Shown here piece after piece: positions 1 through 64,000 of a DNA stretch of 64,000 nucleotides (within the stretch, counting starts at the first letter, position 1; every line of letters begins with the position of its first letter). The stretch comes from Advenella kashmirensis WT001 (GTDB lineage Bacteria; Pseudomonadota; Gammaproteobacteria; Burkholderiales; Burkholderiaceae_B): assembly GCF_000219915.2 (NCBI RefSeq), contig NC_017964.1:2790001-2854000 (forward strand). The letters are read 5' to 3'. Below the pieces are notes generated by a model that saw nothing but the letters and a program-made list of their open reading frames with translations, searched no databases and was not told where the DNA came from. Position numbers and translations under genes: made by a program.

Positions 1-44
1 AGCAAAAGGACGCCGTCGATCTCCTGCCCGCGTTTTCTTCCCAT
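1..44 (-). CDS. truB: tRNA pseudouridine(55) synthase TruB, 5' end only
   Basis: Only the first 14-15 codons lie in the window; the rest is beyond the left edge. The minus-strand ATG at 44 opens a frame reading MGRKRGQEIDGVLLL, which matches the characteristic TruB start (basic residues followed by I-[ND]-G-[VI]-L-L-L). TruB makes pseudouridine 55 in the tRNA T-loop. The start lies 14 bases after the rbfA stop, the usual position at the end of the rimP-nusA-infB-rbfA operon, so it is probably co-transcribed. The call rests on a short peptide plus strong gene-order support. Confidence 0.8.
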   Translation of the reverse strand, partial: MGRKRGQEIDGVLL

Positions 45-58
45 CGCCTGCCCTGATG

Positions 59-469
59 TTACTTGCGATCGTCTTTGGTGTCCGGTAGCGGATCGACGCT
101 TTCCGGATAGTCTTCCGGCCGGTTGGCGCGGTCGATCAGTTGTGTCATTTCAATACCGCGCGCCAGCTGATCGTCATGGAAAAAACGCAGCGTAGGAACA
201 GTGTGGATATGCAACATCTTGAACAACAGGGAATGCAGCCAGCCTGCTTTCTCATTAAGCAGGGCAGCCGCCGTTTCCGGTTCAGCGCCAAGTACGGTGA
301 ACCATACCTTGGCGTGCGCGTAATCGGCCGACAAATCCACGCCTGTCAGAGTAATCAGGCCCGAGCGCGACATATCGAGCTCGCGCTGAATCAGCACTGC
401 CAGATCTTTCTGGATCTGCTCGGCCAGACGGACGTTCCGGTTTGCACCGGAGGATTTATGACGGTTCAT
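59..469 (-). CDS. rbfA: 30S ribosome-binding factor RbfA
   Basis: Small KH-fold protein of 136 residues that binds the pre-30S subunit and helps 16S rRNA 5'-end maturation and cold adaptation. The N-terminal segment [20 protein letters not shown] and the [20 protein letters not shown] strand are typical of the family, as is the later [11 protein letters not shown]. An acidic, proline-rich tail follows. The start is 6 bases after the infB stop and the stop is 14 bases before truB, so it belongs to the rimP-nusA-infB-rbfA-truB operon. The length is normal and the frame is intact. Confidence 0.95.
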
Positions 470-475
470 AATAAT

Positions 476-3459
476 TTACAGTGTGCGGGCAATTTCTTTG
501 ATTTCAAAAATTTCAAGCTGATCGCCAACTTCGATATCGGAATTGCCACGCAAGGTGATACCGCAATCGAAGCCGGACTTGACTTCCTTGACGTCATCCT
601 TGAAGCGCTTGAGAGAATCGAGCGAACCGGTCCAGTGCACCACGTTGTTACGCAACAAGCGCACTTGTGAATCACGACGGACCACGCCTTCGGTGACCAT
701 ACAACCGGCCACTTTACCGATACGGGAAATACTGTAGACCTCGCGGATTTCAACCATACCGATCACTTCTTCACGCTCTTCAGGCGCCAGCATGCCGGAC
801 ATGGCATTGCGAACGTCATCGACCGCATCGTAAATGATGTTGTAGTAACGCACATCAATACCGTTAGTCTCAGCCAGTTTCTTGGTGCTCTGGTCTGCAC
901 GGACATTGAACCCGATCACAACAGCATTGGAGGCAATAGCCAGGTTGATGTCGCTCTCGGTAATGCCGCCGACTGCCGCGTGCACAACCTGGACACGCAC
1001 TTCGTCGGTTGACAGTTTGGTCAGGGACTGCACCAGCGCTTCCTGGGAACCCTGCACGTCGGTCTTGACGATCAGCGACAATGTCTGCATGCCTTCGCCA
1101 ATGTTGTCGAACATGGATTCGAGTTTTGCTGCCTGCTGTCTGGCCAGTTTGACGTCACGGAACTTGCCTTGACGGAACAGCGCGATCTCGCGCGCCTTGC
1201 GCTCGTCAACCAGCACCAGCACCTCGTCACCTGCCTGAGGCACTTCTGTCAGACCCTGGATTTCAACAGGAATAGCCGGACCGGCTTTGGTAATCGGTTT
1301 ACCGTTTTCATCAAGCATGGCACGCACGCGGCCAAAGCTTGCGCCGGCCAGCAATGCATCGCCACGATTGAGCGTACCGCTTTGCACCAGAATGGTGGCC
1401 ACCGGACCGCGACCCTTATCAAGGCGCGCTTCGATCACGATACCCTTGGCTGGTGCGTCTACCGGCGCTTTCAGCTCAAGAATTTCGGCCTGAAGCAACA
1501 CGTTTTCCAGCAATTCATCGATGCCCTTCCCTGTCTTGGCCGAAACCGGCACAAAGGGAACGTCACCGCCATATTCTTCGGGAACCACTTCTTCAGTAAC
1601 CAGTTCCTGCTTAACGCGTTCCGGATTGGCTTCGGGTTTATCGATCTTGTTGACTGCCACAACCATGGGCACACCAGCCGCTTTCGCGTGATGGATCGCC
1701 TCTTTGGTTTGTGGCATCACGCCGTCATCGGCCGCCACAACGAGAATGACAATGTCGGTAGCCTTGGCGCCACGGGCACGCATGGCGGTAAACGCCTCGT
1801 GGCCCGGGGTATCCAGGAACGTCACCATGCCGCCTTCGGTCTGAACGTGGTAGGCACCAATATGTTGCGTAATGCCGCCGGCTTCGCCCGAGGCCACTTT
1901 GGCACGGCGAATGTAATCGAGCAGCGAGGTTTTACCGTGGTCAACGTGACCCATGACAGTCACCACCGGTGCACGTGGCAGCAACTCTGCGTCTGCACCT
2001 GTATCACCGATATCCAGGAACGCTTCGGGATCGTCAAGCTTGGCAGCAATCGCATGATGCCCCAGCTCTTCGACCACAATCATGGCGGTTTCCTGATCCA
2101 GGACCTGATTGATGGTGACCATCTGGCCCAGCTTCATGAGCTCTTTGATCACTTCGGCAGCTTGACAGACATTTTGTGGGCCAGATCGGCCACAGTAATA
2201 GTCTCGGGCACGTGAACTTCACGAGCAATAAATTCGGGTGTAGATGGCTGATTCACCTGTGCGTGCTGGTGCTTATTGCGACCGCGTGATCCACCACGAC
2301 CACCGGAAGAGCGCCAGCCGTCTTCCTTGCCTGCGGGACCGGCGCGTTTTTCAGCAACGGCTTTTTTCCCGCGAGACTGTTCGTCTGACCATTTCTTGTC
2401 TGTTTCAGCAGGCTTGTGCGAGCCAGGAGCAGCAAGGGTTTTGACATCCTTCTTGCCGGCCTTTTTAGTGGCTTCTGCCCCTTCGGCAGTAGGCGTGGCG
2501 CGCAGTACTTTACGCGGCTTGTTCAACATGTCGCGCAGGGCGGCAGCCTCGGCTTCAGCCTGGCGGCGCGCTTCATCGCGACGGGCATCGGCGGCTTCGC
2601 TGCGCGGGGCCACAGGTTTGCGGGCGCCTGTTGCGGCACGCGATGTGTCAGGCTGACGCGGTTTGGTCTGCTCGCTGCGAACCGTTTCAGGCTTGGCCTG
2701 ATCCCGGGTGCCTGGGTTGTGCGCATCGGCAGCGGCCGGCGCACGATCTGTTGCCGACGGATCCGCAGCAGCTTCTGAAGCCGCAGGCGTTGCCGTACTT
2801 TGCGCTGGCTTTGGTTCCGTTGCCTGAGCAGGCGACGCAGCCGCTTGTTCAGTGGCCGTCTGCGCAGTCTCTGCTGGCGCCTGAACAGCTGCAGCTGGCG
2901 CTTTTTGCGTTTCCTGCGATTCCTGTACTTTTTCGCCTGCGGCTGGCTGGGTCGCCTCGGCCTGCGAGGCCGCCGCTTGGCTGGCCGTTGCGGATTCTGG
3001 TGCCGGTACGGAGGCTGGTGCTGGCGACGCTGTCGCTTCAACCGGAGCCGTCGCGGCTACCTGAGTATCGGCAACAACCGGTGCTGCAACCTGCTCAGAA
3101 CCGACAGCTGCGGCAGTCTCGTTTGTTTCAGGTGCATCGGCTGCATCTGACTTGGCCTCAGTGACATCCCGTTTGACGAAGACGCGTTTTTTACGTACTT
3201 CGACCTGAATGGTCCGCGAACGGCCGGAGCCATCCGCCTGACGGATTTCTGATGTTTCGCGACGAGTGACGGTGATTTTTTTTCCATCTTTTGCACCATG
3301 CGCACGACGCAGCGAGTCCAGAAGTTTCGCTTTGTCGCTTTCGGTCACGACATCTTCCACCGATTTCAGATTCACGCCAGCCGAGCGAAGCTGTTCAAGC
3401 AACACATTCGCTGGCATTTTGAGTTCGACGGCAAACTGGTTTACGGTATTACTGGGCAT
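476..3459 (-). CDS. infB: translation initiation factor IF-2 (one frameshift)
   Basis: GTPase that places initiator tRNA on the ribosome. Repaired length is about 994 residues, normal for betaproteobacterial IF-2. The N-terminal part (ATG at 3459, preceded by a GGGAAGAGAG-type ribosome site) has the IF2_N domain ([20 protein letters not shown]) and a long Ala/Gln/Glu/Pro-rich linker. The second part has the G domain with [13 protein letters not shown] and NKID, then the C-terminal beta barrels. The two parts are in different frames. They join at about 2161, where VKLPK-stop should read through as [15 protein letters not shown]. Restoring one base (AAGCTGCC to AAGGCTGCC) repairs it. IF-2 is essential, so this is most likely a sequence error; the downstream ATG need not be a genuine start. 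Confidence 0.93.
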
Positions 3460-3626
3460 TAAGTTCTCTCTTCCCTTACAACGTTTCAATTACTGGCTGA
3501 TGGCCACTGAGCAAAGTGTGAACTTCGTTATTCAGGGCTGGATCGACAAAGCCGCTGGCATAGAGTGCATCGCCTGCACGGTAGCCAACCATGCGACGAT
3601 ACACACTCAACAGTGCTACCCCGCAA

Positions 3627-5111
3627 TCACTTTTCGTCGTCATCAAACCAGTGCGCCCGGGCGCGCATGATAATTTCGCTGGCCTGTTCATCTGTCATAC
3701 CCGTGATTTCAGCCAGTTCGTCGGTCGCAAGTTCGGCCAGATCATCAAGCGTTGCCACGCCGGCGTCGCCCAAAGTGGCAACCAGTTCCGGGGTCATGCC
3801 TTCAAGATCCAGCAAATCCTGCGCTGTTTCAACCCGCTCTTCCTGGGCAATGGCCTCGGTCAGCAGGGCAGTACGTGCGCGGTTGCGCAATTCGTTGACG
3901 GTTTCTTCATCGAAGCCATCAATTTCCAGCAATTCCTGGATAGGGACATAAGCCACTTCTTCCAGTCCGGTAAAGCCTTCATCAATCAGAATATCAGCTA
4001 CCTGTTCATCGACATCCAGGCGCTCCATGAACATGGCGCGCTGGCCTGTGCGCTCTTCCTGCTGGCGATTCTGATTTTCTTCCGGTGTCATGATATTGAT
4101 CTGCCAGCCGGTCAGATCAGAAGCCAGACGCACGTTCTGACCACGCGAACCAATCGCTTTGGGCAGATTTTCGGCGTCGACAACCACATCCATGGCATGC
4201 TTGTCTTCATCTACAACAATGGATTCGACCGCGGCCGGCGCCAATGCGCCGATCACGAATTCGGCCGGTTCGTCGGCCCACAATACGATATCGACCTGCT
4301 CTCCGCCCAGTTCGTTACGAACGGCGGTAACGCGCGAGCCACGCATACCCACGCATGTACCGATGGGGTCAATACGCTTGTCATATGCCACAACTGCAAT
4401 TTTAGCGCGAAGTCCGGGGTCGCGGGCCGCTGCCTTGATTTCAAGCAAACCCTGTTCGATCTCGGGAACTTCATTCTCAAACAGCTCACGGATAAATTCT
4501 GGAGCGGTGCGCGACAGCAGGACCTGCTGCCCTCTTGCCGTACGGTCAACCTTGGCAACCCAGGCGCGAACCCGGTCACCTACGCGCAGATTCTCTTTGG
4601 GAATCATTTCGGAACGAGGCAGGCGCGCTTCAATCTTGCCCGTTTCAATAATGGCGTCACCCTTGTCGAGCCGCTTGATGGTCCCGGAAATAATGGTCTC
4701 GCCACGATCCAGGAAATCGTTCAGCACCTGTTCTCTTTCGGCATCGCGAATTTTCTGGATGATTGCCTGTTTGGCAGCCTGGGCCCCGATACGACCGAAC
4801 TCAATCGGTTCGAGCGGCTCCTCAAGATATTCGCCTTCCTTGATACCAGGCTGAATTTCCTGCGCTTCAGAAAGCAGTTCCTGGCGATCCGGCTCCTGCA
4901 GACCTGCCTCATCAGGCACCACCAACCAGCGTCTGTAGCCCTCATGCGAGCCATTCGAACGATCAATATCGACACGAATATCGGCGTCTTCCTTAAAACG
5001 TTTTTTCATCGCAGAGGCAAGCGCGTTTTCAAGCGCACCAAATACGACCTCACGCGATACGTTTTTTTCACGTGCCAATGCATCTACAAGCAGAAGAATT
5101 TCGCGACTCAT
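3627..5111 (-). CDS. nusA: transcription termination/antitermination protein NusA
   Basis: RNA polymerase-binding factor of 494 residues that modulates pausing, termination and antitermination. Seen in order: an N-terminal polymerase-binding domain ([19 protein letters not shown]), an S1 domain ([29 protein letters not shown]), and KH1/KH2 domains ([35 protein letters not shown]). Two C-terminal helix-hairpin-helix acidic repeats follow ([19 protein letters not shown] and [20 protein letters not shown]). It overlaps the rimP stop by 4 bases (5108-5111), which implies translational coupling. A 167-base gap separates it from infB, with no gene seen there. NusA is known to regulate its own operon, which is relevant to the hairpin before rimP. 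Confidence 0.97.
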
Positions 5112-5595
5112 CGCTTTTTACCCTTGAAATCAAGAACCGGATCCAGCTTTGCTTTTTCGATATCATCGAAAGCAAATTCAATTGTCTGTGTCTCGTTCTT
5201 TTTAATGTCAAATTCCAGACAGAATGTCTCTGTCGGCGCACCATCTGAACTATCTTTATGCCGCAGAATGCCGGTAAATACCTTGCGATTGTCCTGCGGT
5301 TCCCTTAATTTTACTTCCACACGCGCCTGCTGCGCAGCAAACCGATCAAAATCGCGACGCGTGCGCAACGGCCGGTCTACACCCGGAGAGCCCACTTCAA
5401 GCCGCTTATATTCGATGTTTTCCACTTCGAATACGCGCGACAATTGCCGCGACACCTGTTCGCAGTCTTCAATCGTAATCCCGCCCTCGCGGTCGATCGT
5501 GACCCGCAACAGCCCAGTGCAGCCCGTTCGACATCAACGAGTTCAACACCAAGGCCGGCGATTGCCTGTTCGGTAAGTGTGTATAAATCAGTCAT
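5108..5595 (-). CDS. rimP: ribosome maturation factor RimP (one frameshift)
   Basis: RimP (about 162 residues after repair) assists 30S maturation. The ATG at 5595 begins [20 protein letters not shown], a typical RimP start. The frame then breaks at about 5512-5516, within a C/G run, and continues in the next frame as [20 protein letters not shown] and [20 protein letters not shown], the conserved RimP core. One added base gives [17 protein letters not shown]. The stop overlaps the nusA start by 4 bases. There is no Shine-Dalgarno sequence before the ATG: the preceding bases are the T-run of a hairpin (see next entry). The break looks like a sequence error. Confidence 0.88.
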
Positions 5596-5598
5596 ACA

Positions 5599-5626
5599 AT
5601 AAAAAATGGGCCTTTTCCAGCCCATT
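5599..5626 (-). terminator. intrinsic-terminator-like hairpin in the rimP leader
   Basis: On the minus strand AATGGGC pairs with GCCCATT (arms 5620-5626 and 5605-5611) around an 8-base loop, followed by a run of six Ts. The T-run ends only a few bases before the rimP ATG at 5595, in the place of the ribosome-binding site. It could end an upstream transcript or act as an attenuator for the operon that encodes NusA. The structure is seen; the attenuator role is inferred. Confidence 0.65.
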
Positions 5627-5657
5627 GTTGATTACAGTTATGCGCGCAAAAAAAACC

Positions 5658-5689
5658 GCAGATGCAGCAATTTGCAGATGCAGCCATTT
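5658..5689. repeat. tandem 16-bp direct repeat in the rimP leader
   Basis: GCAGATGCAGCAATTT is followed immediately by GCAGATGCAGCCATTT, two 16-base units with one mismatch, about 65 bases upstream of the rimP start. The repeat would lie in the 5' leader of the nusA operon if transcription starts further upstream. The function is unknown. Confidence 0.8.
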
Positions 5690-6117
5690 GTTGGCAGCCT
5701 ACCCGACATTTCCATCCGGCCAGACCCATAAAAGCCGCTTGCCTGAAAAAATAAGGTATACATAGCTGTTTCTGGTTATTGTTTTGGTACCGGGCACGAG
5801 CGCAGAGCACCTTGCCGCCCCTCCGGCGTTGCATCTGATCAAAGACCGAGCAAATCTACCTTGCGGCTAAACTACCGTGAACACTGCGCACAACGCCCTT
5901 TACAATGCATTAAGACAAACCCTTTTGGGCCACCTTAATTTGAGCCGCCTTAAGGCAAGCACAACAAGCACAGGCACAAAACACTAACCAGGCAATTAGT
6001 TAATCAGAAATTATAACAGAATAATCAATACTTTACTATTTATTCAACATAACATCAATTTGGTCCGCGACAAGCGCTTACATTCATCCGCAGTACCGCA
6101 GACCATGGTACATCTGC
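5690..6117. other. intergenic region between rluB and the rimP leader
   Basis: About 430 bases without a supportable gene. The part near 6000-6055 is very AT-rich. It should hold the promoter of the rimP operon (minus strand), and I see a TATACC-like element near 5755-5760, but no convincing complete promoter. Frames on either strand in this stretch have no recognisable protein character. Confidence 0.5.
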
Positions 6118-7777
6118 CTATCGTCCGTTACGATTGCGACCAATAAACCCCAATTGAGATTCATGCGCAGACGGGCCGGACGGCTGCCATTCATCACGAC
6201 TACGCGATGACGCCTGGCGGGTATTGGAGCGCCCGCCGGCATTACCGCCGCGTCCGCCGCCTTTGCCATTACGAGGCTGCTCGCTCTTGTCGGCCTGCCG
6301 CGCGCCGTTGCGACCTTCGCCACGCCCCTCAGTTGGTCCGCTCTGACGTCGGTTATTGTATAACCCGGTACCAGCACGACCCTGACGGGGCGCGCCAGCG
6401 CCAGGCGCGGCGGTCCCTGGGCGGCCATTACCATTACCACGCCCGTGCGCCGAACGCCCGCCCGGCGCATGAGATCGCACCTTGACCGGCGTCTCAAAAC
6501 CCGGAGGCATGGCATTATCGTGGGAAATAGGCTGGCGCGGCCGGCGATGATCTGAGCTGTCTTCCTCTTTGACCAATCCGGTCTGGATCATCAACGCCGT
6601 GACCAGCGCCGGATCCAGCTCTTCCCAGCGACCGCGCTTCAGATTGCGAGGCAGCACGATGTCGCCAAAACGGGTGCGAATCAAGCGACTGACCGTCACA
6701 CCCACAGCCTCGAACATGCGTCGCACTTCACGATTGCGACCTTCCTGCAACGTAACCCGGAACCAGCGGTTACTCCCTTCGCCACCAATAAATTCCATAC
6801 TGGTAAAGGATGCTGCGCCATCTTCCAGCACAATGCCGGTAACCAGGCTTTCACGCTGAGCGTCCGTCATCTCTCCCAGCACACGCACCGCATACTCGCG
6901 TTCGTTACCAAACCGCGGATGCATGAACCGGTGCGCCAGATCGCCCGAAGTGGTAAATATCAGCAACCCTTCGGTATTCAAGTCCAGCCGGCCTACAGAA
7001 ATCCACTTGCCAGTGCGCATTTTGGGCAAACGCGAAAACACAGATGCACGACCTTCGGGATCGTCATGACTGACAATTTCTCCGGCAGGTTTGTGATACA
7101 GGATAACGCGCGGCGGACGCTTGGCATTGGGCCGCATCACCAACTGGCCATTTACCCGAACCTGATCCTGCGACCCGACTCGCTGGCCAATGTGAGCAGG
7201 CTCACCATTGACCGACACGCGACCGGCGATAATCAACTCCTCCATATCCCGACGTGAACCGACACCGGCATCCGCCAATACTTTATGCAGCTTGGGATTG
7301 ACGGCATCGCTATTGAGAATCTTGTTCAGTTTCTGCTCAAGACGCGCAGTGCCATCAAGATAAGCCAGCGCCTGATCCGCATCCTGCTCATCCTGGGCCG
7401 CGGTAAAGGGGCTGCCCACCTGCTCCTGGCGTTCCGGACGTGCCTGAGGCGTACGCCCCTTGCCGCCGGGGCCCTGCGCCCGGCGCACGACGCGGGCGCG
7501 GCTGCGCTTTCTTGACTGGCGCAGCACTCACTTCGGCCGCCACTTCGAGCTGCTCGGTTTTTTCCACCACCGCATCGGCGCGACGGCGACGAAACGGCGT
7601 GCGCAACTTGCGCCCCTTGCCTTTCTGACGCGCATCGGCCTCAGGTGCCGCACCGGTCAGGTCGGCTCCCTGAATCGTAATTACTCTGGTGACAGAATCA
7701 TTGTCGTATTCGTTTGAACGGTTTGAACGCGTTTCATTTGAATTATTTTCCGCATCAACGTGATCCGAACTATTCAT
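6118..7777 (-). CDS. rluB: 23S rRNA pseudouridine(2605) synthase RluB-type (one frameshift)
   Basis: RsuA/RluB-family pseudouridine synthase. The conserved core has the S4 RNA-binding domain ([20 protein letters not shown]), then [20 protein letters not shown] with the catalytic Asp in GRLDLNTEG, and the [15 protein letters not shown] motif. It carries long low-complexity tails: a basic, Pro/Arg/Ala-rich N-terminal extension starting at the ATG at 7777 and a Gly/Arg/Asn-rich C-terminal extension of about 140 residues. The N-terminal extension and the core are in different frames, changing over somewhere in 7440-7500 within a GC-rich stretch. Frame arithmetic requires one extra base or two missing bases here, unlike most breaks in this window. 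It lies 21 bases downstream of scpB and is probably co-transcribed with it. Confidence 0.85.
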
Positions 7778-7798
7778 TATGTTGGTAACTCCAAAAAA

Positions 7799-8911
7799 CT
7801 ATGTTTTATTCTTTAAATCGTCGTTTTGATTATCACTCGCCTCCCGGTCTGATGAAATGTCATCAGCAGGATCAACGCTATGATCGTCTGGCTGTTCATT
7901 TTGCGATGTCGAATCTGGGTCGAACCCAGCCGGCATCTCTTGGGCGGCTGATGCTGTCTCGTCTGCAGCAACCATCTCTTCGGTCACATCGCCGCAGGCA
8001 ACGCGCTCTTGAGTCTTTCCGGTATTCTGCGCTTGCGCGCTGGCAGCAGGAACAAATCCGTCTGCACCAATATTGCCTTCTTCTGATACTTCGCTGATTT
8101 CATCAGAGCTTTCATCGGTCAATTCCGATACATCACTGGTCGATTCGGCCATCACATCGGGCAACCGATACGCTGACTCGGACACGACCTGGATATCAGC
8201 ATCATCGCCATCAACCTCTGCCAGCGTCGACTCAGACAGGGTTGAATCAATCTGCACCGAGCCGACCGCATCGGGCGCTGACGCGTCAGATGCAGAGTCA
8301 TCGGAACCCATTTCTGATTCTACCTGCTCCTGAGCAGGTTGTTCCGAAGCCGTGATATTCATATCCAGCCCGGACAAATCCGGCATGCCCGCCTCGCCAC
8401 TTTCCAGTACAGGCAAGTCATCAAGCGCTTTGAGTCCAAGATCATCGAGAAACTGCTTTGTCGTGCCCAGTAACGCCGGACGCCCAGGGGCATCGCGATG
8501 TCCTAACACGTCTATCCAGCCGCGCTCTTCTAACGTTTTGATGATTTGTGATGAAACCGTGACCCCGCGAATATCTTCTATGTCTCCGCGAGTGACAGGC
8601 TGACGCCAGGCAATAATTGCCAAAGTTTCCATGACTGCCCGTGAATATTTGGGCGGCTTCTCTGGATTCAGGCGTTCTAAATACTTTTGCATCTCGGGTC
8701 GGCTTTGAAAACGCCAACCACTTGCCAATTCCGATAATTCTAAACCTTTATCTGCCCATTCGTCTTGCAATACCTGCAACTGTTGCTTAATTACATCATT
8801 GTCAATTTCATCCAAATCACTAAACAACTTGCGCAAATCCCCTATTTTCATAGGCTCATCGGCGCACAGCAAGGCGGTTTCTAGGATTTTTCGAGATAAA
8901 TTCTGGTCCAT
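7799..8911 (-). CDS. scpB: SMC-Scp complex subunit ScpB with long acidic tail
   Basis: Chromosome-segregation protein that works with ScpA and SMC in condensin loading. Residues 1 to about 175 form the two winged-helix domains: [20 protein letters not shown], then [20 protein letters not shown] and the [20 protein letters not shown] segment. The remaining roughly 190 residues are a Ser/Asp/Glu-rich, low-complexity acidic extension, so the protein is almost twice the usual length (about 370 against about 200 residues). rluB follows 21 bases downstream, a common scpB-rluB pairing. It is divergent from the initiator tRNA. The frame is intact throughout. Confidence 0.93.
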
Positions 8912-8936
8912 GATATGTCGCTTTGTATTATCAGAC

Positions 8937-8965
8937 TTGCATCATAACTCAAAATGGGCTAATAT
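8937..8965 (+). promoter_or_regulatory. sigma-70 type promoter of the initiator tRNA
   Basis: TTGCAT (8937-8942) and TAATAT (8960-8965) are separated by exactly 17 bases and lie 16 bases before the tRNA 5' end. This spacing and match fit a strong housekeeping promoter. Confidence 0.75.
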
Positions 8966-8981
8966 TCTTTTCTTACACAGA

Positions 8982-9058
<77 letters not shown>

Positions 9059-9065
9059 GATTCAA

Positions 9066-9107
9066 AAAATGGCCCAAGTGCATATTAAAAAGCACTTGGG
9101 CCATTTT
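9066..9107 (+). terminator. rho-independent terminator of tRNA-fMet
   Basis: AAAATGGCCCAAGTGC and GCACTTGGGCCATTTT form a perfect 16-bp stem around a 10-base A/T-rich loop, starting 8 bases after the tRNA CCA end. The 3' arm ends in TTTT followed by CATTTT. Confidence 0.9.
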
Positions 9108-9665
9108 CATTTTCCAGCCCCCTGCCTTTATCTTGTTTGTGCGGCACCCTCTGCCGGCCACCTGACCACGGTCATCAGCTGTCTACAATATTGCAACGAA
9201 TCAGTCGGGACAAAACTGATTTACCTGTGTCCTTTGAGGCCGCGCAACCCTATTTAAAACAACGCTTGGCCGTAATCATGGCGCCATGACAACATGGCTA
9301 GCGCAGCGTACCGCCAAAGAACGATACCCCTTTTGTTTAATATCGCGATTTTTCCCGAACGCATCCCTTGCAGTCAATCCGCAATCGTAAATGTTGGACC
9401 TCAACCGAGATGACAGGGATTTGTGGGGCAGATAGATTGTCTCAAAATCATAATACCGTTGACAATTGAACATGCCGACTCATAAGCATTTGATTTTATT
9501 GACGAATTATTTCACTACTCGAAACAAAATTATCCGTTGATTTTCACCTTATATTTGTTAATAATCAGTCTGTTAAATATTTCAATTATTTACAAACAGT
9601 AAGGGTGAATAAGCAACCTCGCCCGTCCAGAACAAAAATTAACCAGTTAACAGGATAGGTGAGAC
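9108..9665. other. AT-rich intergenic region before the Hint-domain gene
   Basis: About 560 bases with no supportable gene. The second half (about 9480-9640) is strongly AT-rich compared with the flanking genes and should contain the promoter of the Hint gene. A 14-bp palindrome, TCATGGCGCCATGA, sits at 9276-9289. The short open frame at 9276-9473 has no protein-like features. Confidence 0.5.
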
Positions 9666-10888
9666 ATGGCTACAGTAGATATTGACCTTACAAATCAAGG
9701 CGTCGGAATAATAGATCAAAGCGACTATGACGGCGATACAGTATTAAATGTTCTTTCGGATGGCTATTCGGTTCTGGATGTTCGTAATGAGAACGGGCCA
9801 ACAGGCGATGTTCTCGAGGTTCAATATACCTACGTGACTCAGGATGTTGACCATGATTTTTTGCATTTATACGAAAATTCACATGTCAAGTTGTTGTCTC
9901 CCATCAATCAGGCTGAAAATTTTTCTCATGGTTTCCAAGTGGACGATAATGCAACACTGGAAATTTCCAATGAATTTCTCTCCAGCATGCCCGCTGGACA
10001 AGAATACGTTATTGAAGGCGCTGGTGACACAATCATTGATGCGACCGGCCTGGACGTAAGTACGCTCAATATCCAGTACGGCCCGTCCGAATATAGTCAC
10101 TTGTCATTCGTGGGCGCCGATTACGTAGAATACGATCAACTCTTAGGCACATCACTGGTCTTCAAGGATTATCAGGCAACATTGTCGGAGAGGTGAGTTT
10201 AAGAGGCCAAATGCTTAGCCCCAATCAGCCACTATATATTGACCCTGCCAAGTTTCAGATTAACGGTGGCACCGTTTATTACGCCTGCTATCTGAAAGGC
10301 ACTCATATTGCAACGCCAGTTGGTGAAACTAGAATCGAAAGCCTCAAGGCGGGCGATCAAGTTTTGACAGCTGGCGGCGGAACGGCCACCGTGAAATGGA
10401 TCGGATACCGAACCCTGTTCAAAAAGCGCATTCCGGAACAAGATGCGAAACGAGCTTTCCCTATCCTATTTAAGAAAGGCTGTATCGCCGACAACGTGCC
10501 GCATTGCGACCTGGTCATGTCTCCGGGCCATCACGTTTTCTTTGATGGCTACTTGGTGCCGGCTATGGCCCTGGAGAACGGCATTTCAATTGCGCAGCAG
10601 TTCGACATGCAATCGTTCCAGTATTTCCATGTGGAGCTCGAGCAGTTCGACATCCTGCTGGCCGAAGGTATGCCCGCTGAATCGTACGTCGATACGGGTA
10701 ACCGCAGGATGTTTCAGAACGCACATCACGTCGCAATGAATCCAGATTTCGGACCCGCAACTGGCCGACCTGACATACCCGGCATCACGTTGATTCGCAA
10801 AGGTCCAGTACTGGAAGGGATTCGTGCAAAACTACTTGAGCGCGCCAATTGGATGCAAGTTCCAAAAGGACAAAAGCGAGCTGGGTAA
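9666..10888 (+). CDS. Hint (hedgehog/intein) domain protein (one frameshift)
   Basis: Repaired length is about 407 residues. An AGGATAGGTGAG ribosome site precedes the ATG at 9666. The first roughly 190 residues are acidic and beta-rich, without recognised domains. At residue about 208 a Hint_2-type domain begins at YYACYLKGTHIATP, with IESLKAGDQVLTAGGGTATV, KWIGYR, the His block SPGHHVFFDGYLVPA and a C-terminal AHHVAMNPDF. Hint domains are autoprocessing modules with a nucleophilic Cys, here in ACYLKG. The two halves are in different frames. Restoring a G at about 10174 (CAGGCAAC to CAGGGCAAC) gives a continuous DYQGNIVGEVSLRGQML. No signal peptide is obvious. The upstream DNA is AT-rich, which hints at acquisition. 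The substrate and role are unknown. Confidence 0.8.
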
Positions 10889-11076
10889 AAGATGCTCTGC
10901 GCTCAGCGCCGCGCCGTCAATTGATATCGCTTACGATTCGCTGGCGCTGCAGGATCCGAGCGCCCGACGCTACGAGTGCAAGGTCAGGCATGACTTTGAA
11001 GTTACGCAGTGGCATGCATAACATCTATTCATCTGGACTGTGTCGGCCTTAATCTCTGCACTCCCGAGCAACGGCA

Positions 11077-11556
11077 TCAATCACCACTCCCTGCTGCCGG
11101 TAATGGCAGCGCGGTTTTGTAGCGGACCTGCTTGAGCGCAAAACTGGATCTTATTTTTTCTATTTCCGGCATTGGTGACAGCTGCTCTATGATGAAATGC
11201 TCCAGCGACTCAATATCCGGCACGGCCACCCGGATCAGATAGTCAGCATCGCCGGACATCAAATAGCACTCCATGACTTCGTCCCGCGAACAAACCCGCG
11301 ATTCGAACGCCTGCAACGACGTGCGATCCTGGCGCTTGAGGCTGACCGAGATGAAAACGTTTAAATGCAAACCCAGTTTCTGGGCATCCAGCAACGCAAC
11401 GTATTGCCGGATGATGCCCGCCGAATGCAGGGCCTTGACCCGCGCCAGGCACGGGGATGGCGAAAGATGCACGCGTTTTGCCAGCTCCACGTTTGAAAGA
11501 TTGCTATCGCTCTGCAGCTCTTTCAGTATTTTCAGGTCAATATCATCAAAGCTCAT
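11077..11556 (-). CDS. Lrp/AsnC family transcriptional regulator
   Basis: A 159-residue regulator of the leucine-responsive family. The N-terminal helix-turn-helix is DDIDLKILKELQSDSNLSNV followed by ELAKRVHLSPSPCLARVKAL. The C-terminal RAM ligand-binding domain includes GDADYLIRVAVPDIESLEHF. Such proteins bind amino acids or 2-oxo acids and usually regulate a neighbouring gene. It is divergent from the AceE-like E1 gene across a 120-base AT-rich gap with a candidate operator, so that gene is the probable target. MdeR of Pseudomonas putida, an Lrp-type regulator beside an E1-like gene (mdeB), is a plausible analogue by context. Confidence 0.93.
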   Translation of the reverse strand: MSFDDIDLKILKELQSDSNLSNVELAKRVHLSPSPCLARVKALHSAGIIRQYVALLDAQKLGLHLNVFISVSLKRQDRTSLQAFESRVCSRDEVMECYLMSGDADYLIRVAVPDIESLEHFIIEQLSPMPEIEKIRSSFALKQVRYKTALPLPAAGSGD

Positions 11557-11588
11557 TATGCCGCCATCTATTGATTTAAAAAAATTAA

Positions 11589-11617
11589 ATGCTGAATATT
11601 GGACAATTTTACAGCAT
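11589..11617. promoter_or_regulatory. candidate Lrp-type operator
   Basis: The inverted half-sites ATGCTG (11589-11594) and CAGCAT (11612-11617) flank a 17-base A/T-rich centre in the divergent gap between the Lrp gene and the E1 gene. A TATAAT (11648-11653) follows before the E1 ATG. The symmetry is seen; binding is inferred. Confidence 0.45.
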
Positions 11618-11676
11618 AATCAGTTAAATATATTGTCTTCTATAAATTATAATATAGCCATCACGGAGACAATATC

Positions 11677-14338
11677 ATGAACGATTTCAGCCTTGCCTAT
11701 AACCCCCGGCACTTGAGCTCAGGAACAGACGACGATGACCCGCTTGAAACCGAGGAATGGTGTGATGCCCTTGCCTCTGTAACCGCCGCGTCGGGGCCTG
11801 CCAGAGCCAAGCATCTGCTCAATGTCCTGCTCGATACAAGTCGCGATCTGAACATTCCCTGGCAACCCGCTATCGGAACGCCCTATATCAATACGATACC
11901 GGCAAATAAACAGGAGCCCTTTCCTGGCAATCTGGAAATCGAAGAAAAACTGGCGTCCATTATGCGATGGAATGCGCTGGCCATGGTGGTGCGCGCAAAT
12001 GGTCAGTTTGCCGATCTGGGCGGCCATATTGCCAGTTACGCCAGCGCCGCTGATTTGTTTGAAGTCGGCTTTAATCACTTCTTTCGCGCTCCCCAAGACG
12101 GTGTGGCAAGTGATCTTGTCTTTTTTCAGCCCCATTCCTCACCGGGTGTTTATGCACGCGCTTTCCTGGAAGGCCGGCTGGATGAGCAAAATCTATTGCA
12201 CTATCGGCAGGAAATAAAAGCAAAACGCGCAGGCGTCATGGGCCTGTCCAGCTACCCTCACCCATGGCTGATGCCCGATTTCTGGCAATTTCCCACAGGA
12301 TCCATGGGCATTGGCCCGATCAGCTCGATTTACCATGCCCGGTTTATGCGCTATCTGCAGCACAGGGCCTTCAGAACACTGAAGGCCGCACCGTGTGGGG
12401 CGTATTCAGTGATGGCGAGATGGATGAACCAGAAAGCATGAGCGCCCTGACCCTGGCCGCCAGAGAGCGGCTGGACAATCTTGTCTGGGTTGTCAATTGC
12501 AACCTGCAAAGACTGGACGGCCCGGTCAGAGGCAACGGAAGGATTATCGACGAGCTGGAAATGCTGTTCAAAGGCGCCGGCTGGCACGTGATCAAACTGG
12601 TGTGGGGTTCAGACTGGGACGCATTGCTGGCGCGTGACGACGAAAAGGCGTTGCAAAAAATCTTTGCTGAAACGGTAGACGGGCAATTTCAAACTTTTGC
12701 CGCCAAGGACGGGCGTTACAACCGTGAGCATTTTTTTGGGCAGAATCCGCAGTTGAAAAAACTGGCCGACGCGCTCAGTGACGAACAGATTGATATGCTC
12801 AAACGCGGTGGCCATGATCTGGTGAAAATCCACGCAGCTTATAAAGCGGCCGCCAATCACCCAGGACAGCCGACCGTCATTCTGGCCCAAACGAAAAAAG
12901 GGTTTGGAATGGGCGATACCGGCCAGGGGAAAATGACCACGCATCAGCAAAAAAAATTAACGAAGGAAGCGCTTCTGGCCTTCCGAGACCGTTTCCACCT
13001 GCCCTTGACAGACACGCAGACCGAAAATCTTGAATTTTACAAACCCGACAGCGCTTGCGCGGAGATGCGCTATCTACAGGAACGTAGAAAAGCGTTGGGT
13101 GGCAGCATGATGAACCGTAACCAGGCCGCCCCGCCGTTACCTGTACCAGCTATTGAGCTCTATGGACAATTTGCCATCAAAGCCAACGACAAGGTGATGT
13201 CCACCACCATGGCATTTGTGCGAATGCTTGGCGGCTTGCTGAAGGATAGCAAGCTAGGCAAGCATGTGGTTCCCATCGTTGCGGACGAGGCCCGCACATT
13301 TGGCATGGCCAATCTGTTCAAACAGGTAGGAATTTACGCAAGTGCTGGCCAGCAGTATGAACCCGAAGATATCGATTCGATCCTCAGCTACCGCGAAGCC
13401 AAGGATGGGCAGATTCTGGAAGAAGGGATCAGCGAAGCGGGCGCAATCAGCTCGTGGGTAGCGGCTGCAACCAGTTATTCGGTGCACGGGATATCCATGC
13501 TGCCGTTTTACATTTTTTACTCCATGTTCGGGTTTCAGCGGATAGGAGATCTGATCTGGGCGGCCGCGACCAGCGAGCCAGGGGCTTTCTGCTCGGGGCC
13601 ACTGCCGGACGAACCACGCTTGGCGGCGAAGGCCTGCAACACCAGGACGGCAGCAGCCAGCTTATCGCGTCGACCATACCGAATTGCCGGGCATATGACC
13701 CCGCCTTCGCTTTTGAAGTTGCCGTCATCCTTGACCATGGCATGCACGAGATGCTCGTTGAGCAGAAAGATGTTTTCTATTACCTGTCCCTGATGAATGA
13801 AAACTATGCGCAACCTACTCAGCCGGAGGGCGTGGAAAGCGGCATTATCAAAGGCATGTATCCGTTTTCTGAACAGAACGTCGATAAACCTCGTGCAACA
13901 GTGAAACTGCTGGGTTCCGGCGCCATTTTTCCTGAAGTGCTGGCAGCCGCACAGTTACTGGCCCAGGACTGGAATATCGAGAGTGACATATGGAGTGTTA
14001 CCAGTTTTACCGAATTGGCAAGAGAAGCCAGGCAGGCTGAGCGATGGACCCGCTTGCACCCGGATCAGCCTGCACGGACGGGCTATGTGGCCGACTGCAT
14101 CAACGGTGATATTCCGGTAATTGCTGCTACGGATTATGTGCGGGCATTGCCGCAACTTATTGCGTCATATATACAATGCCCATACACCGTGCTTGGTACC
14201 GATGGCTTCGGTCGCAGCGACACGCGCGCCAGGCTCCGGGAATTTTTTGAGGTCGACAAATTTTCAATTGTGATTGCTGCGCTCAATGCGCTTGCGCAAC
14301 AGGGAAAATTAGCAGAACACTGTGCGCCGAGGCACTGA
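11677..14338 (+). CDS. AceE-type 2-oxo acid dehydrogenase E1 component (two frameshifts)
   Basis: Homodimeric ThDP-dependent E1 of the pyruvate dehydrogenase AceE family. The repaired length is 887 residues. A GGAG ribosome site precedes the ATG at 11677. Conserved blocks include GGHIASYASAADLFEVGFNH, SDGEMDEPES followed by VVNCNLQRLDGPV, and TLGGEGLQHQDG. Two single-base losses break it: at about 12369 (AGGGGCC read as AGGGCC) and about 13577 (AGCCGAGCC read as AGCGAGCC). The canonical ThDP motif is GDG...NN, but here the first Gly is Ser (AGT codon). No E2 or E3 gene is adjacent, so this is likely an accessory paralogue, perhaps for another 2-oxo acid such as 2-oxobutyrate (as MdeB), under the divergent Lrp regulator. 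That substrate is inferred. Confidence 0.87.
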
Positions 14339-14479
14339 CACGCTATCAGATCAGCGTAACCGATCAGCGCCCTGGGAGTGTTAAGGAAAATCAGAAATTT
14401 CCGAAATTGCAGCCTTTACCCCTGCCGGACTGACCCCAATTAGCTAGAATGTGACATTAGCTCCATTTTGGCCCAATAC

Positions 14480-15110
14480 ATGACATACGCGGTAAAAGAA
14501 ATCTTCAAGACGCTGCAAGGCGAAGGGGCGCAAGCGGCCGCGCGGCCGTCTTCTGCCGGTTCGCCGGATGCAACTTATGGTCTGGGCGCGAGATTGATCG
14601 TGCTACTGCGGCCTGTACGTTTTGCGACACCGATTTTGTTGGGACCAACGGCATCGGCGGTGGTAAGTTTGCCAGCGCGGCTACCCTGGCCACGACGCTG
14701 GCCAAAACCTGGGGCCCGAACGCAGTTCGCGCTATGTTGTATTTACCGGCGGCGAACCGCTGCTGCAGCTGGATGTCGCTCTTATCGACGCGGTCCATGC
14801 CGAAGGCTTCGAGATTGCCATAGAAACCAATGGCACGCTGGCCGCACCGGCGGGAATCGACTGGATCTGTGTGAGCCCGAAGGGCAACAATCCACTGGTT
14901 CAAACGCAAGGCGACGAACTGAAACTTGTCTTTCTGCAATCTGATGCCCCGCCTGAGCGCTTTGAAGCCCTGGATTTTTCGCATTTTTTCCTGCAGCCCA
15001 TGGACGGGCCGGGTCGCCTGGCCGCCACTGAACACGCGGTGCAGTACTGCATGGATCATCCCAAGTGGCGCCTGAGCGTGCAAACTCATAAATATATAGG
15101 CATTCCATGA
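14480..15110 (+). CDS. queE: 7-carboxy-7-deazaguanine synthase QueE (two frameshifts)
   Basis: Radical SAM enzyme that converts 6-carboxytetrahydropterin to 7-carboxy-7-deazaguanine in queuosine synthesis. The repaired length is about 210 residues. The start MTYAVKEIFKTLQGEGAQ, then the iron-sulfur Cys set FCRFAGCNLW and CTFCDTDFVG, then VVFTGGEPLLQLD and IAIETNGTLAAPAGIDWICV, are all family signatures. They lie in three frames. Adding one G at about 14536 (GCGGCCGC to GCGGGCCGC) and one base at about 14731 (CGCGCTATG) joins them. The stop overlaps the queD start (ATGA), so the pair is translationally coupled. The ATG at 14480 is chosen because homologues start there; no good ribosome site precedes it. 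Confidence 0.87.
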
Positions 15111-15559
15111 TTACCGTGACCCGTGCGCTGCACTTTGATGCCGGCCACCGCATTCCCGATCACAAAAGCCAGTGCCGCAACATGCATGGCCACCGCTACA
15201 CGCTTGAAATAACGCTCTCTGGCCCCGTTTCAACGGTTGACGGCGCCCCTGACCGCGGCATGGTGATCGATTTTTCCGATGTCAAAGCCATCGCCAAAGC
15301 GCTGATCGTCGACGTATGGGATCATGCCTTCCTGGTGTATAGCGGTGATACGGCCGTACGCAGCTTCCTGGATTCCCTGGCTGATCATAAAACCGTTGTG
15401 CTGGATCGGATTCCCACTGCCGAAAACCTGGTCCAGATCGCGTTCGATACCCTGGCCGCCGCTTATCAGGCACAATACGGGGATCAACTGAAACTGACGC
15501 ACGCCAGGCTATACGAAACGCCCAACTGCTGGGCCGATTGTTACGGATCTCAGGCTTAG
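15107..15559 (+). CDS. queD: 6-carboxytetrahydropterin synthase QueD
   Basis: PTPS-family enzyme of 150 residues that makes 6-carboxytetrahydropterin from dihydroneopterin triphosphate, the substrate of QueE. The zinc-binding histidines are seen in LHFDAGHRIPDHKSQCRNMH and HGHRYTLE, with the catalytic Cys in QCRNMHGH. GMVIDFSDVKAIAKALIV, WDHAFLV and the C-terminal ARLYETPNCWADC are typical. The ATG overlaps the queE stop by 4 bases. The frame is intact. Confidence 0.95.
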   Translation: MITVTRALHFDAGHRIPDHKSQCRNMHGHRYTLEITLSGPVSTVDGAPDRGMVIDFSDVKAIAKALIVDVWDHAFLVYSGDTAVRSFLDSLADHKTVVLDRIPTAENLVQIAFDTLAAAYQAQYGDQLKLTHARLYETPNCWADCYGSQA

Positions 15560-16114
15560 GGAACCCCAGCACACTCATTCCAGGATATGGCGCTATAGCA
15601 TGGCTCTAGGTTTTACGCTGCGCCCCATGCAATCACTTGGACGGTGAAAACGGCTGCCACCTCCAGTGCCCTGTTCCTTTCCCCTGCCCACCATATCGAT
15701 CCCTTTGAACCCATATGCCGTTTGCGACGCACACATCGGGAAGGCATCACAACTGTGAAATTATCGGCCAACTCCGTTTCACTGTACGGAAAGTTCCAAA
15801 TCCGGCGTTGACGCAATTCACACCTTAATCCTACACTGGCCCGTCTGTTTACTGGTCGCCAATGACAGCCGATCGTGTCAAGTTTTCGTTTTTTAAAGCT
15901 TCCGCACCTGGATGGCAGGGACTGCAGGGATGACGGTCGCCATTTTCATGTTGACGAAAAGCCATCGGAACGGCAGAACACAGCTTGAATCGCTGCTCGG
16001 CAGTCGGAGGCCTGCGCGACTACCTTGAGAGGCCTGATCATAGTGTCCTGGCGCTTTCAGTCGTGCCAGACAGCTTGTCCACGCACTCATATCCACACAA
16101 AGAGAACAAGTCAC
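15560..16114. other. intergenic region after queD
   Basis: About 555 bases. Short open frames exist on both strands (for example 15613-15816 minus) but show no protein family character and no good ribosome sites. I see no RNA gene, repeat or mobile-element signature here. The last 100 bases should hold the promoter of the following Bug gene. Confidence 0.5.
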
Positions 16115-17101
16115 ATGAATAACCAGATACGATCAGTTCGCTTTCTCGCACCTGTTGTTGCCCTGTGCGCTGCCCTGTCTTGCGGGACATCTCTCGCCGA
16201 GCCCTTTCCAAACCACACTGTTACCTTCATTGTTGGCTACAGTCCCGGTGGGGCTATTGACCAATCGGCTCGTCTGCTGGCGCAGGCGTTGTCAGAGCGC
16301 TGGAGACAAGCCGTTATTGTAGATAACCGCCCGGGCGCCAATGGCACGATTGCAGCCACCGCCGTAGCCAATGCCAAGCCGGACGGTTACACCATTCTGG
16401 TAACGGCAACAAGTCATAATTTGAATAAATTCGTCAACAAGAATTTGCGTTATGACGTTGAAAAATCCTTTTCACCGGTCGCCATGACGGTCGACGTGAG
16501 CAATGTACTGGTCGTCAATGCCAATGCTCCGTATCGAACCCTGGATCAGTTTATAGCCGCGGCAAAAACAGCACCCGATAAATTTAGCTATGCATCTCAG
16601 GGAATCGGCGGTATCCCACATTTGGCCGGTGAAATGTTCAAGTTAAAAACGGACACTCGCATCATGCATGTGCCTTATAAAGGCGCAGCACAAGGGATGA
16701 CGGATCTGATCGGCGGTGTCGTGGATATGTCGATGCCTTCCACCGGCAGCGTAATGAACTTTATCCAACAGGGGAAACTACGCGCCCTGGCGATCGCTTC
16801 CAATCAGCGCTTCAAGCAACTTCCGGATGTTCCAACGTTCGCCGAAAGCGGTGTGCCCGACTTTATAGTCAGCACATGGCATGGATTGCTGGCCCCGGCA
16901 GGTACACCGCCTGAAATCGTATTTAAGATCAATGCGGATGTAAACGAAATTATTCAAACAGACGCGTTCAAAAACGCCCTGCTTACTCAGGGAAGCGTTG
17001 CCGCTGAACCTTTGACTGCCGATCAGTTTTCACAACGCCTGGCAAAAGAGCGCAAGATCTATGGGGAAGTGGCCAGCGCCATTCATCTGGGCGCTCAATA
17101 A
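16115..17101 (+). CDS. Bug-family tripartite tricarboxylate transporter substrate-binding protein (first copy)
   Basis: Periplasmic solute receptor of the TctC/Bug family, 328 residues from the ATG at 16115. It has an N-terminal signal peptide (VALCAALSCGTSLAEP). The Bug signatures are FIVGYSPGGAIDQSARLLAQ, VDNRPGANGTIAATAVANAK with PDGYTILV, and later HVPYKGAAQGMTDLIGG and LPDVPTFAESGVPDF. Bug proteins bind carboxylates or other small ligands for a TctA/TctB carrier. No tctA or tctB lies nearby, so it is an orphan receptor, as is common in Alcaligenaceae. It precedes the amidohydrolase by 430 bases and could bring that pathway's substrate to the cell. An open frame extends upstream, but the signal peptide fixes the start. 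Confidence 0.92.
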   Translation: MNNQIRSVRFLAPVVALCAALSCGTSLAEPFPNHTVTFIVGYSPGGAIDQSARLLAQALSERWRQAVIVDNRPGANGTIAATAVANAKPDGYTILVTATSHNLNKFVNKNLRYDVEKSFSPVAMTVDVSNVLVVNANAPYRTLDQFIAAAKTAPDKFSYASQGIGGIPHLAGEMFKLKTDTRIMHVPYKGAAQGMTDLIGGVVDMSMPSTGSVMNFIQQGKLRALAIASNQRFKQLPDVPTFAESGVPDFIVSTWHGLLAPAGTPPEIVFKINADVNEIIQTDAFKNALLTQGSVAAEPLTADQFSQRLAKERKIYGEVASAIHLGAQ

Positions 17102-17533
17102 AGCTGCCTGTGCTCACTGGCGTGCACAAGATCGAGGATCCGGTTTTTTATGAGTCTTCGCAGGTTCCGCTACTGCGACACAGTCAGCATGACCAGACAG
17201 GCTGCGCCTTATCAACGCTTCTCCGGCCCATGGTTTTACGGGCGCGCTTACCCGGATGATGGCGCTCGGACTATGAACTACAGGTCCACTATCGCTTAAT
17301 AAACGGGTGTACATCAACACACCATTTGGTCCAGCCCACGATCTTGTGTACCAATTCTATAGATCGTGCACGCGCACCTCGTACTCGTTACTCGCCCACT
17401 GCGCAGATAGCGGTTAACCAGCCCATCTTTTCACCCAGTGGAAAGCTTGCAACTTGATATTGACCCGGCAGCGGACCTGCTCCTACACTGAATCGATTCC
17501 CTTGAGCATCGGATCACACCAGGTTTACTCATT
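17102..17533. other. intergenic region before the amidohydrolase operon
   Basis: About 430 bases with no supportable gene. It contains the inverted repeat described at 17338-17367 and presumably the promoter for the amidohydrolase, flavin reductase and cupin genes. Confidence 0.5.
17338..17367. promoter_or_regulatory. inverted repeat, possible operator
   Basis: ACGATCT (17338-17344) and AGATCGT (17361-17367) form a perfect 7-bp inverted repeat around 16 bases, about 170 bases upstream of the amidohydrolase start. The spacing would suit a dimeric regulator such as the IclR protein encoded at the end of the cluster; that link is inferred. Confidence 0.35.
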
Positions 17534-18394
17534 ATGATTTCCACAGAAATACAAGACCGTACGCCGTCATTTGCTGTCGATACACACGCCCACGTTTATG
17601 ACCTGACCAAATATCCTCTTCATGAAAGCAGCGGATTTTCAATACTGGCCAATGAAACGGGAACGGCCCAACAATATGCTGCAGTTCTGAATGCGCATGG
17701 CATGAGCCATGCCGTGCTGATCAATCCTCTTGGCGGATACGGCGTCGATAACCGCAATATGATGAATGTCATTGGCGCATCTAACGGACGCTTCAAGGGT
17801 ATCGCAGTGGTTCCACATGACATCACAGAGGAGCAACTGGACGCCATGATATCTGCGGGTATTGCTGGAATACGCTTCAATCTAAGCTTTCCAGCCAGCC
17901 CTGCGCTAACCGGCGCTGGCGGCGCAAGACTGCTTTCGCTGGCCGAAGAGCGCGACCTTATCGTACAGATTCATTACCACGAAGAAGCTCACTTGCTGGC
18001 TGCATTCGATATATTGCGGCTATCCCGATCGCCTATCGTGATTGACCATTGTGGTCGCCCTATATTGGAAAAGGGTGTTAATCAACCCGGGTTTCAGGCT
18101 CTGCTGGAACTGGGACGGTCACAAAACGCTATCATCAAGCTGTCGGGGCTATTTCGTTTCTCCGGACAAGGCTGGCCTTATCACGATGCGGAGCCCTATG
18201 TTGCAAAGCTCATTGAGGCTTTTTCTGAAGAGCGTTGTATCTGGGGGTCGGACTGGCCCTTTCTTCGCGCTAGAACGCGTATCGATTACGGACCGGAACT
18301 GGGCACGCTATCGCATTGGTTTCCGGATATTCAGAGTCAGCGCAAGGTGCTGTGGGATAACCCGGCCCGGATTTTTGGTTTCAAGGAAGAATAG
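17534..18394 (+). CDS. amidohydrolase-family (TIM-barrel) hydrolase, LigI/lactonase-like
   Basis: A 286-residue member of the amidohydrolase-2 family, the group that includes 2-pyrone-4,6-dicarboxylate lactonase (LigI) and 4-sulfomuconolactone hydrolase. Motifs are the N-terminal VDTHAHVYDLTKYPL, then GIAGIRFNLSFPAS, IVQIHYHEEAH, SPIVIDHCGRPILEKG, IIKLSGLFRFSGQGWPYHD and the C-terminal CIWGSDWPFLRARTRIDYGP with the catalytic Asp of GSDWPF. It probably hydrolyses a lactone or related carboxylic compound. Its stop codon is directly followed by the ATG of the flavin reductase-like gene (18395), so the two are coupled. The exact substrate cannot be read from the sequence. Confidence 0.88.
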   Translation: MISTEIQDRTPSFAVDTHAHVYDLTKYPLHESSGFSILANETGTAQQYAAVLNAHGMSHAVLINPLGGYGVDNRNMMNVIGASNGRFKGIAVVPHDITEEQLDAMISAGIAGIRFNLSFPASPALTGAGGARLLSLAEERDLIVQIHYHEEAHLLAAFDILRLSRSPIVIDHCGRPILEKGVNQPGFQALLELGRSQNAIIKLSGLFRFSGQGWPYHDAEPYVAKLIEAFSEERCIWGSDWPFLRARTRIDYGPELGTLSHWFPDIQSQRKVLWDNPARIFGFKEE

Positions 18395-19030
18395 ATGTTT
18401 CTGGATCCTCTTGCCACACCCGGCTTTAAACGCTCTTTGTTCAATGCAATCGTTGCACCTCGTCCCATTGGATGGATCAGCACGATCAGCAGTTCAGGCA
18501 AAGTCAATCTGGCGCCATTTTCCCAATTCAATCTGGTTTCAACCGCCCCGGCCGTCGTGATGTTCTCTTGTAATACGCCGGACGATCGGCTGGAAAAAGA
18601 CACGCTTGCCAATGTACGGGAGACCGGGGAATTTGTGACCAATGTGGTTTCCTGGGATCTGCGTGAAGCGATGAACCTGACCTCCACGCCCTGCCCGCGG
18701 CATACCGATGAGTTTGAACTGGCGGGCCTGGAAAAAGCGCCATCTATCCATGTGCGCCCGCCACGTGTCGCCGCGGCCCCCGCCAATCTGGAATGCCAGC
18801 TTTTGCAAATCGTGGAGATATTGCCCGAGCATCCCGGCGAAACTCGCAGCAGCGTGGTGTTGGGACGCGTGGTGGGCATACATATGGACGAACAGTACCT
18901 GACAGAAGATGGCCGCTTCGATTCCAGCAGGGCAAGACCACTGACGCGCCTGGGCGGGATCGACTACGCAACTGTCGGTACCGTATTGCAAATGCCCGCG
19001 CCTTTTCGCCGCACCGGAACATCTCATTGA
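18395..19030 (+). CDS. flavin reductase-like FMN-binding split-barrel protein
   Basis: A 211-residue protein of the DIM6/NTAB flavin reductase family. The N-terminal block is SLFNAIVAPRPIGWISTISS followed by VNLAPFSQFNLVSTAPAVVM; ETGEFVTNVVSWDL and a C-terminal LTRLGGIDYATVG are also typical. Members bind FMN and either reduce flavin for a partner monooxygenase or act as flavoproteins of unknown substrate. It starts immediately after the amidohydrolase stop and ends 29 bases before the cupin gene, so it belongs to one operon with them. No partner monooxygenase is seen nearby. Confidence 0.88.
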   Translation: MFLDPLATPGFKRSLFNAIVAPRPIGWISTISSSGKVNLAPFSQFNLVSTAPAVVMFSCNTPDDRLEKDTLANVRETGEFVTNVVSWDLREAMNLTSTPCPRHTDEFELAGLEKAPSIHVRPPRVAAAPANLECQLLQIVEILPEHPGETRSSVVLGRVVGIHMDEQYLTEDGRFDSSRARPLTRLGGIDYATVGTVLQMPAPFRRTGTSH

Positions 19031-19059
19031 TCAGCAATTTAGTCATCAAGGAAAACAAC

Positions 19060-19928
19060 ATGCAGCCATCTCCAGACCAGACCATGAGCCCGTTCAGCGT
19101 ACGCAAACGTAGTTTCCAGATATTCGATGAAGCCTCCTCTGAGCAAATTGGGGCCCTGCGGCGCTGGCTGATGCAAGGGCAAAATTTCATCGTGGAGTGG
19201 CTTGAAGCCGACGCCGACGGTGAAATAGTTTCCGTAGAAAGTAAATACGAGACACTGGTTCTCATGCCCGATGCAGGTGGCACAATCCATCAGGAGCAAA
19301 AACCTGGCTTGACAGCACCAGCCGGCTCGATTTGTATCGTACCGTCCGGGCGCTATTCAGTAACGCTACAACGGGGTGGACGCTACTGTATCATTGCCTC
19401 ATCACGGAGCGATATTGATCCGAATAAAGTGTTGAACGCTGCAGCCTATACAGATCCGGATCCACGTATTAGTCCTGTAGGTGTGCCGTATCGGCGCCAG
19501 ACCAGTCACGGTGCCATACAGGTACTGCAGTTGGACGATATTGCTGCGCCAGCCGACAATCCCCGCCTGAAAATGTTCCAGACAGAAACGCTCAGCATCA
19601 ACTGGGTCGCCTACGACGGCCCTCGGACTCGCACTCTGTTGAGCCCTCACAGCCACGCCAATCACGAGCAAGGATCATTGGCCATCCAGGCCACTACAAA
19701 CACCATTTACGAGTAAATTGGGGCAAAGACGCCAATCTGTGGCAGGACGATGAACACTGTGACGCGCCCTCGCCATCGCTCCTTGTGATCCCGGTACACC
19801 TCGTACATACTTCAGAAGGCGTCGGGGATGAAAAACACGTTCTTGTGGACATATTTTCACCCCCACGCGCTGATTTTATTGCCAAGGGATGGGTCTATAA
19901 CGCCGGTGACTACACCGCCGACGCATAA
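19060..19928 (+). CDS. cupin-domain protein (one frameshift)
   Basis: Repaired length is about 289 residues with two cupin-like halves. The C-terminal half carries a metal-binding-type motif, LLSPHSHANHEQGSLAIQG, then a later VIPVHLVHTSEGVGDEKHVL, the usual His/Glu/His pattern of cupin motifs 1 and 2. The N-terminal half has MPDAGGTIHQEQ and GSICIVPSGRYSVTLQRGG. The AAGGAAAACAAC before the ATG at 19060 is the ribosome site. The frame breaks at about 19689: CAGGCCAC should be CAGGGCCAC, after which it continues as HYKHHLRVNWGKDANLWQDD to a stop at 19928. The function could be a dioxygenase or isomerase, or regulatory. It is the third gene of the amidohydrolase operon. Confidence 0.8.
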
Positions 19929-19946
19929 GCAATTGGCCCTTCCCTA

Positions 19947-20381
19947 TTATCCTGTGGTTGGTGTATTGTCACGAAACAATGCGGTCAATGTGCGCTCACT
20001 GTAGCGCCATGAGCGATCAGGCTGGCGCAGCAATGTCTCTTTGACCGCCGCAATCATGATAGGCGGTCGCGAAGGCAGCACGGGCTCGCCGTCGGCAGCA
20101 TATAAACTCATAATATAGCCGCAGCGTGCCTGCTGGTCCTGTACCTGTTCAAGTCGAAAATTTTGCACGATATGTAAAGACAGACGCGGGCCCCGTTGCC
20201 TGCGTATACGGTAAAAATCCTGTATTTGCGACTGCCCCTGTCGCGTCTTCATACTCGTGGAAAAGATCGCGTCTGCGGTATAAAACTCATGTGCTCGCAC
20301 CCCTCCATTGGCATCTACTTCATACCAATAGTCAACGGCCAGCGCCTCAAGCTCCTGTCTTATCAAAAGCGTTTTCTGCAT
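19947..20381 (-). CDS. SnoaL/NTF2-like protein
   Basis: A 144-residue protein with the cone-shaped NTF2/SnoaL fold pattern: an N-terminal helix RQELEALAVDYWYEVDANGG, HEFYTADAIFS, a middle IQDFYRIRRQRGPRLSLHIV and a C-terminal SWRYSERTLTALFR strand. The family includes polyketide cyclases, hydratases and the beta subunits of ring-hydroxylating dioxygenases, so the function is open. The ATG at 20381 has GAGGACGAA just upstream. It is convergent with the cupin gene (18 bases between stops) and divergent from the second Bug gene, so it probably belongs to the same catabolic cluster but has its own promoter. Confidence 0.8.
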   Translation of the reverse strand: MQKTLLIRQELEALAVDYWYEVDANGGVRAHEFYTADAIFSTSMKTRQGQSQIQDFYRIRRQRGPRLSLHIVQNFRLEQVQDQQARCGYIMSLYAADGEPVLPSRPPIMIAAVKETLLRQPDRSWRYSERTLTALFRDNTPTTG

Positions 20382-20449
20382 TTCGTCCTCGAATGGAAAG
20401 ATTCAACCTCATCCATTTCAATACTACTGAACTAACTCCAATACTGCTA

Positions 20450-20477
20450 CGACACCGAAATAATATTTCACCTGTCG
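20450..20477. promoter_or_regulatory. dyad-symmetric candidate operator in the SnoaL/Bug divergent region
   Basis: CGACA-N2-GAAAT-AAT-ATTTC-N3-TGTCG is a two-level inverted repeat (20450-20477) in the 200-base gap between the divergent SnoaL-like gene (start 20381) and the second Bug gene (start 20584). It is well placed to control both. The cluster's own IclR regulator is the natural candidate; binding is inferred. Confidence 0.5.
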
Positions 20478-20583
20478 GAAAGCTCTAATACATTGCTTGG
20501 CACGCCGTCAGGGCGTTCTTATACTCGTTTTTATCAATGCACAGTACGAATTGACAACACCATAAATGCCAAAAGGAGACACC

Positions 20584-21540
20584 TTGAACCTGATCCGTTG
20601 TTGCACTTTAGCCGCTGCGTCCTTGATCCCCATGGTCACTTGTGCTGCCGGAGAATACCCGACAAAACCCATTCGGGTCATCGTACCTTACGCAGCGGGT
20701 GGATCCGATCATTACATCCGACCGCTACAAGAGCGCTTACAGGAAAAACTTGGCCAAGCTGTTGTAGTCGAAAATGTTGGTGGTGCAGGTGGCATTATCG
20801 GCTCCTCGCGGGTAGCAGCCAGCAAACCGGACGGCTATACCGTTTTGTTTGCCGGTAGCGGAGCAATTGTTACCGCTCCTAAAATAATAGGAGCATCCTA
20901 TACCTGGAAAAGCTTTGCGCCAGTGGCCAATGTCATCGCAATTCCGTTCACCCTGGTCACTCATGAGCGATCGGGCATCAAAAACTTCAAGGACTTTCTG
21001 GCTCGGGCAAGCGCTGCGCCTGGCAAAATCCGATACGCCTCTCCCGGACATGGCACATCAACACAAATGGCAGCCGATGCCATGGCCACTGTCGCCGGAA
21101 TAACAATTGAGGAAATACCGTACCAGGGTGGCGGGCCCGCCACAACCGCATTGCTCTCAGGCATCGTCGAAACAGCCATTGCCACACCAAGCCTTATCAT
21201 GCCACAAACGCAGGACGGAAAAATAATCGCTTTAGCTGTCACCAGTGCGCAGCGCTTTGCTCCTTCACCGGATGTCCCAACGATGCGTGAACAAGGCGTA
21301 GACATTGCAGTGGTAGCACGCTACGGTTTTTTCATGCCGCATGGCACCCCCTCGGATATTGTCGATAAATTTGCCGGCGCCGTTGAATATGCTATCCAGG
21401 ATCCAGGCTACATTGACCTGATGCAAAAGAGTTACAACGAGATTGAGTTTCTGAATCCTGCAGACTACAGCCATGCTGTAGAAGAGGAGGACCGATACTT
21501 TACCAAGCTAATGCAGGACATGGGCATGAAAATAAAATGA
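20584..21540 (+). CDS. Bug-family TTT substrate-binding protein (second copy)
   Basis: Periplasmic binding protein of the TctC/Bug family, about 318 residues. I choose the TTG at 20584 as the start because AAGGAG lies 6 bases before it; the ATG at 20566 lies upstream of that ribosome site. The signal peptide includes LAAASLIPMVTCAAGEYP. Signatures are IRVIVPYAAGGSDHYIRPLQ, VENVGGAGGIIGSSRVAASK with PDGYTVLFA, IPYQGGGPATTALLSG and SPDVPTMREQGVDIAVVARY. HYI is unusual in the position where most relatives have DxxAR, which may reflect a different ligand. It is followed 53 bases later by the HpcH/HpaI aldolase gene, which suggests linked uptake and cleavage of one substrate. Confidence 0.92.
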   Translation: MNLIRCCTLAAASLIPMVTCAAGEYPTKPIRVIVPYAAGGSDHYIRPLQERLQEKLGQAVVVENVGGAGGIIGSSRVAASKPDGYTVLFAGSGAIVTAPKIIGASYTWKSFAPVANVIAIPFTLVTHERSGIKNFKDFLARASAAPGKIRYASPGHGTSTQMAADAMATVAGITIEEIPYQGGGPATTALLSGIVETAIATPSLIMPQTQDGKIIALAVTSAQRFAPSPDVPTMREQGVDIAVVARYGFFMPHGTPSDIVDKFAGAVEYAIQDPGYIDLMQKSYNEIEFLNPADYSHAVEEEDRYFTKLMQDMGMKIK

Positions 21541-21593
21541 GCTCGCCGGACTGCCTGTAAAAAACGTGACTGCCTGCACACAATGAAAAATAT

Positions 21594-22337
21594 ATGAAAA
21601 CATCAAATTCATCCATCAGCCGAGCACAGATCGGAACATTCATCAAATCAAGTTCGGTTCATGTCATTGAAATTCTAGGCCTTACTTCGCTCAATTTCGG
21701 TGTACTGGATGCCGAACATGCGCCTCTGGACAGATCGACGCTTGATCTGCTCATGCTCGCCGGACGCGCGGCAAGCTGGCCATTGATCGTCCGTATTCCT
21801 AATACGGCCGCTTCTACCATCCTTTCAGTGCTTGACATTGGTGCAGCGGGCTTGCTTGTGCCACATGTTGACAGTGCTCATCAGGCCCGCTCCGTTGTAG
21901 AAAAAGCACGTTACCGGGGTGGCGAGCGCGGTTTTTCAAGCTCGCCTCGTGCAGCCCGCTATGGAACGCTTAATATGCAACAATGCCTGAACGCTGCTGA
22001 CAACACCTTGATCATTGCCCAGATCGAAAGTGAAGCAGCCGTCGAGTCAATTGAGGATATATTGGCTGTTGACGGCATCGACGGCATTTTTATAGGTCGC
22101 GCAGACCTAGCCCTGTCCTTCGGACTTGACGATCCGAAACACGCGCTCATCACGCGCGTAACCGAAAGCGCCATGGAACGTGCCCGATCGGCAGGAAAAA
22201 TCGCCGGTATCGCCGTCGGCAATATCGAGGAGCGCGATACCTATGCGGCACTAGGAGCTAACTGGATCGTCGTGGGATCCGATCAATCCTTGCTGCGCCA
22301 GGCCGCGCAAGCGGCGGCATCTTCCCAGGTCGTGTAA
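21594..22337 (+). CDS. HpcH/HpaI-family aldolase
   Basis: A 247-residue class II, metal-dependent aldolase of the HpcH/HpaI family, which cleaves 4-hydroxy-2-oxo acids to pyruvate (or a related oxo acid) and an aldehyde. Typical motifs are IGTFIKSSSVHVIEILGL, NFGVLDAEHAPLD (relatives have D-x-EH-x-P), LIVRIPNT, GLLVPHVDSAHQAR, ARYRGGERGFSSSPRAARYG, IIAQIESEAAVESIEDILAV and GIFIGRADLALSFG. It sits between the second Bug gene and the IclR regulator, in the same orientation. It may process a ring-cleavage or lactone-derived intermediate produced by the upstream enzymes; this is inferred from context. Confidence 0.9.
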   Translation: MKTSNSSISRAQIGTFIKSSSVHVIEILGLTSLNFGVLDAEHAPLDRSTLDLLMLAGRAASWPLIVRIPNTAASTILSVLDIGAAGLLVPHVDSAHQARSVVEKARYRGGERGFSSSPRAARYGTLNMQQCLNAADNTLIIAQIESEAAVESIEDILAVDGIDGIFIGRADLALSFGLDDPKHALITRVTESAMERARSAGKIAGIAVGNIEERDTYAALGANWIVVGSDQSLLRQAAQAAASSQVV

Positions 22338-22428
22338 TATGAAAACCGGACTAGGTTTTCAAGAGAAACGATAACGGTCAAGCCCGGACCGATCAAAATA
22401 CGACATCAATCTTTTGCAGGAAGCTGTT

Positions 22429-23256
22429 TTGAGCTCATCTCAATCCGTTCGCTCCGTTGCGCGTGCCATCGCCATCTTACAGGCTATGAATCGTCAGCCC
22501 GTCTCGACCGTAGATATGCTGCATCTGCAGACCCTTCTACCCAAGCCTACCATCGTACGTCTGCTGCGAACACTCGAGGATCTGCACCTCGTGCGGCATG
22601 CACCACAACATGGCGCCTATTATTTGACTTCGGAAGTCAGATCCTTGTCCACGGGATACCATAGTGAGCCTCAAATTGTCGAAGCTGCCATGTCACTCAT
22701 GGACGCAATGACGCTGAAGGTCAAATGGCCAATGGCAATCGCTGTTTTTGAAGACAACGCGGTGGTGGTGCGCTACAGCACCATTCCGCTGTCTCCGCTG
22801 GCGCTGTTGCATTCATCGATCAATATGCGGCTCAGTCTGGCCAGCCGGGCTTTAGGACGCGCCTATCTGGCATTCTGTGACAATGAGGAGCAGGAAATAA
22901 TCCTTGACGCCCTCGCCCTCTCGAGTAATGCAGAAGATGCGCCTGCTCGTGACCGGGTAACTTTCCAAGAGTTACTCCGGGATATACGCAGCAATGGATT
23001 TGCCACACGAAGCAGGACGGTTCGACCGGTTTCGCAAACAATCGCTGTTCCAATTCTCGTTCAAAACCGAGTTGTTGCCACAGTGGGTCTGACTTTTTTT
23101 TCATCAGTTCTGACTGATAAAAAGGCCATTGCCACTTATCTTGCTGATCTTCAGGAACTGGCAAGAAACGTGAGCACCCGCCTGCAGCAATTAAATCATT
23201 CGGCAAAAGACAAGGCAATCTCCGACATGAATAAAGGCTTGAAACGCCAAAAATAA
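22429..23256 (+). CDS. IclR-family transcriptional regulator
   Basis: About 275 residues. The N-terminal winged helix-turn-helix is VRSVARAIAILQAMNRQPVS, then MLHLQTLLPKPTIVRLLRTL and DLHLVRHAPQHGAYYLT. The C-terminal effector domain contains MRLSLASRALGRAYLAF, GFATRSRTVRPVSQTIAVPI and VGLTFFSSVLTDKK. IclR proteins usually control neighbouring aromatic or carboxylate catabolic genes, so this is the likely regulator of the cluster. The TTG at 22429 is preferred because AGGAAG lies upstream at a suitable distance; a TTG at 22414 is the alternative. It ends the plus-strand block. Confidence 0.9.
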   Translation: MSSSQSVRSVARAIAILQAMNRQPVSTVDMLHLQTLLPKPTIVRLLRTLEDLHLVRHAPQHGAYYLTSEVRSLSTGYHSEPQIVEAAMSLMDAMTLKVKWPMAIAVFEDNAVVVRYSTIPLSPLALLHSSINMRLSLASRALGRAYLAFCDNEEQEIILDALALSSNAEDAPARDRVTFQELLRDIRSNGFATRSRTVRPVSQTIAVPILVQNRVVATVGLTFFSSVLTDKKAIATYLADLQELARNVSTRLQQLNHSAKDKAISDMNKGLKRQK

Positions 23257-23448
23257 TAAGCCGTATGCCAAGCGACACTCGGGACACACGTAAGTCGCCT
23301 ATTTATTCTGATGTATGCACAAATTGGCTGAGAACTACATGGGCGTATGGATCGCTCTTGTCTCCACTTCGTGCTGCGCAACGCCATCCACATTTCGGCC
23401 CGTCTTTTGTGCGCTTGGCGGCTGTACAATGCTTTTTTTCAAAGACCC

Positions 23449-24973
23449 TTAATGATTTGTATCAAGACTGGAATCCACGCTGTCGGCTGACCGCAAGCTC
23501 GTCAGATAAATAGCGCCGGCGGTCAAAAACAGCATAGCAGTCACTCCCACTACTACCCCGATAAAGGCGTAGTCAAATGAAGCGAAAGCAATCGACAGTA
23601 GCCGTTGACTTTGTTCGGGTGGCAATTGCTCTGCAACCAGATGCGCCTGGTCCAGGCTGTCGCGCACAATACCCGGCACAGAAAAATCAGCAGGCAACAC
23701 CAATTTCATCGTATAAATCACAGACATGATACTGCCGAAAATAGTGACGCCCATTGCACCCCCCAGTTCGTAGGCCACTTCCTCTATTGACGCTGCCATG
23801 CCTGCCCGACTGGCGGGAGCGTTATTGATAATGGCTGTGGATGCGCCCGTAATGGCCGCACCCGCACCAAATCCGAAAACCGCCAGCGCCACTGACCACC
23901 ACAGGATGGCGCCATCGAATATAAACAAATACCAAAGTGAGCCAACTGCCGAGACCAGCAATGAAAGCCATAGCAGACGAGCCGTACCAAGCTTTGGCTG
24001 CAATGATCCCATTAGCGGTCCGGCAAAAAAAGCCGCAAGAGGGATTGGCAAAATGAGCAGGCCGGCCTGCAATGGAGAGTAACCACTTACCAATTGCAAC
24101 CGCTGGCTAAAAACGAGTTCGAATCCAATAAGCGTTGCCGACATAACCGATGCAGCGATGACCCCAAGCAGAAACTGTTTATTGCGGAATAAACCAAGAT
24201 CAATCAAAGGTGCCGCACTACGCTTTTGTCGACGATAAAAAATGAACAGAGCACCAATGCCCAGCACCAGCGTGATGACAAATGCAACCCAGTCAGCCTG
24301 CGGCTTTCCCAGTTCCTTGATTGCATAGGTCAGGCCAATCAGGCCAACCATGATTTGCGCGGAACTGATCAGATCCCATTTACGGGTTTTATTACCCGGC
24401 CGTTTTTCCAGAACGCGCGCGCCCACTACGAAGGCAATCACGACCACAGGCACGTTGATCAGAAAGACCGAACCCCACCAGAAAAACTCCAGCAAAATAC
24501 CACCAACTACCGGCCCGAAAGCGGCACCGCCGGACGCAACGGCAGCCAGATGCCAATAGCAAAGGCACGTTCCTTATCATCCTCAAAGGTCAGCCGAATA
24601 ATGGACAATGTGGCCGGCATCATCATGGCGGCGCCCACGGCAAGCAATACACGGCTGCAGATAAGTACTTCGGGCTACGTGCGAAAGCTGCCACCAGCGA
24701 TGCCACGCCAAATACCAGCAAACCGTTAAGAAAAAGCTGCTTGTGTCCGAGGCGGTCACCCAGCGTGCCCAGGCCCGGCAGCAGACCGGCAACCACCAAT
24801 GGATAAGCATTAATGATCCACAGCTTCTGTGAAGCACTGGCCTGCAGATCATGCGTCAAACGCGGTAACGCGGTGTAAAGCACCGTCAGGTCAATAACAA
24901 TAAGAAACAAGGCGCTGGAGACGATAGCCAGTATCAGCCACCGGTTGTGTGCAGGTTTGTTAGTTGCAATCAT
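23449..24973 (-). CDS. DHA2-family MFS drug/biocide efflux transporter, SmvA-like (two frameshifts)
   Basis: Major facilitator of the 14-helix DHA2 family. The repaired length is about 508 residues. The start region RWLILAIVSSALFLIVIDLT and YTALPRLTHDLQASASQKLW, then LGTLGDRLGHKQLFLNGLLV (motif A) and FGPVVGGILLEFFWWGSVFL (motif C-like) resemble SmvA, an exporter of methyl viologen and cationic biocides. Two single-base losses break it: at about 24677 (AGCCCGAAG) and about 24551 (TGGCTGCC for TGGGCTGCC, restoring IGIWAAVASGG). The start is uncertain: MIATNKPAHNRW at 24973 is used, with other ATGs at 25003 and 25030. It is divergent from a TetR gene, the arrangement known for smvA-smvR. Confidence 0.85.
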
Positions 24974-25093
24974 GATAAAAAATTCGTTTGCTCCGACGGC
25001 CATGAGTAAAAGCCTGGGCGTGCGAGCCACATACAGTCAGCATCGGTAGGCGTGCGCTTGGGACCGATATGTTGCTTGGTATGAAATCAAATT

Positions 25094-25145
25094 ATTCCTT
25101 GTAGGAATCAAGAGATGCACTATAATATAAATCCATACGTATGGA
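25094..25145 (+). promoter_or_regulatory. promoter and two palindromes of the TetR/efflux divergent region
   Basis: TTGTAG (25099-25104) and TATAAT (25121-25126) with a 16-base spacer form a good plus-strand promoter. Two palindromes flank it: ATTCCT-TGT-AGGAAT (25094-25108), covering the -35 box, and the perfect 14-mer TCCATACGTATGGA (25132-25145) at the expected transcription start. Both are well placed as TetR operators. The promoter also shows that the in-frame ATG at 25115 lies upstream of the transcription start, so the TetR gene starts at 25160. Confidence 0.6.
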
Positions 25146-25159
25146 AAGTAATTTTTGAT

Positions 25160-25729
25160 ATGAACCAAAACAAATCACAAACCGTTGGCAGGCCGCGGTC
25201 GATTGACCGAGAGAAGCTGCTGGAATTAGCAGAGAAAATTGTTGCGCAACATGGTGTTGCCGGCCTGACAATGGACGCATTAGCCAAAGCAGCAAATATT
25301 ACCAAGGGCGGCGTACAGTATTGTTTCGGCAATAAGGAAGGCCTGATCAAGGCGATGATCATGCGCTGGAGCGATCATTTCGACGCAGAGGTTGCGCAGG
25401 CGGCAGGCGATAAAACGGACGCGATTGCGCATGTACGCGCCCATATAAAGGTTACCAGAGAGGCCGATGTACAGGATGAGTCACGTTTTGCCGCCATGCT
25501 CGCCGGGCTGGTTCCGAACTCCGACCAGTTGGCCGAAACTCGCGCGTGGTACGCCAGACAGTTGGGCGGGCTGGATTTTTCCACTGCACAAGGGCGCAAT
25601 GCCCGGCTGGCCTTTATCGCCAACGAAGGCGCCTTCCTGCTTCGCAGTTTCAACTTCTTTGATCTGTCGCCACAGGAATGGCAAGCGGTATTTGGAGATA
25701 TTGAGCGTCTGCTTGAACGACCGGACTGA
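25160..25729 (+). CDS. TetR/AcrR-family regulator, SmvR-like by position
   Basis: A 189-residue repressor with the N-terminal helix-turn-helix GRPRSIDREKLLELAEKIVA, VAGLTMDALAKAANITKGGV and QYCFGNKEGLIKAMI. The C-terminal ligand domain is of the TetR_C type with GLVPNSDQLAETRAWYARQL. The ATG at 25160 is preferred over 25115 because the TATAAT box overlaps the longer version. It is divergent from the SmvA-like pump with palindromes between them, so it probably represses the pump until a cationic compound binds it. That is inferred from the known smvA-smvR pairing. Confidence 0.9.
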   Translation: MNQNKSQTVGRPRSIDREKLLELAEKIVAQHGVAGLTMDALAKAANITKGGVQYCFGNKEGLIKAMIMRWSDHFDAEVAQAAGDKTDAIAHVRAHIKVTREADVQDESRFAAMLAGLVPNSDQLAETRAWYARQLGGLDFSTAQGRNARLAFIANEGAFLLRSFNFFDLSPQEWQAVFGDIERLLERPD

Positions 25730-25827
25730 CAGGCTATATCCTGTTTAATTGTTTATTACCGGGGACGAACAAGCGCTGGCTTTTTTTGCCATAGTGCGCC
25801 ATTAACGCAACGAACACGTACGTTCAT

Positions 25828-25962
25828 TCAGGAAAAAAGTTGCTCCAAAAGTAACAGCACCACACAGGCACCCACCAGCACCGGAACAAAAACAAATGGG
25901 AAGCCATAACCATCCCATAATTTGGGCACACCATAGGCCTTGGGCGTTGTGTCGTTTGTCAT
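25828..25962 (-). CDS. 44-residue single-pass membrane protein
   Basis: A small gene read directly from the minus strand. The ATG at 25962 is preceded by AAGGAAATTGGC, a strong ribosome site at proper spacing, and the stop is at 25828. The product starts MTNDTTPKAYGVPKLWDGYG, then FPFVFVPVLVGACVVLLLLE and QLFS. The middle is a clear transmembrane helix of about 20 residues, with a short hydrophilic N-terminus and hardly any C-terminal tail. There is no lipobox or signal-peptidase site. I do not recognise a family. Its neighbours (TetR gene, small lipoprotein) give no functional clue. Confidence 0.65.
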   Translation of the reverse strand: MTNDTTPKAYGVPKLWDGYGFPFVFVPVLVGACVVLLLLEQLFS

Positions 25963-26372
25963 GCCAATTTCCTTATATTGACCATTATCTGAATTCATTA
26001 TTGTAGCTCAACCCATTTTTCCCGGGCTTGATGCCTGACAATATTCTGGGGCAATTGGGCAAATGGATCGTTCAGATACAGAGAGCAGTTGCCCGCGCAG
26101 GCACTAGAAGGCCTTTCAAAAGGACCGGTTCAATGAAGCAGCCCGTTCAAGCAATAAAGTGACCTGCTCGCACCGATGGGCTCAGACTGTCTGGCCAATA
26201 TAAGCGACTCAGTTTGCGGGCAGAAGTGCGCGTTTTATGGCCGTTTTCTTGTATGGCAAAATTTTTTTATTATCGTTTCGATTCAGGCGTATGCAGGCAC
26301 AACCCACTGGAAAAAAGTAAAAAAAAGCCCGTCTTGTGCAAACGGGCTTTATGTAGTGCCAGGCATTTGCAA
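25963..26372. other. intergenic region between two small genes
   Basis: About 410 bases including the terminator at 26320-26350. No gene is supportable; overlapping open frames here read across the lipoprotein gene and its terminator. It should contain the promoter of the 44-residue membrane-protein gene. Confidence 0.45.
26320..26350 (-). terminator. rho-independent terminator of the small lipoprotein gene
   Basis: AAAGCCCGT (26324-26332) pairs with ACGGGCTTT (26342-26350). On the minus strand the stem is followed by a run of eight Ts. It lies 22 bases past the lipoprotein stop. Confidence 0.85.
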
Positions 26373-26567
26373 TTAGCAGTTGCCTTTCTTGGCTTGTCCG
26401 GGTGGGCAGAAGCGACCGCCGCCGCCTCCTCGATAGTGACCGTGACCACCGCCATCGTAACCATATGGATAAATACCACCTGGATCGACTGAAACAGATG
26501 GTCCCCGGGCCGTACAGCCAGCCAGGAAAACGACAGAAAGACCAAGAAACGCAATCATTTTTTTCAT
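26373..26567 (-). CDS. small Gly/His-rich lipoprotein
   Basis: A 64-residue product. It has an N-terminal signal peptide with lipobox LAGC (MKKMIAFLGLSVVFLAGC), so Cys18 is the expected lipidated residue. The mature part is about 46 residues, rich in Gly, Tyr and His (YPYGYDGGGHGHYRGGGGG), and ends with FCPPGQAKKGNC containing two Cys. GGGGAATCC upstream may serve as the ribosome site. A strong terminator follows. It resembles small stress-associated or cell-surface lipoproteins only in general composition; the role is unknown. The His and Cys residues could bind metal, which is speculative. Confidence 0.8.
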   Translation of the reverse strand: MKKMIAFLGLSVVFLAGCTARGPSVSVDPGGIYPYGYDGGGHGHYRGGGGGRFCPPGQAKKGNC

Positions 26568-26719
26568 TTTGGATTCCCCATGGGTTAAATACGGTCATCT
26601 TACCGACGAACCTGCAGCTACGGATATCATAAATGTAAATTTGATTTCACTTATATACAATTGCAAACTTTATGCTGAAAATGATGGCGAAAAAGCCACT
26701 ATTGGCCCATTCTGATGAT

Positions 26720-26738
26720 GAAAAAACCCGCAAGGGTG
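26720..26738 (-). terminator. short possible terminator downstream of the autotransporter gene
   Basis: On the minus strand ACCC-TTGC-GGGT is followed by six Ts. The stem is only 4 bp, so it is weak. It lies about 145 bases after the trimeric autotransporter stop. Confidence 0.4.
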
Positions 26739-26881
26739 TTCGTCTGCGTGAACCTCCCCTGCGAGCGAACATCTTGGCACCAGCAGCTATGTCCAAGGCA
26801 CAGGCGCCAGAATAGCCACGGACTGGGATTCACAGTCAACTACGGAGGCCCGTAATCGCTTGCAAGTGCCTCCTGCCCGGG

Positions 26882-27934
26882 CTACCAGGCCACATTAAAA
26901 CCAGCAGCGGCACCAATGCCACCAGCAGAATCCCATGAAGTATTCAGGCGCAGATTACTGTTTTTTCCCGTCCTGAAGGTGACACCAGAGGCCAGTGCCA
27001 CTTGATTCCTGTATGTTGCCATCGCCATTCCAAAAGAGGCGTTCGCATTCGCGGGCGGCGGTGTCAGGGTAGTCATTGCCATTGCGCCGGAAATACCGGC
27101 ATTAGCCCGTCGGCGGAATTTTTTTATTTGCGATTCCAATTGGCCGACACGTCGGTCCGTATATTGTCTGGACAGCGTGACCGCATTGTCCTGGGCCTGC
27201 CGACTGCGAAACTCCGTGAAAGCGTTTGCACTGGAAAGGACCTCACGCCCTACTTTCTCGCTGTACGCATTGGCGTTTTCCAGCGTGGCCTGATTTTGCC
27301 GTTCCGAGTACGATTTTGCCTGTGACAGCAGCTTTGTATCGTGCTGTGCACGCCCGGCCGCAATAATCTGCTCCACATGCTTTTTACCCTGAATAATGGT
27401 TTCGTTCTTGACTGCGTCGCTATAGGCGTTGGCCGCTGCAATGGCCTGGTTTCTGGACAAGTCGGAATAGGCCTTCGCTTGAGCCAGCACGGGCGAGCCA
27501 GCCTGATCGACCATTTTGATCAGATCATTTTTTACAGTATCGGTATAGGCCCGCGCCGCTTTCATCTGGCGCATGGTGACTGCCTCGTCGTCGCCGATAC
27601 CATCGCGCAACCCCGACAGTGTGCGCGAACCAAAATTGACGTCGCCGGCCCTATGCGATTGTGAACCCGCTCCTATGGCGATGCCACCCTCTGAGGCAAA
27701 GGTTGTGGCAGGACCGATTATTTGAACTTTGGAACCAATTGCGATGCTATCTTTTCCGCGAGCGTTTGCGCCCCAACCGATGGCCACGGCACCATCGCCA
27801 ATGGCCTCGGCCTCGTGACCCAGCTGGGTGGAGCGCGGTTCGCCCTGCTCTGCGCCCGCCTGCTGGCAAAATAGCAGCATGGAAGCAAGCGTGATTACGG
27901 TCACTTGCGGTAGAGTTCTCTTGAGTCTAAACAT
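26882..27934 (-). CDS. short trimeric autotransporter adhesin (YadA-like)
   Basis: Surface protein of about 350 residues from the ATG at 27934, which has AGAGAGAAAG upstream. A signal peptide comes first (VTVITLASMLLFCQQAGAEQ). A short head follows with YadA-type left-handed repeats (EAIGDGAVAIGWGANARGKD, SIAIGSKV, GGIAIGAGSQSHRAGD) and a neck-like LSGLRDGIGDDEAVTMRQMK. A coiled-coil stalk of about 150 residues has repeated AxAYSD/E units. The C-terminal YadA anchor (YTDRRVGQLESQIKKFRRRA to LRLNTSWDSAGGIGAAAGFN) ends in VAW. Three copies would form a 12-strand barrel in the outer membrane. It is unusually small for the family. The open frame continues upstream of the ATG but without signal-peptide character. 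Confidence 0.88.
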   Translation of the reverse strand: MFRLKRTLPQVTVITLASMLLFCQQAGAEQGEPRSTQLGHEAEAIGDGAVAIGWGANARGKDSIAIGSKVQIIGPATTFASEGGIAIGAGSQSHRAGDVNFGSRTLSGLRDGIGDDEAVTMRQMKAARAYTDTVKNDLIKMVDQAGSPVLAQAKAYSDLSRNQAIAAANAYSDAVKNETIIQGKKHVEQIIAAGRAQHDTKLLSQAKSYSERQNQATLENANAYSEKVGREVLSSANAFTEFRSRQAQDNAVTLSRQYTDRRVGQLESQIKKFRRRANAGISGAMAMTTLTPPPANANASFGMAMATYRNQVALASGVTFRTGKNSNLRLNTSWDSAGGIGAAAGFNVAW

Positions 27935-28354
27935 ACAATCTTTCTCTCTCATTGAATCAATATATACGCCAGCGTGCAGATAACTGATCCGGCAATCGGA
28001 TGCCGGATTCAGGTCTGGCAGCAGCAAAAATATTCTAGAGATTTGGAACAGATCAAAAAATCCGTAAATGCCGAAAGACGCGTACATTTACTCTGGAGAA
28101 TCAGGATGTAATGATCACAATGACGTCGTCACATCACCGCCACAGAACCATGTCTCCCGCGGCTCGGCTGTTAGTACAATCACACACACGTTTGCCAAAT
28201 CGGAAATCCGGTTGGCCGGCAGTGCTGCCGGTCATTAATTCAACGCCATCCGCAAGCAGGCCGCTTGCCTGTGCAATACATTGGTTATCATGTACACAAA
28301 ACACTTTTTGCGCGGGAGCCTTCGCCCGCACACCCTTCTAAAAGGAAATAAACT

Positions 28355-29094
28355 ATGGCAGATGCAATTGAGCTTGATTTGCGCGCACTGGTATTCGATG
28401 TTTTTGGAACGGTCGTAGACTGGCGCAGCGGTGTCATCAGCGAAGTGACTGAGTTTGCACGCAGGCATGCACTGACAACCATTGACCCGGCAGCCTTTGC
28501 CGACGTCTGGCGCAGTCATTATTCACCGTCAATGGAAGAGGTTCGCAGTGCAGACGCCCCTTTACAAGGTTGGATGTGCTGCACAGGGAGAGTCTGGAGA
28601 AAACGCTGGCAACGTTTGGAGCGTCGGCCGCCAGCCTGCCTGCGGATGCCCTGACCGAACTTAATCTGGCCTGGCACCGGCTGGATCCATGGCCTGATTC
28701 CGTATTGGGGCTCACTCGCCTCAAAAGCCGCTATATTATTGCTCCGCTATCTAACGGCAATATCCGGCTGATGCTTGATATGGCCAAACGGGCCGGCCTG
28801 CCCTGGGACGCCATTCTTGGGGCCGAAACGGCCCAGGCCTATAAGCCCGCGCCCCAAGCCTATTTGCGAACGGCAGAGATTCTGGATTTGCGGCCCGAGC
28901 AGATTTGCATGGTCGCGGCACACAACAGTGATCTTGCCGCAGCGCGCCTTTGCGGCATGCGCACGGCTTTCATTCCCCGCCCTACCGAGCACGGTCCACA
29001 GCAAACAAAAGACCTGGTGCCCGAACAGGATTGGGATGTCGTGGCGCGGGATATGCTTGACCTGGCGCAAAAGCTTGGCTGCTCGCCGACATAA
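28355..29094 (+). CDS. haloacid dehalogenase type II (HAD superfamily; one frameshift)
   Basis: HAD hydrolase resembling L-2-haloacid dehalogenases. The repaired length is about 246 residues. AAGGAAATAAACT precedes the ATG at 28355. Motif I is ALVFDVFGTVVDWRSGV with the nucleophilic Asp; motif II is IIAPLSNGNIRLML (relatives have LSNG[NT]); later motifs are AQAYKPAPQAYLR and CMVAAHNSDLAAARLCGM. The frame breaks at about 28559 in a C run (GCCCCTTT for GCCCCCTTT), after which it continues as FTRLDVLHRESLEKTLATFG. These enzymes remove halide from short 2-haloacids, but many relatives act on phosphates, so the substrate is not certain. Confidence 0.87.
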
Positions 29095-29511
29095 TCTGTT
29101 GGCATGCACATAAAAAATGAGATGAGTACCTGAGACTGCCAATGCAACCTTGCAGATGAAACGTGCAATGCTCTTGCAATTGAAAGATGTAAATGGACCC
29201 GACGCACGTACTCACGAGACTACTGCGGATTCTTGTAACTATTTATATTCACCTTTCATGCAGGCGTATTTGCGTGCCCGCAGGCAATGCCGAAATCTGC
29301 TGCACGCCGTTGTATATCAGGGGTCTGCAGATTTTCACCGGAAATACAATTGACATAGCTGCGTTTGCAGGACATGGGCACCGCGATGGTGACCTTTTAC
29401 CGTGCGTTACATCCATGACAATTGCCATGCCATTGTGCATGCTACGCTAAAGACTCAAGTGATCAGAGTATCAAACGCTGATTTTTACATTAACTGAAAC
29501 AGGAGCACAGC
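29095..29511. other. intergenic region before csbD
   Basis: About 415 bases with no supportable gene or repeat. Short open frames on both strands have no family character. The promoter of the CsbD gene should lie in its right-hand part. Confidence 0.45.
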
Positions 29512-29721
29512 ATGAATAAAGATATTGCAGCCGGCAAATGGGAACAGGTCAAAGGCTCTGTAAAGCAGACATGGGGAGAGTTGACTGACGACGATGTCGC
29601 CCAGGTCAATGGCAGTGCCCAGAAACTGGCAGGCATCCTGCAGGAAAAGTATGGTCGCACCAAAGAGGAAGCAGAAAAGCAAGTGAGTGACTTCTGGTCT
29701 CGCCACAATAACGACGTTTGA
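29512..29721 (+). CDS. CsbD-family stress protein
   Basis: A 69-residue protein with the full CsbD signature: MNKDIAAGKWEQVKGSVKQT, then WGELTDDDVAQVNGSAQKLA and GILQEKYGRTKEEAEKQVSD. Members are abundant, hydrophilic, helical proteins induced in general stress and stationary phase, with no known biochemical activity. ACAGGAGCACAGC gives a strong ribosome site. It stands alone, with about 400 bases upstream and a hairpin about 200 bases downstream. Confidence 0.95.
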   Translation: MNKDIAAGKWEQVKGSVKQTWGELTDDDVAQVNGSAQKLAGILQEKYGRTKEEAEKQVSDFWSRHNNDV

Positions 29722-29921
29722 TCCAGCGGCCCTGTTCGCTGATACGCAAATCGCTGGCCAGCACTAAACGATCTGATTTTTCTGATGAGTCGATTTATCC
29801 GAAGGGTAAGCTGCCTGACGGTTGAACAACTTGACGATTGAACGACCTGGTGTTGGGCGACATGGAAAATTCAGATAAACCAGCAGTCCGCAGCAGCGAC
29901 GATATACATTCAAGCACCATA

Positions 29922-29970
29922 CCGCAAGCTTTGCCGCCGAGTCGCTAACGGTGCAAAGCTTGCGGCCTTT
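29922..29970. terminator. long inverted repeat, probable terminator between csbD and the COG0523 gene
   Basis: CCGCAAGCTTTGC (29922-29934) and GCAAAGCTTGCGG (29952-29964) form a perfect 13-bp stem with a 17-base loop, followed by CCTTTTC on the plus strand. It lies between convergent csbD and the GTPase gene. Confidence 0.65.
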
Positions 29971-30008
29971 TCAACTGCCGCACCCCCTTTATATAATGCC
30001 AAGGTCAG

Positions 30009-31108
30009 TCAGGTTCGAATGCTTATCTGATAAAAATCCTCTGCCTTTGGCAATCTCGCTTGTTCCATAGCACCATCAAGAAACAGCACCATTGCAGCCC
30101 GATCCTGCGTCTGCGCAACTCGCAAGCGCTGGGCGGGATAACGCTGTGCATGTACGATATTGAAAAGATACAGACCTGGATCGTCAACAAAACGCAATAA
30201 CGCTTTGGCCTGATCAATGCCGTGCCCAGGCTGGCGAGCATCGCCTCCAGGGCCTGATTGAACACGCTACGCCGTAGCGGCTCGGTAAACTCAAGCGTCA
30301 CGATCGTGATGGCCGAGTGCGCCTGCACCGGCCTTAGTGAAGCTTGTGGTTTGGGTCGCTGATGCGCCTGCTCCTGCTCCAGCTGCTGCACCGCATTTTG
30401 CCGGCCGGTACGAATAGCGCCGGCCAGCGGCCCTGTCAGAAAATTGGAAGATCCGGCGCCTGGCCTGGACGATACGTGCAGCGCTGACAACAAATCCAGC
30501 GGATTTGCGTTCGCAAAAAAGTGCGGTATGCTCATGACCGGTGCATCAGTATTGCTTGATACATGTTGGGCAACGACCCATGCCTGCTCTGCTGTGGCGC
30601 TGTCTGTTCTGGACAGCAGGACCAGATCCGCCTGCACCAGTTGTCGGGACCATTCAACATAAGCGCTCTGCTTATCGGTATTGACAGCATCCACGATGCA
30701 GATGCAGCCATTGTAGAAGAAACGTTCCTTGAGGAAAAAATCACTATGCAATGTAAAACGCAAGGCCGACGGGTCTGCCAGACCGCTGGTCTCTACAATA
30801 ATGCGATTGAAGCGAGGAATGGTCCGCGCCAGGGCATCGGTGAACAGGCGCTGCAGTGTCGCGCTCATGGAGCCCTGCATCTGACAGCACAGGCAGCCGC
30901 CTTCTAGTAGAATAGTGGAAGGCTGTACGAATGACCAGTTTGCCTGGTCAATTCCCAGTTGGCCGATTTCGTTTACGATCACAACCGTATTGGCCATGCC
31001 GGGTTGCTGTAACAGCTGGTTGATATAACGGGTTTTTCCGCTACCCAGAAAACCGGTAACAGCGGTAATGGCAACCCGGTTGTCGGTATCAAATGCAGTC
31101 GTAGTCAT
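30009..31108 (-). CDS. COG0523/CobW-family GTPase, putative metallochaperone (one frameshift)
   Basis: G3E-family P-loop GTPase, about 366 residues after repair. Walker A is ITAVTGFLGSGKTRYINQLL. The metal-binding GGCLCC motif (ILLEGGCLCCQMQG) and VETSGLADPSALRF follow, then a C-terminal CobW_C domain. Such proteins deliver zinc, cobalt or other metals to target enzymes. The start is the ATG at 31108 (MTTTAFDTDNRVAI); the longer open frame upstream overlaps the divergent gene. The frame breaks at about 30224, where GGGCACGGC should be GGGCCACGGC, and then continues GIDQAKALLRFVDDPGLYLF to a stop at 30009. It is divergent from the FemAB-like gene 44 bases away. The target metal is unknown. Confidence 0.85.
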
Positions 31109-31151
31109 ACAAGGAGTCTGAAGTGGTGGTAGCAATAAACGGTGGTATGCA

Positions 31152-32334
31152 GTGTCGTCTGAAGACGTAAACAACATGCAGGTAGAACTCCTGCACTCGC
31201 TGGCCGATCTGCCGGACTTTGACTGGCGCGCCTGGTCCGACGATAACCCGTTTATCTCTCCGGCATTTTTACGTGCCATGGAAAATACCGGCTGCACCAG
31301 CGAGGAGACCGGCTGGCAACCGTGTCACCTGATTCTATACGATCAGCACCGGCAGCCTGCCGGTTTCATGCCAATGTATTTGAAAACTCATTCCCAGGCG
31401 AATTTGTCTTCGATATGGCCTGGGCGCGAGCCTTCAGCCAGTACGGCCTTGAATACTATCCCAAACTGTTATGCGCCGCCCCGTTTTCGCCGGTTACCGG
31501 CCCCCGCCTGATCGGTCGCAACGCCAGGCCAGGCACGTACTGGCCCGGGCGGCCATTGAAGTAGCCGGACGCATGCAAGTGTCGTCCATCCACGTACTGT
31601 TTCCCGAACAGGACGATCTGGCCGTACTACGCGAATCCGGCTACATGGTACGCGAAAGCGTCCAGTTCCACTGGAACAATGCCGGTTATGCCGATTTCGA
31701 TGCCTTCCTGGCCAGTCTGACCTATGACAAACGAAAGAAAATTCGCCAGGAAGCGCGCAAGGTGGCACAGGCCGATATCACGTTTGAATATAAGCGCGGT
31801 CACCAGATTACCGCTGAAGATCTGTCGTTTTTCTTTTCCTGCTATTGCAATACATATTACGAGCGTGGTCGCCAGCCTTATCTGTCCGAGGCGTTCTTCA
31901 GCCAATTGCTACAACATGCGCCGGATAGCCTGCTGCTTGTAATTGCGCAGCGCCAGGGCAGCCCGGTAGCCTGTGCCATGAACATGATCGGTAACAATAA
32001 AATGTACGGTCGTTATTGGGGCGCGCACGAATATATACCTGGCCTGCATTTTCAAACCTGCTATATGCAGGGCATACGCTATTGCATTACCCACGGCATT
32101 GCACTGTTTGAAGGCGGGGCTCAGGGAGAACACAAGTTGTCGCGCGGGTTGCTGCCGCAGACAACCTATTCGGCACACTGGATCGCCCGGCCTGAATTTG
32201 CGGACGCCATCCATCGCTTTCTTGATGAGGAGACGGTGCATGTCCAGGCCTACCTGGACGATCTGCACGAACATTCGCCTTTCAGGAAACAGAACGACGC
32301 TCCGATACCGCGTGCTCCTTCACAGCCCGAGTAA
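31152..32334 (+). CDS. FemAB/GNAT-like acyltransferase, peptidogalycan biosynthesis family (two frameshifts)
   Basis: About 394 residues after repair. The N-terminal LLHSLADLPDFDWRAWSDDN and PFISPAFLRAMENTGCTSEE, then FDMAWARAFSQYGLEYYPKL and CAAPFSPVTGPRL, are typical of the COG3146 family, which has a duplicated GNAT fold. Later blocks include SIHVLFPEQDDLAVLRESGY, FHWNNAGYADFDAFLASLTY, KRKKIRQEARK, YGRYWGAHEYIPGLHFQTCY and LFEGGAQGEHKLSRGLLPQT. Members are described as N-acyltransferases or peptidogalycan-related but lack firm functions. Two single-base losses break it: at about 31394 (CAGGCGAA for CAGGGCGAA) and about 31521 (AACGCCAGG for AACCGCCAGG). The start is GTG 31152 or ATG 31176. 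Confidence 0.82.
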
Positions 32335-32493
32335 CCGTCCAGTGCCGGAGCACGATCGGCACCCGTTGCCGGGCCGCAGCCACAAAGGCATGTGGACCGG
32401 TCATTGCCTGAGGCGGGCGTGCCCCCCGAACAGCATAGCGCTGATCATGGCGACCAGCCCCTGGACAACCAGGCGAGCTGTGCAGCCGCCCGC

Positions 32494-33069
32494 TTATTTG
32501 TCTTCTTTATCTTTGTCTTTATCGAGATCGGCGGGGTTAAACGGGAAACCGCCAAATATATTGCTGGTCTGGTTCTGCATCTGCTCCTGCATCTGCACGA
32601 ACATGTTCTTGGACTGCTCAACGTAATTGTTCATCATATTGTTAAGCAGCGGCGCCTGAATGTTCATGAACTGCGACCAGGCTTCAGCGCCAAATTGCGG
32701 TGTGTACACGCCTTTTGACTGTTCGGCCAGTTTGTCCTGAATATCGACAAATGCCTGCATGTTCTTCTCAAGATAGGAACCCATGACGCCCTGCATGGCG
32801 TGTCCGTAGAAACGGATAATATGCGCCAGCATGTTGGAACTGAACATGGGCACGCCACCGGATTCCGCTTCAAGGATAATTTGCAGCAGGATACTGCGCG
32901 TGAGTTCTTCGCCAGACTTGGCATCCAGCATCTGAAAGCGGACATTGTCCAACACCAACTGTCTCACATCCTGCAACGTAATGTACGTGCTGGTCTGCGT
33001 ATCGTAGAGCCGACGATTGGGATATTTTTTAATTGTGCGGACGGTGTCCGTTTCAGTTGCTTTAGCCAT
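32494..33069 (-). CDS. phaR: polyhydroxyalkanoate synthesis repressor PhaR
   Basis: A 191-residue regulator. It has the PHB/PHA accumulation DNA-binding domain (IKKYPNRRLYDTQTSTYITL, then DVRQLVLDNVRFQMLDAKSG) followed by two PHB-regulator repeats (LLQIILEAESGGVPMFSSNM and FYGHAMQGVMGSYLEKNMQA). The tail is acidic and charged (DLDKDKDKEDK). PhaR senses PHA granules and represses phasin and related genes. It is the last gene of the rluD-pgeF-phaC-phaB-phaR run, 45 bases after phaB, and convergent with the FemAB-like gene. Confidence 0.95.
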   Translation of the reverse strand: MAKATETDTVRTIKKYPNRRLYDTQTSTYITLQDVRQLVLDNVRFQMLDAKSGEELTRSILLQIILEAESGGVPMFSSNMLAHIIRFYGHAMQGVMGSYLEKNMQAFVDIQDKLAEQSKGVYTPQFGAEAWSQFMNIQAPLLNNMMNNYVEQSKNMFVQMQEQMQNQTSNIFGGFPFNPADLDKDKDKEDK

Positions 33070-33114
33070 TACCTGTTTAACCTTTAAATAACTGTCTTTG
33101 TCCGATTGAAGGAC

Positions 33115-33852
33115 TTAACCCATATGCAGGCCACCGTTGACCGAGAAGTCGGCGCCGGTGGAAAAGCCGGATTCGTCTGAAGCCAGCCATGACACAATCG
33201 AGGCAATTTCTTCGGGCGTGCCCAACCTGCGAACAGGGATCGTGCCGACAATCTGCTCGAGCACCTCGGGGCGGATAGCGCGCACCATGTCGGTGCCGAT
33301 ATAACCAGGGGAGACCGTATTGACGGTAACGCCACGACTTGCAACTTCCTGCGCCAGAGCCATGGTAAAGCCATGAATACCTGCTTTAGCCGTGGAATAG
33401 TTGGTCTGGCCAAACTGCCCTTTCTGTCCGTTGACCGAACTGATATTAATGATACGCCCCCAGCGCTTTTCATACATATGCTCAATTACCTGCTTGGTCA
33501 CATTGAACAGGCTGTTCAGATTGGTATCCATGACCGCGCGCCAGTCATCAATGGACATTTTGCGAAACACGCCATCCCGCGTAATGCCGGCATTATTGAC
33601 CAGCACGTCCACGGGGCCGTGGTCAGCCCTGACCTTTTCAAATGCGGCGACGGTGGAATCCCAGTCGGATACATTTCCTGCCGATGCATAGAATGTATAC
33701 CCCTGTGCCGCCTGTTCGTCAATCCACTGCTGGGCATTGCGCTGCGGACCGCAGCCGGCGATAACCGTGAATCCGTCTTTGTGCAGGCGCTGGCAGATAG
33801 AGGTCCCGATACCTCCCATCCCACCCGTAACATATGCTATTTTTTGTGTCAT
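33115..33852 (-). CDS. phaB: acetoacetyl-CoA reductase PhaB
   Basis: NADPH-dependent short-chain dehydrogenase of 245 residues that makes (R)-3-hydroxybutyryl-CoA for PHA synthesis. The cofactor loop is AYVTGGMGGIGTSICQRLHK, then VLVNNAGITRDGVFRKMS. The catalytic residues are in NISSVNGQKGQFGQTNYSTA (Ser, Tyr) with the Lys of YSTAK. The C-terminal VSPGYIGTDMVRAI and GFSTGADFSVNGGLHMG are typical of PhaB. It lies between phaC (51 bases upstream) and phaR (45 bases downstream). Confidence 0.95.
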   Translation of the reverse strand: MTQKIAYVTGGMGGIGTSICQRLHKDGFTVIAGCGPQRNAQQWIDEQAAQGYTFYASAGNVSDWDSTVAAFEKVRADHGPVDVLVNNAGITRDGVFRKMSIDDWRAVMDTNLNSLFNVTKQVIEHMYEKRWGRIINISSVNGQKGQFGQTNYSTAKAGIHGFTMALAQEVASRGVTVNTVSPGYIGTDMVRAIRPEVLEQIVGTIPVRRLGTPEEIASIVSWLASDESGFSTGADFSVNGGLHMG

Positions 33853-33903
33853 TTTGAACTCCTTAGGCTACTTTCACGGTAATAAAACGATGCATTGGCC
33901 TGG

Positions 33904-35565
33904 TCAGGCTTTGACTTTTACATACTGCCCCGGCGCCGGGGCCAGTGGCGGGTAGGCGGCATTGCCCTGCGTTGCTTTAGCTTTTACCTTGCGCCCGCTA
34001 TGCCCCGCCAGCCAGCCGGCCCAGTCTGGCCACCAGCTGCCAGGTACCGACTCTGCACTTTCCAGCCATTGCCGGGCATCGGTCTGCTGCACCTGCATGG
34101 TATCACTGGTCCAGTAGTTGCGTTTGTTCTTTGCCGGCGGATTGATCACACCTGCAATGTGGCCGGAAGCGCCCAGAATATATCGGACATCGCCCGAGAG
34201 CAGACGTGCCGAGGCAAACGAGGCATGCCAGGGAACGATGTGATCTTCTTTTGAGCCATAAACATATGCCGGCATGTCCAGATCGGCAAGATCGACCGCT
34301 TCGGCGCATATTTTCAGCGCGCCCGCGCGGCACAGTCTGTTTTCCAGATACATATTCCGAAAGTACCAGGTGAAGAACGGACCCGGCAGGTTGGTCCCGT
34401 CGGAGTTCCAGTACAACAGGTCGAATGCGGGCGGTGCCTTGCCTTTCAGGTAATTGCTGACGACATAGTTCCAGACCAGTTCATTGGGCCGCAAAAACGA
34501 AAAGGTGGTGGCCAGTTCTTTGGCCGTCATCATCCCGCCCTGCCCCAGCAATTGCTCCCGATAGGCCACATGCGCTTCATCGACGAACACATCGAGTACC
34601 CCGGTATCTTCAAAATCGAGCAGCGTGGTCAGCAGCGTCACACTGGCCACCGGGTTATCGCCGCGTGCGCGCGCCACTGCCAGCGCGCTGGAAAGCATGG
34701 TGCCGCCTACGCAGAATCCCAGGGCATTGATCTGCGACTGACCGGTAATCTGGCAGACCGTATCGATTGCGGTCAGCACGCCCTTTTCTATATAGTCGTC
34801 CCAGGTTGACTTTTGTATGCCATCGGTATCTGCCACGGTCGGGTTGCGCCAGGACACCATGAATACGGTAAAGCCCTGGCTCACTGCATACTCCACCAGG
34901 GAATTGCCCGATTGCAAATCCAGAATGTAATATTTGTTGATGCACGGCGGGACCATCAGCAACGGCCGTCGGTACACGGTTGCCGTTTGCGGCGCATACT
35001 GCAGCAGTTGGAACCAGGGATTTTCAAATACCACGGAACCCGCTGTTGTGGCCAGATTGCTACCCACTTCGAAGCTGGATTCATCTGTCTGGGAAATCTG
35101 GCCGCGGCGCAGGTCGCCCAGCAGATTCAGAAACCCCTTCTGCAAAGACTCGCCATTCGTGTCTGTAAAGGTTTTAAGCGCGTCGGGGTTGGTCAGAAAA
35201 TAGTTGGCGGGCGACATGGCGTCGTTCCACTGCTCAACCGAAAATCGCAGCCGTTCCCGCACATTATCGGGTACCGCAGCCTGTTCGACCATTTTCTGCA
35301 TGATACTGGCCGACAGCAAATAGAGGTGGGCCATCAGCAGGTGCTGCGGGCTTTCCTGCCAGGCCGCACTGCTGAACCTTCTGTCGGTGAGCGGTGGCAA
35401 GGTACCCTGCTGGCCTGCCGCGGCTATTTGCTGCCATTTGGCGAGAAACTCGGTCTGCAACCGCGCCGGGAAGGCTGCATCCTGTGCCGGATCTGCCTGG
35501 CCTGCCCGTGCTTGATCAGTCTCGTTGGTCACTCGTCTCTCCGGCTGTGGTGGTCTGATGTTCAT
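33904..35565 (-). CDS. phaC: class I poly(3-hydroxyalkanoate) synthase PhaC
   Basis: PHA polymerase of 553 residues. The lipase-like box INALGFCVGGTMLSSAL places the catalytic Cys at about residue 285; Asp at about 441 (YGSKEDHIVPW) and His at about 469 (ILGASGHIAGVINPP) complete the triad. PLLMVPPCINKYYILDLQSG and GFTVFMVSWRNP are class I signatures. The N-terminal 60 residues are variable. It heads the phaC-phaB-phaR run; no phaA thiolase is present here, so that step must be encoded elsewhere. It starts 70 bases after pgeF and may be co-transcribed with it. Confidence 0.96.
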   Translation of the reverse strand: MNIRPPQPERRVTNETDQARAGQADPAQDAAFPARLQTEFLAKWQQIAAAGQQGTLPPLTDRRFSSAAWQESPQHLLMAHLYLLSASIMQKMVEQAAVPDNVRERLRFSVEQWNDAMSPANYFLTNPDALKTFTDTNGESLQKGFLNLLGDLRRGQISQTDESSFEVGSNLATTAGSVVFENPWFQLLQYAPQTATVYRRPLLMVPPCINKYYILDLQSGNSLVEYAVSQGFTVFMVSWRNPTVADTDGIQKSTWDDYIEKGVLTAIDTVCQITGQSQINALGFCVGGTMLSSALAVARARGDNPVASVTLLTTLLDFEDTGVLDVFVDEAHVAYREQLLGQGGMMTAKELATTFSFLRPNELVWNYVVSNYLKGKAPPAFDLLYWNSDGTNLPGPFFTWYFRNMYLENRLCRAGALKICAEAVDLADLDMPAYVYGSKEDHIVPWHASFASARLLSGDVRYILGASGHIAGVINPPAKNKRNYWTSDTMQVQQTDARQWLESAESVPGSWWPDWAGWLAGHSGRKVKAKATQGNAAYPPLAPAPGQYVKVKA

Positions 35566-35635
35566 TCGTGCATGCTCACCGTGTACAAATCATTCTATAT
35601 AAAAACAAACAGTACGTCAGACGGTATCTACCCCA

Positions 35636-36442
35636 CTAAGGGAAACCCTGAGCGCCCACCAGGCCTGGCTCTGCACAAATTACCGGCCGCCGCAGACAAT
35701 CAGGCTCGAGCCAAATAACCGTGGCCAATCTGCCGGTTGTCTGGCTGCGCCGGTAGGAATAAAAAAGGTCATCCTGCCGGTAGGTGCACAGGCCGCTTTG
35801 TTCAACCTGCCTGATGCCAAGCACCGCCAGGCGATGAGCTGCAATGCCGGAAAGATCGGCCAGCCACTTGCCTGGATTGTCCGGATGCGGCATGAAGCAA
35901 AAGGCCACCGTGGGATCCACATCCAGGAACGCCTCGCGCACTTGCGGACCGATTTCAAATACCTGGCGGGAAATGGCAGGGCCAATCCAAGCGTAATCAG
36001 GCAGTTTACCGCAGGCACTATGCAGTTTTTTGACAGTATTTTCCAGCACGCCTGCGGCCAGACCACGCCAGCCCGCATGAGCTGCCGCCACGCCCTTGTC
36101 CGAGGCAAATACCACCGGCAGACAATCGGCGGTCAGAATAGCCAATACCCGACCAGGCGTCATCGTCATACTGGCGTCAAACGGTCCCGCCACATCAGTC
36201 CCAACCCGGGCCGCATCTGCATCCAGTACGCTGGTGCCATGCACCTGGTCAAGCCAGACCGGGTCCCCCGGTAACAAAGCACGCAGCCGCTTGCGGTTTT
36301 CCCATACCGCCTGCGGATCATCCTTGACGTGCAGCCCCAGATTATTGCTATCGTAGGGCGCCTGGCTCACGCCTCCATGACGTGTGCTAGTGAAATAACG
36401 CACGCCTGGCCAGCGCTGTCCGGTCACATGTAACGGTTTCAT
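35636..36442 (-). CDS. pgeF: peptidoglycan editing factor PgeF (YfiH/DUF152 multicopper oxidase-like)
   Basis: A protein of the laccase-domain/YfiH family that removes wrongly incorporated amino acids from muropeptide precursors. Signatures are VRYFTSTRHGGVSQAPYDSN with LGLHVKDD, PVWLDQVHGTSVLDAD, ILTADCLPVVFASDKGVAAA, HAGWRGLAAGVLENTV and YAWIGPAISRQVFEIG. The Cys/His set in TADCLPV and HAGWRG is the metal site. I choose the ATG at 36442 (MKPLHVTGQ), which overlaps the rluD stop as ATGA; an in-frame ATG lies 4 codons upstream. About 268 residues, intact. Confidence 0.92.
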   Translation of the reverse strand: MKPLHVTGQRWPGVRYFTSTRHGGVSQAPYDSNNLGLHVKDDPQAVWENRKRLRALLPGDPVWLDQVHGTSVLDADAARVGTDVAGPFDASMTMTPGRVLAILTADCLPVVFASDKGVAAAHAGWRGLAAGVLENTVKKLHSACGKLPDYAWIGPAISRQVFEIGPQVREAFLDVDPTVAFCFMPHPDNPGKWLADLSGIAAHRLAVLGIRQVEQSGLCTYRQDDLFYSYRRSQTTGRLATVIWLEPDCLRRPVICAEPGLVGAQGFP

Positions 36443-37403
36443 TTTGATGTCCATTCAATGGCTGCCATTACCCGCTCCATATCGTCAGGGCGAGCCGCGT
36501 CAAATGACCGGGGCTGATCCGTGGCTGGATCAATAAAGGTGAGGCGCCTTGCGTGCAGCATCTGACGCTGCGCGGGGCCTAGCAACTTGCCGTTGTACAG
36601 GGTATCACCCAGCAAAGGATGCCCCAGCGCATGCATATGAACCCGGATCTGGTGGGTTCTGCCAGTTTCCAGCCTGCATTGCACATGGCTGACGGGCGCC
36701 TCGTCGATATAGCCGAAAGCCAGGCGCTCATAATGGGTAATCGCTTCCTTGGCTGCAATCGGCGTGACGGTGGACATGCGCACCGGTACATGGCGATCAC
36801 GACCGATAGGAAGGGTGACGCTGCCGCTGGCAGGGCTATGTCCCATTACCAGCGCTTCATATTCCCTTCCCATGGTGCGCGCCTGCAATTGCCTGACAAA
36901 ATGCGTCTGGGCCGCTTCGTTGCGCGCCACCACCAGCAAACCATCGGTGTCCTTGTCCAGGCGGTGCACAATGCCAGCCCGAGGCACATGGGCCAGTTCA
37001 GGATACCTGTAGAGCAGACCGTTTAACAGCGTACCCGACCAGTTGCCGGCGCCGGGATGGGTGACAAGGCCGGCGGGCTTGTTGACCACAATCCAGTCTG
37101 CAGAATCGGCCACGACCATAAAATCTACCGGTTCCGGTGTAAAGGCCGTCTGTTCGGGCGCCAGCTGCATGGTGACCAGCAGCAGGTCGTCGGCGCCTAC
37201 GTTCTGGCGGATTTTGCCGGGTACGCCATTGACCAGCACATGCCCTTGTTCTATCCATCCCTGCAGCCTGCTGCGTGAATGTTCGGGTATGAGCGCAGCC
37301 AGGACCTTATCCAGCGCTCGCCGATCATCGTCATGGGAAGACGGAATTGCCGCTGCTCATTGTCGGGAATTTCGTCGGCATCCTGCAAAGTTGGGTCTGA
37401 CAT
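36439..37403 (-). CDS. rluD: 23S rRNA pseudouridine(1911/1915/1917) synthase RluD (one frameshift)
   Basis: RluA-family enzyme modifying helix 69 of 23S rRNA. The repaired length is about 321 residues. The ATG at 37403 begins MSDPTLQDADEIPDNEQRQF. After the break at about 37315 the S4 domain follows (KVLAALIPEHSRSRLQGWIE), then the catalytic IVHRLDKDTDGLLVVARNEA and ETGRTHQIRVHMHALGHPLL. The break is one missing base (GAGCGCTGG for GAGCGGCTGG or similar), the same local context as one of the breaks in odhB. The divergent neighbour is bamD and the downstream gene is pgeF, a very common proteobacterial arrangement. Confidence 0.92.
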
Positions 37404-37426
37404 CGATAGAAAACACTGTAAAATCA

Positions 37427-37443
37427 TATAATGTTCTTATAAT
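37427..37443 (+). promoter_or_regulatory. two TATAAT boxes in the rluD-bamD divergent region
   Basis: TATAAT occurs at 37427-37432 and again at 37438-37443, 60-75 bases before the bamD ATG. An ACTGTA 17 bases upstream of the second could be a weak -35. The AT-rich 100-base gap must also hold the rluD promoter on the other strand. Confidence 0.4.
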
Positions 37444-37504
37444 AACGCGGCAATGGTATTATCAGATTGCTTTTTGAACTTTAACTAACAGTCACTTCCA
37501 AATT

Positions 37505-38329
37505 ATGCATAAACGTTTGCTTCGAACTTCTCTCATTGCGTTGGGCTGCCTGACTATTGCAGGTTGCAGCAGCATGATGACCCGAGAAGCTGACAGAACA
37601 GCCGGTATGTCAGCGCCCCAGTTATATCAGGAGGCTCGCGACAACGTGCGCAGTAATGACTATAAAACCGCGCGCACCTATCTGGAAGCAGTCGAAGCCC
37701 GTTATCCCTATTCCAGTTTCGCCCAGCAATCGCTGATCGATCAGGCCTATGTGAACTGGAAGGACAACGAACCGGAAAAGGCCGTGGCTGTCATTGACCG
37801 CTTCCTGCGCCTGTATCCCAGCCATCCGGGCACCGATTACATGCTGTATCTGAAAGGTCTGGTTACGTTTACGCCGCCCAGCTCCTATCTGCGCAGCCTG
37901 ACCGGGCAGGATCCCAGCGAACGCGACCCCAAGGGTCTGCGCCAGTCATATGACGCGTTCAATGAGCTTATCCAGCGCTATCCGGAAAGCCGCTATACCC
38001 GTGACGCCAGGCAGCGCCTGACATGGCTGGTTAGCACCATTGCCGACAACGAAGTCAACGTGGCAAAATACTATTACACACGTCATGCCTATGTTGCTGC
38101 CATCAACCGCAGTCAGTCGGTCCTGAAAGACTTTACCGGTGTGGCCGCTGCCGAACCTGCGCTATATATCATGATGAAGTCGTACCAGCAACTTGGCATG
38201 GCCGACCAGGCCAACGATGCAAAACGGATTCTGGATCAGAACTACCCTAACAGCAAATACTATGAACAAGGCCTAGAGGACAGCGGTGGCTGGTTCTCAT
38301 GGCTGAATCCATCACGCGTCTTCAATTAA
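37505..38329 (+). CDS. bamD: outer membrane assembly lipoprotein BamD
   Basis: Essential lipoprotein of the BAM outer-membrane protein assembly complex. The 274-residue product starts with a signal peptide and lipobox (LIALGCLTIAGCSS), followed by TPR repeats: QLYQEARDNVRSNDYKTART, RYPYSSFAQQSLIDQAYVNW, EKAVAVIDRFLRLYPSHPGT and AFNELIQRYPESRYTRDARQ. YYTRHAYVAAINRSQSVLKD and QLGMADQANDAKRILDQNYP complete the fold. It is divergent from rluD and followed by a strong terminator. The frame is intact. Confidence 0.96.
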   Translation: MHKRLLRTSLIALGCLTIAGCSSMMTREADRTAGMSAPQLYQEARDNVRSNDYKTARTYLEAVEARYPYSSFAQQSLIDQAYVNWKDNEPEKAVAVIDRFLRLYPSHPGTDYMLYLKGLVTFTPPSSYLRSLTGQDPSERDPKGLRQSYDAFNELIQRYPESRYTRDARQRLTWLVSTIADNEVNVAKYYYTRHAYVAAINRSQSVLKDFTGVAAAEPALYIMMKSYQQLGMADQANDAKRILDQNYPNSKYYEQGLEDSGGWFSWLNPSRVFN

Positions 38330-38355
38330 GACAGACCGGACTCATACCTTCAGGT

Positions 38356-38384
38356 AAAAAAGGCGGCCCATGGGTCGCCTTTTT
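38356..38384. terminator. bidirectional terminator between bamD and dinG
   Basis: AAAAAGGCGGCCCA and TGGGTCGCCTTTTT form a near-perfect stem with A-run and T-run flanks, so it can serve both convergent genes. It begins 27 bases after the bamD stop. Confidence 0.88.
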
Positions 38385-38409
38385 GTTACTGCACCGGTTG
38401 CAAACGAAT

Positions 38410-40566
38410 TTACGATACTGCGTCATCGCCCGCCGGTAGTGCGATCTCCTTTGCATGGGTCTGGAGAAAGGCGGTTGCCTCGTCAAGCTTGCGCGTACGA
38501 CGAAACGGCGGCAGACCGCGCCACAATAGTTTTCCATAGGGTTTCTCAACCAGGCGCCGATCCCCGACCACCAGCAGCCCCCAATCCTTTTCGGTGCGAA
38601 TCAGTCGACCTGCACCCTGCTTCAAGGCAATGGCGGCGCTGGGCAATTGGTATTCAAAAAACGGGTTGCCGCCGGACTCGCGACAGGCTTTGATACGGGC
38701 TTCAAGCACCGGATCATCGGGTGGCGCAAAAGGCAGTTTGTCAATCGCCACCAGGGTAAGCATATCGCCCGGTAAATCTATTCCTTCCCAGAAACTGGCG
38801 CTGCCGACCAGCACGGCGTTCTTCAGTTGGCGAAACTGTTCCAGCAAAGTGCCACGCGAGCTTTCCCCCTGGCGCAATACCGGTCGTTCAATGAAATGCG
38901 TATCAAAGGCCTCCAGCAGCAAGGCCGATATATTGTCGACTGCGCGCAAGGTTGTGCACAATACCAGCACACCACCCGGGCTGGCCTGGATTAACGGGAT
39001 CAGCGTTGTCACAAACTGCTTCTGAAAATCGGGTGACTGCGGCTCGGGCAGATGATCAGGCACATACAGCATGGCGTGGTCCTGGTAATCAAAAGGCGAC
39101 TCCCATCTTTCGGTACGGGCGCCATAGAGCCCGAGCTGACGGGTGTAGTGCGAAAAATCCTTGTAGACCGACAAGGTGGCAGAGGTAAAAATCCAGGCCT
39201 GATCCTTGCGCCGCTGGCGCGAGAAAGCATCAGCAACCGACAACGGCGCCATTTGCAGACGAAAATGGTGCAGCCCCACCTCGACCCAGCGCACCAGCTG
39301 TTCGGTCACCACGTTACCGGCTTTGGATTCAGCCGCCTGTCCTGTTCGCGGCATCGCATTAACAGCCGGTTCAGCGTTGTCGCGGGTCACGCCTTCCGGC
39401 AGAATAACCGGTTGCGACCAGCGGTACAGTCGTGCACACAATTCCGTGCCCGACTTTGCCGCAGTCGCCAGATCGGGATGGCGCTCCTGCACAGCAGTGA
39501 GCATGCCCGTGAGCGTAACCAGCTCATCGTAAAGCTTATTCAGAATATCAAAAAACCGATCAGCTTCGGGAATCTGCTCAAAGGTCGCCTTGCGTCCGGG
39601 CATTTTTTCTATGGGCGCCGCCACCAGGCGCAGGTCTTTCACATAATAAGATACCCGTTGGCAGGCTTCGGTCCATTTGGCGCTGTCACGCGCATACGCC
39701 AGCGCCGCCACTTCGGCAGATTTCAGAAAATCGGTGATATTGCCCGAATAGACCACATCGCCCATAAAACGCGTGGCCGTGTCGGGCAACTGGTGCGCTT
39801 CATCGAATACCACTGCATCGGCGGCCGGCAACAGGTCTGTAATGCCTTCCTCCCGCAACACCAGATCGGCAAAAAACAGGGCGTGGTTAATGACGACAAC
39901 ATCGGCTTCCTGCGCCTGCCGGCGTGCCTTGAGCAAAAAGCACTCCTTGACGTTGGGGCAGTCCTGACCAAGACAGTTTTCCCGGGTCGAGGTTACCCGG
40001 TTCCAGATATCGGCGTCTTCCGGCACCTGACCACAATCGGTTTTGTCACCGGAGCGCGAGCGGGTTGCGAATACGCGGATTTGCCGCAACTGGGAGATTT
40101 CATCCCTGGACTTGAGCGCGCGCTCGTCCTGCTCCAGCCGATCCAGATGATAATGACAGACGTAATTGCTTCTGCCCTTGAGCAACGCGACCTGAACCGG
40201 CAGCGCCAGGGCATCACGAACCCGTGGGACATCTTTGGTGAACAGCTGATCCTGCAAGGTCCGGGTGCCGGTGGAGATCAGCACTTTGCCGCCCGACAGA
40301 AACGCCGGAATCAGATAGGCCCAGGTTTTACCGGTGCCGGTGCCGGCCTCGGCCACCAACACCGAATGCGAGGCAATCGTTTCATCGACGGCCTGCGCCA
40401 GCTGGATCTGCGCGTCGCGCAGCGTATAGCCGGGCACCGCTGCCGCCAGCGGTCCCTCCTGACCAAACCAGTCGGAAATATCAAAATCAAGTACTCGCAC
40501 AACGTTTCCTACGACCTCGCCTTGCGGCATTACATGTGGCATCATACTCCAGTTCTGCTGCGCCAA
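38410..40566 (-). CDS. dinG: DinG/XPD-family ATP-dependent DNA helicase
   Basis: Superfamily 2 helicase of 718 residues with an iron-sulfur domain. Walker A is VLVAEAGTGTGKTWAYLIPA; motif II is AVVFDEAHQLPDTATRF. The four iron-sulfur Cys are consistent with SNYVCHYHLDRLEQ and the cluster ENCLGQDCPNVKECFLLKAR. The C-terminal helicase half includes VLVLCTTLRAVDNISALLLE, SASFWEGIDLPGDMLTLVAI and QGAGRLIRTEKDWGLLVVGD. It unwinds R-loops, D-loops and G-quadruplex structures in DNA repair. YoaA-type is an alternative name for close relatives. It is convergent with bamD and divergent from tex; the frame is intact. Confidence 0.92.
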   Translation of the reverse strand: MAQQNWSMMPHVMPQGEVVGNVVRVLDFDISDWFGQEGPLAAAVPGYTLRDAQIQLAQAVDETIASHSVLVAEAGTGTGKTWAYLIPAFLSGGKVLISTGTRTLQDQLFTKDVPRVRDALALPVQVALLKGRSNYVCHYHLDRLEQDERALKSRDEISQLRQIRVFATRSRSGDKTDCGQVPEDADIWNRVTSTRENCLGQDCPNVKECFLLKARRQAQEADVVVINHALFFADLVLREEGITDLLPAADAVVFDEAHQLPDTATRFMGDVVYSGNITDFLKSAEVAALAYARDSAKWTEACQRVSYYVKDLRLVAAPIEKMPGRKATFEQIPEADRFFDILNKLYDELVTLTGMLTAVQERHPDLATAAKSGTELCARLYRWSQPVILPEGVTRDNAEPAVNAMPRTGQAAESKAGNVVTEQLVRWVEVGLHHFRLQMAPLSVADAFSRQRRKDQAWIFTSATLSVYKDFSHYTRQLGLYGARTERWESPFDYQDHAMLYVPDHLPEPQSPDFQKQFVTTLIPLIQASPGGVLVLCTTLRAVDNISALLLEAFDTHFIERPVLRQGESSRGTLLEQFRQLKNAVLVGSASFWEGIDLPGDMLTLVAIDKLPFAPPDDPVLEARIKACRESGGNPFFEYQLPSAAIALKQGAGRLIRTEKDWGLLVVGDRRLVEKPYGKLLWRGLPPFRRTRKLDEATAFLQTHAKEIALPAGDDAVS

Positions 40567-40618
40567 CCGCGATGCTTATGGCACAATGTCGCGTTAAGTT
40601 TAATTATTACCGTTAAGT

Positions 40619-42994
40619 ATGAACGCATCCTCTCCTTCTGTTACTGCCTCTTCCCCGCTGGTTGACCCGGCGCGCATTATTGCATTGCTGGCTGCCGAAC
40701 TCAATGTTCGTGCCAGCCAGATCGAAGCGACCGTTTCGCTGCTTGACGACGGGGCGACCGTTCCGTTTATCGCGCGCTATCGCAAGGAAGCCACCGGCGG
40801 CCTGGACGACACCGTATTGCGTAACCTGGAAGTGCGACTGGCCTATGTCAGGGAACTGGAGTCGCGCCGCGCCGCCGTGCTCGAATCCATTGGCGGTCAG
40901 GGCAAGCTTACGCCCGAGCTGAGCGAAGCCATCGCAGCGGCCGACACCAAGCAGCGCCTGGAAGACCTGTACGCACCCTTCAAGCCCAAGCGCCGCACCC
41001 GCGCCCAGATCGCCCGGGAAGCCGGCCTGCAACCGCTGGCCGACCTGTTGCTGACCGAGAGCAATGCCGATCCGCTAGTTGCGGCCCAGGACTATGTCAA
41101 TGAAGAGCTGGGCGTCAAAGATACCCGCGCTGCACTGGATGGCGCACGGGACATTCTGGCCGAACAGTTCTCCGAGAATGCAGACCTGGTTGCCAATATG
41201 CGCGACTACCTGGGCCAGCATGGCTTTCTGTACTCCAAGGTTATTGAAGGCAAAGAAGAGGAAGGCGCCAATTTTCGTGACTGGTTCGATTTTCGCGAAT
41301 CCATCCGTAGCCTGCCCTCGCATCGCGTATTGGCCCTGTTGCGCGGTCGCCAGCAAGGGGCGCTGGATTTGCGCATCGGCCTGAGCGACGAACAGGATGC
41401 GCTGGTACCTCATCCTTGTGTAGAACGCATCAGCCGTTTTCTGGAACTGGATGCCGATTATTCCCCCGCAGCCAACGCCCGTGGCAAATGGCTGGCCGAC
41501 GTAGCACGCTGGACATGGCGCGTGAAAATGCTCACCGCCTTCGAATCCGAATTCATCACCAAACTGCGCGAAGAGGCCGAGGCCGAAGCCATTCGCGTTT
41601 TTGCTGCAAACCTGAAAGATTTGCTGCTGGCAGCGCCGGCCGGCCCCAAATCAGTGCTGGGCCTGGACCCGGGCATTCGTACTGGCGTCAAGGTGGCCGC
41701 CATCGACAAAACCGGCAAAGTGCTCGATACCGCCACCATCTATCCCTTTGAGCCACGGCGCGATCGTAACGGATCTCTGGCCACGCTGGCAGCCCTCGTC
41801 AACAAACACAAGATTGAACTGATTGCCATCGGTAACGGTACAGCCTCGCGCGAGACCGAGAAGCTGGCCGCCGAGCTGATCGAAGCCCTGCCCAATGCGG
41901 GACTGCGCAAAATCGTTGTCTCCGAAGCCGGTGCTTCTGTGTATTCGGCCTCGGAACTGGCTGCCAAGGAATTTCCCGACATGGATGTGAGCCTGCGCGG
42001 TGCGGTGTCCATTGCCCGCCGCCTGCAGGATCCCCTGGCCGAACTGGTAAAAATCGAGCCCAAGGCTATCGGTGTCGGCCAGTACCAGCACGATATCAAC
42101 CAGCGGGAGCTGGCACGTTCACTGGATACCGTTATCGAGGATTGCGTGAACGCGGTGGGCGTCGATGTAAACACGGCCTCGGCCGCCCTGCTCTCACGGG
42201 TATCAGGCCTGAACTCCACGCTGGCCCGCAATATCGTCGATTGGCGTGACCAGAATGGCGCATTCCCAACGCGTAAAACCCTGATGGACGTTTCGCGATT
42301 CGGTGCCAAGGCCTTCGAACAGGCAGCCGGCTTTCTGCGCATCCAGAACGGCGACAACCCGCTGGATGCCTCTGCCGTTCACCCCGAAGCGTATCCTGTC
42401 GTCGAGCGCATCCTGGATAAAATCCGCAAGGATGTCAAAACGGTCATGGGTAACAAGGAAGCGCTAAGCGGACTGTCTCCGAACGAATTCACCGATGAAC
42501 GCTTCGGCCTGCCCACCGTGAAAGACATTTTCCTGGAATTGGAAAAGCCAGGGCGTGACCCCCGCCCCGAGTTCAAGACCGTCACTTTCCAGGAAGGCGT
42601 CGAAACGATCAAGGATTTGTCAGAAGGCATGATTCTGGATGGCGTGGTCACCAACGTCGCCAATTTCGGCGCGTTTGTAGACATTGGCGTGCACCAGGAC
42701 GGCCTGGTGCATATTTCCGCCCTGTCCGACACGTTTGTGAAAGATCCGCGGGACGTGGTTCGCGTGGGCCAGACCGTCAAAGTCAAGGTGCAGGAAGTGG
42801 ACGTGGCGCGTAATCGTATCGGCCTGACCATGAGGCTGAACGACGATACCGGGCCTGTGGCGCGACGCGACTCACGGCCGGGCGCGGCTGCGCCAAGATC
42901 AAACGGTGGCGGGCGACAACCGGCGCGCAATCAGGCGCCGGCGGCCACATCCATGAACGCCATGGCCGCTGCATTTGCCAAACTTAAAAAATAG
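40619..42994 (+). CDS. tex: RNA-binding transcriptional accessory protein Tex
   Basis: A 791-residue protein of the Tex/Spt6 family. Seen in order: an N-terminal HTH-like domain ([20 protein letters not shown] and [10 protein letters not shown]), a YqgF/RNase H-like domain ([20 protein letters not shown]), a helix-hairpin-helix region ([20 protein letters not shown]) and a C-terminal S1 domain ([38 protein letters not shown]). A Gly/Pro/Ala-rich tail follows. It affects transcription and toxin expression in Bordetella and other bacteria. It is divergent from dinG with about 50 bases between starts and ends with a strong hairpin. Confidence 0.96.
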
Positions 42995-43007
42995 AAGATA
43001 AAAGACT

Positions 43008-43032
43008 GCGGCCCGTTTACATAACGGGCCGC
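43008..43032. terminator. hairpin terminator between tex and the third Bug gene
   Basis: GCGGCCCGTT and AACGGGCCGC form a perfect 10-bp stem with a 5-base loop, 13 bases after the tex stop. On the minus strand a T-rich tail (AGTCTTTTATC) follows, so it suits the convergent Bug gene best and may work for both. Confidence 0.8.
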
Positions 43033-43084
43033 GATCAGATGGGTTAGTTGGCAGATCAGTTAGCGCTTACGCCCAGTTTGGTAA

Positions 43085-44022
43085 TCAGGCACCCCAGCGA
43101 TCCACCTCGTCATTGATGAATGAGCCAAATTGCTCTGGGGTCATCTCCTGCGGAATAGCGCCCAGATTTGCCAGTTGTTTCTGCACATCGGGTTTGGCTA
43201 CCACTTTGAGAATCGCCTTATTGAGCAAGGCCACGTCTTCCTTGGGCATTTGAGCCGGGGCCAATACGCCGAACCACGACGAAATATCAAAGTCCTTGAA
43301 GCCTTCCTCGATCATCGTGGGCAATTGGGGCGCCACTGCCGATTTTTCCTTGCTGGTCACCGCCAGCGCCTTGAGCTTGCCGGAACTGACAAACGGCCAG
43401 GCCGACGGCATATTATCAAACTCCATTAGTACGTCGCCGGACATCACTGCGGTCAGGCCTGGCGCGCTGCCCTTGAACGGCACATGCAGAACCTGGGTTC
43501 CGGCATCCTGATTCAGTTGTTCGCCACACAGGAACTGCGAGGAACCAACACCTGAAGAAGCATAGGTGGCCTTGTCCTTGTTCTTTTTGATGTATTCAAC
43601 CAGTTCTTTCACATTATTGACCGGCAGCTTGGGATTGACCACCAGCACGTTGGGCACTTTGGCAATCAGGCGACCGGCGCAAAATCCTTTTTCAGATCAT
43701 AGTTCAGCTTCTTGAACAACGTGGCATTAACTGAACTGGCAATGGTCGTGACGATAAGCGTGTAGCCATCGGGTTTGGCGCGGGCAACGTCCGTCATGGC
43801 AATATTGTTGCTGGCGCCCGGTTTGTTTTCCACCACAAAACTCTGCTTGAGCTCATCGCTCAATCCCTTGGCAACAATCCGCGCCACCAGGTCTGTGGTG
43901 CCGCCAGGCGTGTAGCCAACCAGTACCTTGACCGGTTGTGCATCCGGATAGGCTGCGCTGGCGCTGCCGGCAATCCCCAAAGCCAGAATCATGGCGCTGA
44001 CTGTTTTGCTGAAATTTATCAT
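43085..44022 (-). CDS. Bug-family TTT substrate-binding protein (third copy; one frameshift)
   Basis: Periplasmic receptor of about 312 residues after repair. The signal peptide is MINFSKTVSAMILALGIAGS followed by ASAAYP (ATG at 44022). Signatures are VKVLVGYTPGGTTDLVARIV, VENKPGASNNIAMTDVARAK with PDGYTLIV, VLHVPFKGSAPGLTAVMSGD and APQLPTMIEEGFKDFDISSW. The frame breaks at about 43670 (GTCGCCTGATT for GTCGGCCTGATT), which creates a TGA; it continues LIAKVPNVLVVNPKLPVNNV. It is followed on the other side by the DapA-family gene in the same orientation, and a fourth Bug protein is divergent, so this is a small uptake-and-cleavage locus. Confidence 0.88.
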
Positions 44023-44216
44023 CCTCGTCTCCGTTGTTGGCGGGCTGCATGCCCCCGTTGTGTAGATTAAAATCTGTATATTGAAAGCGTTACAAGCGCG
44101 GCGCCCAATGTCGTCCTGCTGCGTTGGCTTTCCCGTATGATCATTGTGCCAGCACGATGTTGCAGTCATCCGGTCGAACTACGGATAACAACAGGTCCGC
44201 CTGGCCCAATAGTAAA

Positions 44217-45167
44217 TCAAGCACAGCTTTCCTGGGTATTTTCCACCAGCAAACTGCGTCCCCAGGTGGCCAGTTGACGAGCGACCGGCCCGACCTGCTG
44301 CACCTCATTTTCGGTCAATCCAGAGAACATCGGCAAGATCGGCCCCATATCGGCAATGCCGGCCAATGTCACGCCGTCGTGCAGGACCCGGATCGGGTTG
44401 ATGCCATCGCGCAGCGCTTCAAACGCCATGTATGGCGCGCGCAAGGTGCGCGCGGTCGCCGTATCGTTCGCCTGCATTGCGCGCAACAGACCCATCGAAC
44501 CGGCAGGCGCCAGGCACACCGAACCACTGGTAAAGGTTTTCAGGCCAAAATGCGCCATATGATCAATGGCCGGCGTCTCGCCAATGCCACTGACAATCAG
44601 CTCGGGACTGACGCAGGAAAGAATGGAACGCAGATACGGATCATCGGTAGGATCGCGCCGCACCACTGCATATTTGAAACTCACAATCCGCCCTTCTTCA
44701 ACCAGGCTGGCCATGGTTTCGGCAGGCAGATAATTATCGGACTTGATGTAAACCACGATTTTGTCGCCGAACGCATCTGAAAAATAACGAATGCCGTCAG
44801 CCAGCCCCTGCTGCGTATAAGGAAACGTCATTGGCAAAAGCATTGCCGTGGGGAAGTCAAAGCCACGCAAAATCGCGGTCTGGTCGCGCATTTTCCCAAA
44901 ATCGGGACCAACCGAAGGCAGCACCCACATATCGGATTGGGCCAGTTCGGCCAGTTGCGCCACCGTATCGGCGTAATCATTGACGCCCAGATGATAGAAA
45001 TTGGCATTGCCGCCGTACATCACCGTACGCACACCACCTTCATAAAGATGAGATAACAAGGCCCGATTAGCAGATTTGTTCAGACGATATTCCGTGTCGC
45101 GCGCCAAAGGCGGTACTGCAATCACGGAGCGTTGGAGATCCTGGGATGAAACTGGCGATATTTTCAT
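44217..45167 (-). CDS. dihydrodipicolinate synthase (DapA)-family aldolase/lyase
   Basis: Class I aldolase superfamily member of about 316 residues (MKISPVSSQDLQRSVIAVPP, ATG at 45167). Family features are SHLYEGGVRTVMYGGNANFY, PSVGPDFGKMRDQTAILRGF, AMLLPMTFPYTQQGLADGIR and VVYIKSDNYL. The Schiff-base lysine is probably that of RIVSFKYAVVRRDPTDDPYL. The true DapA motifs are divergent, so it is more likely a catabolic lyase (for a 2-oxo sugar acid or similar) than a lysine-biosynthesis enzyme. Bug proteins on both sides support a role in carboxylate catabolism. Confidence 0.85.
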   Translation of the reverse strand: MKISPVSSQDLQRSVIAVPPLARDTEYRLNKSANRALLSHLYEGGVRTVMYGGNANFYHLGVNDYADTVAQLAELAQSDMWVLPSVGPDFGKMRDQTAILRGFDFPTAMLLPMTFPYTQQGLADGIRYFSDAFGDKIVVYIKSDNYLPAETMASLVEEGRIVSFKYAVVRRDPTDDPYLRSILSCVSPELIVSGIGETPAIDHMAHFGLKTFTSGSVCLAPAGSMGLLRAMQANDTATARTLRAPYMAFEALRDGINPIRVLHDGVTLAGIADMGPILPMFSGLTENEVQQVGPVARQLATWGRSLLVENTQESCA

Positions 45168-45233
45168 TTGCAATCCTGCTGTAGAGAAGTGACCCGTAAG
45201 TTGATTTGATATTTCATTTGACTTTATACCGAT

Positions 45234-45265
45234 GTATAAATATAGTTGTCATACAAGTATAAATA
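45234..45265. promoter_or_regulatory. repeat/dyad cluster in the DapA-Bug divergent region
   Basis: GTATAAATA occurs twice (45234-45242 and 45257-45265) around the imperfect palindrome TTGTCATACAA (45246-45256). This lies 50-80 bases before the start of the fourth Bug gene and a similar distance from the DapA-like gene. It resembles operators of GntR/FadR-type regulators, but no such regulator is encoded nearby. Confidence 0.4.
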
Positions 45266-45314
45266 ACATCAGACATCTTATCTTAACAGAATAATATTGA
45301 CGGAGACAAAACGT

Positions 45315-46277
45315 ATGATTGAGAAAGTGATCGCGGGTGCACTTGCAACAACATTGATGGTAGCGGGACCGGCACTGGCAGCCTATCCGGACAAACCAGT
45401 AAGAATTATTGTGCCCTTCGTGCCGGGCGGCTCTTCGGATATCACCGCACGCGCCATCGCACCGGGAATGGAAAAAGTGCTGGGCCAGACAGTCATCGTC
45501 GAAAACAAGCCGGGTGCCAACGGTGCCATTGCCGCACAGGAATTGAAAAACGCCAAGCCCGATGGCTACACCTTGATGGTTGGCTCTATCGGCACCTTTG
45601 CCATTAACGAAGGGCTTTATAAAAAACTGGCTTACAAGCCCAGTGAAGACTTCGATTACGTGAGTCAACTGGTGCGCAATCCGAATGTGCTGGTGGTATC
45701 CTCGAAAATTCCGGTAAAAACCGTGGCCGAACTGATCGAGTATGCGGGCAAACATCCTGACCAAATTTCCTATGCCTCTTCCGGCACGGGTTCGTCTGAC
45801 CATTTGTCAGCGGTGATGTTCCGACAGCGCAGCAACACCACGGGCATCGATGTCCCTTACAAAGGCGGTGCAGCAGCAATTGCCGACTTGCTGGGTGCGC
45901 AGGTCGATGTGTCATTCCAGAACCTGGGGGCTGTACTGACACACGTGCAAAGCGGCAAACTCAAGGCGCTAGCAATTACCGGTGCGCAGCGCTCTCCGGA
46001 GCTGCCCGATACGCCAACCATGGCTGAATCTGGCATAAAGAACATGGTCGTGTACTCCTGGCAAGGGGTTGCCGCGCCAACGGGCACACCCAAAGACGTC
46101 ATAGACAAATTGCACCAGGCAGTCAGCGAAAGTCTGAAGCAGCCGCGCACGCAGGAAACCATGAAAAAACTGGGCTTCACGGTCGTGGGCAATAATCCGG
46201 ACGAATTTACCCAATTCCAGAAGGAAGAAGTAAGCAAGTGGAAAGAAGTGATCAAGTCAGCCGGGCTGAGCCAATAG
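45315..46277 (+). CDS. Bug-family TTT substrate-binding protein (fourth copy)
   Basis: Periplasmic receptor of 320 residues from the ATG at 45315, with GGAG 9 bases upstream. The signal peptide is MIEKVIAGALATTLMVAGPA followed by LAAYP. Signatures are VRIIVPFVPGGSSDITARAI, VENKPGANGAIAAQELKNAK with PDGYTLMV, GIDVPYKGGAAAIADLLGAQ and SPELPDTPTMAESGIKNMVV. An SDITAR motif replaces the usual TD-x-x-AR. It is divergent from the DapA-family gene and has a clear hairpin terminator, so it forms its own transcript. No membrane TctA/TctB partner is present. Confidence 0.93.
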   Translation: MIEKVIAGALATTLMVAGPALAAYPDKPVRIIVPFVPGGSSDITARAIAPGMEKVLGQTVIVENKPGANGAIAAQELKNAKPDGYTLMVGSIGTFAINEGLYKKLAYKPSEDFDYVSQLVRNPNVLVVSSKIPVKTVAELIEYAGKHPDQISYASSGTGSSDHLSAVMFRQRSNTTGIDVPYKGGAAAIADLLGAQVDVSFQNLGAVLTHVQSGKLKALAITGAQRSPELPDTPTMAESGIKNMVVYSWQGVAAPTGTPKDVIDKLHQAVSESLKQPRTQETMKKLGFTVVGNNPDEFTQFQKEEVSKWKEVIKSAGLSQ

Positions 46278-46287
46278 AAGCCAAATA

Positions 46288-46325
46288 GCAGATGCAATAA
46301 CAGCGTATATTGCATCTGCATTGTG
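46288..46325 (+). terminator. hairpin terminator of the fourth Bug gene
   Basis: GCAGATGCAATA (46288-46299) and TATTGCATCTGC (46308-46319) form a perfect 12-bp stem with an 8-base loop, 10 bases after the Bug stop. The downstream T-run is short (ATTGTG). Confidence 0.7.
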
Positions 46326-46496
46326 CCAGTTCGCACCAACAAAATGGGTGTCAGTTTACCGGTGCCAATGGCGTGCCGTGACTGCCGGCCGACACGTATA
46401 TGGCATCCGCAGTACTCCCCGGTATCTATTGCACGCGCCTGTGCTTCTGCGCGGATCGGCTTGTCCGACTGAACCTGCTCCCCGCCACCTCACTAT

Positions 46497-48299
46497 TCAA
46501 ACATCGGTGCCTTCATCCGTTGCAGCAAACTGCATGGCCCACATACGCGCGTACACGCCATTGGCCTGCAACAGCCTGACATGAGAGCCTTGCTCGACCA
46601 CCCTGCCCTGATCCATGACCAGAACTCTATCGGCTTCCACGATCGTGGACAGGCGGTGGGCGATAATCATGGTGCTGCGGCCCTTGGTGATTTTGTACAG
46701 TTCATCCTGAATCGCTCTTTCGGTGCGTGTATCCAGCGCACTGGTTGCTTCATCCAGCACCAGGATGGGCGGGTTTTTCAGAATGGTGCGGGCAATGGCC
46801 ACGCGCTGCTTTTCGCCCCCGGACAATTTCAGACCACGCTCGCCCACCTGCGTGTCATAACCCTCGGGCAACGACATCACAAATTCGTGAATGCTGGCAG
46901 CCCGGGCGGCTTCCAGCACTTCTTCCCGTGTTGCATCAGGACGCCCATAGGCAATGTTGTAATAAATACTGTTATTGAACAAAACCGTGTCCTGCGGCAC
47001 GATCCCGATATGCTGGCGCAGACTCAGTTGCGTGTACTCCCGGATATCACGACCGTTGATCGTGATCCGTCCTGAAGTAACGTCATAGAAGCGAAACAGC
47101 AACCGCGCCAGCGTAGATTTGCCGGCGCCCGAGGTGCCAACCACGGCAACCGTTTCGCCCGCAGCAATCGTAAAATTCACGTCATGCAATATCTGCCTTT
47201 CCGGTTCATAGGCAAAACCCACATGATCAAAGCGAATTTCTGCATCGCGCGTGTCCAGGGGCACACTCTGTGGCGTGTCTTCAATTTCCTGGTGCTGATC
47301 AAGAATACCGAACATGCGCTCCATATCCGACAGGGAGTTCTTGATTTCACGATAGATGAATCCCAGAAAATTGAGCGGTGCATACAGCTGCGTCAGATAG
47401 GCAGAAATAAGGACAATATCTCCCACCGTCATCTGGCCGGTCGTCACCCGTCCGGCCGCCATCCACAACAGGACCACCATGCCAAGCGTGATAATGACGC
47501 CCTGGCCGGCATTCAGCAGGTTCAGCGATATCTGGTTTTTAACTGCCGAGTCTACCCAACTGCCCAGATTGCTATCGTAGCGATGGATCTCATACGATTC
47601 GTTATTGAAATACTTGACGGTTTCATAATTGATCAGCGCGTCGATCGCCTGTGTGTTGGCCATGCTGTCCAGGCTGTTCATGCGCCGGCGCATGACCATG
47701 CGCCGCTCCGTGACCACAAGTGTGAATACGATATAGGCAGCGATGGTGGCCAGGATGACAACAGCAAACCAGATATCATAGCGAACCAGTAAAATGACCA
47801 TGACCATGGTCAGTTCAAGCAAGGTCGGCAGAATATTGAACAAGGTAAAGTTAAGCAGGAAACCAATACCCTTGGTGCCCCGATCCATGTCGCGACTGAG
47901 GCCGCCAGTCTGTCGCTCCAGGTGATAGCGGATGGAAAGACCGAAAAGATGCGTAAAGATTGTGGTGGCAATACGCTGTATTGAGCCCTGCGTGACCTTG
48001 GAAAACAGGGCGTCACGCAACTCTGAAAAGATACTGCTGGAGATACGGGCAAAGCCGTAGGCCAGCAGCGCGGCAGCCGGCAACATCAGCGCCGTTCCGG
48101 GCAGGCTGAGCTGGTCGACAATGTCCTTGAGGTATACAGGCAGCATGACGCTGGCCACTTTGGCGATCACAAGGCAGGCTAGCGCGGCCATCACCCGCCA
48201 CTTGAACATCCAGATATAGGGCAGCAATGAAACAATGACGCCAAATCCTTTTTTTCTTGCTGCACGTGATGCATCTGCCTGCGTTTTGCTATTTTCCAT
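46497..48299 (-). CDS. Atm1/HMT-type ABC exporter (fused permease and ATPase)
   Basis: ABC half-transporter of about 600 residues. The N-terminal part has six membrane helices (IWMFKWRVMAALACLVIAKV, LLNFTLFNILPTLLELTMVM, AGQGVIITLGMVVLLWMAAG). The ATPase half has Walker A VVGTSGAGKSTLARLLFRFY, signature KLSGGEKQRVAIARTILKNP and Walker B ILVLDEATSALD. TGGLSRDMDRGTKGIGFLL with LERQ is typical of Atm1 proteins, which export glutathione conjugates or metal-thiol complexes. The start lies inside the ddpF end (ATG 48299 or 48308), so it is translationally tied to the ddp operon. The open frame further upstream overlaps ddpF and is not real. Confidence 0.92.
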   Translation of the reverse strand: MENSKTQADASRAARKKGFGVIVSLLPYIWMFKWRVMAALACLVIAKVASVMLPVYLKDIVDQLSLPGTALMLPAAALLAYGFARISSSIFSELRDALFSKVTQGSIQRIATTIFTHLFGLSIRYHLERQTGGLSRDMDRGTKGIGFLLNFTLFNILPTLLELTMVMVILLVRYDIWFAVVILATIAAYIVFTLVVTERRMVMRRRMNSLDSMANTQAIDALINYETVKYFNNESYEIHRYDSNLGSWVDSAVKNQISLNLLNAGQGVIITLGMVVLLWMAAGRVTTGQMTVGDIVLISAYLTQLYAPLNFLGFIYREIKNSLSDMERMFGILDQHQEIEDTPQSVPLDTRDAEIRFDHVGFAYEPERQILHDVNFTIAAGETVAVVGTSGAGKSTLARLLFRFYDVTSGRITINGRDIREYTQLSLRQHIGIVPQDTVLFNNSIYYNIAYGRPDATREEVLEAARAASIHEFVMSLPEGYDTQVGERGLKLSGGEKQRVAIARTILKNPPILVLDEATSALDTRTERAIQDELYKITKGRSTMIIAHRLSTIVEADRVLVMDQGRVVEQGSHVRLLQANGVYARMWAMQFAATDEGTDV

Positions 48300-49251
48300 C
48301 GGGTTCATCATGATCGTAACGGTGGCACCGAACACTATGCATCGGCGTTTCTGTGGATACGGGTTTGAGCTGTTGCTGCTGTTCACATCCCTGCTTGCGA
48401 AAAGCACAGCGGTCCAGGAAAAAGCAACCCGTTGGCAACACGCGATTGCCCGGCAGTTCAGGAATGGCCTGCGCCCCGCTCTCCGGCAATGGCGCGCCCA
48501 GCACCGGTACGGCATCCAGCAATAGCCGCGTGTAAGGATGGCGCTGCCGGGCCAGGACCTGCGCGGTGTCACCCAGCTCCACGATTTGCCCCAGATACAT
48601 GACGGCAATGCGGTTGCTCATGTGCCGGATGACCGAGACGTTGTGGGAAATGAGGATATACGTAAGCTGATGTTCCCGCTGCAAGGTGAACAGCAGATTA
48701 ATAATCTGCGCCTGCACTGAAATATCAAGTGCCGAGGTCGGCTCATCGAGTACGATGACATCCGGATCGGAGGCCAGCGCGCGGGCAATGGCAATACGCT
48801 GGCGCTGCCCCCCCGAAAACTCGTGCGGATAGCGGTTCAGATAATCTGGCGACAGGCCGACCTGTTGCGCCAGTCGTGACGCACGTGCCCGCATCACCGA
48901 CTCCTGGGATTCGCCTTTAACGTAGGACGGTTCGGTGATGATTTTCCAGACGGGCAAGCGCGGATCCAGCGAGGATTGCGGGTCCTGGAAAACGATTTGC
49001 ACATTGGGCTGGCCTCGGTCATTGTTCCAGCGCAATTGACCTTGTGTCGGTTGTTGCAGACCCATCAGCACCTGGGCCAGGGTAGTTTTGCCACAGCCGG
49101 ATTCGCCCACCACGCCCAGCGTTTCGCCGCGCCTGACCGTCAGGTCTACCCCATTGAGCGCATGCGCCCAGGTTCGGGCCTGGCCGCGCCAGTTGCGTTT
49201 TACGGGAAAACGGACATGGATGTCATCAAGTGTGAGAACAGCTTCAGGCAT
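48289..49251 (-). CDS. ddpF: D,D-dipeptide ABC transporter ATP-binding subunit DdpF
   Basis: OppF/DppF-type ATPase, about 320 residues. Walker A is LGVVGESGCGKTTLAQVLMG, signature EFSGGQRQRIAIARALASDP, Walker B VIVLDEPTSALD. The C-terminal oligopeptide-transporter domain is QVLARQRHPYTRLLLDAVPV with the Cys-rich LPTGCFFLDRCAFRKQGCEQ. ATG 49251 (MPEAVLTLDD) is preferred, with GAGGAA just upstream inside the ddpD end; the alternative is 49263. It pairs with DdpD to energise the permease. Confidence 0.93.
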   Translation of the reverse strand: MPEAVLTLDDIHVRFPVKRNWRGQARTWAHALNGVDLTVRRGETLGVVGESGCGKTTLAQVLMGLQQPTQGQLRWNNDRGQPNVQIVFQDPQSSLDPRLPVWKIITEPSYVKGESQESVMRARASRLAQQVGLSPDYLNRYPHEFSGGQRQRIAIARALASDPDVIVLDEPTSALDISVQAQIINLLFTLQREHQLTYILISHNVSVIRHMSNRIAVMYLGQIVELGDTAQVLARQRHPYTRLLLDAVPVLGAPLPESGAQAIPELPGNRVLPTGCFFLDRCAFRKQGCEQQQQLKPVSTETPMHSVRCHRYDHDEPDGK

Positions 49252-50296
49252 CGTGTTCCTCATTAACGGTCATCCAGCAGGCAGCAGCATGCCCGGGGGA
49301 GCCGGCCACGGACATGAGCGGTGGCACCTGGCTACAGGCCGGCGCCTGCAAGCTGCAGCGGTTACGAAAAGCACATCCTTCAGGCAGATCGGCCAGATTG
49401 GGCACCTGCCCGGCAATTGCAAGCAGCGGCGCGCCGGCGCTCGCGTTTTCAGGCAACGCTCCAAGCAACCCGCGGGTGTATGGGTGGTTTGGCCGGCCAA
49501 TCACATCGGCGACTGCGCCCTGCTCTACCACGCTGCCTGCGTATATCACATAGATACGTTCACAAAATTGCGATACCACTGCCATATCATGCGTGATAAG
49601 CAAAATGGCCGTTCCGGTCTTCTTCGCCCGTTCGCGCAGCAGCATTAAAACCTGTTTCTGCACCGTAACATCAAGGGCTGTTGTCGGCTCATCAGCGATC
49701 AGCAACGATGGATCACAGGAAAACGCCAGGGCAATCATGATCCGCTGGCGCATGCCGCCGGACAACTCGAAGGGATAGGCATCGAATACCTGCGCGGGGT
49801 CGGCAATATGCATATCCCGCAGCAGCGAGATAGCACGCTCGCGCGCCTGTTTCGGGGACAGCGCAGTGTGCTTTCTGATGACATCTGTAATCTGACGGCC
49901 AACTCTCATGGTCGGATTCAGCGCAGTCATGGGCTCCTGGAAGATCATGGCCATATCGCTGCCGCGAATCTGGCGCATTTGCTTTTCCGACGCCTCCAGT
50001 ATGTTCTTTCCCGATTTATGAATACTGCCCTGGCGAACAACATAGTTGGATTGCGGAATCAGACGCATGCTCATCATTGCAGTCACAGACTTTCCCGAGC
50101 CCGACTCGCCGACAATACCCACGATTTCCCCCGGCTGCACCTGAATGGTCACGCCATTGAGCGCCCGGACAGCGCCCCGGTAAATCGGAAATTCAATATG
50201 CAGATTATCTATGTCCAGGACCGGCGGGATACTGTCCTGCCCTGCTGCCGACGCCGCAACGTGCCGCGACGTATTGAGCTCACTGTACGGCGTCAT
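49244..50296 (-). CDS. ddpD: D,D-dipeptide ABC transporter ATP-binding subunit DdpD
   Basis: OppD/DppD-type ATPase of 350 residues. Walker A is VGIVGESGSGKSVTAMMSMR, then IFQEPMTALNPTMRVGRQIT (Q-loop), signature FELSGGMRQRIMIALAFSCD and Walker B LLIADEPTTALDVTVQKQVL. The C-terminus has the Cys motif CAFRNRCSLQAPACSQ. Its ATG shares a base with the ddpC stop (TAATG) and it overlaps ddpF by 8 bases, so the genes are tightly coupled. Confidence 0.94.
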   Translation of the reverse strand: MTPYSELNTSRHVAASAAGQDSIPPVLDIDNLHIEFPIYRGAVRALNGVTIQVQPGEIVGIVGESGSGKSVTAMMSMRLIPQSNYVVRQGSIHKSGKNILEASEKQMRQIRGSDMAMIFQEPMTALNPTMRVGRQITDVIRKHTALSPKQARERAISLLRDMHIADPAQVFDAYPFELSGGMRQRIMIALAFSCDPSLLIADEPTTALDVTVQKQVLMLLRERAKKTGTAILLITHDMAVVSQFCERIYVIYAGSVVEQGAVADVIGRPNHPYTRGLLGALPENASAGAPLLAIAGQVPNLADLPEGCAFRNRCSLQAPACSQVPPLMSVAGSPGHAAACWMTVNEEHDA

Positions 50297-51174
50297 TATT
50301 TCACCTTCTGTTTCGGGTCCAGCATATCACGAACACCGTCGCCCACAAGATTGAAACCGATGGCGGTGATCAGGATCGCCACGCCGGGAAATGTGGAATA
50401 CCACCATTGATCCAGCAGAAAATTACGGCCCGAGGCGATCATGGCCCCCCATTCGGCGGTAGGCTGCTGGGCGCCCAAACCGATAAACCCGAGTGCGGCG
50501 GCCATGAGAATCGCATTGCCGATATCCAGCGTCATTTGCACAATCACCGGCGGCAATGCATTGCGCAAGACATGCCAGCGCACGATATGTCTTCGACCCG
50601 CGCCAAATGTTTTAGCCGCCTGGACATAAGCCATCTCGCGAATGCTCAGCGTCTGGCCGCGTGCCAGCCGCACATAATAGGGAATACGCACAATCGTAAT
50701 CGCAATCATCGCATTGAACAGGCTTGGCCCCAAGGCCGCGGCCAGTGCCATCGTCAGTACCAGCGATGGGACCGACAGCACGATATCCATTGTGCGCATA
50801 ATGATCGTATCTACGGTTCGGCCAATGACACCGGAAAAGCAGCCAATCACCGAACCGATAGCACTGGCAACGAACGCAACGAAAATACCGACGCCAATAG
50901 ATTGACGCGCACCATACAGTACCCGGCTGAACAGATCCCTACCGACTTCGTCAGTCCCGAAAAAATGAGCAGCCGATGGCGGCAGCAGCCGACTGCCCAG
51001 ATCAATGGCATTCGGATCATGCGCGGTCAGCAATGGCGCCAGAATTGCGGCAAGACACATGAGGATAATTAGCAGCAGCCCGAGCAGCATCATGGGGCTG
51101 CGGCGCAGTTGATACCAGAAATAAGCGAGCGAATAGGACAGTTGCGAAGTTGTGGTAGTGTTGGCGGTGCTCAT
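50296..51174 (-). CDS. ddpC: D,D-dipeptide ABC transporter permease DdpC
   Basis: DppC-type permease of about 292 residues from the ATG at 51174 (MSTANTTTTSQLSYSLAYFW). It has an N-terminal OppC_N segment (MMLLGLLLIILMCLAAILAP) and HFFGTDEVGRDLFSRVLYGA. Five further membrane helices and the EAA loop follow (VQAAKTFGAGRRHIVRWHVL). LGFIGLGAQQPTAEWGAMIA is typical of the family. The longer open frame upstream overlaps ddpB and lacks family features. Confidence 0.93.
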   Translation of the reverse strand: MSTANTTTTSQLSYSLAYFWYQLRRSPMMLLGLLLIILMCLAAILAPLLTAHDPNAIDLGSRLLPPSAAHFFGTDEVGRDLFSRVLYGARQSIGVGIFVAFVASAIGSVIGCFSGVIGRTVDTIIMRTMDIVLSVPSLVLTMALAAALGPSLFNAMIAITIVRIPYYVRLARGQTLSIREMAYVQAAKTFGAGRRHIVRWHVLRNALPPVIVQMTLDIGNAILMAAALGFIGLGAQQPTAEWGAMIASGRNFLLDQWWYSTFPGVAILITAIGFNLVGDGVRDMLDPKQKVK

Positions 51175-52186
51175 CAGCTGCATCCTTGATACGTGGGTCC
51201 AGCACGCTGTACAGCAGATCAACCAGCATATTGAGCAGGACATAGACAAACGAGACCAGCACCGCGAACCCCATGACTGCCGGAAAATCCAGTGCCTGGA
51301 TGGATTCGACCACATACAGACCCATGCCGGGCCAGCCAAAGACCGTCTCGGTCAGCACGGCACCGTATAACAGATCACCCATGGCCAGACCCAGTACGGT
51401 CACAGACGGAATCAGCGCATTGGGTAGTGCATGGCCCAGGATAATTTTCCAGCGACCCAGTCCATAGGCCTGGGCGGTACGCACATAATCCTCGGACAGT
51501 TGCTCCAGCATGGAAGAGCGGATCTGCCGGGCCACCACGCCCAGATGGACGAAGCTCAGGGTAAAGGCCGGCAGCACCAGGTGTTCAACGGTGCTGGAAA
51601 ACAAATCCCAGTCTCCGGCAATAAGCGAATCAATCAGAAAAAAACCAGTCACGGTTGGTGGATCACCCAGCAGGCTGTCGATACGCCCGCCTGAAGGAAA
51701 CCAGGACAAATGGCCATAGAAAATAATCAGCAAGCCCAGCCCCAGCCAGAATGCCGGCATGGAAATACCCGTCACGGCCAGGGTGCGCGCCAGCTGATCG
51801 ACCCAGGAGTTTTTGTACACGGCTGACAAAACGCCCAGTGGAATGCCAATCAGCATGGAAAAGACCAGCGCCACAATGGCCAGCTCCAGGGTCGCCGGGA
51901 AAAATGCGAGCAGATCGTCGACAACCGGGCGGCCTGTGCGAATGGATGTACCCAGGTCCCCGTGCAACAAACCTTTGAGGTAGACCCAGTACTGCTCGTA
52001 AAGCGGCAGATCCAGCCCAAGCTTTTGCCGGATGCCGGCCACGATTTCTTCGGTCGCCCGATCTCCGGCAATCAGCCGTGCCGGGTCGCCGGGAATCAGA
52101 TGAGACACGATGAAAGTGATCACTGATACGCCCAGCATGACCAGAATGAGCCAGGGCAGGCGCTTACACAATATCTGGAAAAACAA
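51017..52186 (-). CDS. ddpB: D,D-dipeptide ABC transporter permease DdpB (3' end probably frameshifted)
   Basis: DppB-type permease. The N-terminus is LPWLILVMLGVSVITFIVSH with LIPGDPARLIAGDRATEEIV; six membrane helices follow, with the EAA loop DYVRTAQAYGLGRWKIILGH and a final LVDLLYSVLDPRIKD. As written the frame runs about 155 bases into ddpC with non-family sequence (389 residues in all). Restoring one base just before 51176 would end the protein at a TGATG overlapping the ddpC start and give 337 residues, the normal DppB length. I take the real end to be 51174. Confidence 0.9.
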   Translation of the reverse strand: MFFQILCKRLPWLILVMLGVSVITFIVSHLIPGDPARLIAGDRATEEIVAGIRQKLGLDLPLYEQYWVYLKGLLHGDLGTSIRTGRPVVDDLLAFFPATLELAIVALVFSMLIGIPLGVLSAVYKNSWVDQLARTLAVTGISMPAFWLGLGLLIIFYGHLSWFPSGGRIDSLLGDPPTVTGFFLIDSLIAGDWDLFSSTVEHLVLPAFTLSFVHLGVVARQIRSSMLEQLSEDYVRTAQAYGLGRWKIILGHALPNALIPSVTVLGLAMGDLLYGAVLTETVFGWPGMGLYVVESIQALDFPAVMGFAVLVSFVYVLLNMLVDLLYSVLDPRIKDAADEHRQHYHNFATVLFARLFLVSTAPQPHDAARAAANYPHVSCRNSGAIADRA

Positions 52187-52509
52187 AACAGGCCCTTTCG
52201 GAATGGGTGGCGGCGTCTTGTTGCAGGCAAGACCGCTACTTCACCCGGTTAAATCAACCCACAACAATCGCGCTTGCCACGACAAAGCTGCGCAAGTGGC
52301 TGTTTTTTGCAAAATAACCGCAAGGCACGCACGGCATCACGCTGGGGCTGGTCATTGTCAACACGGCAGCCGCATCTCCTATGATTGAAAAAAAACGATA
52401 TGTTGCCAGTTGTTGATACGGTGGCCATTGCCGGGGGGTTTTATAGCGCTGCTGGCAACGCCAATGGCAGGCCGGGCGCCACATGCGCCCCCGGCATTAC
52501 CTGTTCTGG
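52187..52509. other. ddpA-ddpB spacer
   Basis: A 323-base gap inside the ddp operon with no gene. It contains the hairpin at 52471-52495 and a second, looser inverted pair (GCCATTG near 52423 with CAATGGC near 52462). Such spacers after binding-protein genes often lower expression of the downstream permease genes. Confidence 0.55.
52471..52495 (-). terminator. GC-rich hairpin after ddpA, possible attenuator
   Basis: GCCGGGCGC and GCGCCCCCGGC pair with a 2-base bulge around a 5-base loop, 15 bases past the ddpA stop. No T-run follows, so it is better read as a processing or attenuation hairpin than as a full terminator. Confidence 0.5.
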
Positions 52510-54060
52510 TCAGTCTTTGGAAATATCCGCTACATTATAGACATCATGCAGCATGGGATTGTATGCATAACCCTTCACATTGTCGCGCAAGCCCATTTGG
52601 TTGCTGTGCTGGAACAGATAGACATAGGCGTAATCTTTCACGGCCAGCTTTTGCGCCTGCTGGTAAAGTTCTGTTCGCTTGGCCTGATCGGTCTCTTGGG
52701 CAGCCTGGCGCACCAGTTTGTCCACTTCAGGATTGGAATAGAACGACCGGTTTCCAGGCAGCCCTTGCTTGGACGAATCAAACCAGTAATTCATGAACAT
52801 GAAGGGATCGGCAAAATCCGGAGACCAGTTGCCGATCGAGATATCAAAGTCGCCTTTGCCCAGACGGTCGCGCATGGTGGCATTGGCCAGTTTTTCCAGT
52901 CTTACCTTGACGCCAACGGCCTGAAGGCTGGCCTGGACCGACAGCACAATGGGCTCCCAGTATGGCTCTTTGGTGGAGTACAGCAAGGTAAGCGGTTTGG
53001 CCGGTGCTGCCCCGCCTATGCTTGCCGTGGCGGCCGCCACATCGGTTTTGAAAGCGGGGGCGGCATCGTCGTGGGCCCACATCCCCTGGGGGATGGGACC
53101 ATTAAGCGGTTTTGCCTCGCCATTCATGATACCGTTGATCATGCCGTTGTAATCGACTGCCTGGGCAATTGCCTTGCGCAGTGTCACATTGCTTAGTGGT
53201 CCGTTTTTGTTGTTCAGATACAGATACGTAACCAGGAGCGACGGTACTTTCTTGAATACTACGCCGCTGGCATTTTGCATGGCCTTGACCTGGTCAGGCT
53301 GGATGCTGCCGACGATGTCCAGATCACCATTTTGCAATTGCAGGCGCCGCGCCGATGCTTCGGGCACGATTTTGAATGCGACTTTTTCAAGTGCGGGCTT
53401 GGGTCCGCCATAATGCGGGTTGCGCTCCAGGATCAGGCTCTGGCCCTTATTCCATTTAGCCAGCTGATACGGCCCCGAACCGGCCGTATGCCCTGCCAGG
53501 TATTTGTCTGCGCCGCCCGCCTGCTGCTCTACTGCCGGATTGACAATGCCCGCGCCATTGTTGGCCAGAATATTCAGAAACGGCGCAAAAGGTTGATCCA
53601 GTTTGAACTCGACCGTCATGGGATCCTTGACCGTCACCTGCAACCCAGCCGGAAACGGTTCGGACGGACCCTGCTTCATTTTCATGAGACGGTCAAAACT
53701 GTATTTGACCGCCTGCGCATTAACAGGGGTGCCGTCGCTGAACTTTTGCCCGTCGTTCAGGGTGAATGTCCAGGTCAGCTTATCGGCAGAGGTTGTCCAG
53801 CTTTTTGCCAGTTCGCCTTCCACTTCGGTCGAGCCGCCTGCCTTGTATTTGATCAGACGCTGATAGCTGGGATAAGTAATGGACCAGTCATTATTGTCCA
53901 TGGTCACTGCAATATCCAGCATTTGCGGATCGGCACTCTTGGAGATGACCAGCATGTTCTTGGGCGTAGCCGCCTGCGCCGCGACGCCGACAGACAATCC
54001 CAGGGTGGCGGCACAGGCCACCATGAATGCGTTTCTTATAAACGTACGGCGAACTGACAT
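52510..54060 (-). CDS. ddpA: D,D-dipeptide ABC transporter substrate-binding protein DdpA
   Basis: Family 5 (DppA/OppA) periplasmic binding protein of 516 residues. The signal peptide is FMVACAATLGLSVGVAAQAA. Family motifs include LAKSWTTSADKLTWTFTLND, GQKFSDGTPVNAQAVKYSFD, HTAGSGPYQLAKWNKGQSLI and ERNPHYGGPKPALEKVAFKI. It should bring D-Ala-D-Ala or related dipeptides to DdpBC. It lies between ddpX and ddpB with 233- and 323-base gaps. The specific ligand is inferred from the adjacent D-Ala-D-Ala dipeptidase gene; other peptides are possible. Confidence 0.92.
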   Translation of the reverse strand: MSVRRTFIRNAFMVACAATLGLSVGVAAQAATPKNMLVISKSADPQMLDIAVTMDNNDWSITYPSYQRLIKYKAGGSTEVEGELAKSWTTSADKLTWTFTLNDGQKFSDGTPVNAQAVKYSFDRLMKMKQGPSEPFPAGLQVTVKDPMTVEFKLDQPFAPFLNILANNGAGIVNPAVEQQAGGADKYLAGHTAGSGPYQLAKWNKGQSLILERNPHYGGPKPALEKVAFKIVPEASARRLQLQNGDLDIVGSIQPDQVKAMQNASGVVFKKVPSLLVTYLYLNNKNGPLSNVTLRKAIAQAVDYNGMINGIMNGEAKPLNGPIPQGMWAHDDAAPAFKTDVAAATASIGGAAPAKPLTLLYSTKEPYWEPIVLSVQASLQAVGVKVRLEKLANATMRDRLGKGDFDISIGNWSPDFADPFMFMNYWFDSSKQGLPGNRSFYSNPEVDKLVRQAAQETDQAKRTELYQQAQKLAVKDYAYVYLFQHSNQMGLRDNVKGYAYNPMLHDVYNVADISKD

Positions 54061-54293
54061 GGTAAGGCTCCGGTAGATTGACCTGATGACAGGCGCCCGG
54101 CCTGATTGCCGCTCCCTGCGCAGACTGCACCAGGGTGTTGCGGTTGACAGGCATTGGCGACAATGACTGGAATGCAGGAGAGAAAAATGGACACTCCCCC
54201 CTGCACATGAAGGACAAATCTTAGCAAATGTAATTGGAATAGGAAATAGTCATATATCCCTATACCAGAATCGCTCTAATGCACTCTGCCTTG

Positions 54294-54857
54294 CTATACC
54301 GTTACCAGCGTGCTTTCGATAATCGGGTAGGCGCTTGAATTGGGCAATTCATAATGCCACCATTCGGACTTGATGCCCCGAAAACCCGCATGCAGCATGA
54401 TACCCAGCAAGAGCAACCGGTTTTTCTGCACCGCTGCGGGCAGATCTGCATAATCGTGGTGCGACGCGTCTTCCATGGCGTCAAAGCCCGTGCCCATATC
54501 CAGTTCGACGCCATGCTCATCCAGCAAAGTCACGTCTACTGCCGTGCCGCGCGAATGATGCGATCCCTGTGACGGATCCGCAACATACTGGGCATCGGGC
54601 AGCGCCGACCAGAAGATATGCTGCGCTGCTGGCGGCCGGTAACCGTCGAAAACCTTGAGGGTGTATCCGGCAGAACGGGCCAGCGCCGACGCCCGGAGCA
54701 ATAACGGCGCCGCATCCTTATGCAATGCGCACTGCGCGGTCTGGTACACGATACGCCCTGCGATGTTATTGCTGCTGGCATACACCAGATCAATGACAAC
54801 GCCATACTGTGCTTCATTGATGATATGCAAATCGTGATCGGTCACCCGGGTATCCAT
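54294..54857 (-). CDS. ddpX: D-alanyl-D-alanine dipeptidase DdpX (VanX family)
   Basis: Zinc dipeptidase of about 187 residues from ATG 54857 (MDTRVTDHDLHIINEAQYGV). The zinc ligands are the His and Asp of SHHSRGTAVDVTLLDEHG and the His of SEWWHYELP, with the catalytic Glu of EWWHYE. VFDGYRPPAAQHIFWSALPD is also typical. It hydrolyses D-Ala-D-Ala and lets the cell reuse peptidoglycan-derived D-alanine. The gene order ddpX-ddpA-ddpB-ddpC-ddpD-ddpF matches the Escherichia coli operon. Longer starts exist upstream (54896 and 54965); the chosen one fits family alignments from memory. Confidence 0.92.
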   Translation of the reverse strand: MDTRVTDHDLHIINEAQYGVVIDLVYASSNNIAGRIVYQTAQCALHKDAAPLLLRASALARSAGYTLKVFDGYRPPAAQHIFWSALPDAQYVADPSQGSHHSRGTAVDVTLLDEHGVELDMGTGFDAMEDASHHDYADLPAAVQKNRLLLLGIMLHAGFRGIKSEWWHYELPNSSAYPIIESTLVTV

Positions 54858-55030
54858 ATGCTGACTCTGTTTGAAAAATGGAGGCAATATTGCCATAGCG
54901 TGATTTCGCTTATCGCAAATCTTATACGGCATGGGATGCGTAAGCAACCAGGGCAGTCGCGGCAAGCGCGCGCATCCATGCCCTTGTCGCTACCGGCCAA
55001 CTCATCGGACCAAACGATACGGCCAGAAGA

Positions 55031-56443
55031 CTATGCGTCGCGCTCAGGCGCCAGCGACTCCACTGCCTGCAACAGCCGCACGATCAGCGCTTCGCGCTCC
55101 ATATCTGAATGCATGGCCGGACTCGAACCCAGCGCCTGCTCATCCAGCACAACCGTGACACTATAGTCGGGATTGCGGTGGATAAGCGCGCGCAGATCCA
55201 ATGACAGCAGTTGCGATGCAAACTGCCCGGCCTGTTTGGGCTCCGCATAGGCACCTGACAATAAGAGCGTATCGCCATCGGCCGACACCAGGCGGCTTCT
55301 GAAGGCGCCGTCTTCATCACGAAAACTGATAAAACGGGCCGTTTTGCCGCTTTTCTTTTTGACCGGCGCCGCGCTTTTTACCCGTGTTCCATTGCGCAAG
55401 CCGACTGCTTCGCGAATTTGCTGCATGAACGGGACCGCCAGCTTGCGCGCTTTGTCAGCGCCTGCCTGCAGAATATCTTCAATCCGCTCGGGGTTGTCCA
55501 TCAGTGTGACATACTGCTCGCGCATCGGCGCCAGAATGGTCTCCAAGTGTGTGGCCAGTTTTTTCTTGGCATCGCCCCAGCCCATGCCGTCCGCCAGTTC
55601 GCGACGGAAGTCTTCGGTGTCCTGAGGTGTTGCAAACGCCTTGTAAATGAGAAACAAATGGGACGCGTCGGCGTCCTTGGCTTCACCTGGCGCGCGCGAA
55701 TCGGTCACGATGCGCGCAATGGCGGTTGACAACGCCTTGGCGCCCCCTTCGAAAAGCGGAATGGTGTTGTTGTAGCTCTTGGACATTTTACGGCCGTCCA
55801 GACCGGGCAGCGTAGCCACATCGTCGTCAATCTGTACATCGGGCAGCACGAAGTAATCCCGCCCTGCCCCGTACTGATGGTTAAAGCGTTGTGCGATATC
55901 GCGCGCCATTTCCAGATGCTGGATCTGGTCACGGCCAACCGGCACGCGGTTGGCGTTGAACATCAGAATATCGGCGGCCATCAATACGGGATAAGAAAAC
56001 AGCCCCATATTCACCCCGTCATCGGGCTCAACGCTACGGGCCACATTCTGATCCACCGATGCCTTGTAAGCATGGGCGCGATTCATCAGGCCCTTGGGTG
56101 TAACGCACGTGAGGATCCAGCTTAACTCCGGAATTTCCGGCACGTCCGACTGGCGATAGAAAGTGACCTTGTCGGGATCCAGCCCGGCGGCAAGCCAGGT
56201 CGCGGCAATTTCCAGGCGCGAGCTGGCCACGCGTAGCGGGTCATCACATTTGATCAGCGCATGATAGTCGGCCAGAAAAAAGAAGGCGTCGACATTGGGC
56301 TGGCGACTGGCCGCAACTGCCGGCCGGATCGCGCCCGCATAATTGCCCAGGTGTGGCGTTCCGGATGTGGTAATGCCCGTCAATACGCGCACATTCCGGC
56401 TTGCGCCATTGGTTGGGGAAGTTTGTTCAGCACTCATATTCAT
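55031..56443 (-). CDS. trpS: tryptophanyl-tRNA synthetase with C-terminal extension
   Basis: Class I aminoacyl-tRNA synthetase, 470 residues. The HIGH-like motif is [20 protein letters not shown] (HLGN) and the KMSKS motif is [40 protein letters not shown] is typical. The catalytic protein normally ends near residue 340-350. After a Lys-rich linker ([15 protein letters not shown]) there is an additional domain of about 110 residues ([20 protein letters not shown] to [14 protein letters not shown]) that I do not recognise. zapE lies immediately upstream (16 bases between the zapE stop and the trpS start). Confidence 0.95.
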
Positions 56444-56459
56444 TCCAACTGCAATAGTA

Positions 56460-57550
56460 TTAAAGTTTCACCGACAATCGTCTTTCAGACTCAAGGTACT
56501 CCCTGGACTGCATTTCGGTAATACGGGAGACGGTCCGATGAAATTCGTTGGCCAGCACTCCTTCGGTATACAGTTCCTCGGGAGGCATTCGGCCGACATG
56601 ATCAGCTTGACATGGTGATCATACAGGACATCAATCAGCCAGGTAAAACGCCGGGCCTCGGACGAGTGCCGGGGCATCATGCGGGGCACGTCGGAAAGGA
56701 TGATTGTCTGATAGCGATTGGCCAGTTCCAGATAGTCATTTTGCGAGCGCGGCCCGCCGCAAAGCTGCGCAAAACTGAACCATACCACCGATCCGGCGAC
56801 CGCCACAGCCCGGATGACCCGGTTCTCGATATGCAGATCCGTGTCCTGGGGCGCCGTTTCGGCCAGGCTGTCAAACGCCTGCTGCAACTGTGCCCGGGTA
56901 TCCTCATTGAGCGGCGTCAGGTACATGCGCACCTGCTCCAGCGTCCGTTGACGATAATCGACGCCCGTGTCTACATTGACTACATCCATGCGTTTCTGAA
57001 TCAGAGCGATGGCAGGCAGGATCCGGTCACGGTGCAAGCCATCGGGATACAGCGTCGATGGCTCATAATTGGAAGTCATGACAAAGCTGGTGCCATTATC
57101 AAACAGGTTAAGCAGCAGCTTGTATAAAATCATGGCATCTGCAATATCCGAGACGTGGAACTCATCAAAACAGATCAGCTTGTACTTATCGCTGATGATG
57201 CGCGCCACTTCGTCCAGCGGATCACTCTTGCCGCGCAGCGCCTGCAATTGGTGGTGCACGCTGCGCATGAACTCATGAAAGTGAATCCGCGTCTTGTGCT
57301 CGATCTGTACCGTCATGAAAAAAGAATCCATCAGAAAGCTTTTGCCGCGGCCAACCCCGCCCCACATGTAGACGCCGCGCGGCGGCTCGGGCTTGCGGAA
57401 AAATCGTCGAAACGGTTTACTCAATTCCTGTTGATAGGCAACCAGTTCGTCGGCAAAAACCTGCAGGCGCGCAATGGCCCGCTGCTGAGCGTCATCGGCA
57501 CGATAGCCGCGCTCAGCAAGGGTCTTTTCGTAATATTGCAGTACGTTCAT
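56460..57550 (-). CDS. zapE: cell division protein ZapE (AFG1-family ATPase; one frameshift)
   Basis: P-loop ATPase that interacts with FtsZ at constriction. The repaired length is about 363 residues. The N-terminus is [20 protein letters not shown], Walker A is [20 protein letters not shown], and the Walker B region [20 protein letters not shown] is typical. The last 50 residues shift frame at about 56586 (TGCCTCCCGAGG for TGCCCTCCCGAGG). The correct end continues [20 protein letters not shown] and stops at 56460. The uncorrected frame runs a similar length, so the break is easily missed. It lies downstream of lpd, the usual place in this family. Confidence 0.92.
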
Positions 57551-57657
57551 GAAGCAGGTCGATTTGAATCAATTCGGATGAATGGCAGGGCTCGCAAGCT
57601 GGCAACGGCGCGCCCTACCCGGCAGGCAGACCAATACGGTAGTACCGCAGGAACAGG

Positions 57658-57680
57658 CCGGGGTGCCAGTGGCACCCCGG
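57658..57680. terminator. strong hairpin between lpd and zapE
   Basis: CCGGGGTGCC and GGCACCCCGG form a perfect 10-bp GC-rich stem with a 3-base loop, about 85 bases after the lpd stop. It has no T-run on either strand, so it may be a transcript-stabilising or partial termination structure. Confidence 0.55.
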
Positions 57681-57763
57681 ATCGCCCGATACTGAAATAT
57701 CAGGCTGACGGCCGACACCGGTAATAACAGGTGTCCTGGCCGTATTCAACATGGTGCAGCCGA

Positions 57764-59194
57764 TCAGAAGTTCAGGGCACGTTTATCAACGGCCAGTGCG
57801 GCTTCCTTCAGCGCTTCGGACAAGGTTGGGTGCGCATGGCAGATACGCGCGATATCTTCAGCGGCACCTTTGAACTCCATGATAGTAACCGCTTCGGCAA
57901 TCAATTCCGAAGCCATGGGGCCGATAATATGCACGCCCAGCACTTCATCTGTCTTGGCATCGGCAATCACCTTGGCAAAGCCGGTTGTGTCGCCCAAAGC
58001 GCGGGCGCGGCCGTTGGCCAGGAACGGAAAACTGCCTGTGCGGATTTCGCGTTTTTCTGCCTTCAGTTGCTGTTCGGTTTTGCCGACCCATGCAATTTCC
58101 GGAGAAGTATAGATCACCCAGGGAATGGTATCGAAGTTGACATGACCATGCTGACCGGCAATGCGCTCGGCAACGGCAACACCCTCTTCTTCGGCCTTGT
58201 GCGCCAGCATCGGACCGCGCACCACATCGCCCACTGCCCAAACGTTTGGCAGGTTGGTCTTGCACTCTTCATTAACGCTGATGAAGCCGCGCTCGTCCAA
58301 TTGCAGGCCGACGCTGTCCACGTTCAGATTGCCGGTAAAAGGCACCCGGCCGATAGAGACAATCAGTTTGTCTACGACAAGCGACTGTTCCGCGCCTTTG
58401 GCGTCGGTATACGGTACGGTGATGGTCTTGGCTGTGGATTTGATCTCGCCGATTTTGACACCGGTTTCAATTTTCAGGCCCTGTTTGGCAAATGCCTTCT
58501 GCGCTTCCTTGGCTACCTGGACGTCGGCCGCAGCCAGAAATTCTGGCACGGCTTCCAGAATGGTCACTTCTGCGCCCAGACGACGCCACACGCTACCCAT
58601 TTCCAGACCGATCACACCGGCGCCGATTACGCCCAGTTTCTTGGGCACGCCGGCAATACGCAAGGCACCGTCGTTGGACAAAATCTGTTTTTCATCAAAA
58701 GGTAGGCCAGGCAAGGCGCGAGCGACTGAACCGGTAGCCACGATCACATGGCTCGCCGTCAGACTTTCCGCTTTTTTGCCACTGACGCTGATTTTCCAGC
58801 TGCCGTCTTCGGCCTTGCCATCGAACGCGCCGACGCCGGAGAAGAACGTGACTTTGTTCTTTTTGAACAAATACAAAATACCGTCGTTGTTCTGTTTGAC
58901 AACTGTGTCCTTGCGGCCGATCATTGCATCCAGCTTGAGCTTGACGCTGCCCACTTCGATGCCGTGCTCGGCAAAATGGTGGTTGGCCTGTTCAAAATGC
59001 TCAGACGATTGCAGCAGGGCTTTGGACGGAATGCAGCCGACATTGGTGCAGGTGCCGCCGGGCTTGGGATTGCCGGCATCATCAGCCCAGGCATCAATAC
59101 ACGCTACTTTCTTGCCCAGCTGCGCAGCACGGATCGCTGCAATATAGCCGCCAGGGCCGGCACCAATTACGACAACGTCAAATTGTGAAGACAT
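57764..59194 (-). CDS. lpdA: dihydrolipoyl dehydrogenase, E3 of the 2-oxoglutarate dehydrogenase complex
   Basis: FAD-dependent disulfide oxidoreductase of 476 residues. The FAD-binding start is [20 protein letters not shown]; the redox pair is in [20 protein letters not shown]; the NAD site is [20 protein letters not shown]. The catalytic His-Glu pair is in [20 protein letters not shown]. It reoxidises lipoyl groups on OdhB. It lies 90 bases after odhB, with a terminator-like hairpin in the gap, so E3 may be made at a lower level from the odh transcript or from its own promoter. The frame is intact. Confidence 0.95.
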
Positions 59195-59241
59195 AATATT
59201 CTCTTGATTTCGATAGAGCAGATGCGCTAACGCATCCTATG

Positions 59242-59268
59242 AAAAACGCGCGCCCCGCGAAGGGGCGC
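59242..59268 (-). terminator. terminator/attenuator between odhB and lpd
   Basis: On the minus strand GCGCCCC-TTCGC-GGGGCGC is followed by GCGTTTTT, a complete intrinsic terminator, 17 bases past the odhB stop. A second small hairpin (GATGCG-CTAA-CGCATC, 59221-59236) lies between it and the lpd start. Confidence 0.75.
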
Positions 59269-59284
59269 ATTCAGACTGCGTCGA

Positions 59285-60521
59285 TTACAGTTCCAGCAGC
59301 AGGCGTTGCGGATCTTCCAGCGCCTCTTTCATGGCGACCAGACCCAGCACTGCTTCGCGGCCGTCAATGATACGGTGATCGTATGACATGGCCAGGAAGT
59401 TGATCGGACGGATGACCACCTGACCATTTTCTACCACAGGACGATCCTTGGTGGCATGTACGCCCAGGATGGCAGACTGCGGTGGGTTAATGATGGGGGT
59501 GGACAGCATGGAACCGAAGACACCACCGTTGGAAATGGAGAAGGTGCCGCCAGTGAGATCTTCCAGGCTGATTTTACCTTCGCGCGCTTTAACACCGTAA
59601 TCAGCAATGGTTTTTTCGATTTCAGCAAAAGACAGCTGGTCTGCATTGCGCACAATGGGCACTACCAGGCCGCGTGGGCTGCTGACCGCGATACCGATAT
59701 CGAAGTAACCGTGATAGATGATATCTTTGCCATCAACAGAGGCGTTAAGCAATGGATATTTTTTCAGTGCGGCAACCGCTGCCTTGACGAAAAAGGACAT
59801 GAAGCCCAGTTTCACACCGTGCTCTTTTTCAAAGCGATCTTTGTAGGCATTGCGCAGATCAATCACGGCCTTCATGTTGACTTCGTTGAAAGTCGTAAGA
59901 ATGGCGTTTTCCTGCTGAGACTGGATCAGCGCTCGGCAATACGCGCACGCAGACGAGTCATAGGCACGCGCTGTTCCGGACGGCCGTCCAGAGACAGGCT
60001 GGCTGGGGCGGCAGCGGCGGCAGGCGCTGCCGGTTTGGCAGATGCGGCATCGGCCTTGGTCACACGACCGTCACGACCAGAGCCCTCTACATCGCCTGCA
60101 GCGATGCCTTTTTCAGACAGGATTTTGCTGGCCGCGGGCGATGCAACACCTGCACTGCCTTTGCTGGCTTCTGCTGCTTTGGCAGGCGCCGCTTCAGCTT
60201 TGGCCGGGGCCGCCTCGGCTTGGCAGGCTCGGCAGCAGGAGCAGCGGCCGCAGCTTCAGGCGCAGCGGCACCGGACTTGGCCTCAGTGTCAATCTTTGCC
60301 AGCAACTGGCCTGAAGTGACCGTGCTGCCATCGCCCTGGGCGATTTCAGTTAGCACGCCACTGGCCGGTGCCGGCACTTCCAGAACGACCTTGTCGGTTT
60401 CGACTTCGATCAGGGTTTCATCCTGAGTTACAGCTTCGCCTACTTTCTTTTTCCACTCAAGCAGGGACGCCTCTGAGATCGATTCGGAGAGCTGAGGAAC
60501 TACAACGTCAATAATAGCCAT
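59285..60521 (-). CDS. odhB: dihydrolipoyl succinyltransferase, E2 of 2-oxoglutarate dehydrogenase (two frameshifts)
   Basis: SucB/OdhB, about 412 residues after repair. The lipoyl domain ([20 protein letters not shown] to [20 protein letters not shown], lipoyl Lys in ETDKVV) is in the first frame. An Ala/Pro/Lys-rich linker and the E3-binding domain ([20 protein letters not shown]) follow in another. The catalytic domain ([40 protein letters not shown], active-site [14 protein letters not shown]) is in the third stretch. Breaks are at about 60220 (AAGCCGAGG) and about 59930 (GAGCGCTGATC for GAGCGGCTGATC or similar). An essential-type enzyme broken twice points to sequence error. It lies 33 bases after odhA. 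Confidence 0.9.
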
Positions 60522-60554
60522 TTTCGATAATCCGTAAAATTGTAATTAGACCGC

Positions 60555-63427
60555 TTACTTGGTCAGAATGAACCCTTTGAGCTTGGGTGCAAAAGCCTGT
60601 TCCACCAAGGCTTTTTGCTGCTCAATATGTTTGGCCATATAGCCAACCGCAGGCGAGGACGAAGCGATACGTCCGGCATAACCCAGGCGCTGTCCGGAAG
60701 ACATGTCTTCATACAGGTGGTGCTGGATATAGAACCATGGTCCCTGATTCTGGGGCTCGTCCTGTACCCATACGACTTCCGTCGCATTCGGATACTTGGC
60801 CAGTTCACTGGCAAACGACTTGTGTGCAAACGGATACAGCTGCTCTACCCGCAGGATCGCAACATGACTGGCTTCCCGTTCCTTGCGTGCGTTCATCAGA
60901 TCATAGTAAACCTTGCCTGAGCACACCAGTACGCGCTTGACTTTCTTGCCGTCAAGGTTGCTGTCCATGTCGCCCAGGATAGGGTGGAACTCGCCGGAGG
61001 CCAGATCGCTCAGCGGCGAGGTTGCATCCTTGTTACGCAACAGCGATTTCGGCGTAAAGATCACCAGCGGCTTGCGGAACGGCCGAATCATCTGGCGGCG
61101 CAGCAGATGGAAAATCTGTGCGGCATTCGTGGGCTGTACACATTGCATGTTATGGTCGGCGCACAGTTGCAGGAAGCGTTCGATACGTGCCGAAGAGTGC
61201 TCTGGGCCCTGACCTTCGTAGCCATGCGGCAGCATTAGTGTCAGACCGGACTGGCGTCCCCATTTGGCTTCGCCTGAACTGATGAACTGGTCAATCACGA
61301 CCTGCGCACCGTTGACGAAATCGCCGAACTGCGCTTCCCAGATAACCAGGGTGTTGGGCTCGGAGCAGGAATAGCCGTACTCAAAACCCAGCACCGCCTC
61401 TTCCGAGAGCACCGAATCGATGACCGTGAATGGCGCCTGGGAATCGGAGACATTCTGCAGTGGAATATAGGTGCCATCGTTCCAGCGTTCGCGTTTTTGA
61501 TCATGCAATACCGCATGGCGGTGCGTGAAGGTGCCGCGGCCGGAATCCTGACCGGTAATACGGATGGTATAGCCAGATGCCACCAGCGTTGCAAACGCCA
61601 GGTGCTCGCCCATGCCCCAGTCCAGGTTCTGCTCGCCCATTGCCATTGCGCGGCGGTCGGCCAGCAGTTTTTTCACCAGATTGTGGGGCGTAAAGGTGTC
61701 TGGCACAGTAGTAATGCGCTCGCCAATACGCTTGAGTTCGGCCAGTGGCACGGCCGTATCGGCACTGTCTGTCCACTTGGCGCCCAGAAACGGTGTCCAG
61801 TCGATAGAATATTTGTTTTTGTAGTCGGTCAGAACGGGTTCGACGGTTTTCTGGCCGTCTTCCATCAGCCGGCGATAATTCTTGACGAACTCTTCGCCTT
61901 CACCATCAGCCAATACGCCCTGCGTGGTCAGTTTGTCGGCATAGATTTTGCGCGTGCCAGGGTGCGCACCAATGCTCTTGTACATCAGTGGCTGCGTCAG
62001 CGACGGCGTATCCTGCTCGTTATGCCCCAGTTTACGGTAGCAGATGATATCCACGACCACGTCGTGGTTGAACTCCATGCGGTAGTCCAGCGCCAGGCGC
62101 GTTGCGAACACCACGGCTTCAGGGTCATCGGCATTCACGTGAAAGACCGGTGCTTCGATCATTTTGACCACATCGGTACAGTAAAGCGTTGAACGTGAGT
62201 CGCGCGGGTCAGATGTGGTAAAGCCGATCTGGTTATTGATCACGATATGCAGCGTACCGCCAGTGCCGTAACCACGTGTCTGCGCCATGTTAAGCGTTTC
62301 CATGACCACGCCCTGGCCGGCAAAGGCCGCATCGCCGTGCACCAGCACGGGCAATACTTGCTGCCCCAAAGGATCGGCGCGGCGTTCCTGACGCCCGCAC
62401 ACTGCCTTCCACAACCGGATTAACAATTTCCAGATGCGAGGGGTTAAATGCCAGGGAAAGGTGAACCGGACCACCGCGGGTGGACAGGTCACTGGAAAAA
62501 CCGTTGTGATATTTCACATCGCCATCGGTCAGGCCTTCGGCATGCTTGCCTTCAAACTCGGCAAACAGGTCGCCGGGCATTTTGCCCATGATATTGACCA
62601 GCATGTTCAGGCGGCCACGGTGAGCCATGCCCACGATAATTTCCTGAACGCCCAGATCACCGGCGTGATTGACAACCTCGTCCATCGCGGCGATAAAGCT
62701 CTCGCCGCCCTCGAGTGAAAAGCGCTTCTGGCCTACATATTTGGTGTGCAGAAAACGCTCCAGCCCTTCGGCTTCGGTCAGTTGCTGCAGAATGCGTTTC
62801 TTGGTATCGCCATCAAAAGAGCCGTTGGCATGGGTAGACTCCAGGCGTTCCTGGACCCAGCGCTTGGCCTTGGGATCGGACATGTGCATGAACTCGGCGC
62901 CAACAGCACCGCAATAGGTATCACGCAGGGAATTGAGAATTTCACGCAGGGTCATGGTGCCCTGTTTGGTGAAATAGGTGTTAGTGGCAGAGTACACCTG
63001 ATCCAGATCGGCCTCGGTCAGACCGTAAAAGGCGGGATCGAGTTCCGGAATTTCAGGGCGTTCGCGGCGTTTCAACGGATCAAGCTCGGCCCAGCGCACC
63101 CCAAGGGTGCGATAGGCAGCGATTAATGACTGGACATGAAGCTGTTTGCTGGCCACCTCCAGGGTGGGCGCGCCTCCCCTGGCAGCTGGGCAAAGGCATT
63201 GGCCTTGGCGCGCTGGGCAAAGGAAGTAACAACAGAATAATGGCTCTGGTCCCGGGTACTTTGGGAGCAGTCTGTGGCAGGTGCGTGCTGAAGCTGATCG
63301 AAATAGTCACGCCAGTGGTCCCCCACGGCAGCCGGGTTGGCCAGGTACTCTTCGTACAGTTCTTCAACGTAGGGAGCATTACTCCCAAATAAATAAGAGG
63401 TAGATTTTTTTCAGTTTCCGTTGTCAT
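60555..63427 (-). CDS. odhA: 2-oxoglutarate dehydrogenase E1 component (three frameshifts)
   Basis: ThDP-dependent SucA/OdhA, about 957 residues after repair. The ATG at 63427 (GGTGAAG upstream) begins MTTETEK and, after repair, SYLFGSNAPYVEELYEEYLA. Later blocks are EIIVGMAHRGRLNMLVNIMG, LSLAFNPSHLEIVNPVVEGS, VLVHGDAAFAGQGVVMETLN and HIVINNQIGFTTSDP. RFLQLCADHNMQCVQPTNAA and PSSP-type SSSPAVGYMAKHI mark the C-terminus. Breaks are at 63406-63412 (a 7-T run on the plus strand, 8 expected), about 63166 (CGCCCACCC for CGCCCCACCC) and about 62393, where frame arithmetic needs +1 or -2 bases (GTGCGGGCGTCAGG). It starts the odhA-odhB-lpd operon. Confidence 0.92.
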
Positions 63428-63526
63428 AAATCGCTTCACCGTTGCGGGTGTTTCACCCTTTGAGATGCAGGTATACCTTCCGGGTTACGGCTAGACCGAG
63501 TTGCGGATAGCGGGCAGAAGGCACAT

Positions 63527-63555
63527 AACATAGCCTTGATAGCCAATGCATTCAA
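63527..63555 (-). promoter_or_regulatory. promoter of the odhA-odhB-lpd operon
   Basis: On the minus strand TTGAAT (63555-63550) and TATGTT (63532-63527) are separated by exactly 17 bases. The start of transcription would be near 63520, giving a leader of about 90 bases before the odhA ATG at 63427. Confidence 0.6.
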
Positions 63556-64000
63556 GTATAACCATCGGGAGGGGTTAATCCAAGGAACTTTTTCGATTAT
63601 GAAAGAAATTACCGGTTTCAATCGATTGTGCTTGGTATATTTCGATAATTCGTTGCTAACGACCCACGCCACAAGACCCGCTGCATGAATGCGGCCATCG
63701 GTTTGGCCGCAAGTGTTCGACAAAGCCCAAAGGCAAACCGACGGCTGACCGCTTTGGTTGAACAGGCTCGCCTGACCAAGGCGGTCAAAGCATCCCGGCC
63801 GCCGCAGCCTCGATTGATAATCGCCAGCGCCCTGCCGCTGACTGGCGGCTAACCATAAGCCGCGCCACTGCGCCGAGCACGCCAACAGAAACCGCCAATG
63901 CCCCACATGCAGATCGTAGCGGTCACGGCCTGCAGCCGCAGGGGCCAAGTTCCCGCCGCAACGCCGGCAACGGCGTTATCATATCGAAACTGCGATTCAA
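63556..64000. other. right-end region without recognisable gene
   Basis: About 445 bases upstream of the odhA promoter. A minus-strand open frame crosses it (63436-63948), and another enters from the right edge with a hydrophobic stretch (VTATICMWGIGGFCW) before a stop at about 63853. Neither resembles a family I know. They could be the degraded or frameshifted 3' end of a membrane protein gene that lies mostly outside the window. Confidence 0.4.

Follow-up and report, generated by a model that had tools for sequence, protein, structure and literature searches.

The genome of the soil bacterium Advenella kashmirensis WT001 (Tetrathiobacter kashmirensis) was read at 37x on the 316 chip of the Ion Torrent PGM and assembled with MIRA, and the stated role of the accompanying SOLiD reads is scaffolding, not polishing (PMC3669393). 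The SOLiD data, 10.2 Gb in all, have the accession SRX247703 and the PGM reads SRX249067. Ghosh et al. (2013), in the same report, took its frameshifts as real pseudogenes and described a "genome implosion", in which 578 pseudogenes and failed repair mark a free-living bacterium heading to host confinement, a "pathogen in the making". In their scenario, the repair genes were broken first and frameshifts swept the genome afterwards. The authors rechecked inactivating positions in the reads, judged errors unlikely and claimed high read accuracy (PMC3669393); this recheck counts against reading the frameshifts as artefacts. A 2019 survey of 2,307 proteobacterial proteomes lists 925 frameshifts for WT001, places the genome beside one linked to a method prone to errors and suspects that many frameshifts stem from faulty sequence (PMC6403173). 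Among the papers listed by our literature search, no title or abstract opening contests the implosion claim, and none mentions AGGGC as an error motif.

Errors of the PGM have been described before. Bragg et al. (2013) found recurrent indels about once per 1,000–2,000 bp and suspected a motif behind them; among recurrent indels, insertions outnumbered deletions in eight of nine 200-bp runs (PMC3623719). The strand-asymmetric class, just 7.4% of testable sites in that study, consists mostly of C and G deletions, 82% of them in runs of 2–3, and its deletions exceed its insertions in all nine 200-bp runs. Strand-specific deletions in PGM data are also reported in PMC3431227, where a GGC motif is tied to MiSeq.

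The window, a 64-kb stretch of the WT001 chromosome analysed at its full length, contains 17 genes that a preliminary description had listed as broken by losses of single bases. Proteins of relatives (genes predicted in G008, G003, G006 or G007) were aligned to the unchanged window by tblastn, and 15 of the 46 genes of at least 95 residues are spread over two or more frames, the switches numbering 22. This 15 includes lpd, which was dropped from the broken genes: its switch lies within the first 24 residues and is probably a start-site effect, since it precedes the lipoamide-dehydrogenase profile, which starts at residue 30. The COG0523/CobW gene stands outside the 46, its open frame approaching orthologue length only by chance. 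The 17 genes are as follows.

476..3507, minus strand: infB (translation initiation factor IF-2), broken, two frames; orthologue TIGR00487
5108..5625, minus strand: rimP, broken, two frames; orthologue NF000929
6118..7777, minus strand: rluB, broken, two frames; orthologue NF007976
9666..10888, plus strand: Hint-domain gene, probably broken (weak); PF13403 in the second open frame
11677..14384, plus strand: E1 (pyruvate/2-oxoglutarate dehydrogenase) paralogue, broken, three frame switches; orthologue TIGR03186/TIGR00759
14468..15110, plus strand: queE, broken, two frame switches; orthologue TIGR04508
19027..19928, plus strand: gene previously called a cupin (name not confirmed), broken, two frames
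23449..25003, minus strand: MFS transporter gene, broken, two frame switches; orthologue matches efflux MFS models below cut-offs
28355..29094, plus strand: haloacid dehalogenase type II gene, broken, two frames; orthologue TIGR01428
30024..31309, minus strand: COG0523/CobW GTPase gene, broken, two frames; orthologue PF02492
31152..32334, plus strand: FemAB-like gene, broken, two frame switches; orthologue PF04339
36439..37427, minus strand: rluD, broken, two frames; orthologue matches RluA/RluD models
43044..44022, minus strand: Bug (TctC) solute-binding gene, broken, two frames; orthologue PF03401
51174..52230, minus strand: dipeptide-type ABC permease gene (previously called ddpB), broken near its start (weak); first 11 of the orthologue's 352 residues unaligned
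56460..57550, minus strand: zapE, broken, two frames; orthologue NF040713
59285..60521, minus strand: odhB (2-oxoglutarate dehydrogenase E2), broken, two frame switches; orthologue NF004309
60555..63439, minus strand: odhA (2-oxoglutarate dehydrogenase E1), broken, two frame switches; orthologue NF006914

Fifteen of these 17 genes are firmly confirmed as broken, the remaining two, the Hint gene and ddpB, being weaker cases. The Hint gene aligns in two frames, as pieces of 70% and 25% identity, to one distant homologue of 544 residues, and at the ddpB start all three covering relatives differ from WT001. Under the strictest rule, which demands the same indel against every covering relative and ignores gene edges, 12 of 51 genes keep a total of 14 sites: 13 one-base deletions, one two-base deletion and no insertion, with a G-run followed by C at ten of the 14. 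One odhA site is a two-base difference against five of five relatives. Lineage-specific indels in the window number 17 in WT001, one in G003 and none in G008 or G006; G007 (11) and G004 (19), on longer branches, show insertions and deletions mixed. One protein search (best 120 of 7,998 matches) contained no intact odhA from the same strain; the best full-length homologues among these matches, P0001 and P0002, differ from the window pieces at 16 and 14 residues and are therefore taken to come from other strains or species.

The comparison with close relatives that the preliminary description had proposed reveals the same excess on a larger scale. Across 201,262 aligned coding bases, 86 frame-breaking indels are found in WT001 alone, a strict-rule rate of 4.27 per 10 kb; 79 of them are one-base deletions and four one-base insertions. 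Its sister G003 has four lineage-specific indels, all deletions, in roughly 201 kb of coding DNA (Fisher p = 9e-19, scaled to substitutions). Substitutions show no comparable excess, with 4,237 on the WT001 lineage and 3,676 on that of the sister. A second region repeats the pattern, with 53 deletions against four insertions, and the breaks are spread through both sampled regions instead of gathering at a few joins. Across 279 genes they fit a Poisson process by gene length at one per 1,995 bp, leaving 165 genes unbroken (166.1 expected) and 33 with at least two breaks (31.7 expected). Extrapolated at the rate found, the chromosome would hold about 2,200 break sites. For comparison, W13003 has 33 annotated pseudogenes.

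Breaks fall on genes with little regard to constraint. Per 10 kb, their rate across thirds of genes ranked by constraint is 4.78, 4.44 and 5.88 in WT001, and 0.29, 0.57 and 1.34 in the sister; 37 of the 93 most constrained genes are broken, as are 39 of the 93 least constrained. The essential genes rpoB, gyrB and dnaG are broken in the WT001 record together with infB, and so are mutS and mutL; gyrB, rpoB, dnaG, mutS and mutL are whole in the four to five relatives examined. It had been proposed from the window that essential genes are hit as often as dispensable ones, and these counts are in line with this. On the WT001 branch, substitutions at codon positions 1 and 2 amount to 0.241 in broken and 0.229 in intact genes, while the same genes in the sister give 0.238 and 0.236. 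There is little sign of relaxed selection in the broken genes, a result that excludes old decay only. A symmetric test of the 279 genes shows no excess of nonsense changes in WT001 (eight, versus eight in G003). Taken with the Poisson spacing, these results favour an artefact over gene decay, as the preliminary description had proposed.

Three side observations point the other way. The slightly higher position 1 and 2 change in broken genes counts against an artefact, as do 23 WT001-only stop codons (14 in broken and nine in intact genes, many of them close to the end of a gene), a number from a test biased towards G003 because the frames were defined on that genome. The plasmid has no pseudogene listed in PMC3669393, when about eight would be expected from 578 among 4,452 CDSs, and this too counts against an artefact. 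Megablast of two of three plasmid pieces detected a single related stretch, a few kb long, besides short matches, and the 2,718 plasmid bases aligned to relatives are too few for judging a break rate.

The deletions follow a distinct sequence context. A run of at least two Gs followed by C, on either strand, accounts for 52 of 84 one-base deletions (runs of 2–5), AGGGC being the commonest form, and 52 of the 79 coding one-base deletions (23 + 29) lie in G/C runs of 2–3. With exposures scaled from counts in G003, GG has lost a base at 22 of about 9,801 occurrences before C and one of about 9,419 before A or T (p = 6e-6), and GGG at 27 of about 1,999 before C and four of about 1,905 before A or T (p = 4e-5). 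A/T runs of at least four show one deletion in about 1,615 coding runs. Generic homopolymer undercalling, as the preliminary description had it, is thus rejected as the whole story, since A/T runs hardly ever lose a base and losses from G-runs depend on the base that follows; its attribution to an artefact stands, and the contexts it cited (GGC, GCC and CAGGGC) already hinted at the G-run-plus-C pattern.

The count by strand that it had also proposed gives a less clear picture than the context. With eight of 81 deletions dropped as lying outside predicted genes, the G-run is on the sense strand in 33 of 73 (37.9 expected, p = 0.29), showing no effect of gene strand. An apparent replichore effect in the first set was not reproduced in further events: orientation in the two regions was 33/52 and 13/29 in the first set and 3/17 and 9/20 in the further events, the orientation or class label having changed at six of 53 sites in region 2. 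The strand orientation of deletions is locally clustered, for which we found no explanation, and this counts against an artefact.

We conclude that the breaks are very probably consensus errors of the Ion Torrent PGM assembly of WT001, not mutations. This reading is supported by the Poisson spacing, near-independence of constraint, broken essential genes, intact relatives, the PGM platform, the G-run-plus-C context, little relaxed selection and the lack of nonsense excess in the symmetric test. The PGM produces single-base indels recurring in many reads of one run, and because they recur across reads, sequencing depth does not remove them. The dominant error would be loss of one base from a run of at least two Gs before C, on either strand and most strongly at AGGGC; the reads of the WT001 run presumably carry these errors, which would have entered the consensus, the SOLiD reads serving for scaffolding and not for polishing. 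A fault in the MIRA consensus, scaffolding or gap filling instead of the PGM chemistry has only a slim chance of being the source: the fate of each recurrent indel is settled by the consensus caller, and the deletions cluster locally in orientation, but the breaks run throughout both sampled regions and follow sequence context.

Recent pseudogenisation in a repair-deficient mutator, the published interpretation, has in its favour the authors' inspection of sites and claimed read accuracy (PMC3669393), as well as the initial strand bias in one region and the broken mutS and mutL, though the record showing the latter is itself in question. That bias was not reproduced, and essential rpoB, gyrB, dnaG and infB are broken. 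Mismatch-repair mutators produce insertions as well as deletions, preferentially in long runs and at rates rising with run length, whereas nearly all events in WT001 are deletions from short G-runs that precede C. A/T runs of at least four are almost untouched, and there is no excess of nonsense changes (symmetric test) or comparable excess of substitutions; we regard a mutator as highly improbable. It is similarly hard to credit that some (A)GGGC deletions are real, through a minus-one mutator that is specific to this context and differs from ordinary mismatch-repair mutators, in a culture where intact and deleted copies coexist, so that essential genes could appear broken. Real deletions in essential genes would also need some rescue, which is what programmed ribosomal frameshifting in many genes would offer; we give this next to no credence, in agreement with the preliminary description, as each of these proteins is encoded in a single frame in the relatives and the breaks follow a Poisson density over unrelated genes.

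If the breaks are consensus errors, the frameshift part of the evidence for the implosion thesis (PMC3669393) falls, and gene counts, coding density and surveys that use the WT001 record are misled. Other early PGM genomes would gain a sharper error model, in which a G-run followed by C matters and not run length as such. Ghosh et al. studied the same genome and saw the same functionally indiscriminate frameshifts, reading them as real mutations (PMC3669393). The frameshift load of WT001 was already flagged in 2019 (PMC6403173), in a survey whose passages on this strain mention neither a sequencing platform nor an error context, nor a test of neutrality; its probable source and its context are traced here. 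Unlike in the data of Bragg et al. (PMC3623719), insertions are nearly absent from WT001 (79 deletions versus four), which counts against an artefact, and the breaks in WT001 are seen in a finished consensus, where the (A)GGGC context is visible. Like the recurrent PGM indels of that study, they are mostly single-base changes, recurrent enough to resemble polymorphisms and of similar rate, and the deletions, mostly of a single G or C in runs of 2–3, resemble its strand-asymmetric class.

The frame breaks of Advenella kashmirensis WT001 are well explained as artefacts. When relatives' proteins were compared with the window, 15 of 46 window genes lay in more than one reading frame, with 22 frame switches, and the COG0523 gene was an additional case beyond these. 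The lpd frame switch is probably a start-site effect, and lpd was left out of the confirmed set. The preliminary description had listed 17 genes with about 24 single-base losses between them; the relatives' proteins firmly confirm 15 of the 17, and support for the Hint gene and ddpB is weak. Gene names were verified with NCBIfam and Pfam, mostly using intact copies from relatives; the cupin name was unconfirmed, Pfam giving no match for one overlapping open frame. At this locus, none of the relatives compared aligned to the stretch with the Hint-domain gene (window 9150-11060), which also showed no plasmid match, and a homologue of 544 residues sits elsewhere (L154) in G006, probably A. mimigardefordensis. 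The orthologue of the E1 paralogue (window 11677-14384) scores above the cut-offs of both aceE and TIGR03186, the NCBIfam exception model 'AKGDH_not_PDH'. Window 26882-28087 is an open gene; its orthologue in strain FME57 shows weak similarity to YadA, a trimeric autotransporter, at 66 bits against a cut-off of 750.

The WT001 assembly comprises 4,423,879 bases in two contigs, a chromosome of 4,365,995 and a plasmid of 57,884, and Advenella supplied the best 6 of 80 related loci. We compared 364 kb including the window (region 1) and a second 280 kb of opposite GC-skew sign (region 2), sampling about 15% of the chromosome. Across the 201,262 coding bases of region 1 at which four genomes were aligned, WT001 alone carried 79 one-base and 2 two-base deletions with 4 one-base and 1 two-base insertions, while the frame-breaking indels unique to the sister A. 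incenata were 4 one-base deletions; unique substitutions were similar (4,237 vs 3,676). The longer branches to G006 and strain S44 held 36 and 43 coding frame-breaking events in region 1, with insertions and deletions balanced and indel rates far higher in non-coding DNA. In region 2 (162,281 sites), one-base deletions and insertions numbered 53 and 4 in WT001, 4 and 7 in A. incenata, 6 and 7 in FME57, and 32 and 30 in long-branch S44.

A run of at least two Gs followed by C, on either strand, holds 52 of 84 one-base deletions, and a less strict rule gives 228 deletions over both regions, 116 of them of this form, with A preceding the G-run 56 times against 26.6 expected. A base is lost at about 3.7% of AGGGC sites (17 of about 463), compared with about 0.5% at CGGGC and 0.8% at TGGGC. 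Because this context dominates and A/T runs of at least four are nearly spared (1 deletion per about 1,615 coding runs), homopolymer undercalling fails as the generic cause first proposed and must be narrowed, chiefly to G-runs followed by C.

Breaks were counted on 279 genes defined in S44, giving 154 in 114 genes for WT001, 22 in 18 for A. incenata and, in one region each, 16 in 12 for G006 and 7 in 7 for FME57. At one per 1,995 bp, the WT001 breaks are Poisson-distributed by gene length (165 unbroken genes vs 166.1 expected; 33 with at least two breaks vs 31.7). In WT001 the rate per 10 kb depends little on constraint, at 4.78 in the most constrained third of genes, 4.44 in the middle third and 5.88 in the least constrained; in the sister it climbs from 0.29 to 1.34. 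The WT001 non-coding break rate equals the coding rate, a weak point given only five non-coding events and the same number in the sister. By gene quarter, breaks number 56, 38, 32 and 28, a lean to the first (p = 0.002) that over-long gene predictions may cause, with the last three even (p = 0.46). Selection leaves little sign on the WT001 breaks. Among 489 genes defined in A. incenata, 181 of them broken, the fraction of WT001-branch substitutions at codon positions 1 and 2 was 0.241 for broken genes and 0.229 for intact ones (sister, 0.238 and 0.236), which excludes long-standing decay, though not very recent decay. A nonsense test that favours A. incenata gave 23 WT001-only stops, many close to gene ends; the symmetric test on the 279 genes showed no nonsense excess (8 vs 8 in the sister), most of these codons lying near gene starts or within one gene.

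Several results fit poorly. Region 1 at first showed a strand bias (33 of 52 vs 22.6 expected, p = 0.005) that was not matched in region 2 (13 of 29 vs 16.2, p = 0.26); further events reversed it in region 1 (3 of 17 vs 7.8, p = 0.03) and gave 9 of 20 vs 11.6 in region 2, and site labels differed between methods at 6 of 53 sites. The orientation of G-run-plus-C deletions clusters locally (29 runs, P = 0.0045; G000:C1:2790001-3154000 and 1840001-2120000), which gene strand does not explain. About 6.7 deletions are expected on the plasmid (G000:C2, L119-L121) from hot contexts alone, and the genome paper lists zero pseudogenes there (PMC3669393).

The gyrB open frame spans 486 residues in WT001 vs 839-875 in five relatives; rpoB, dnaG and mutL are each split into two fragments, mutS into three, all four being whole in four relatives. 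These five genes are not a random sample, since they were picked from those that PMC3669393 mentions, individually or as a class. The searches made here turned up no further intact copy of rpoB, dnaG, mutS or mutL in WT001; a second gyrase-B-family match, present in every relative as well, is regarded as parE. A cell with genuine breaks in infB, rpoB, gyrB and dnaG would not grow. Both mutS (G000:C1:2970666-2973239) and mutL (1431572-1433265) are broken in the record, an observation that, taken at face value, agrees with the mutator account in print.

That account of WT001, formerly Tetrathiobacter kashmirensis, reports 578 pseudogenes among 4,452 CDSs, gyrase B, an RNA polymerase beta subunit and primase included, and proposes repair failure in a 'pathogen in the making' (PMC3669393). 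It describes a MIRA assembly of Ion PGM reads at 37x from a 316 chip, scaffolded with SOLiD mate pairs and with gaps closed by capillary reads, and states that positions were re-inspected in the data and sequencing errors judged very unlikely (PMC3669393). If such errors recur across PGM reads, that would account for their escaping inspection of those reads; the published claim rests on the artefactual breaks. Their artefact status is already suspected in print, a 2019 survey noting 925 WT001 frameshifts beside a genome tied to an error-prone method (PMC6403173). The Illumina-sequenced strain W13003 has 33 pseudogenes among 4,507 CDSs according to its announcement. Likewise named A. kashmirensis, it shows about 81% aligned identity with WT001 over the window and, per that announcement, 78.7% ANI, which places the two strains in different species.

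For the PGM, recurrent indels are described at about one per 1,000-2,000 bp, and a strand-asymmetric class, mainly C and G deletions, makes up 7.4% of them; 82% of that class falls in 2-3-base runs, and a motif is suspected (PMC3623719). Insertions are scarcer among the WT001 breaks than among those recurrent PGM indels (PMC3623719).
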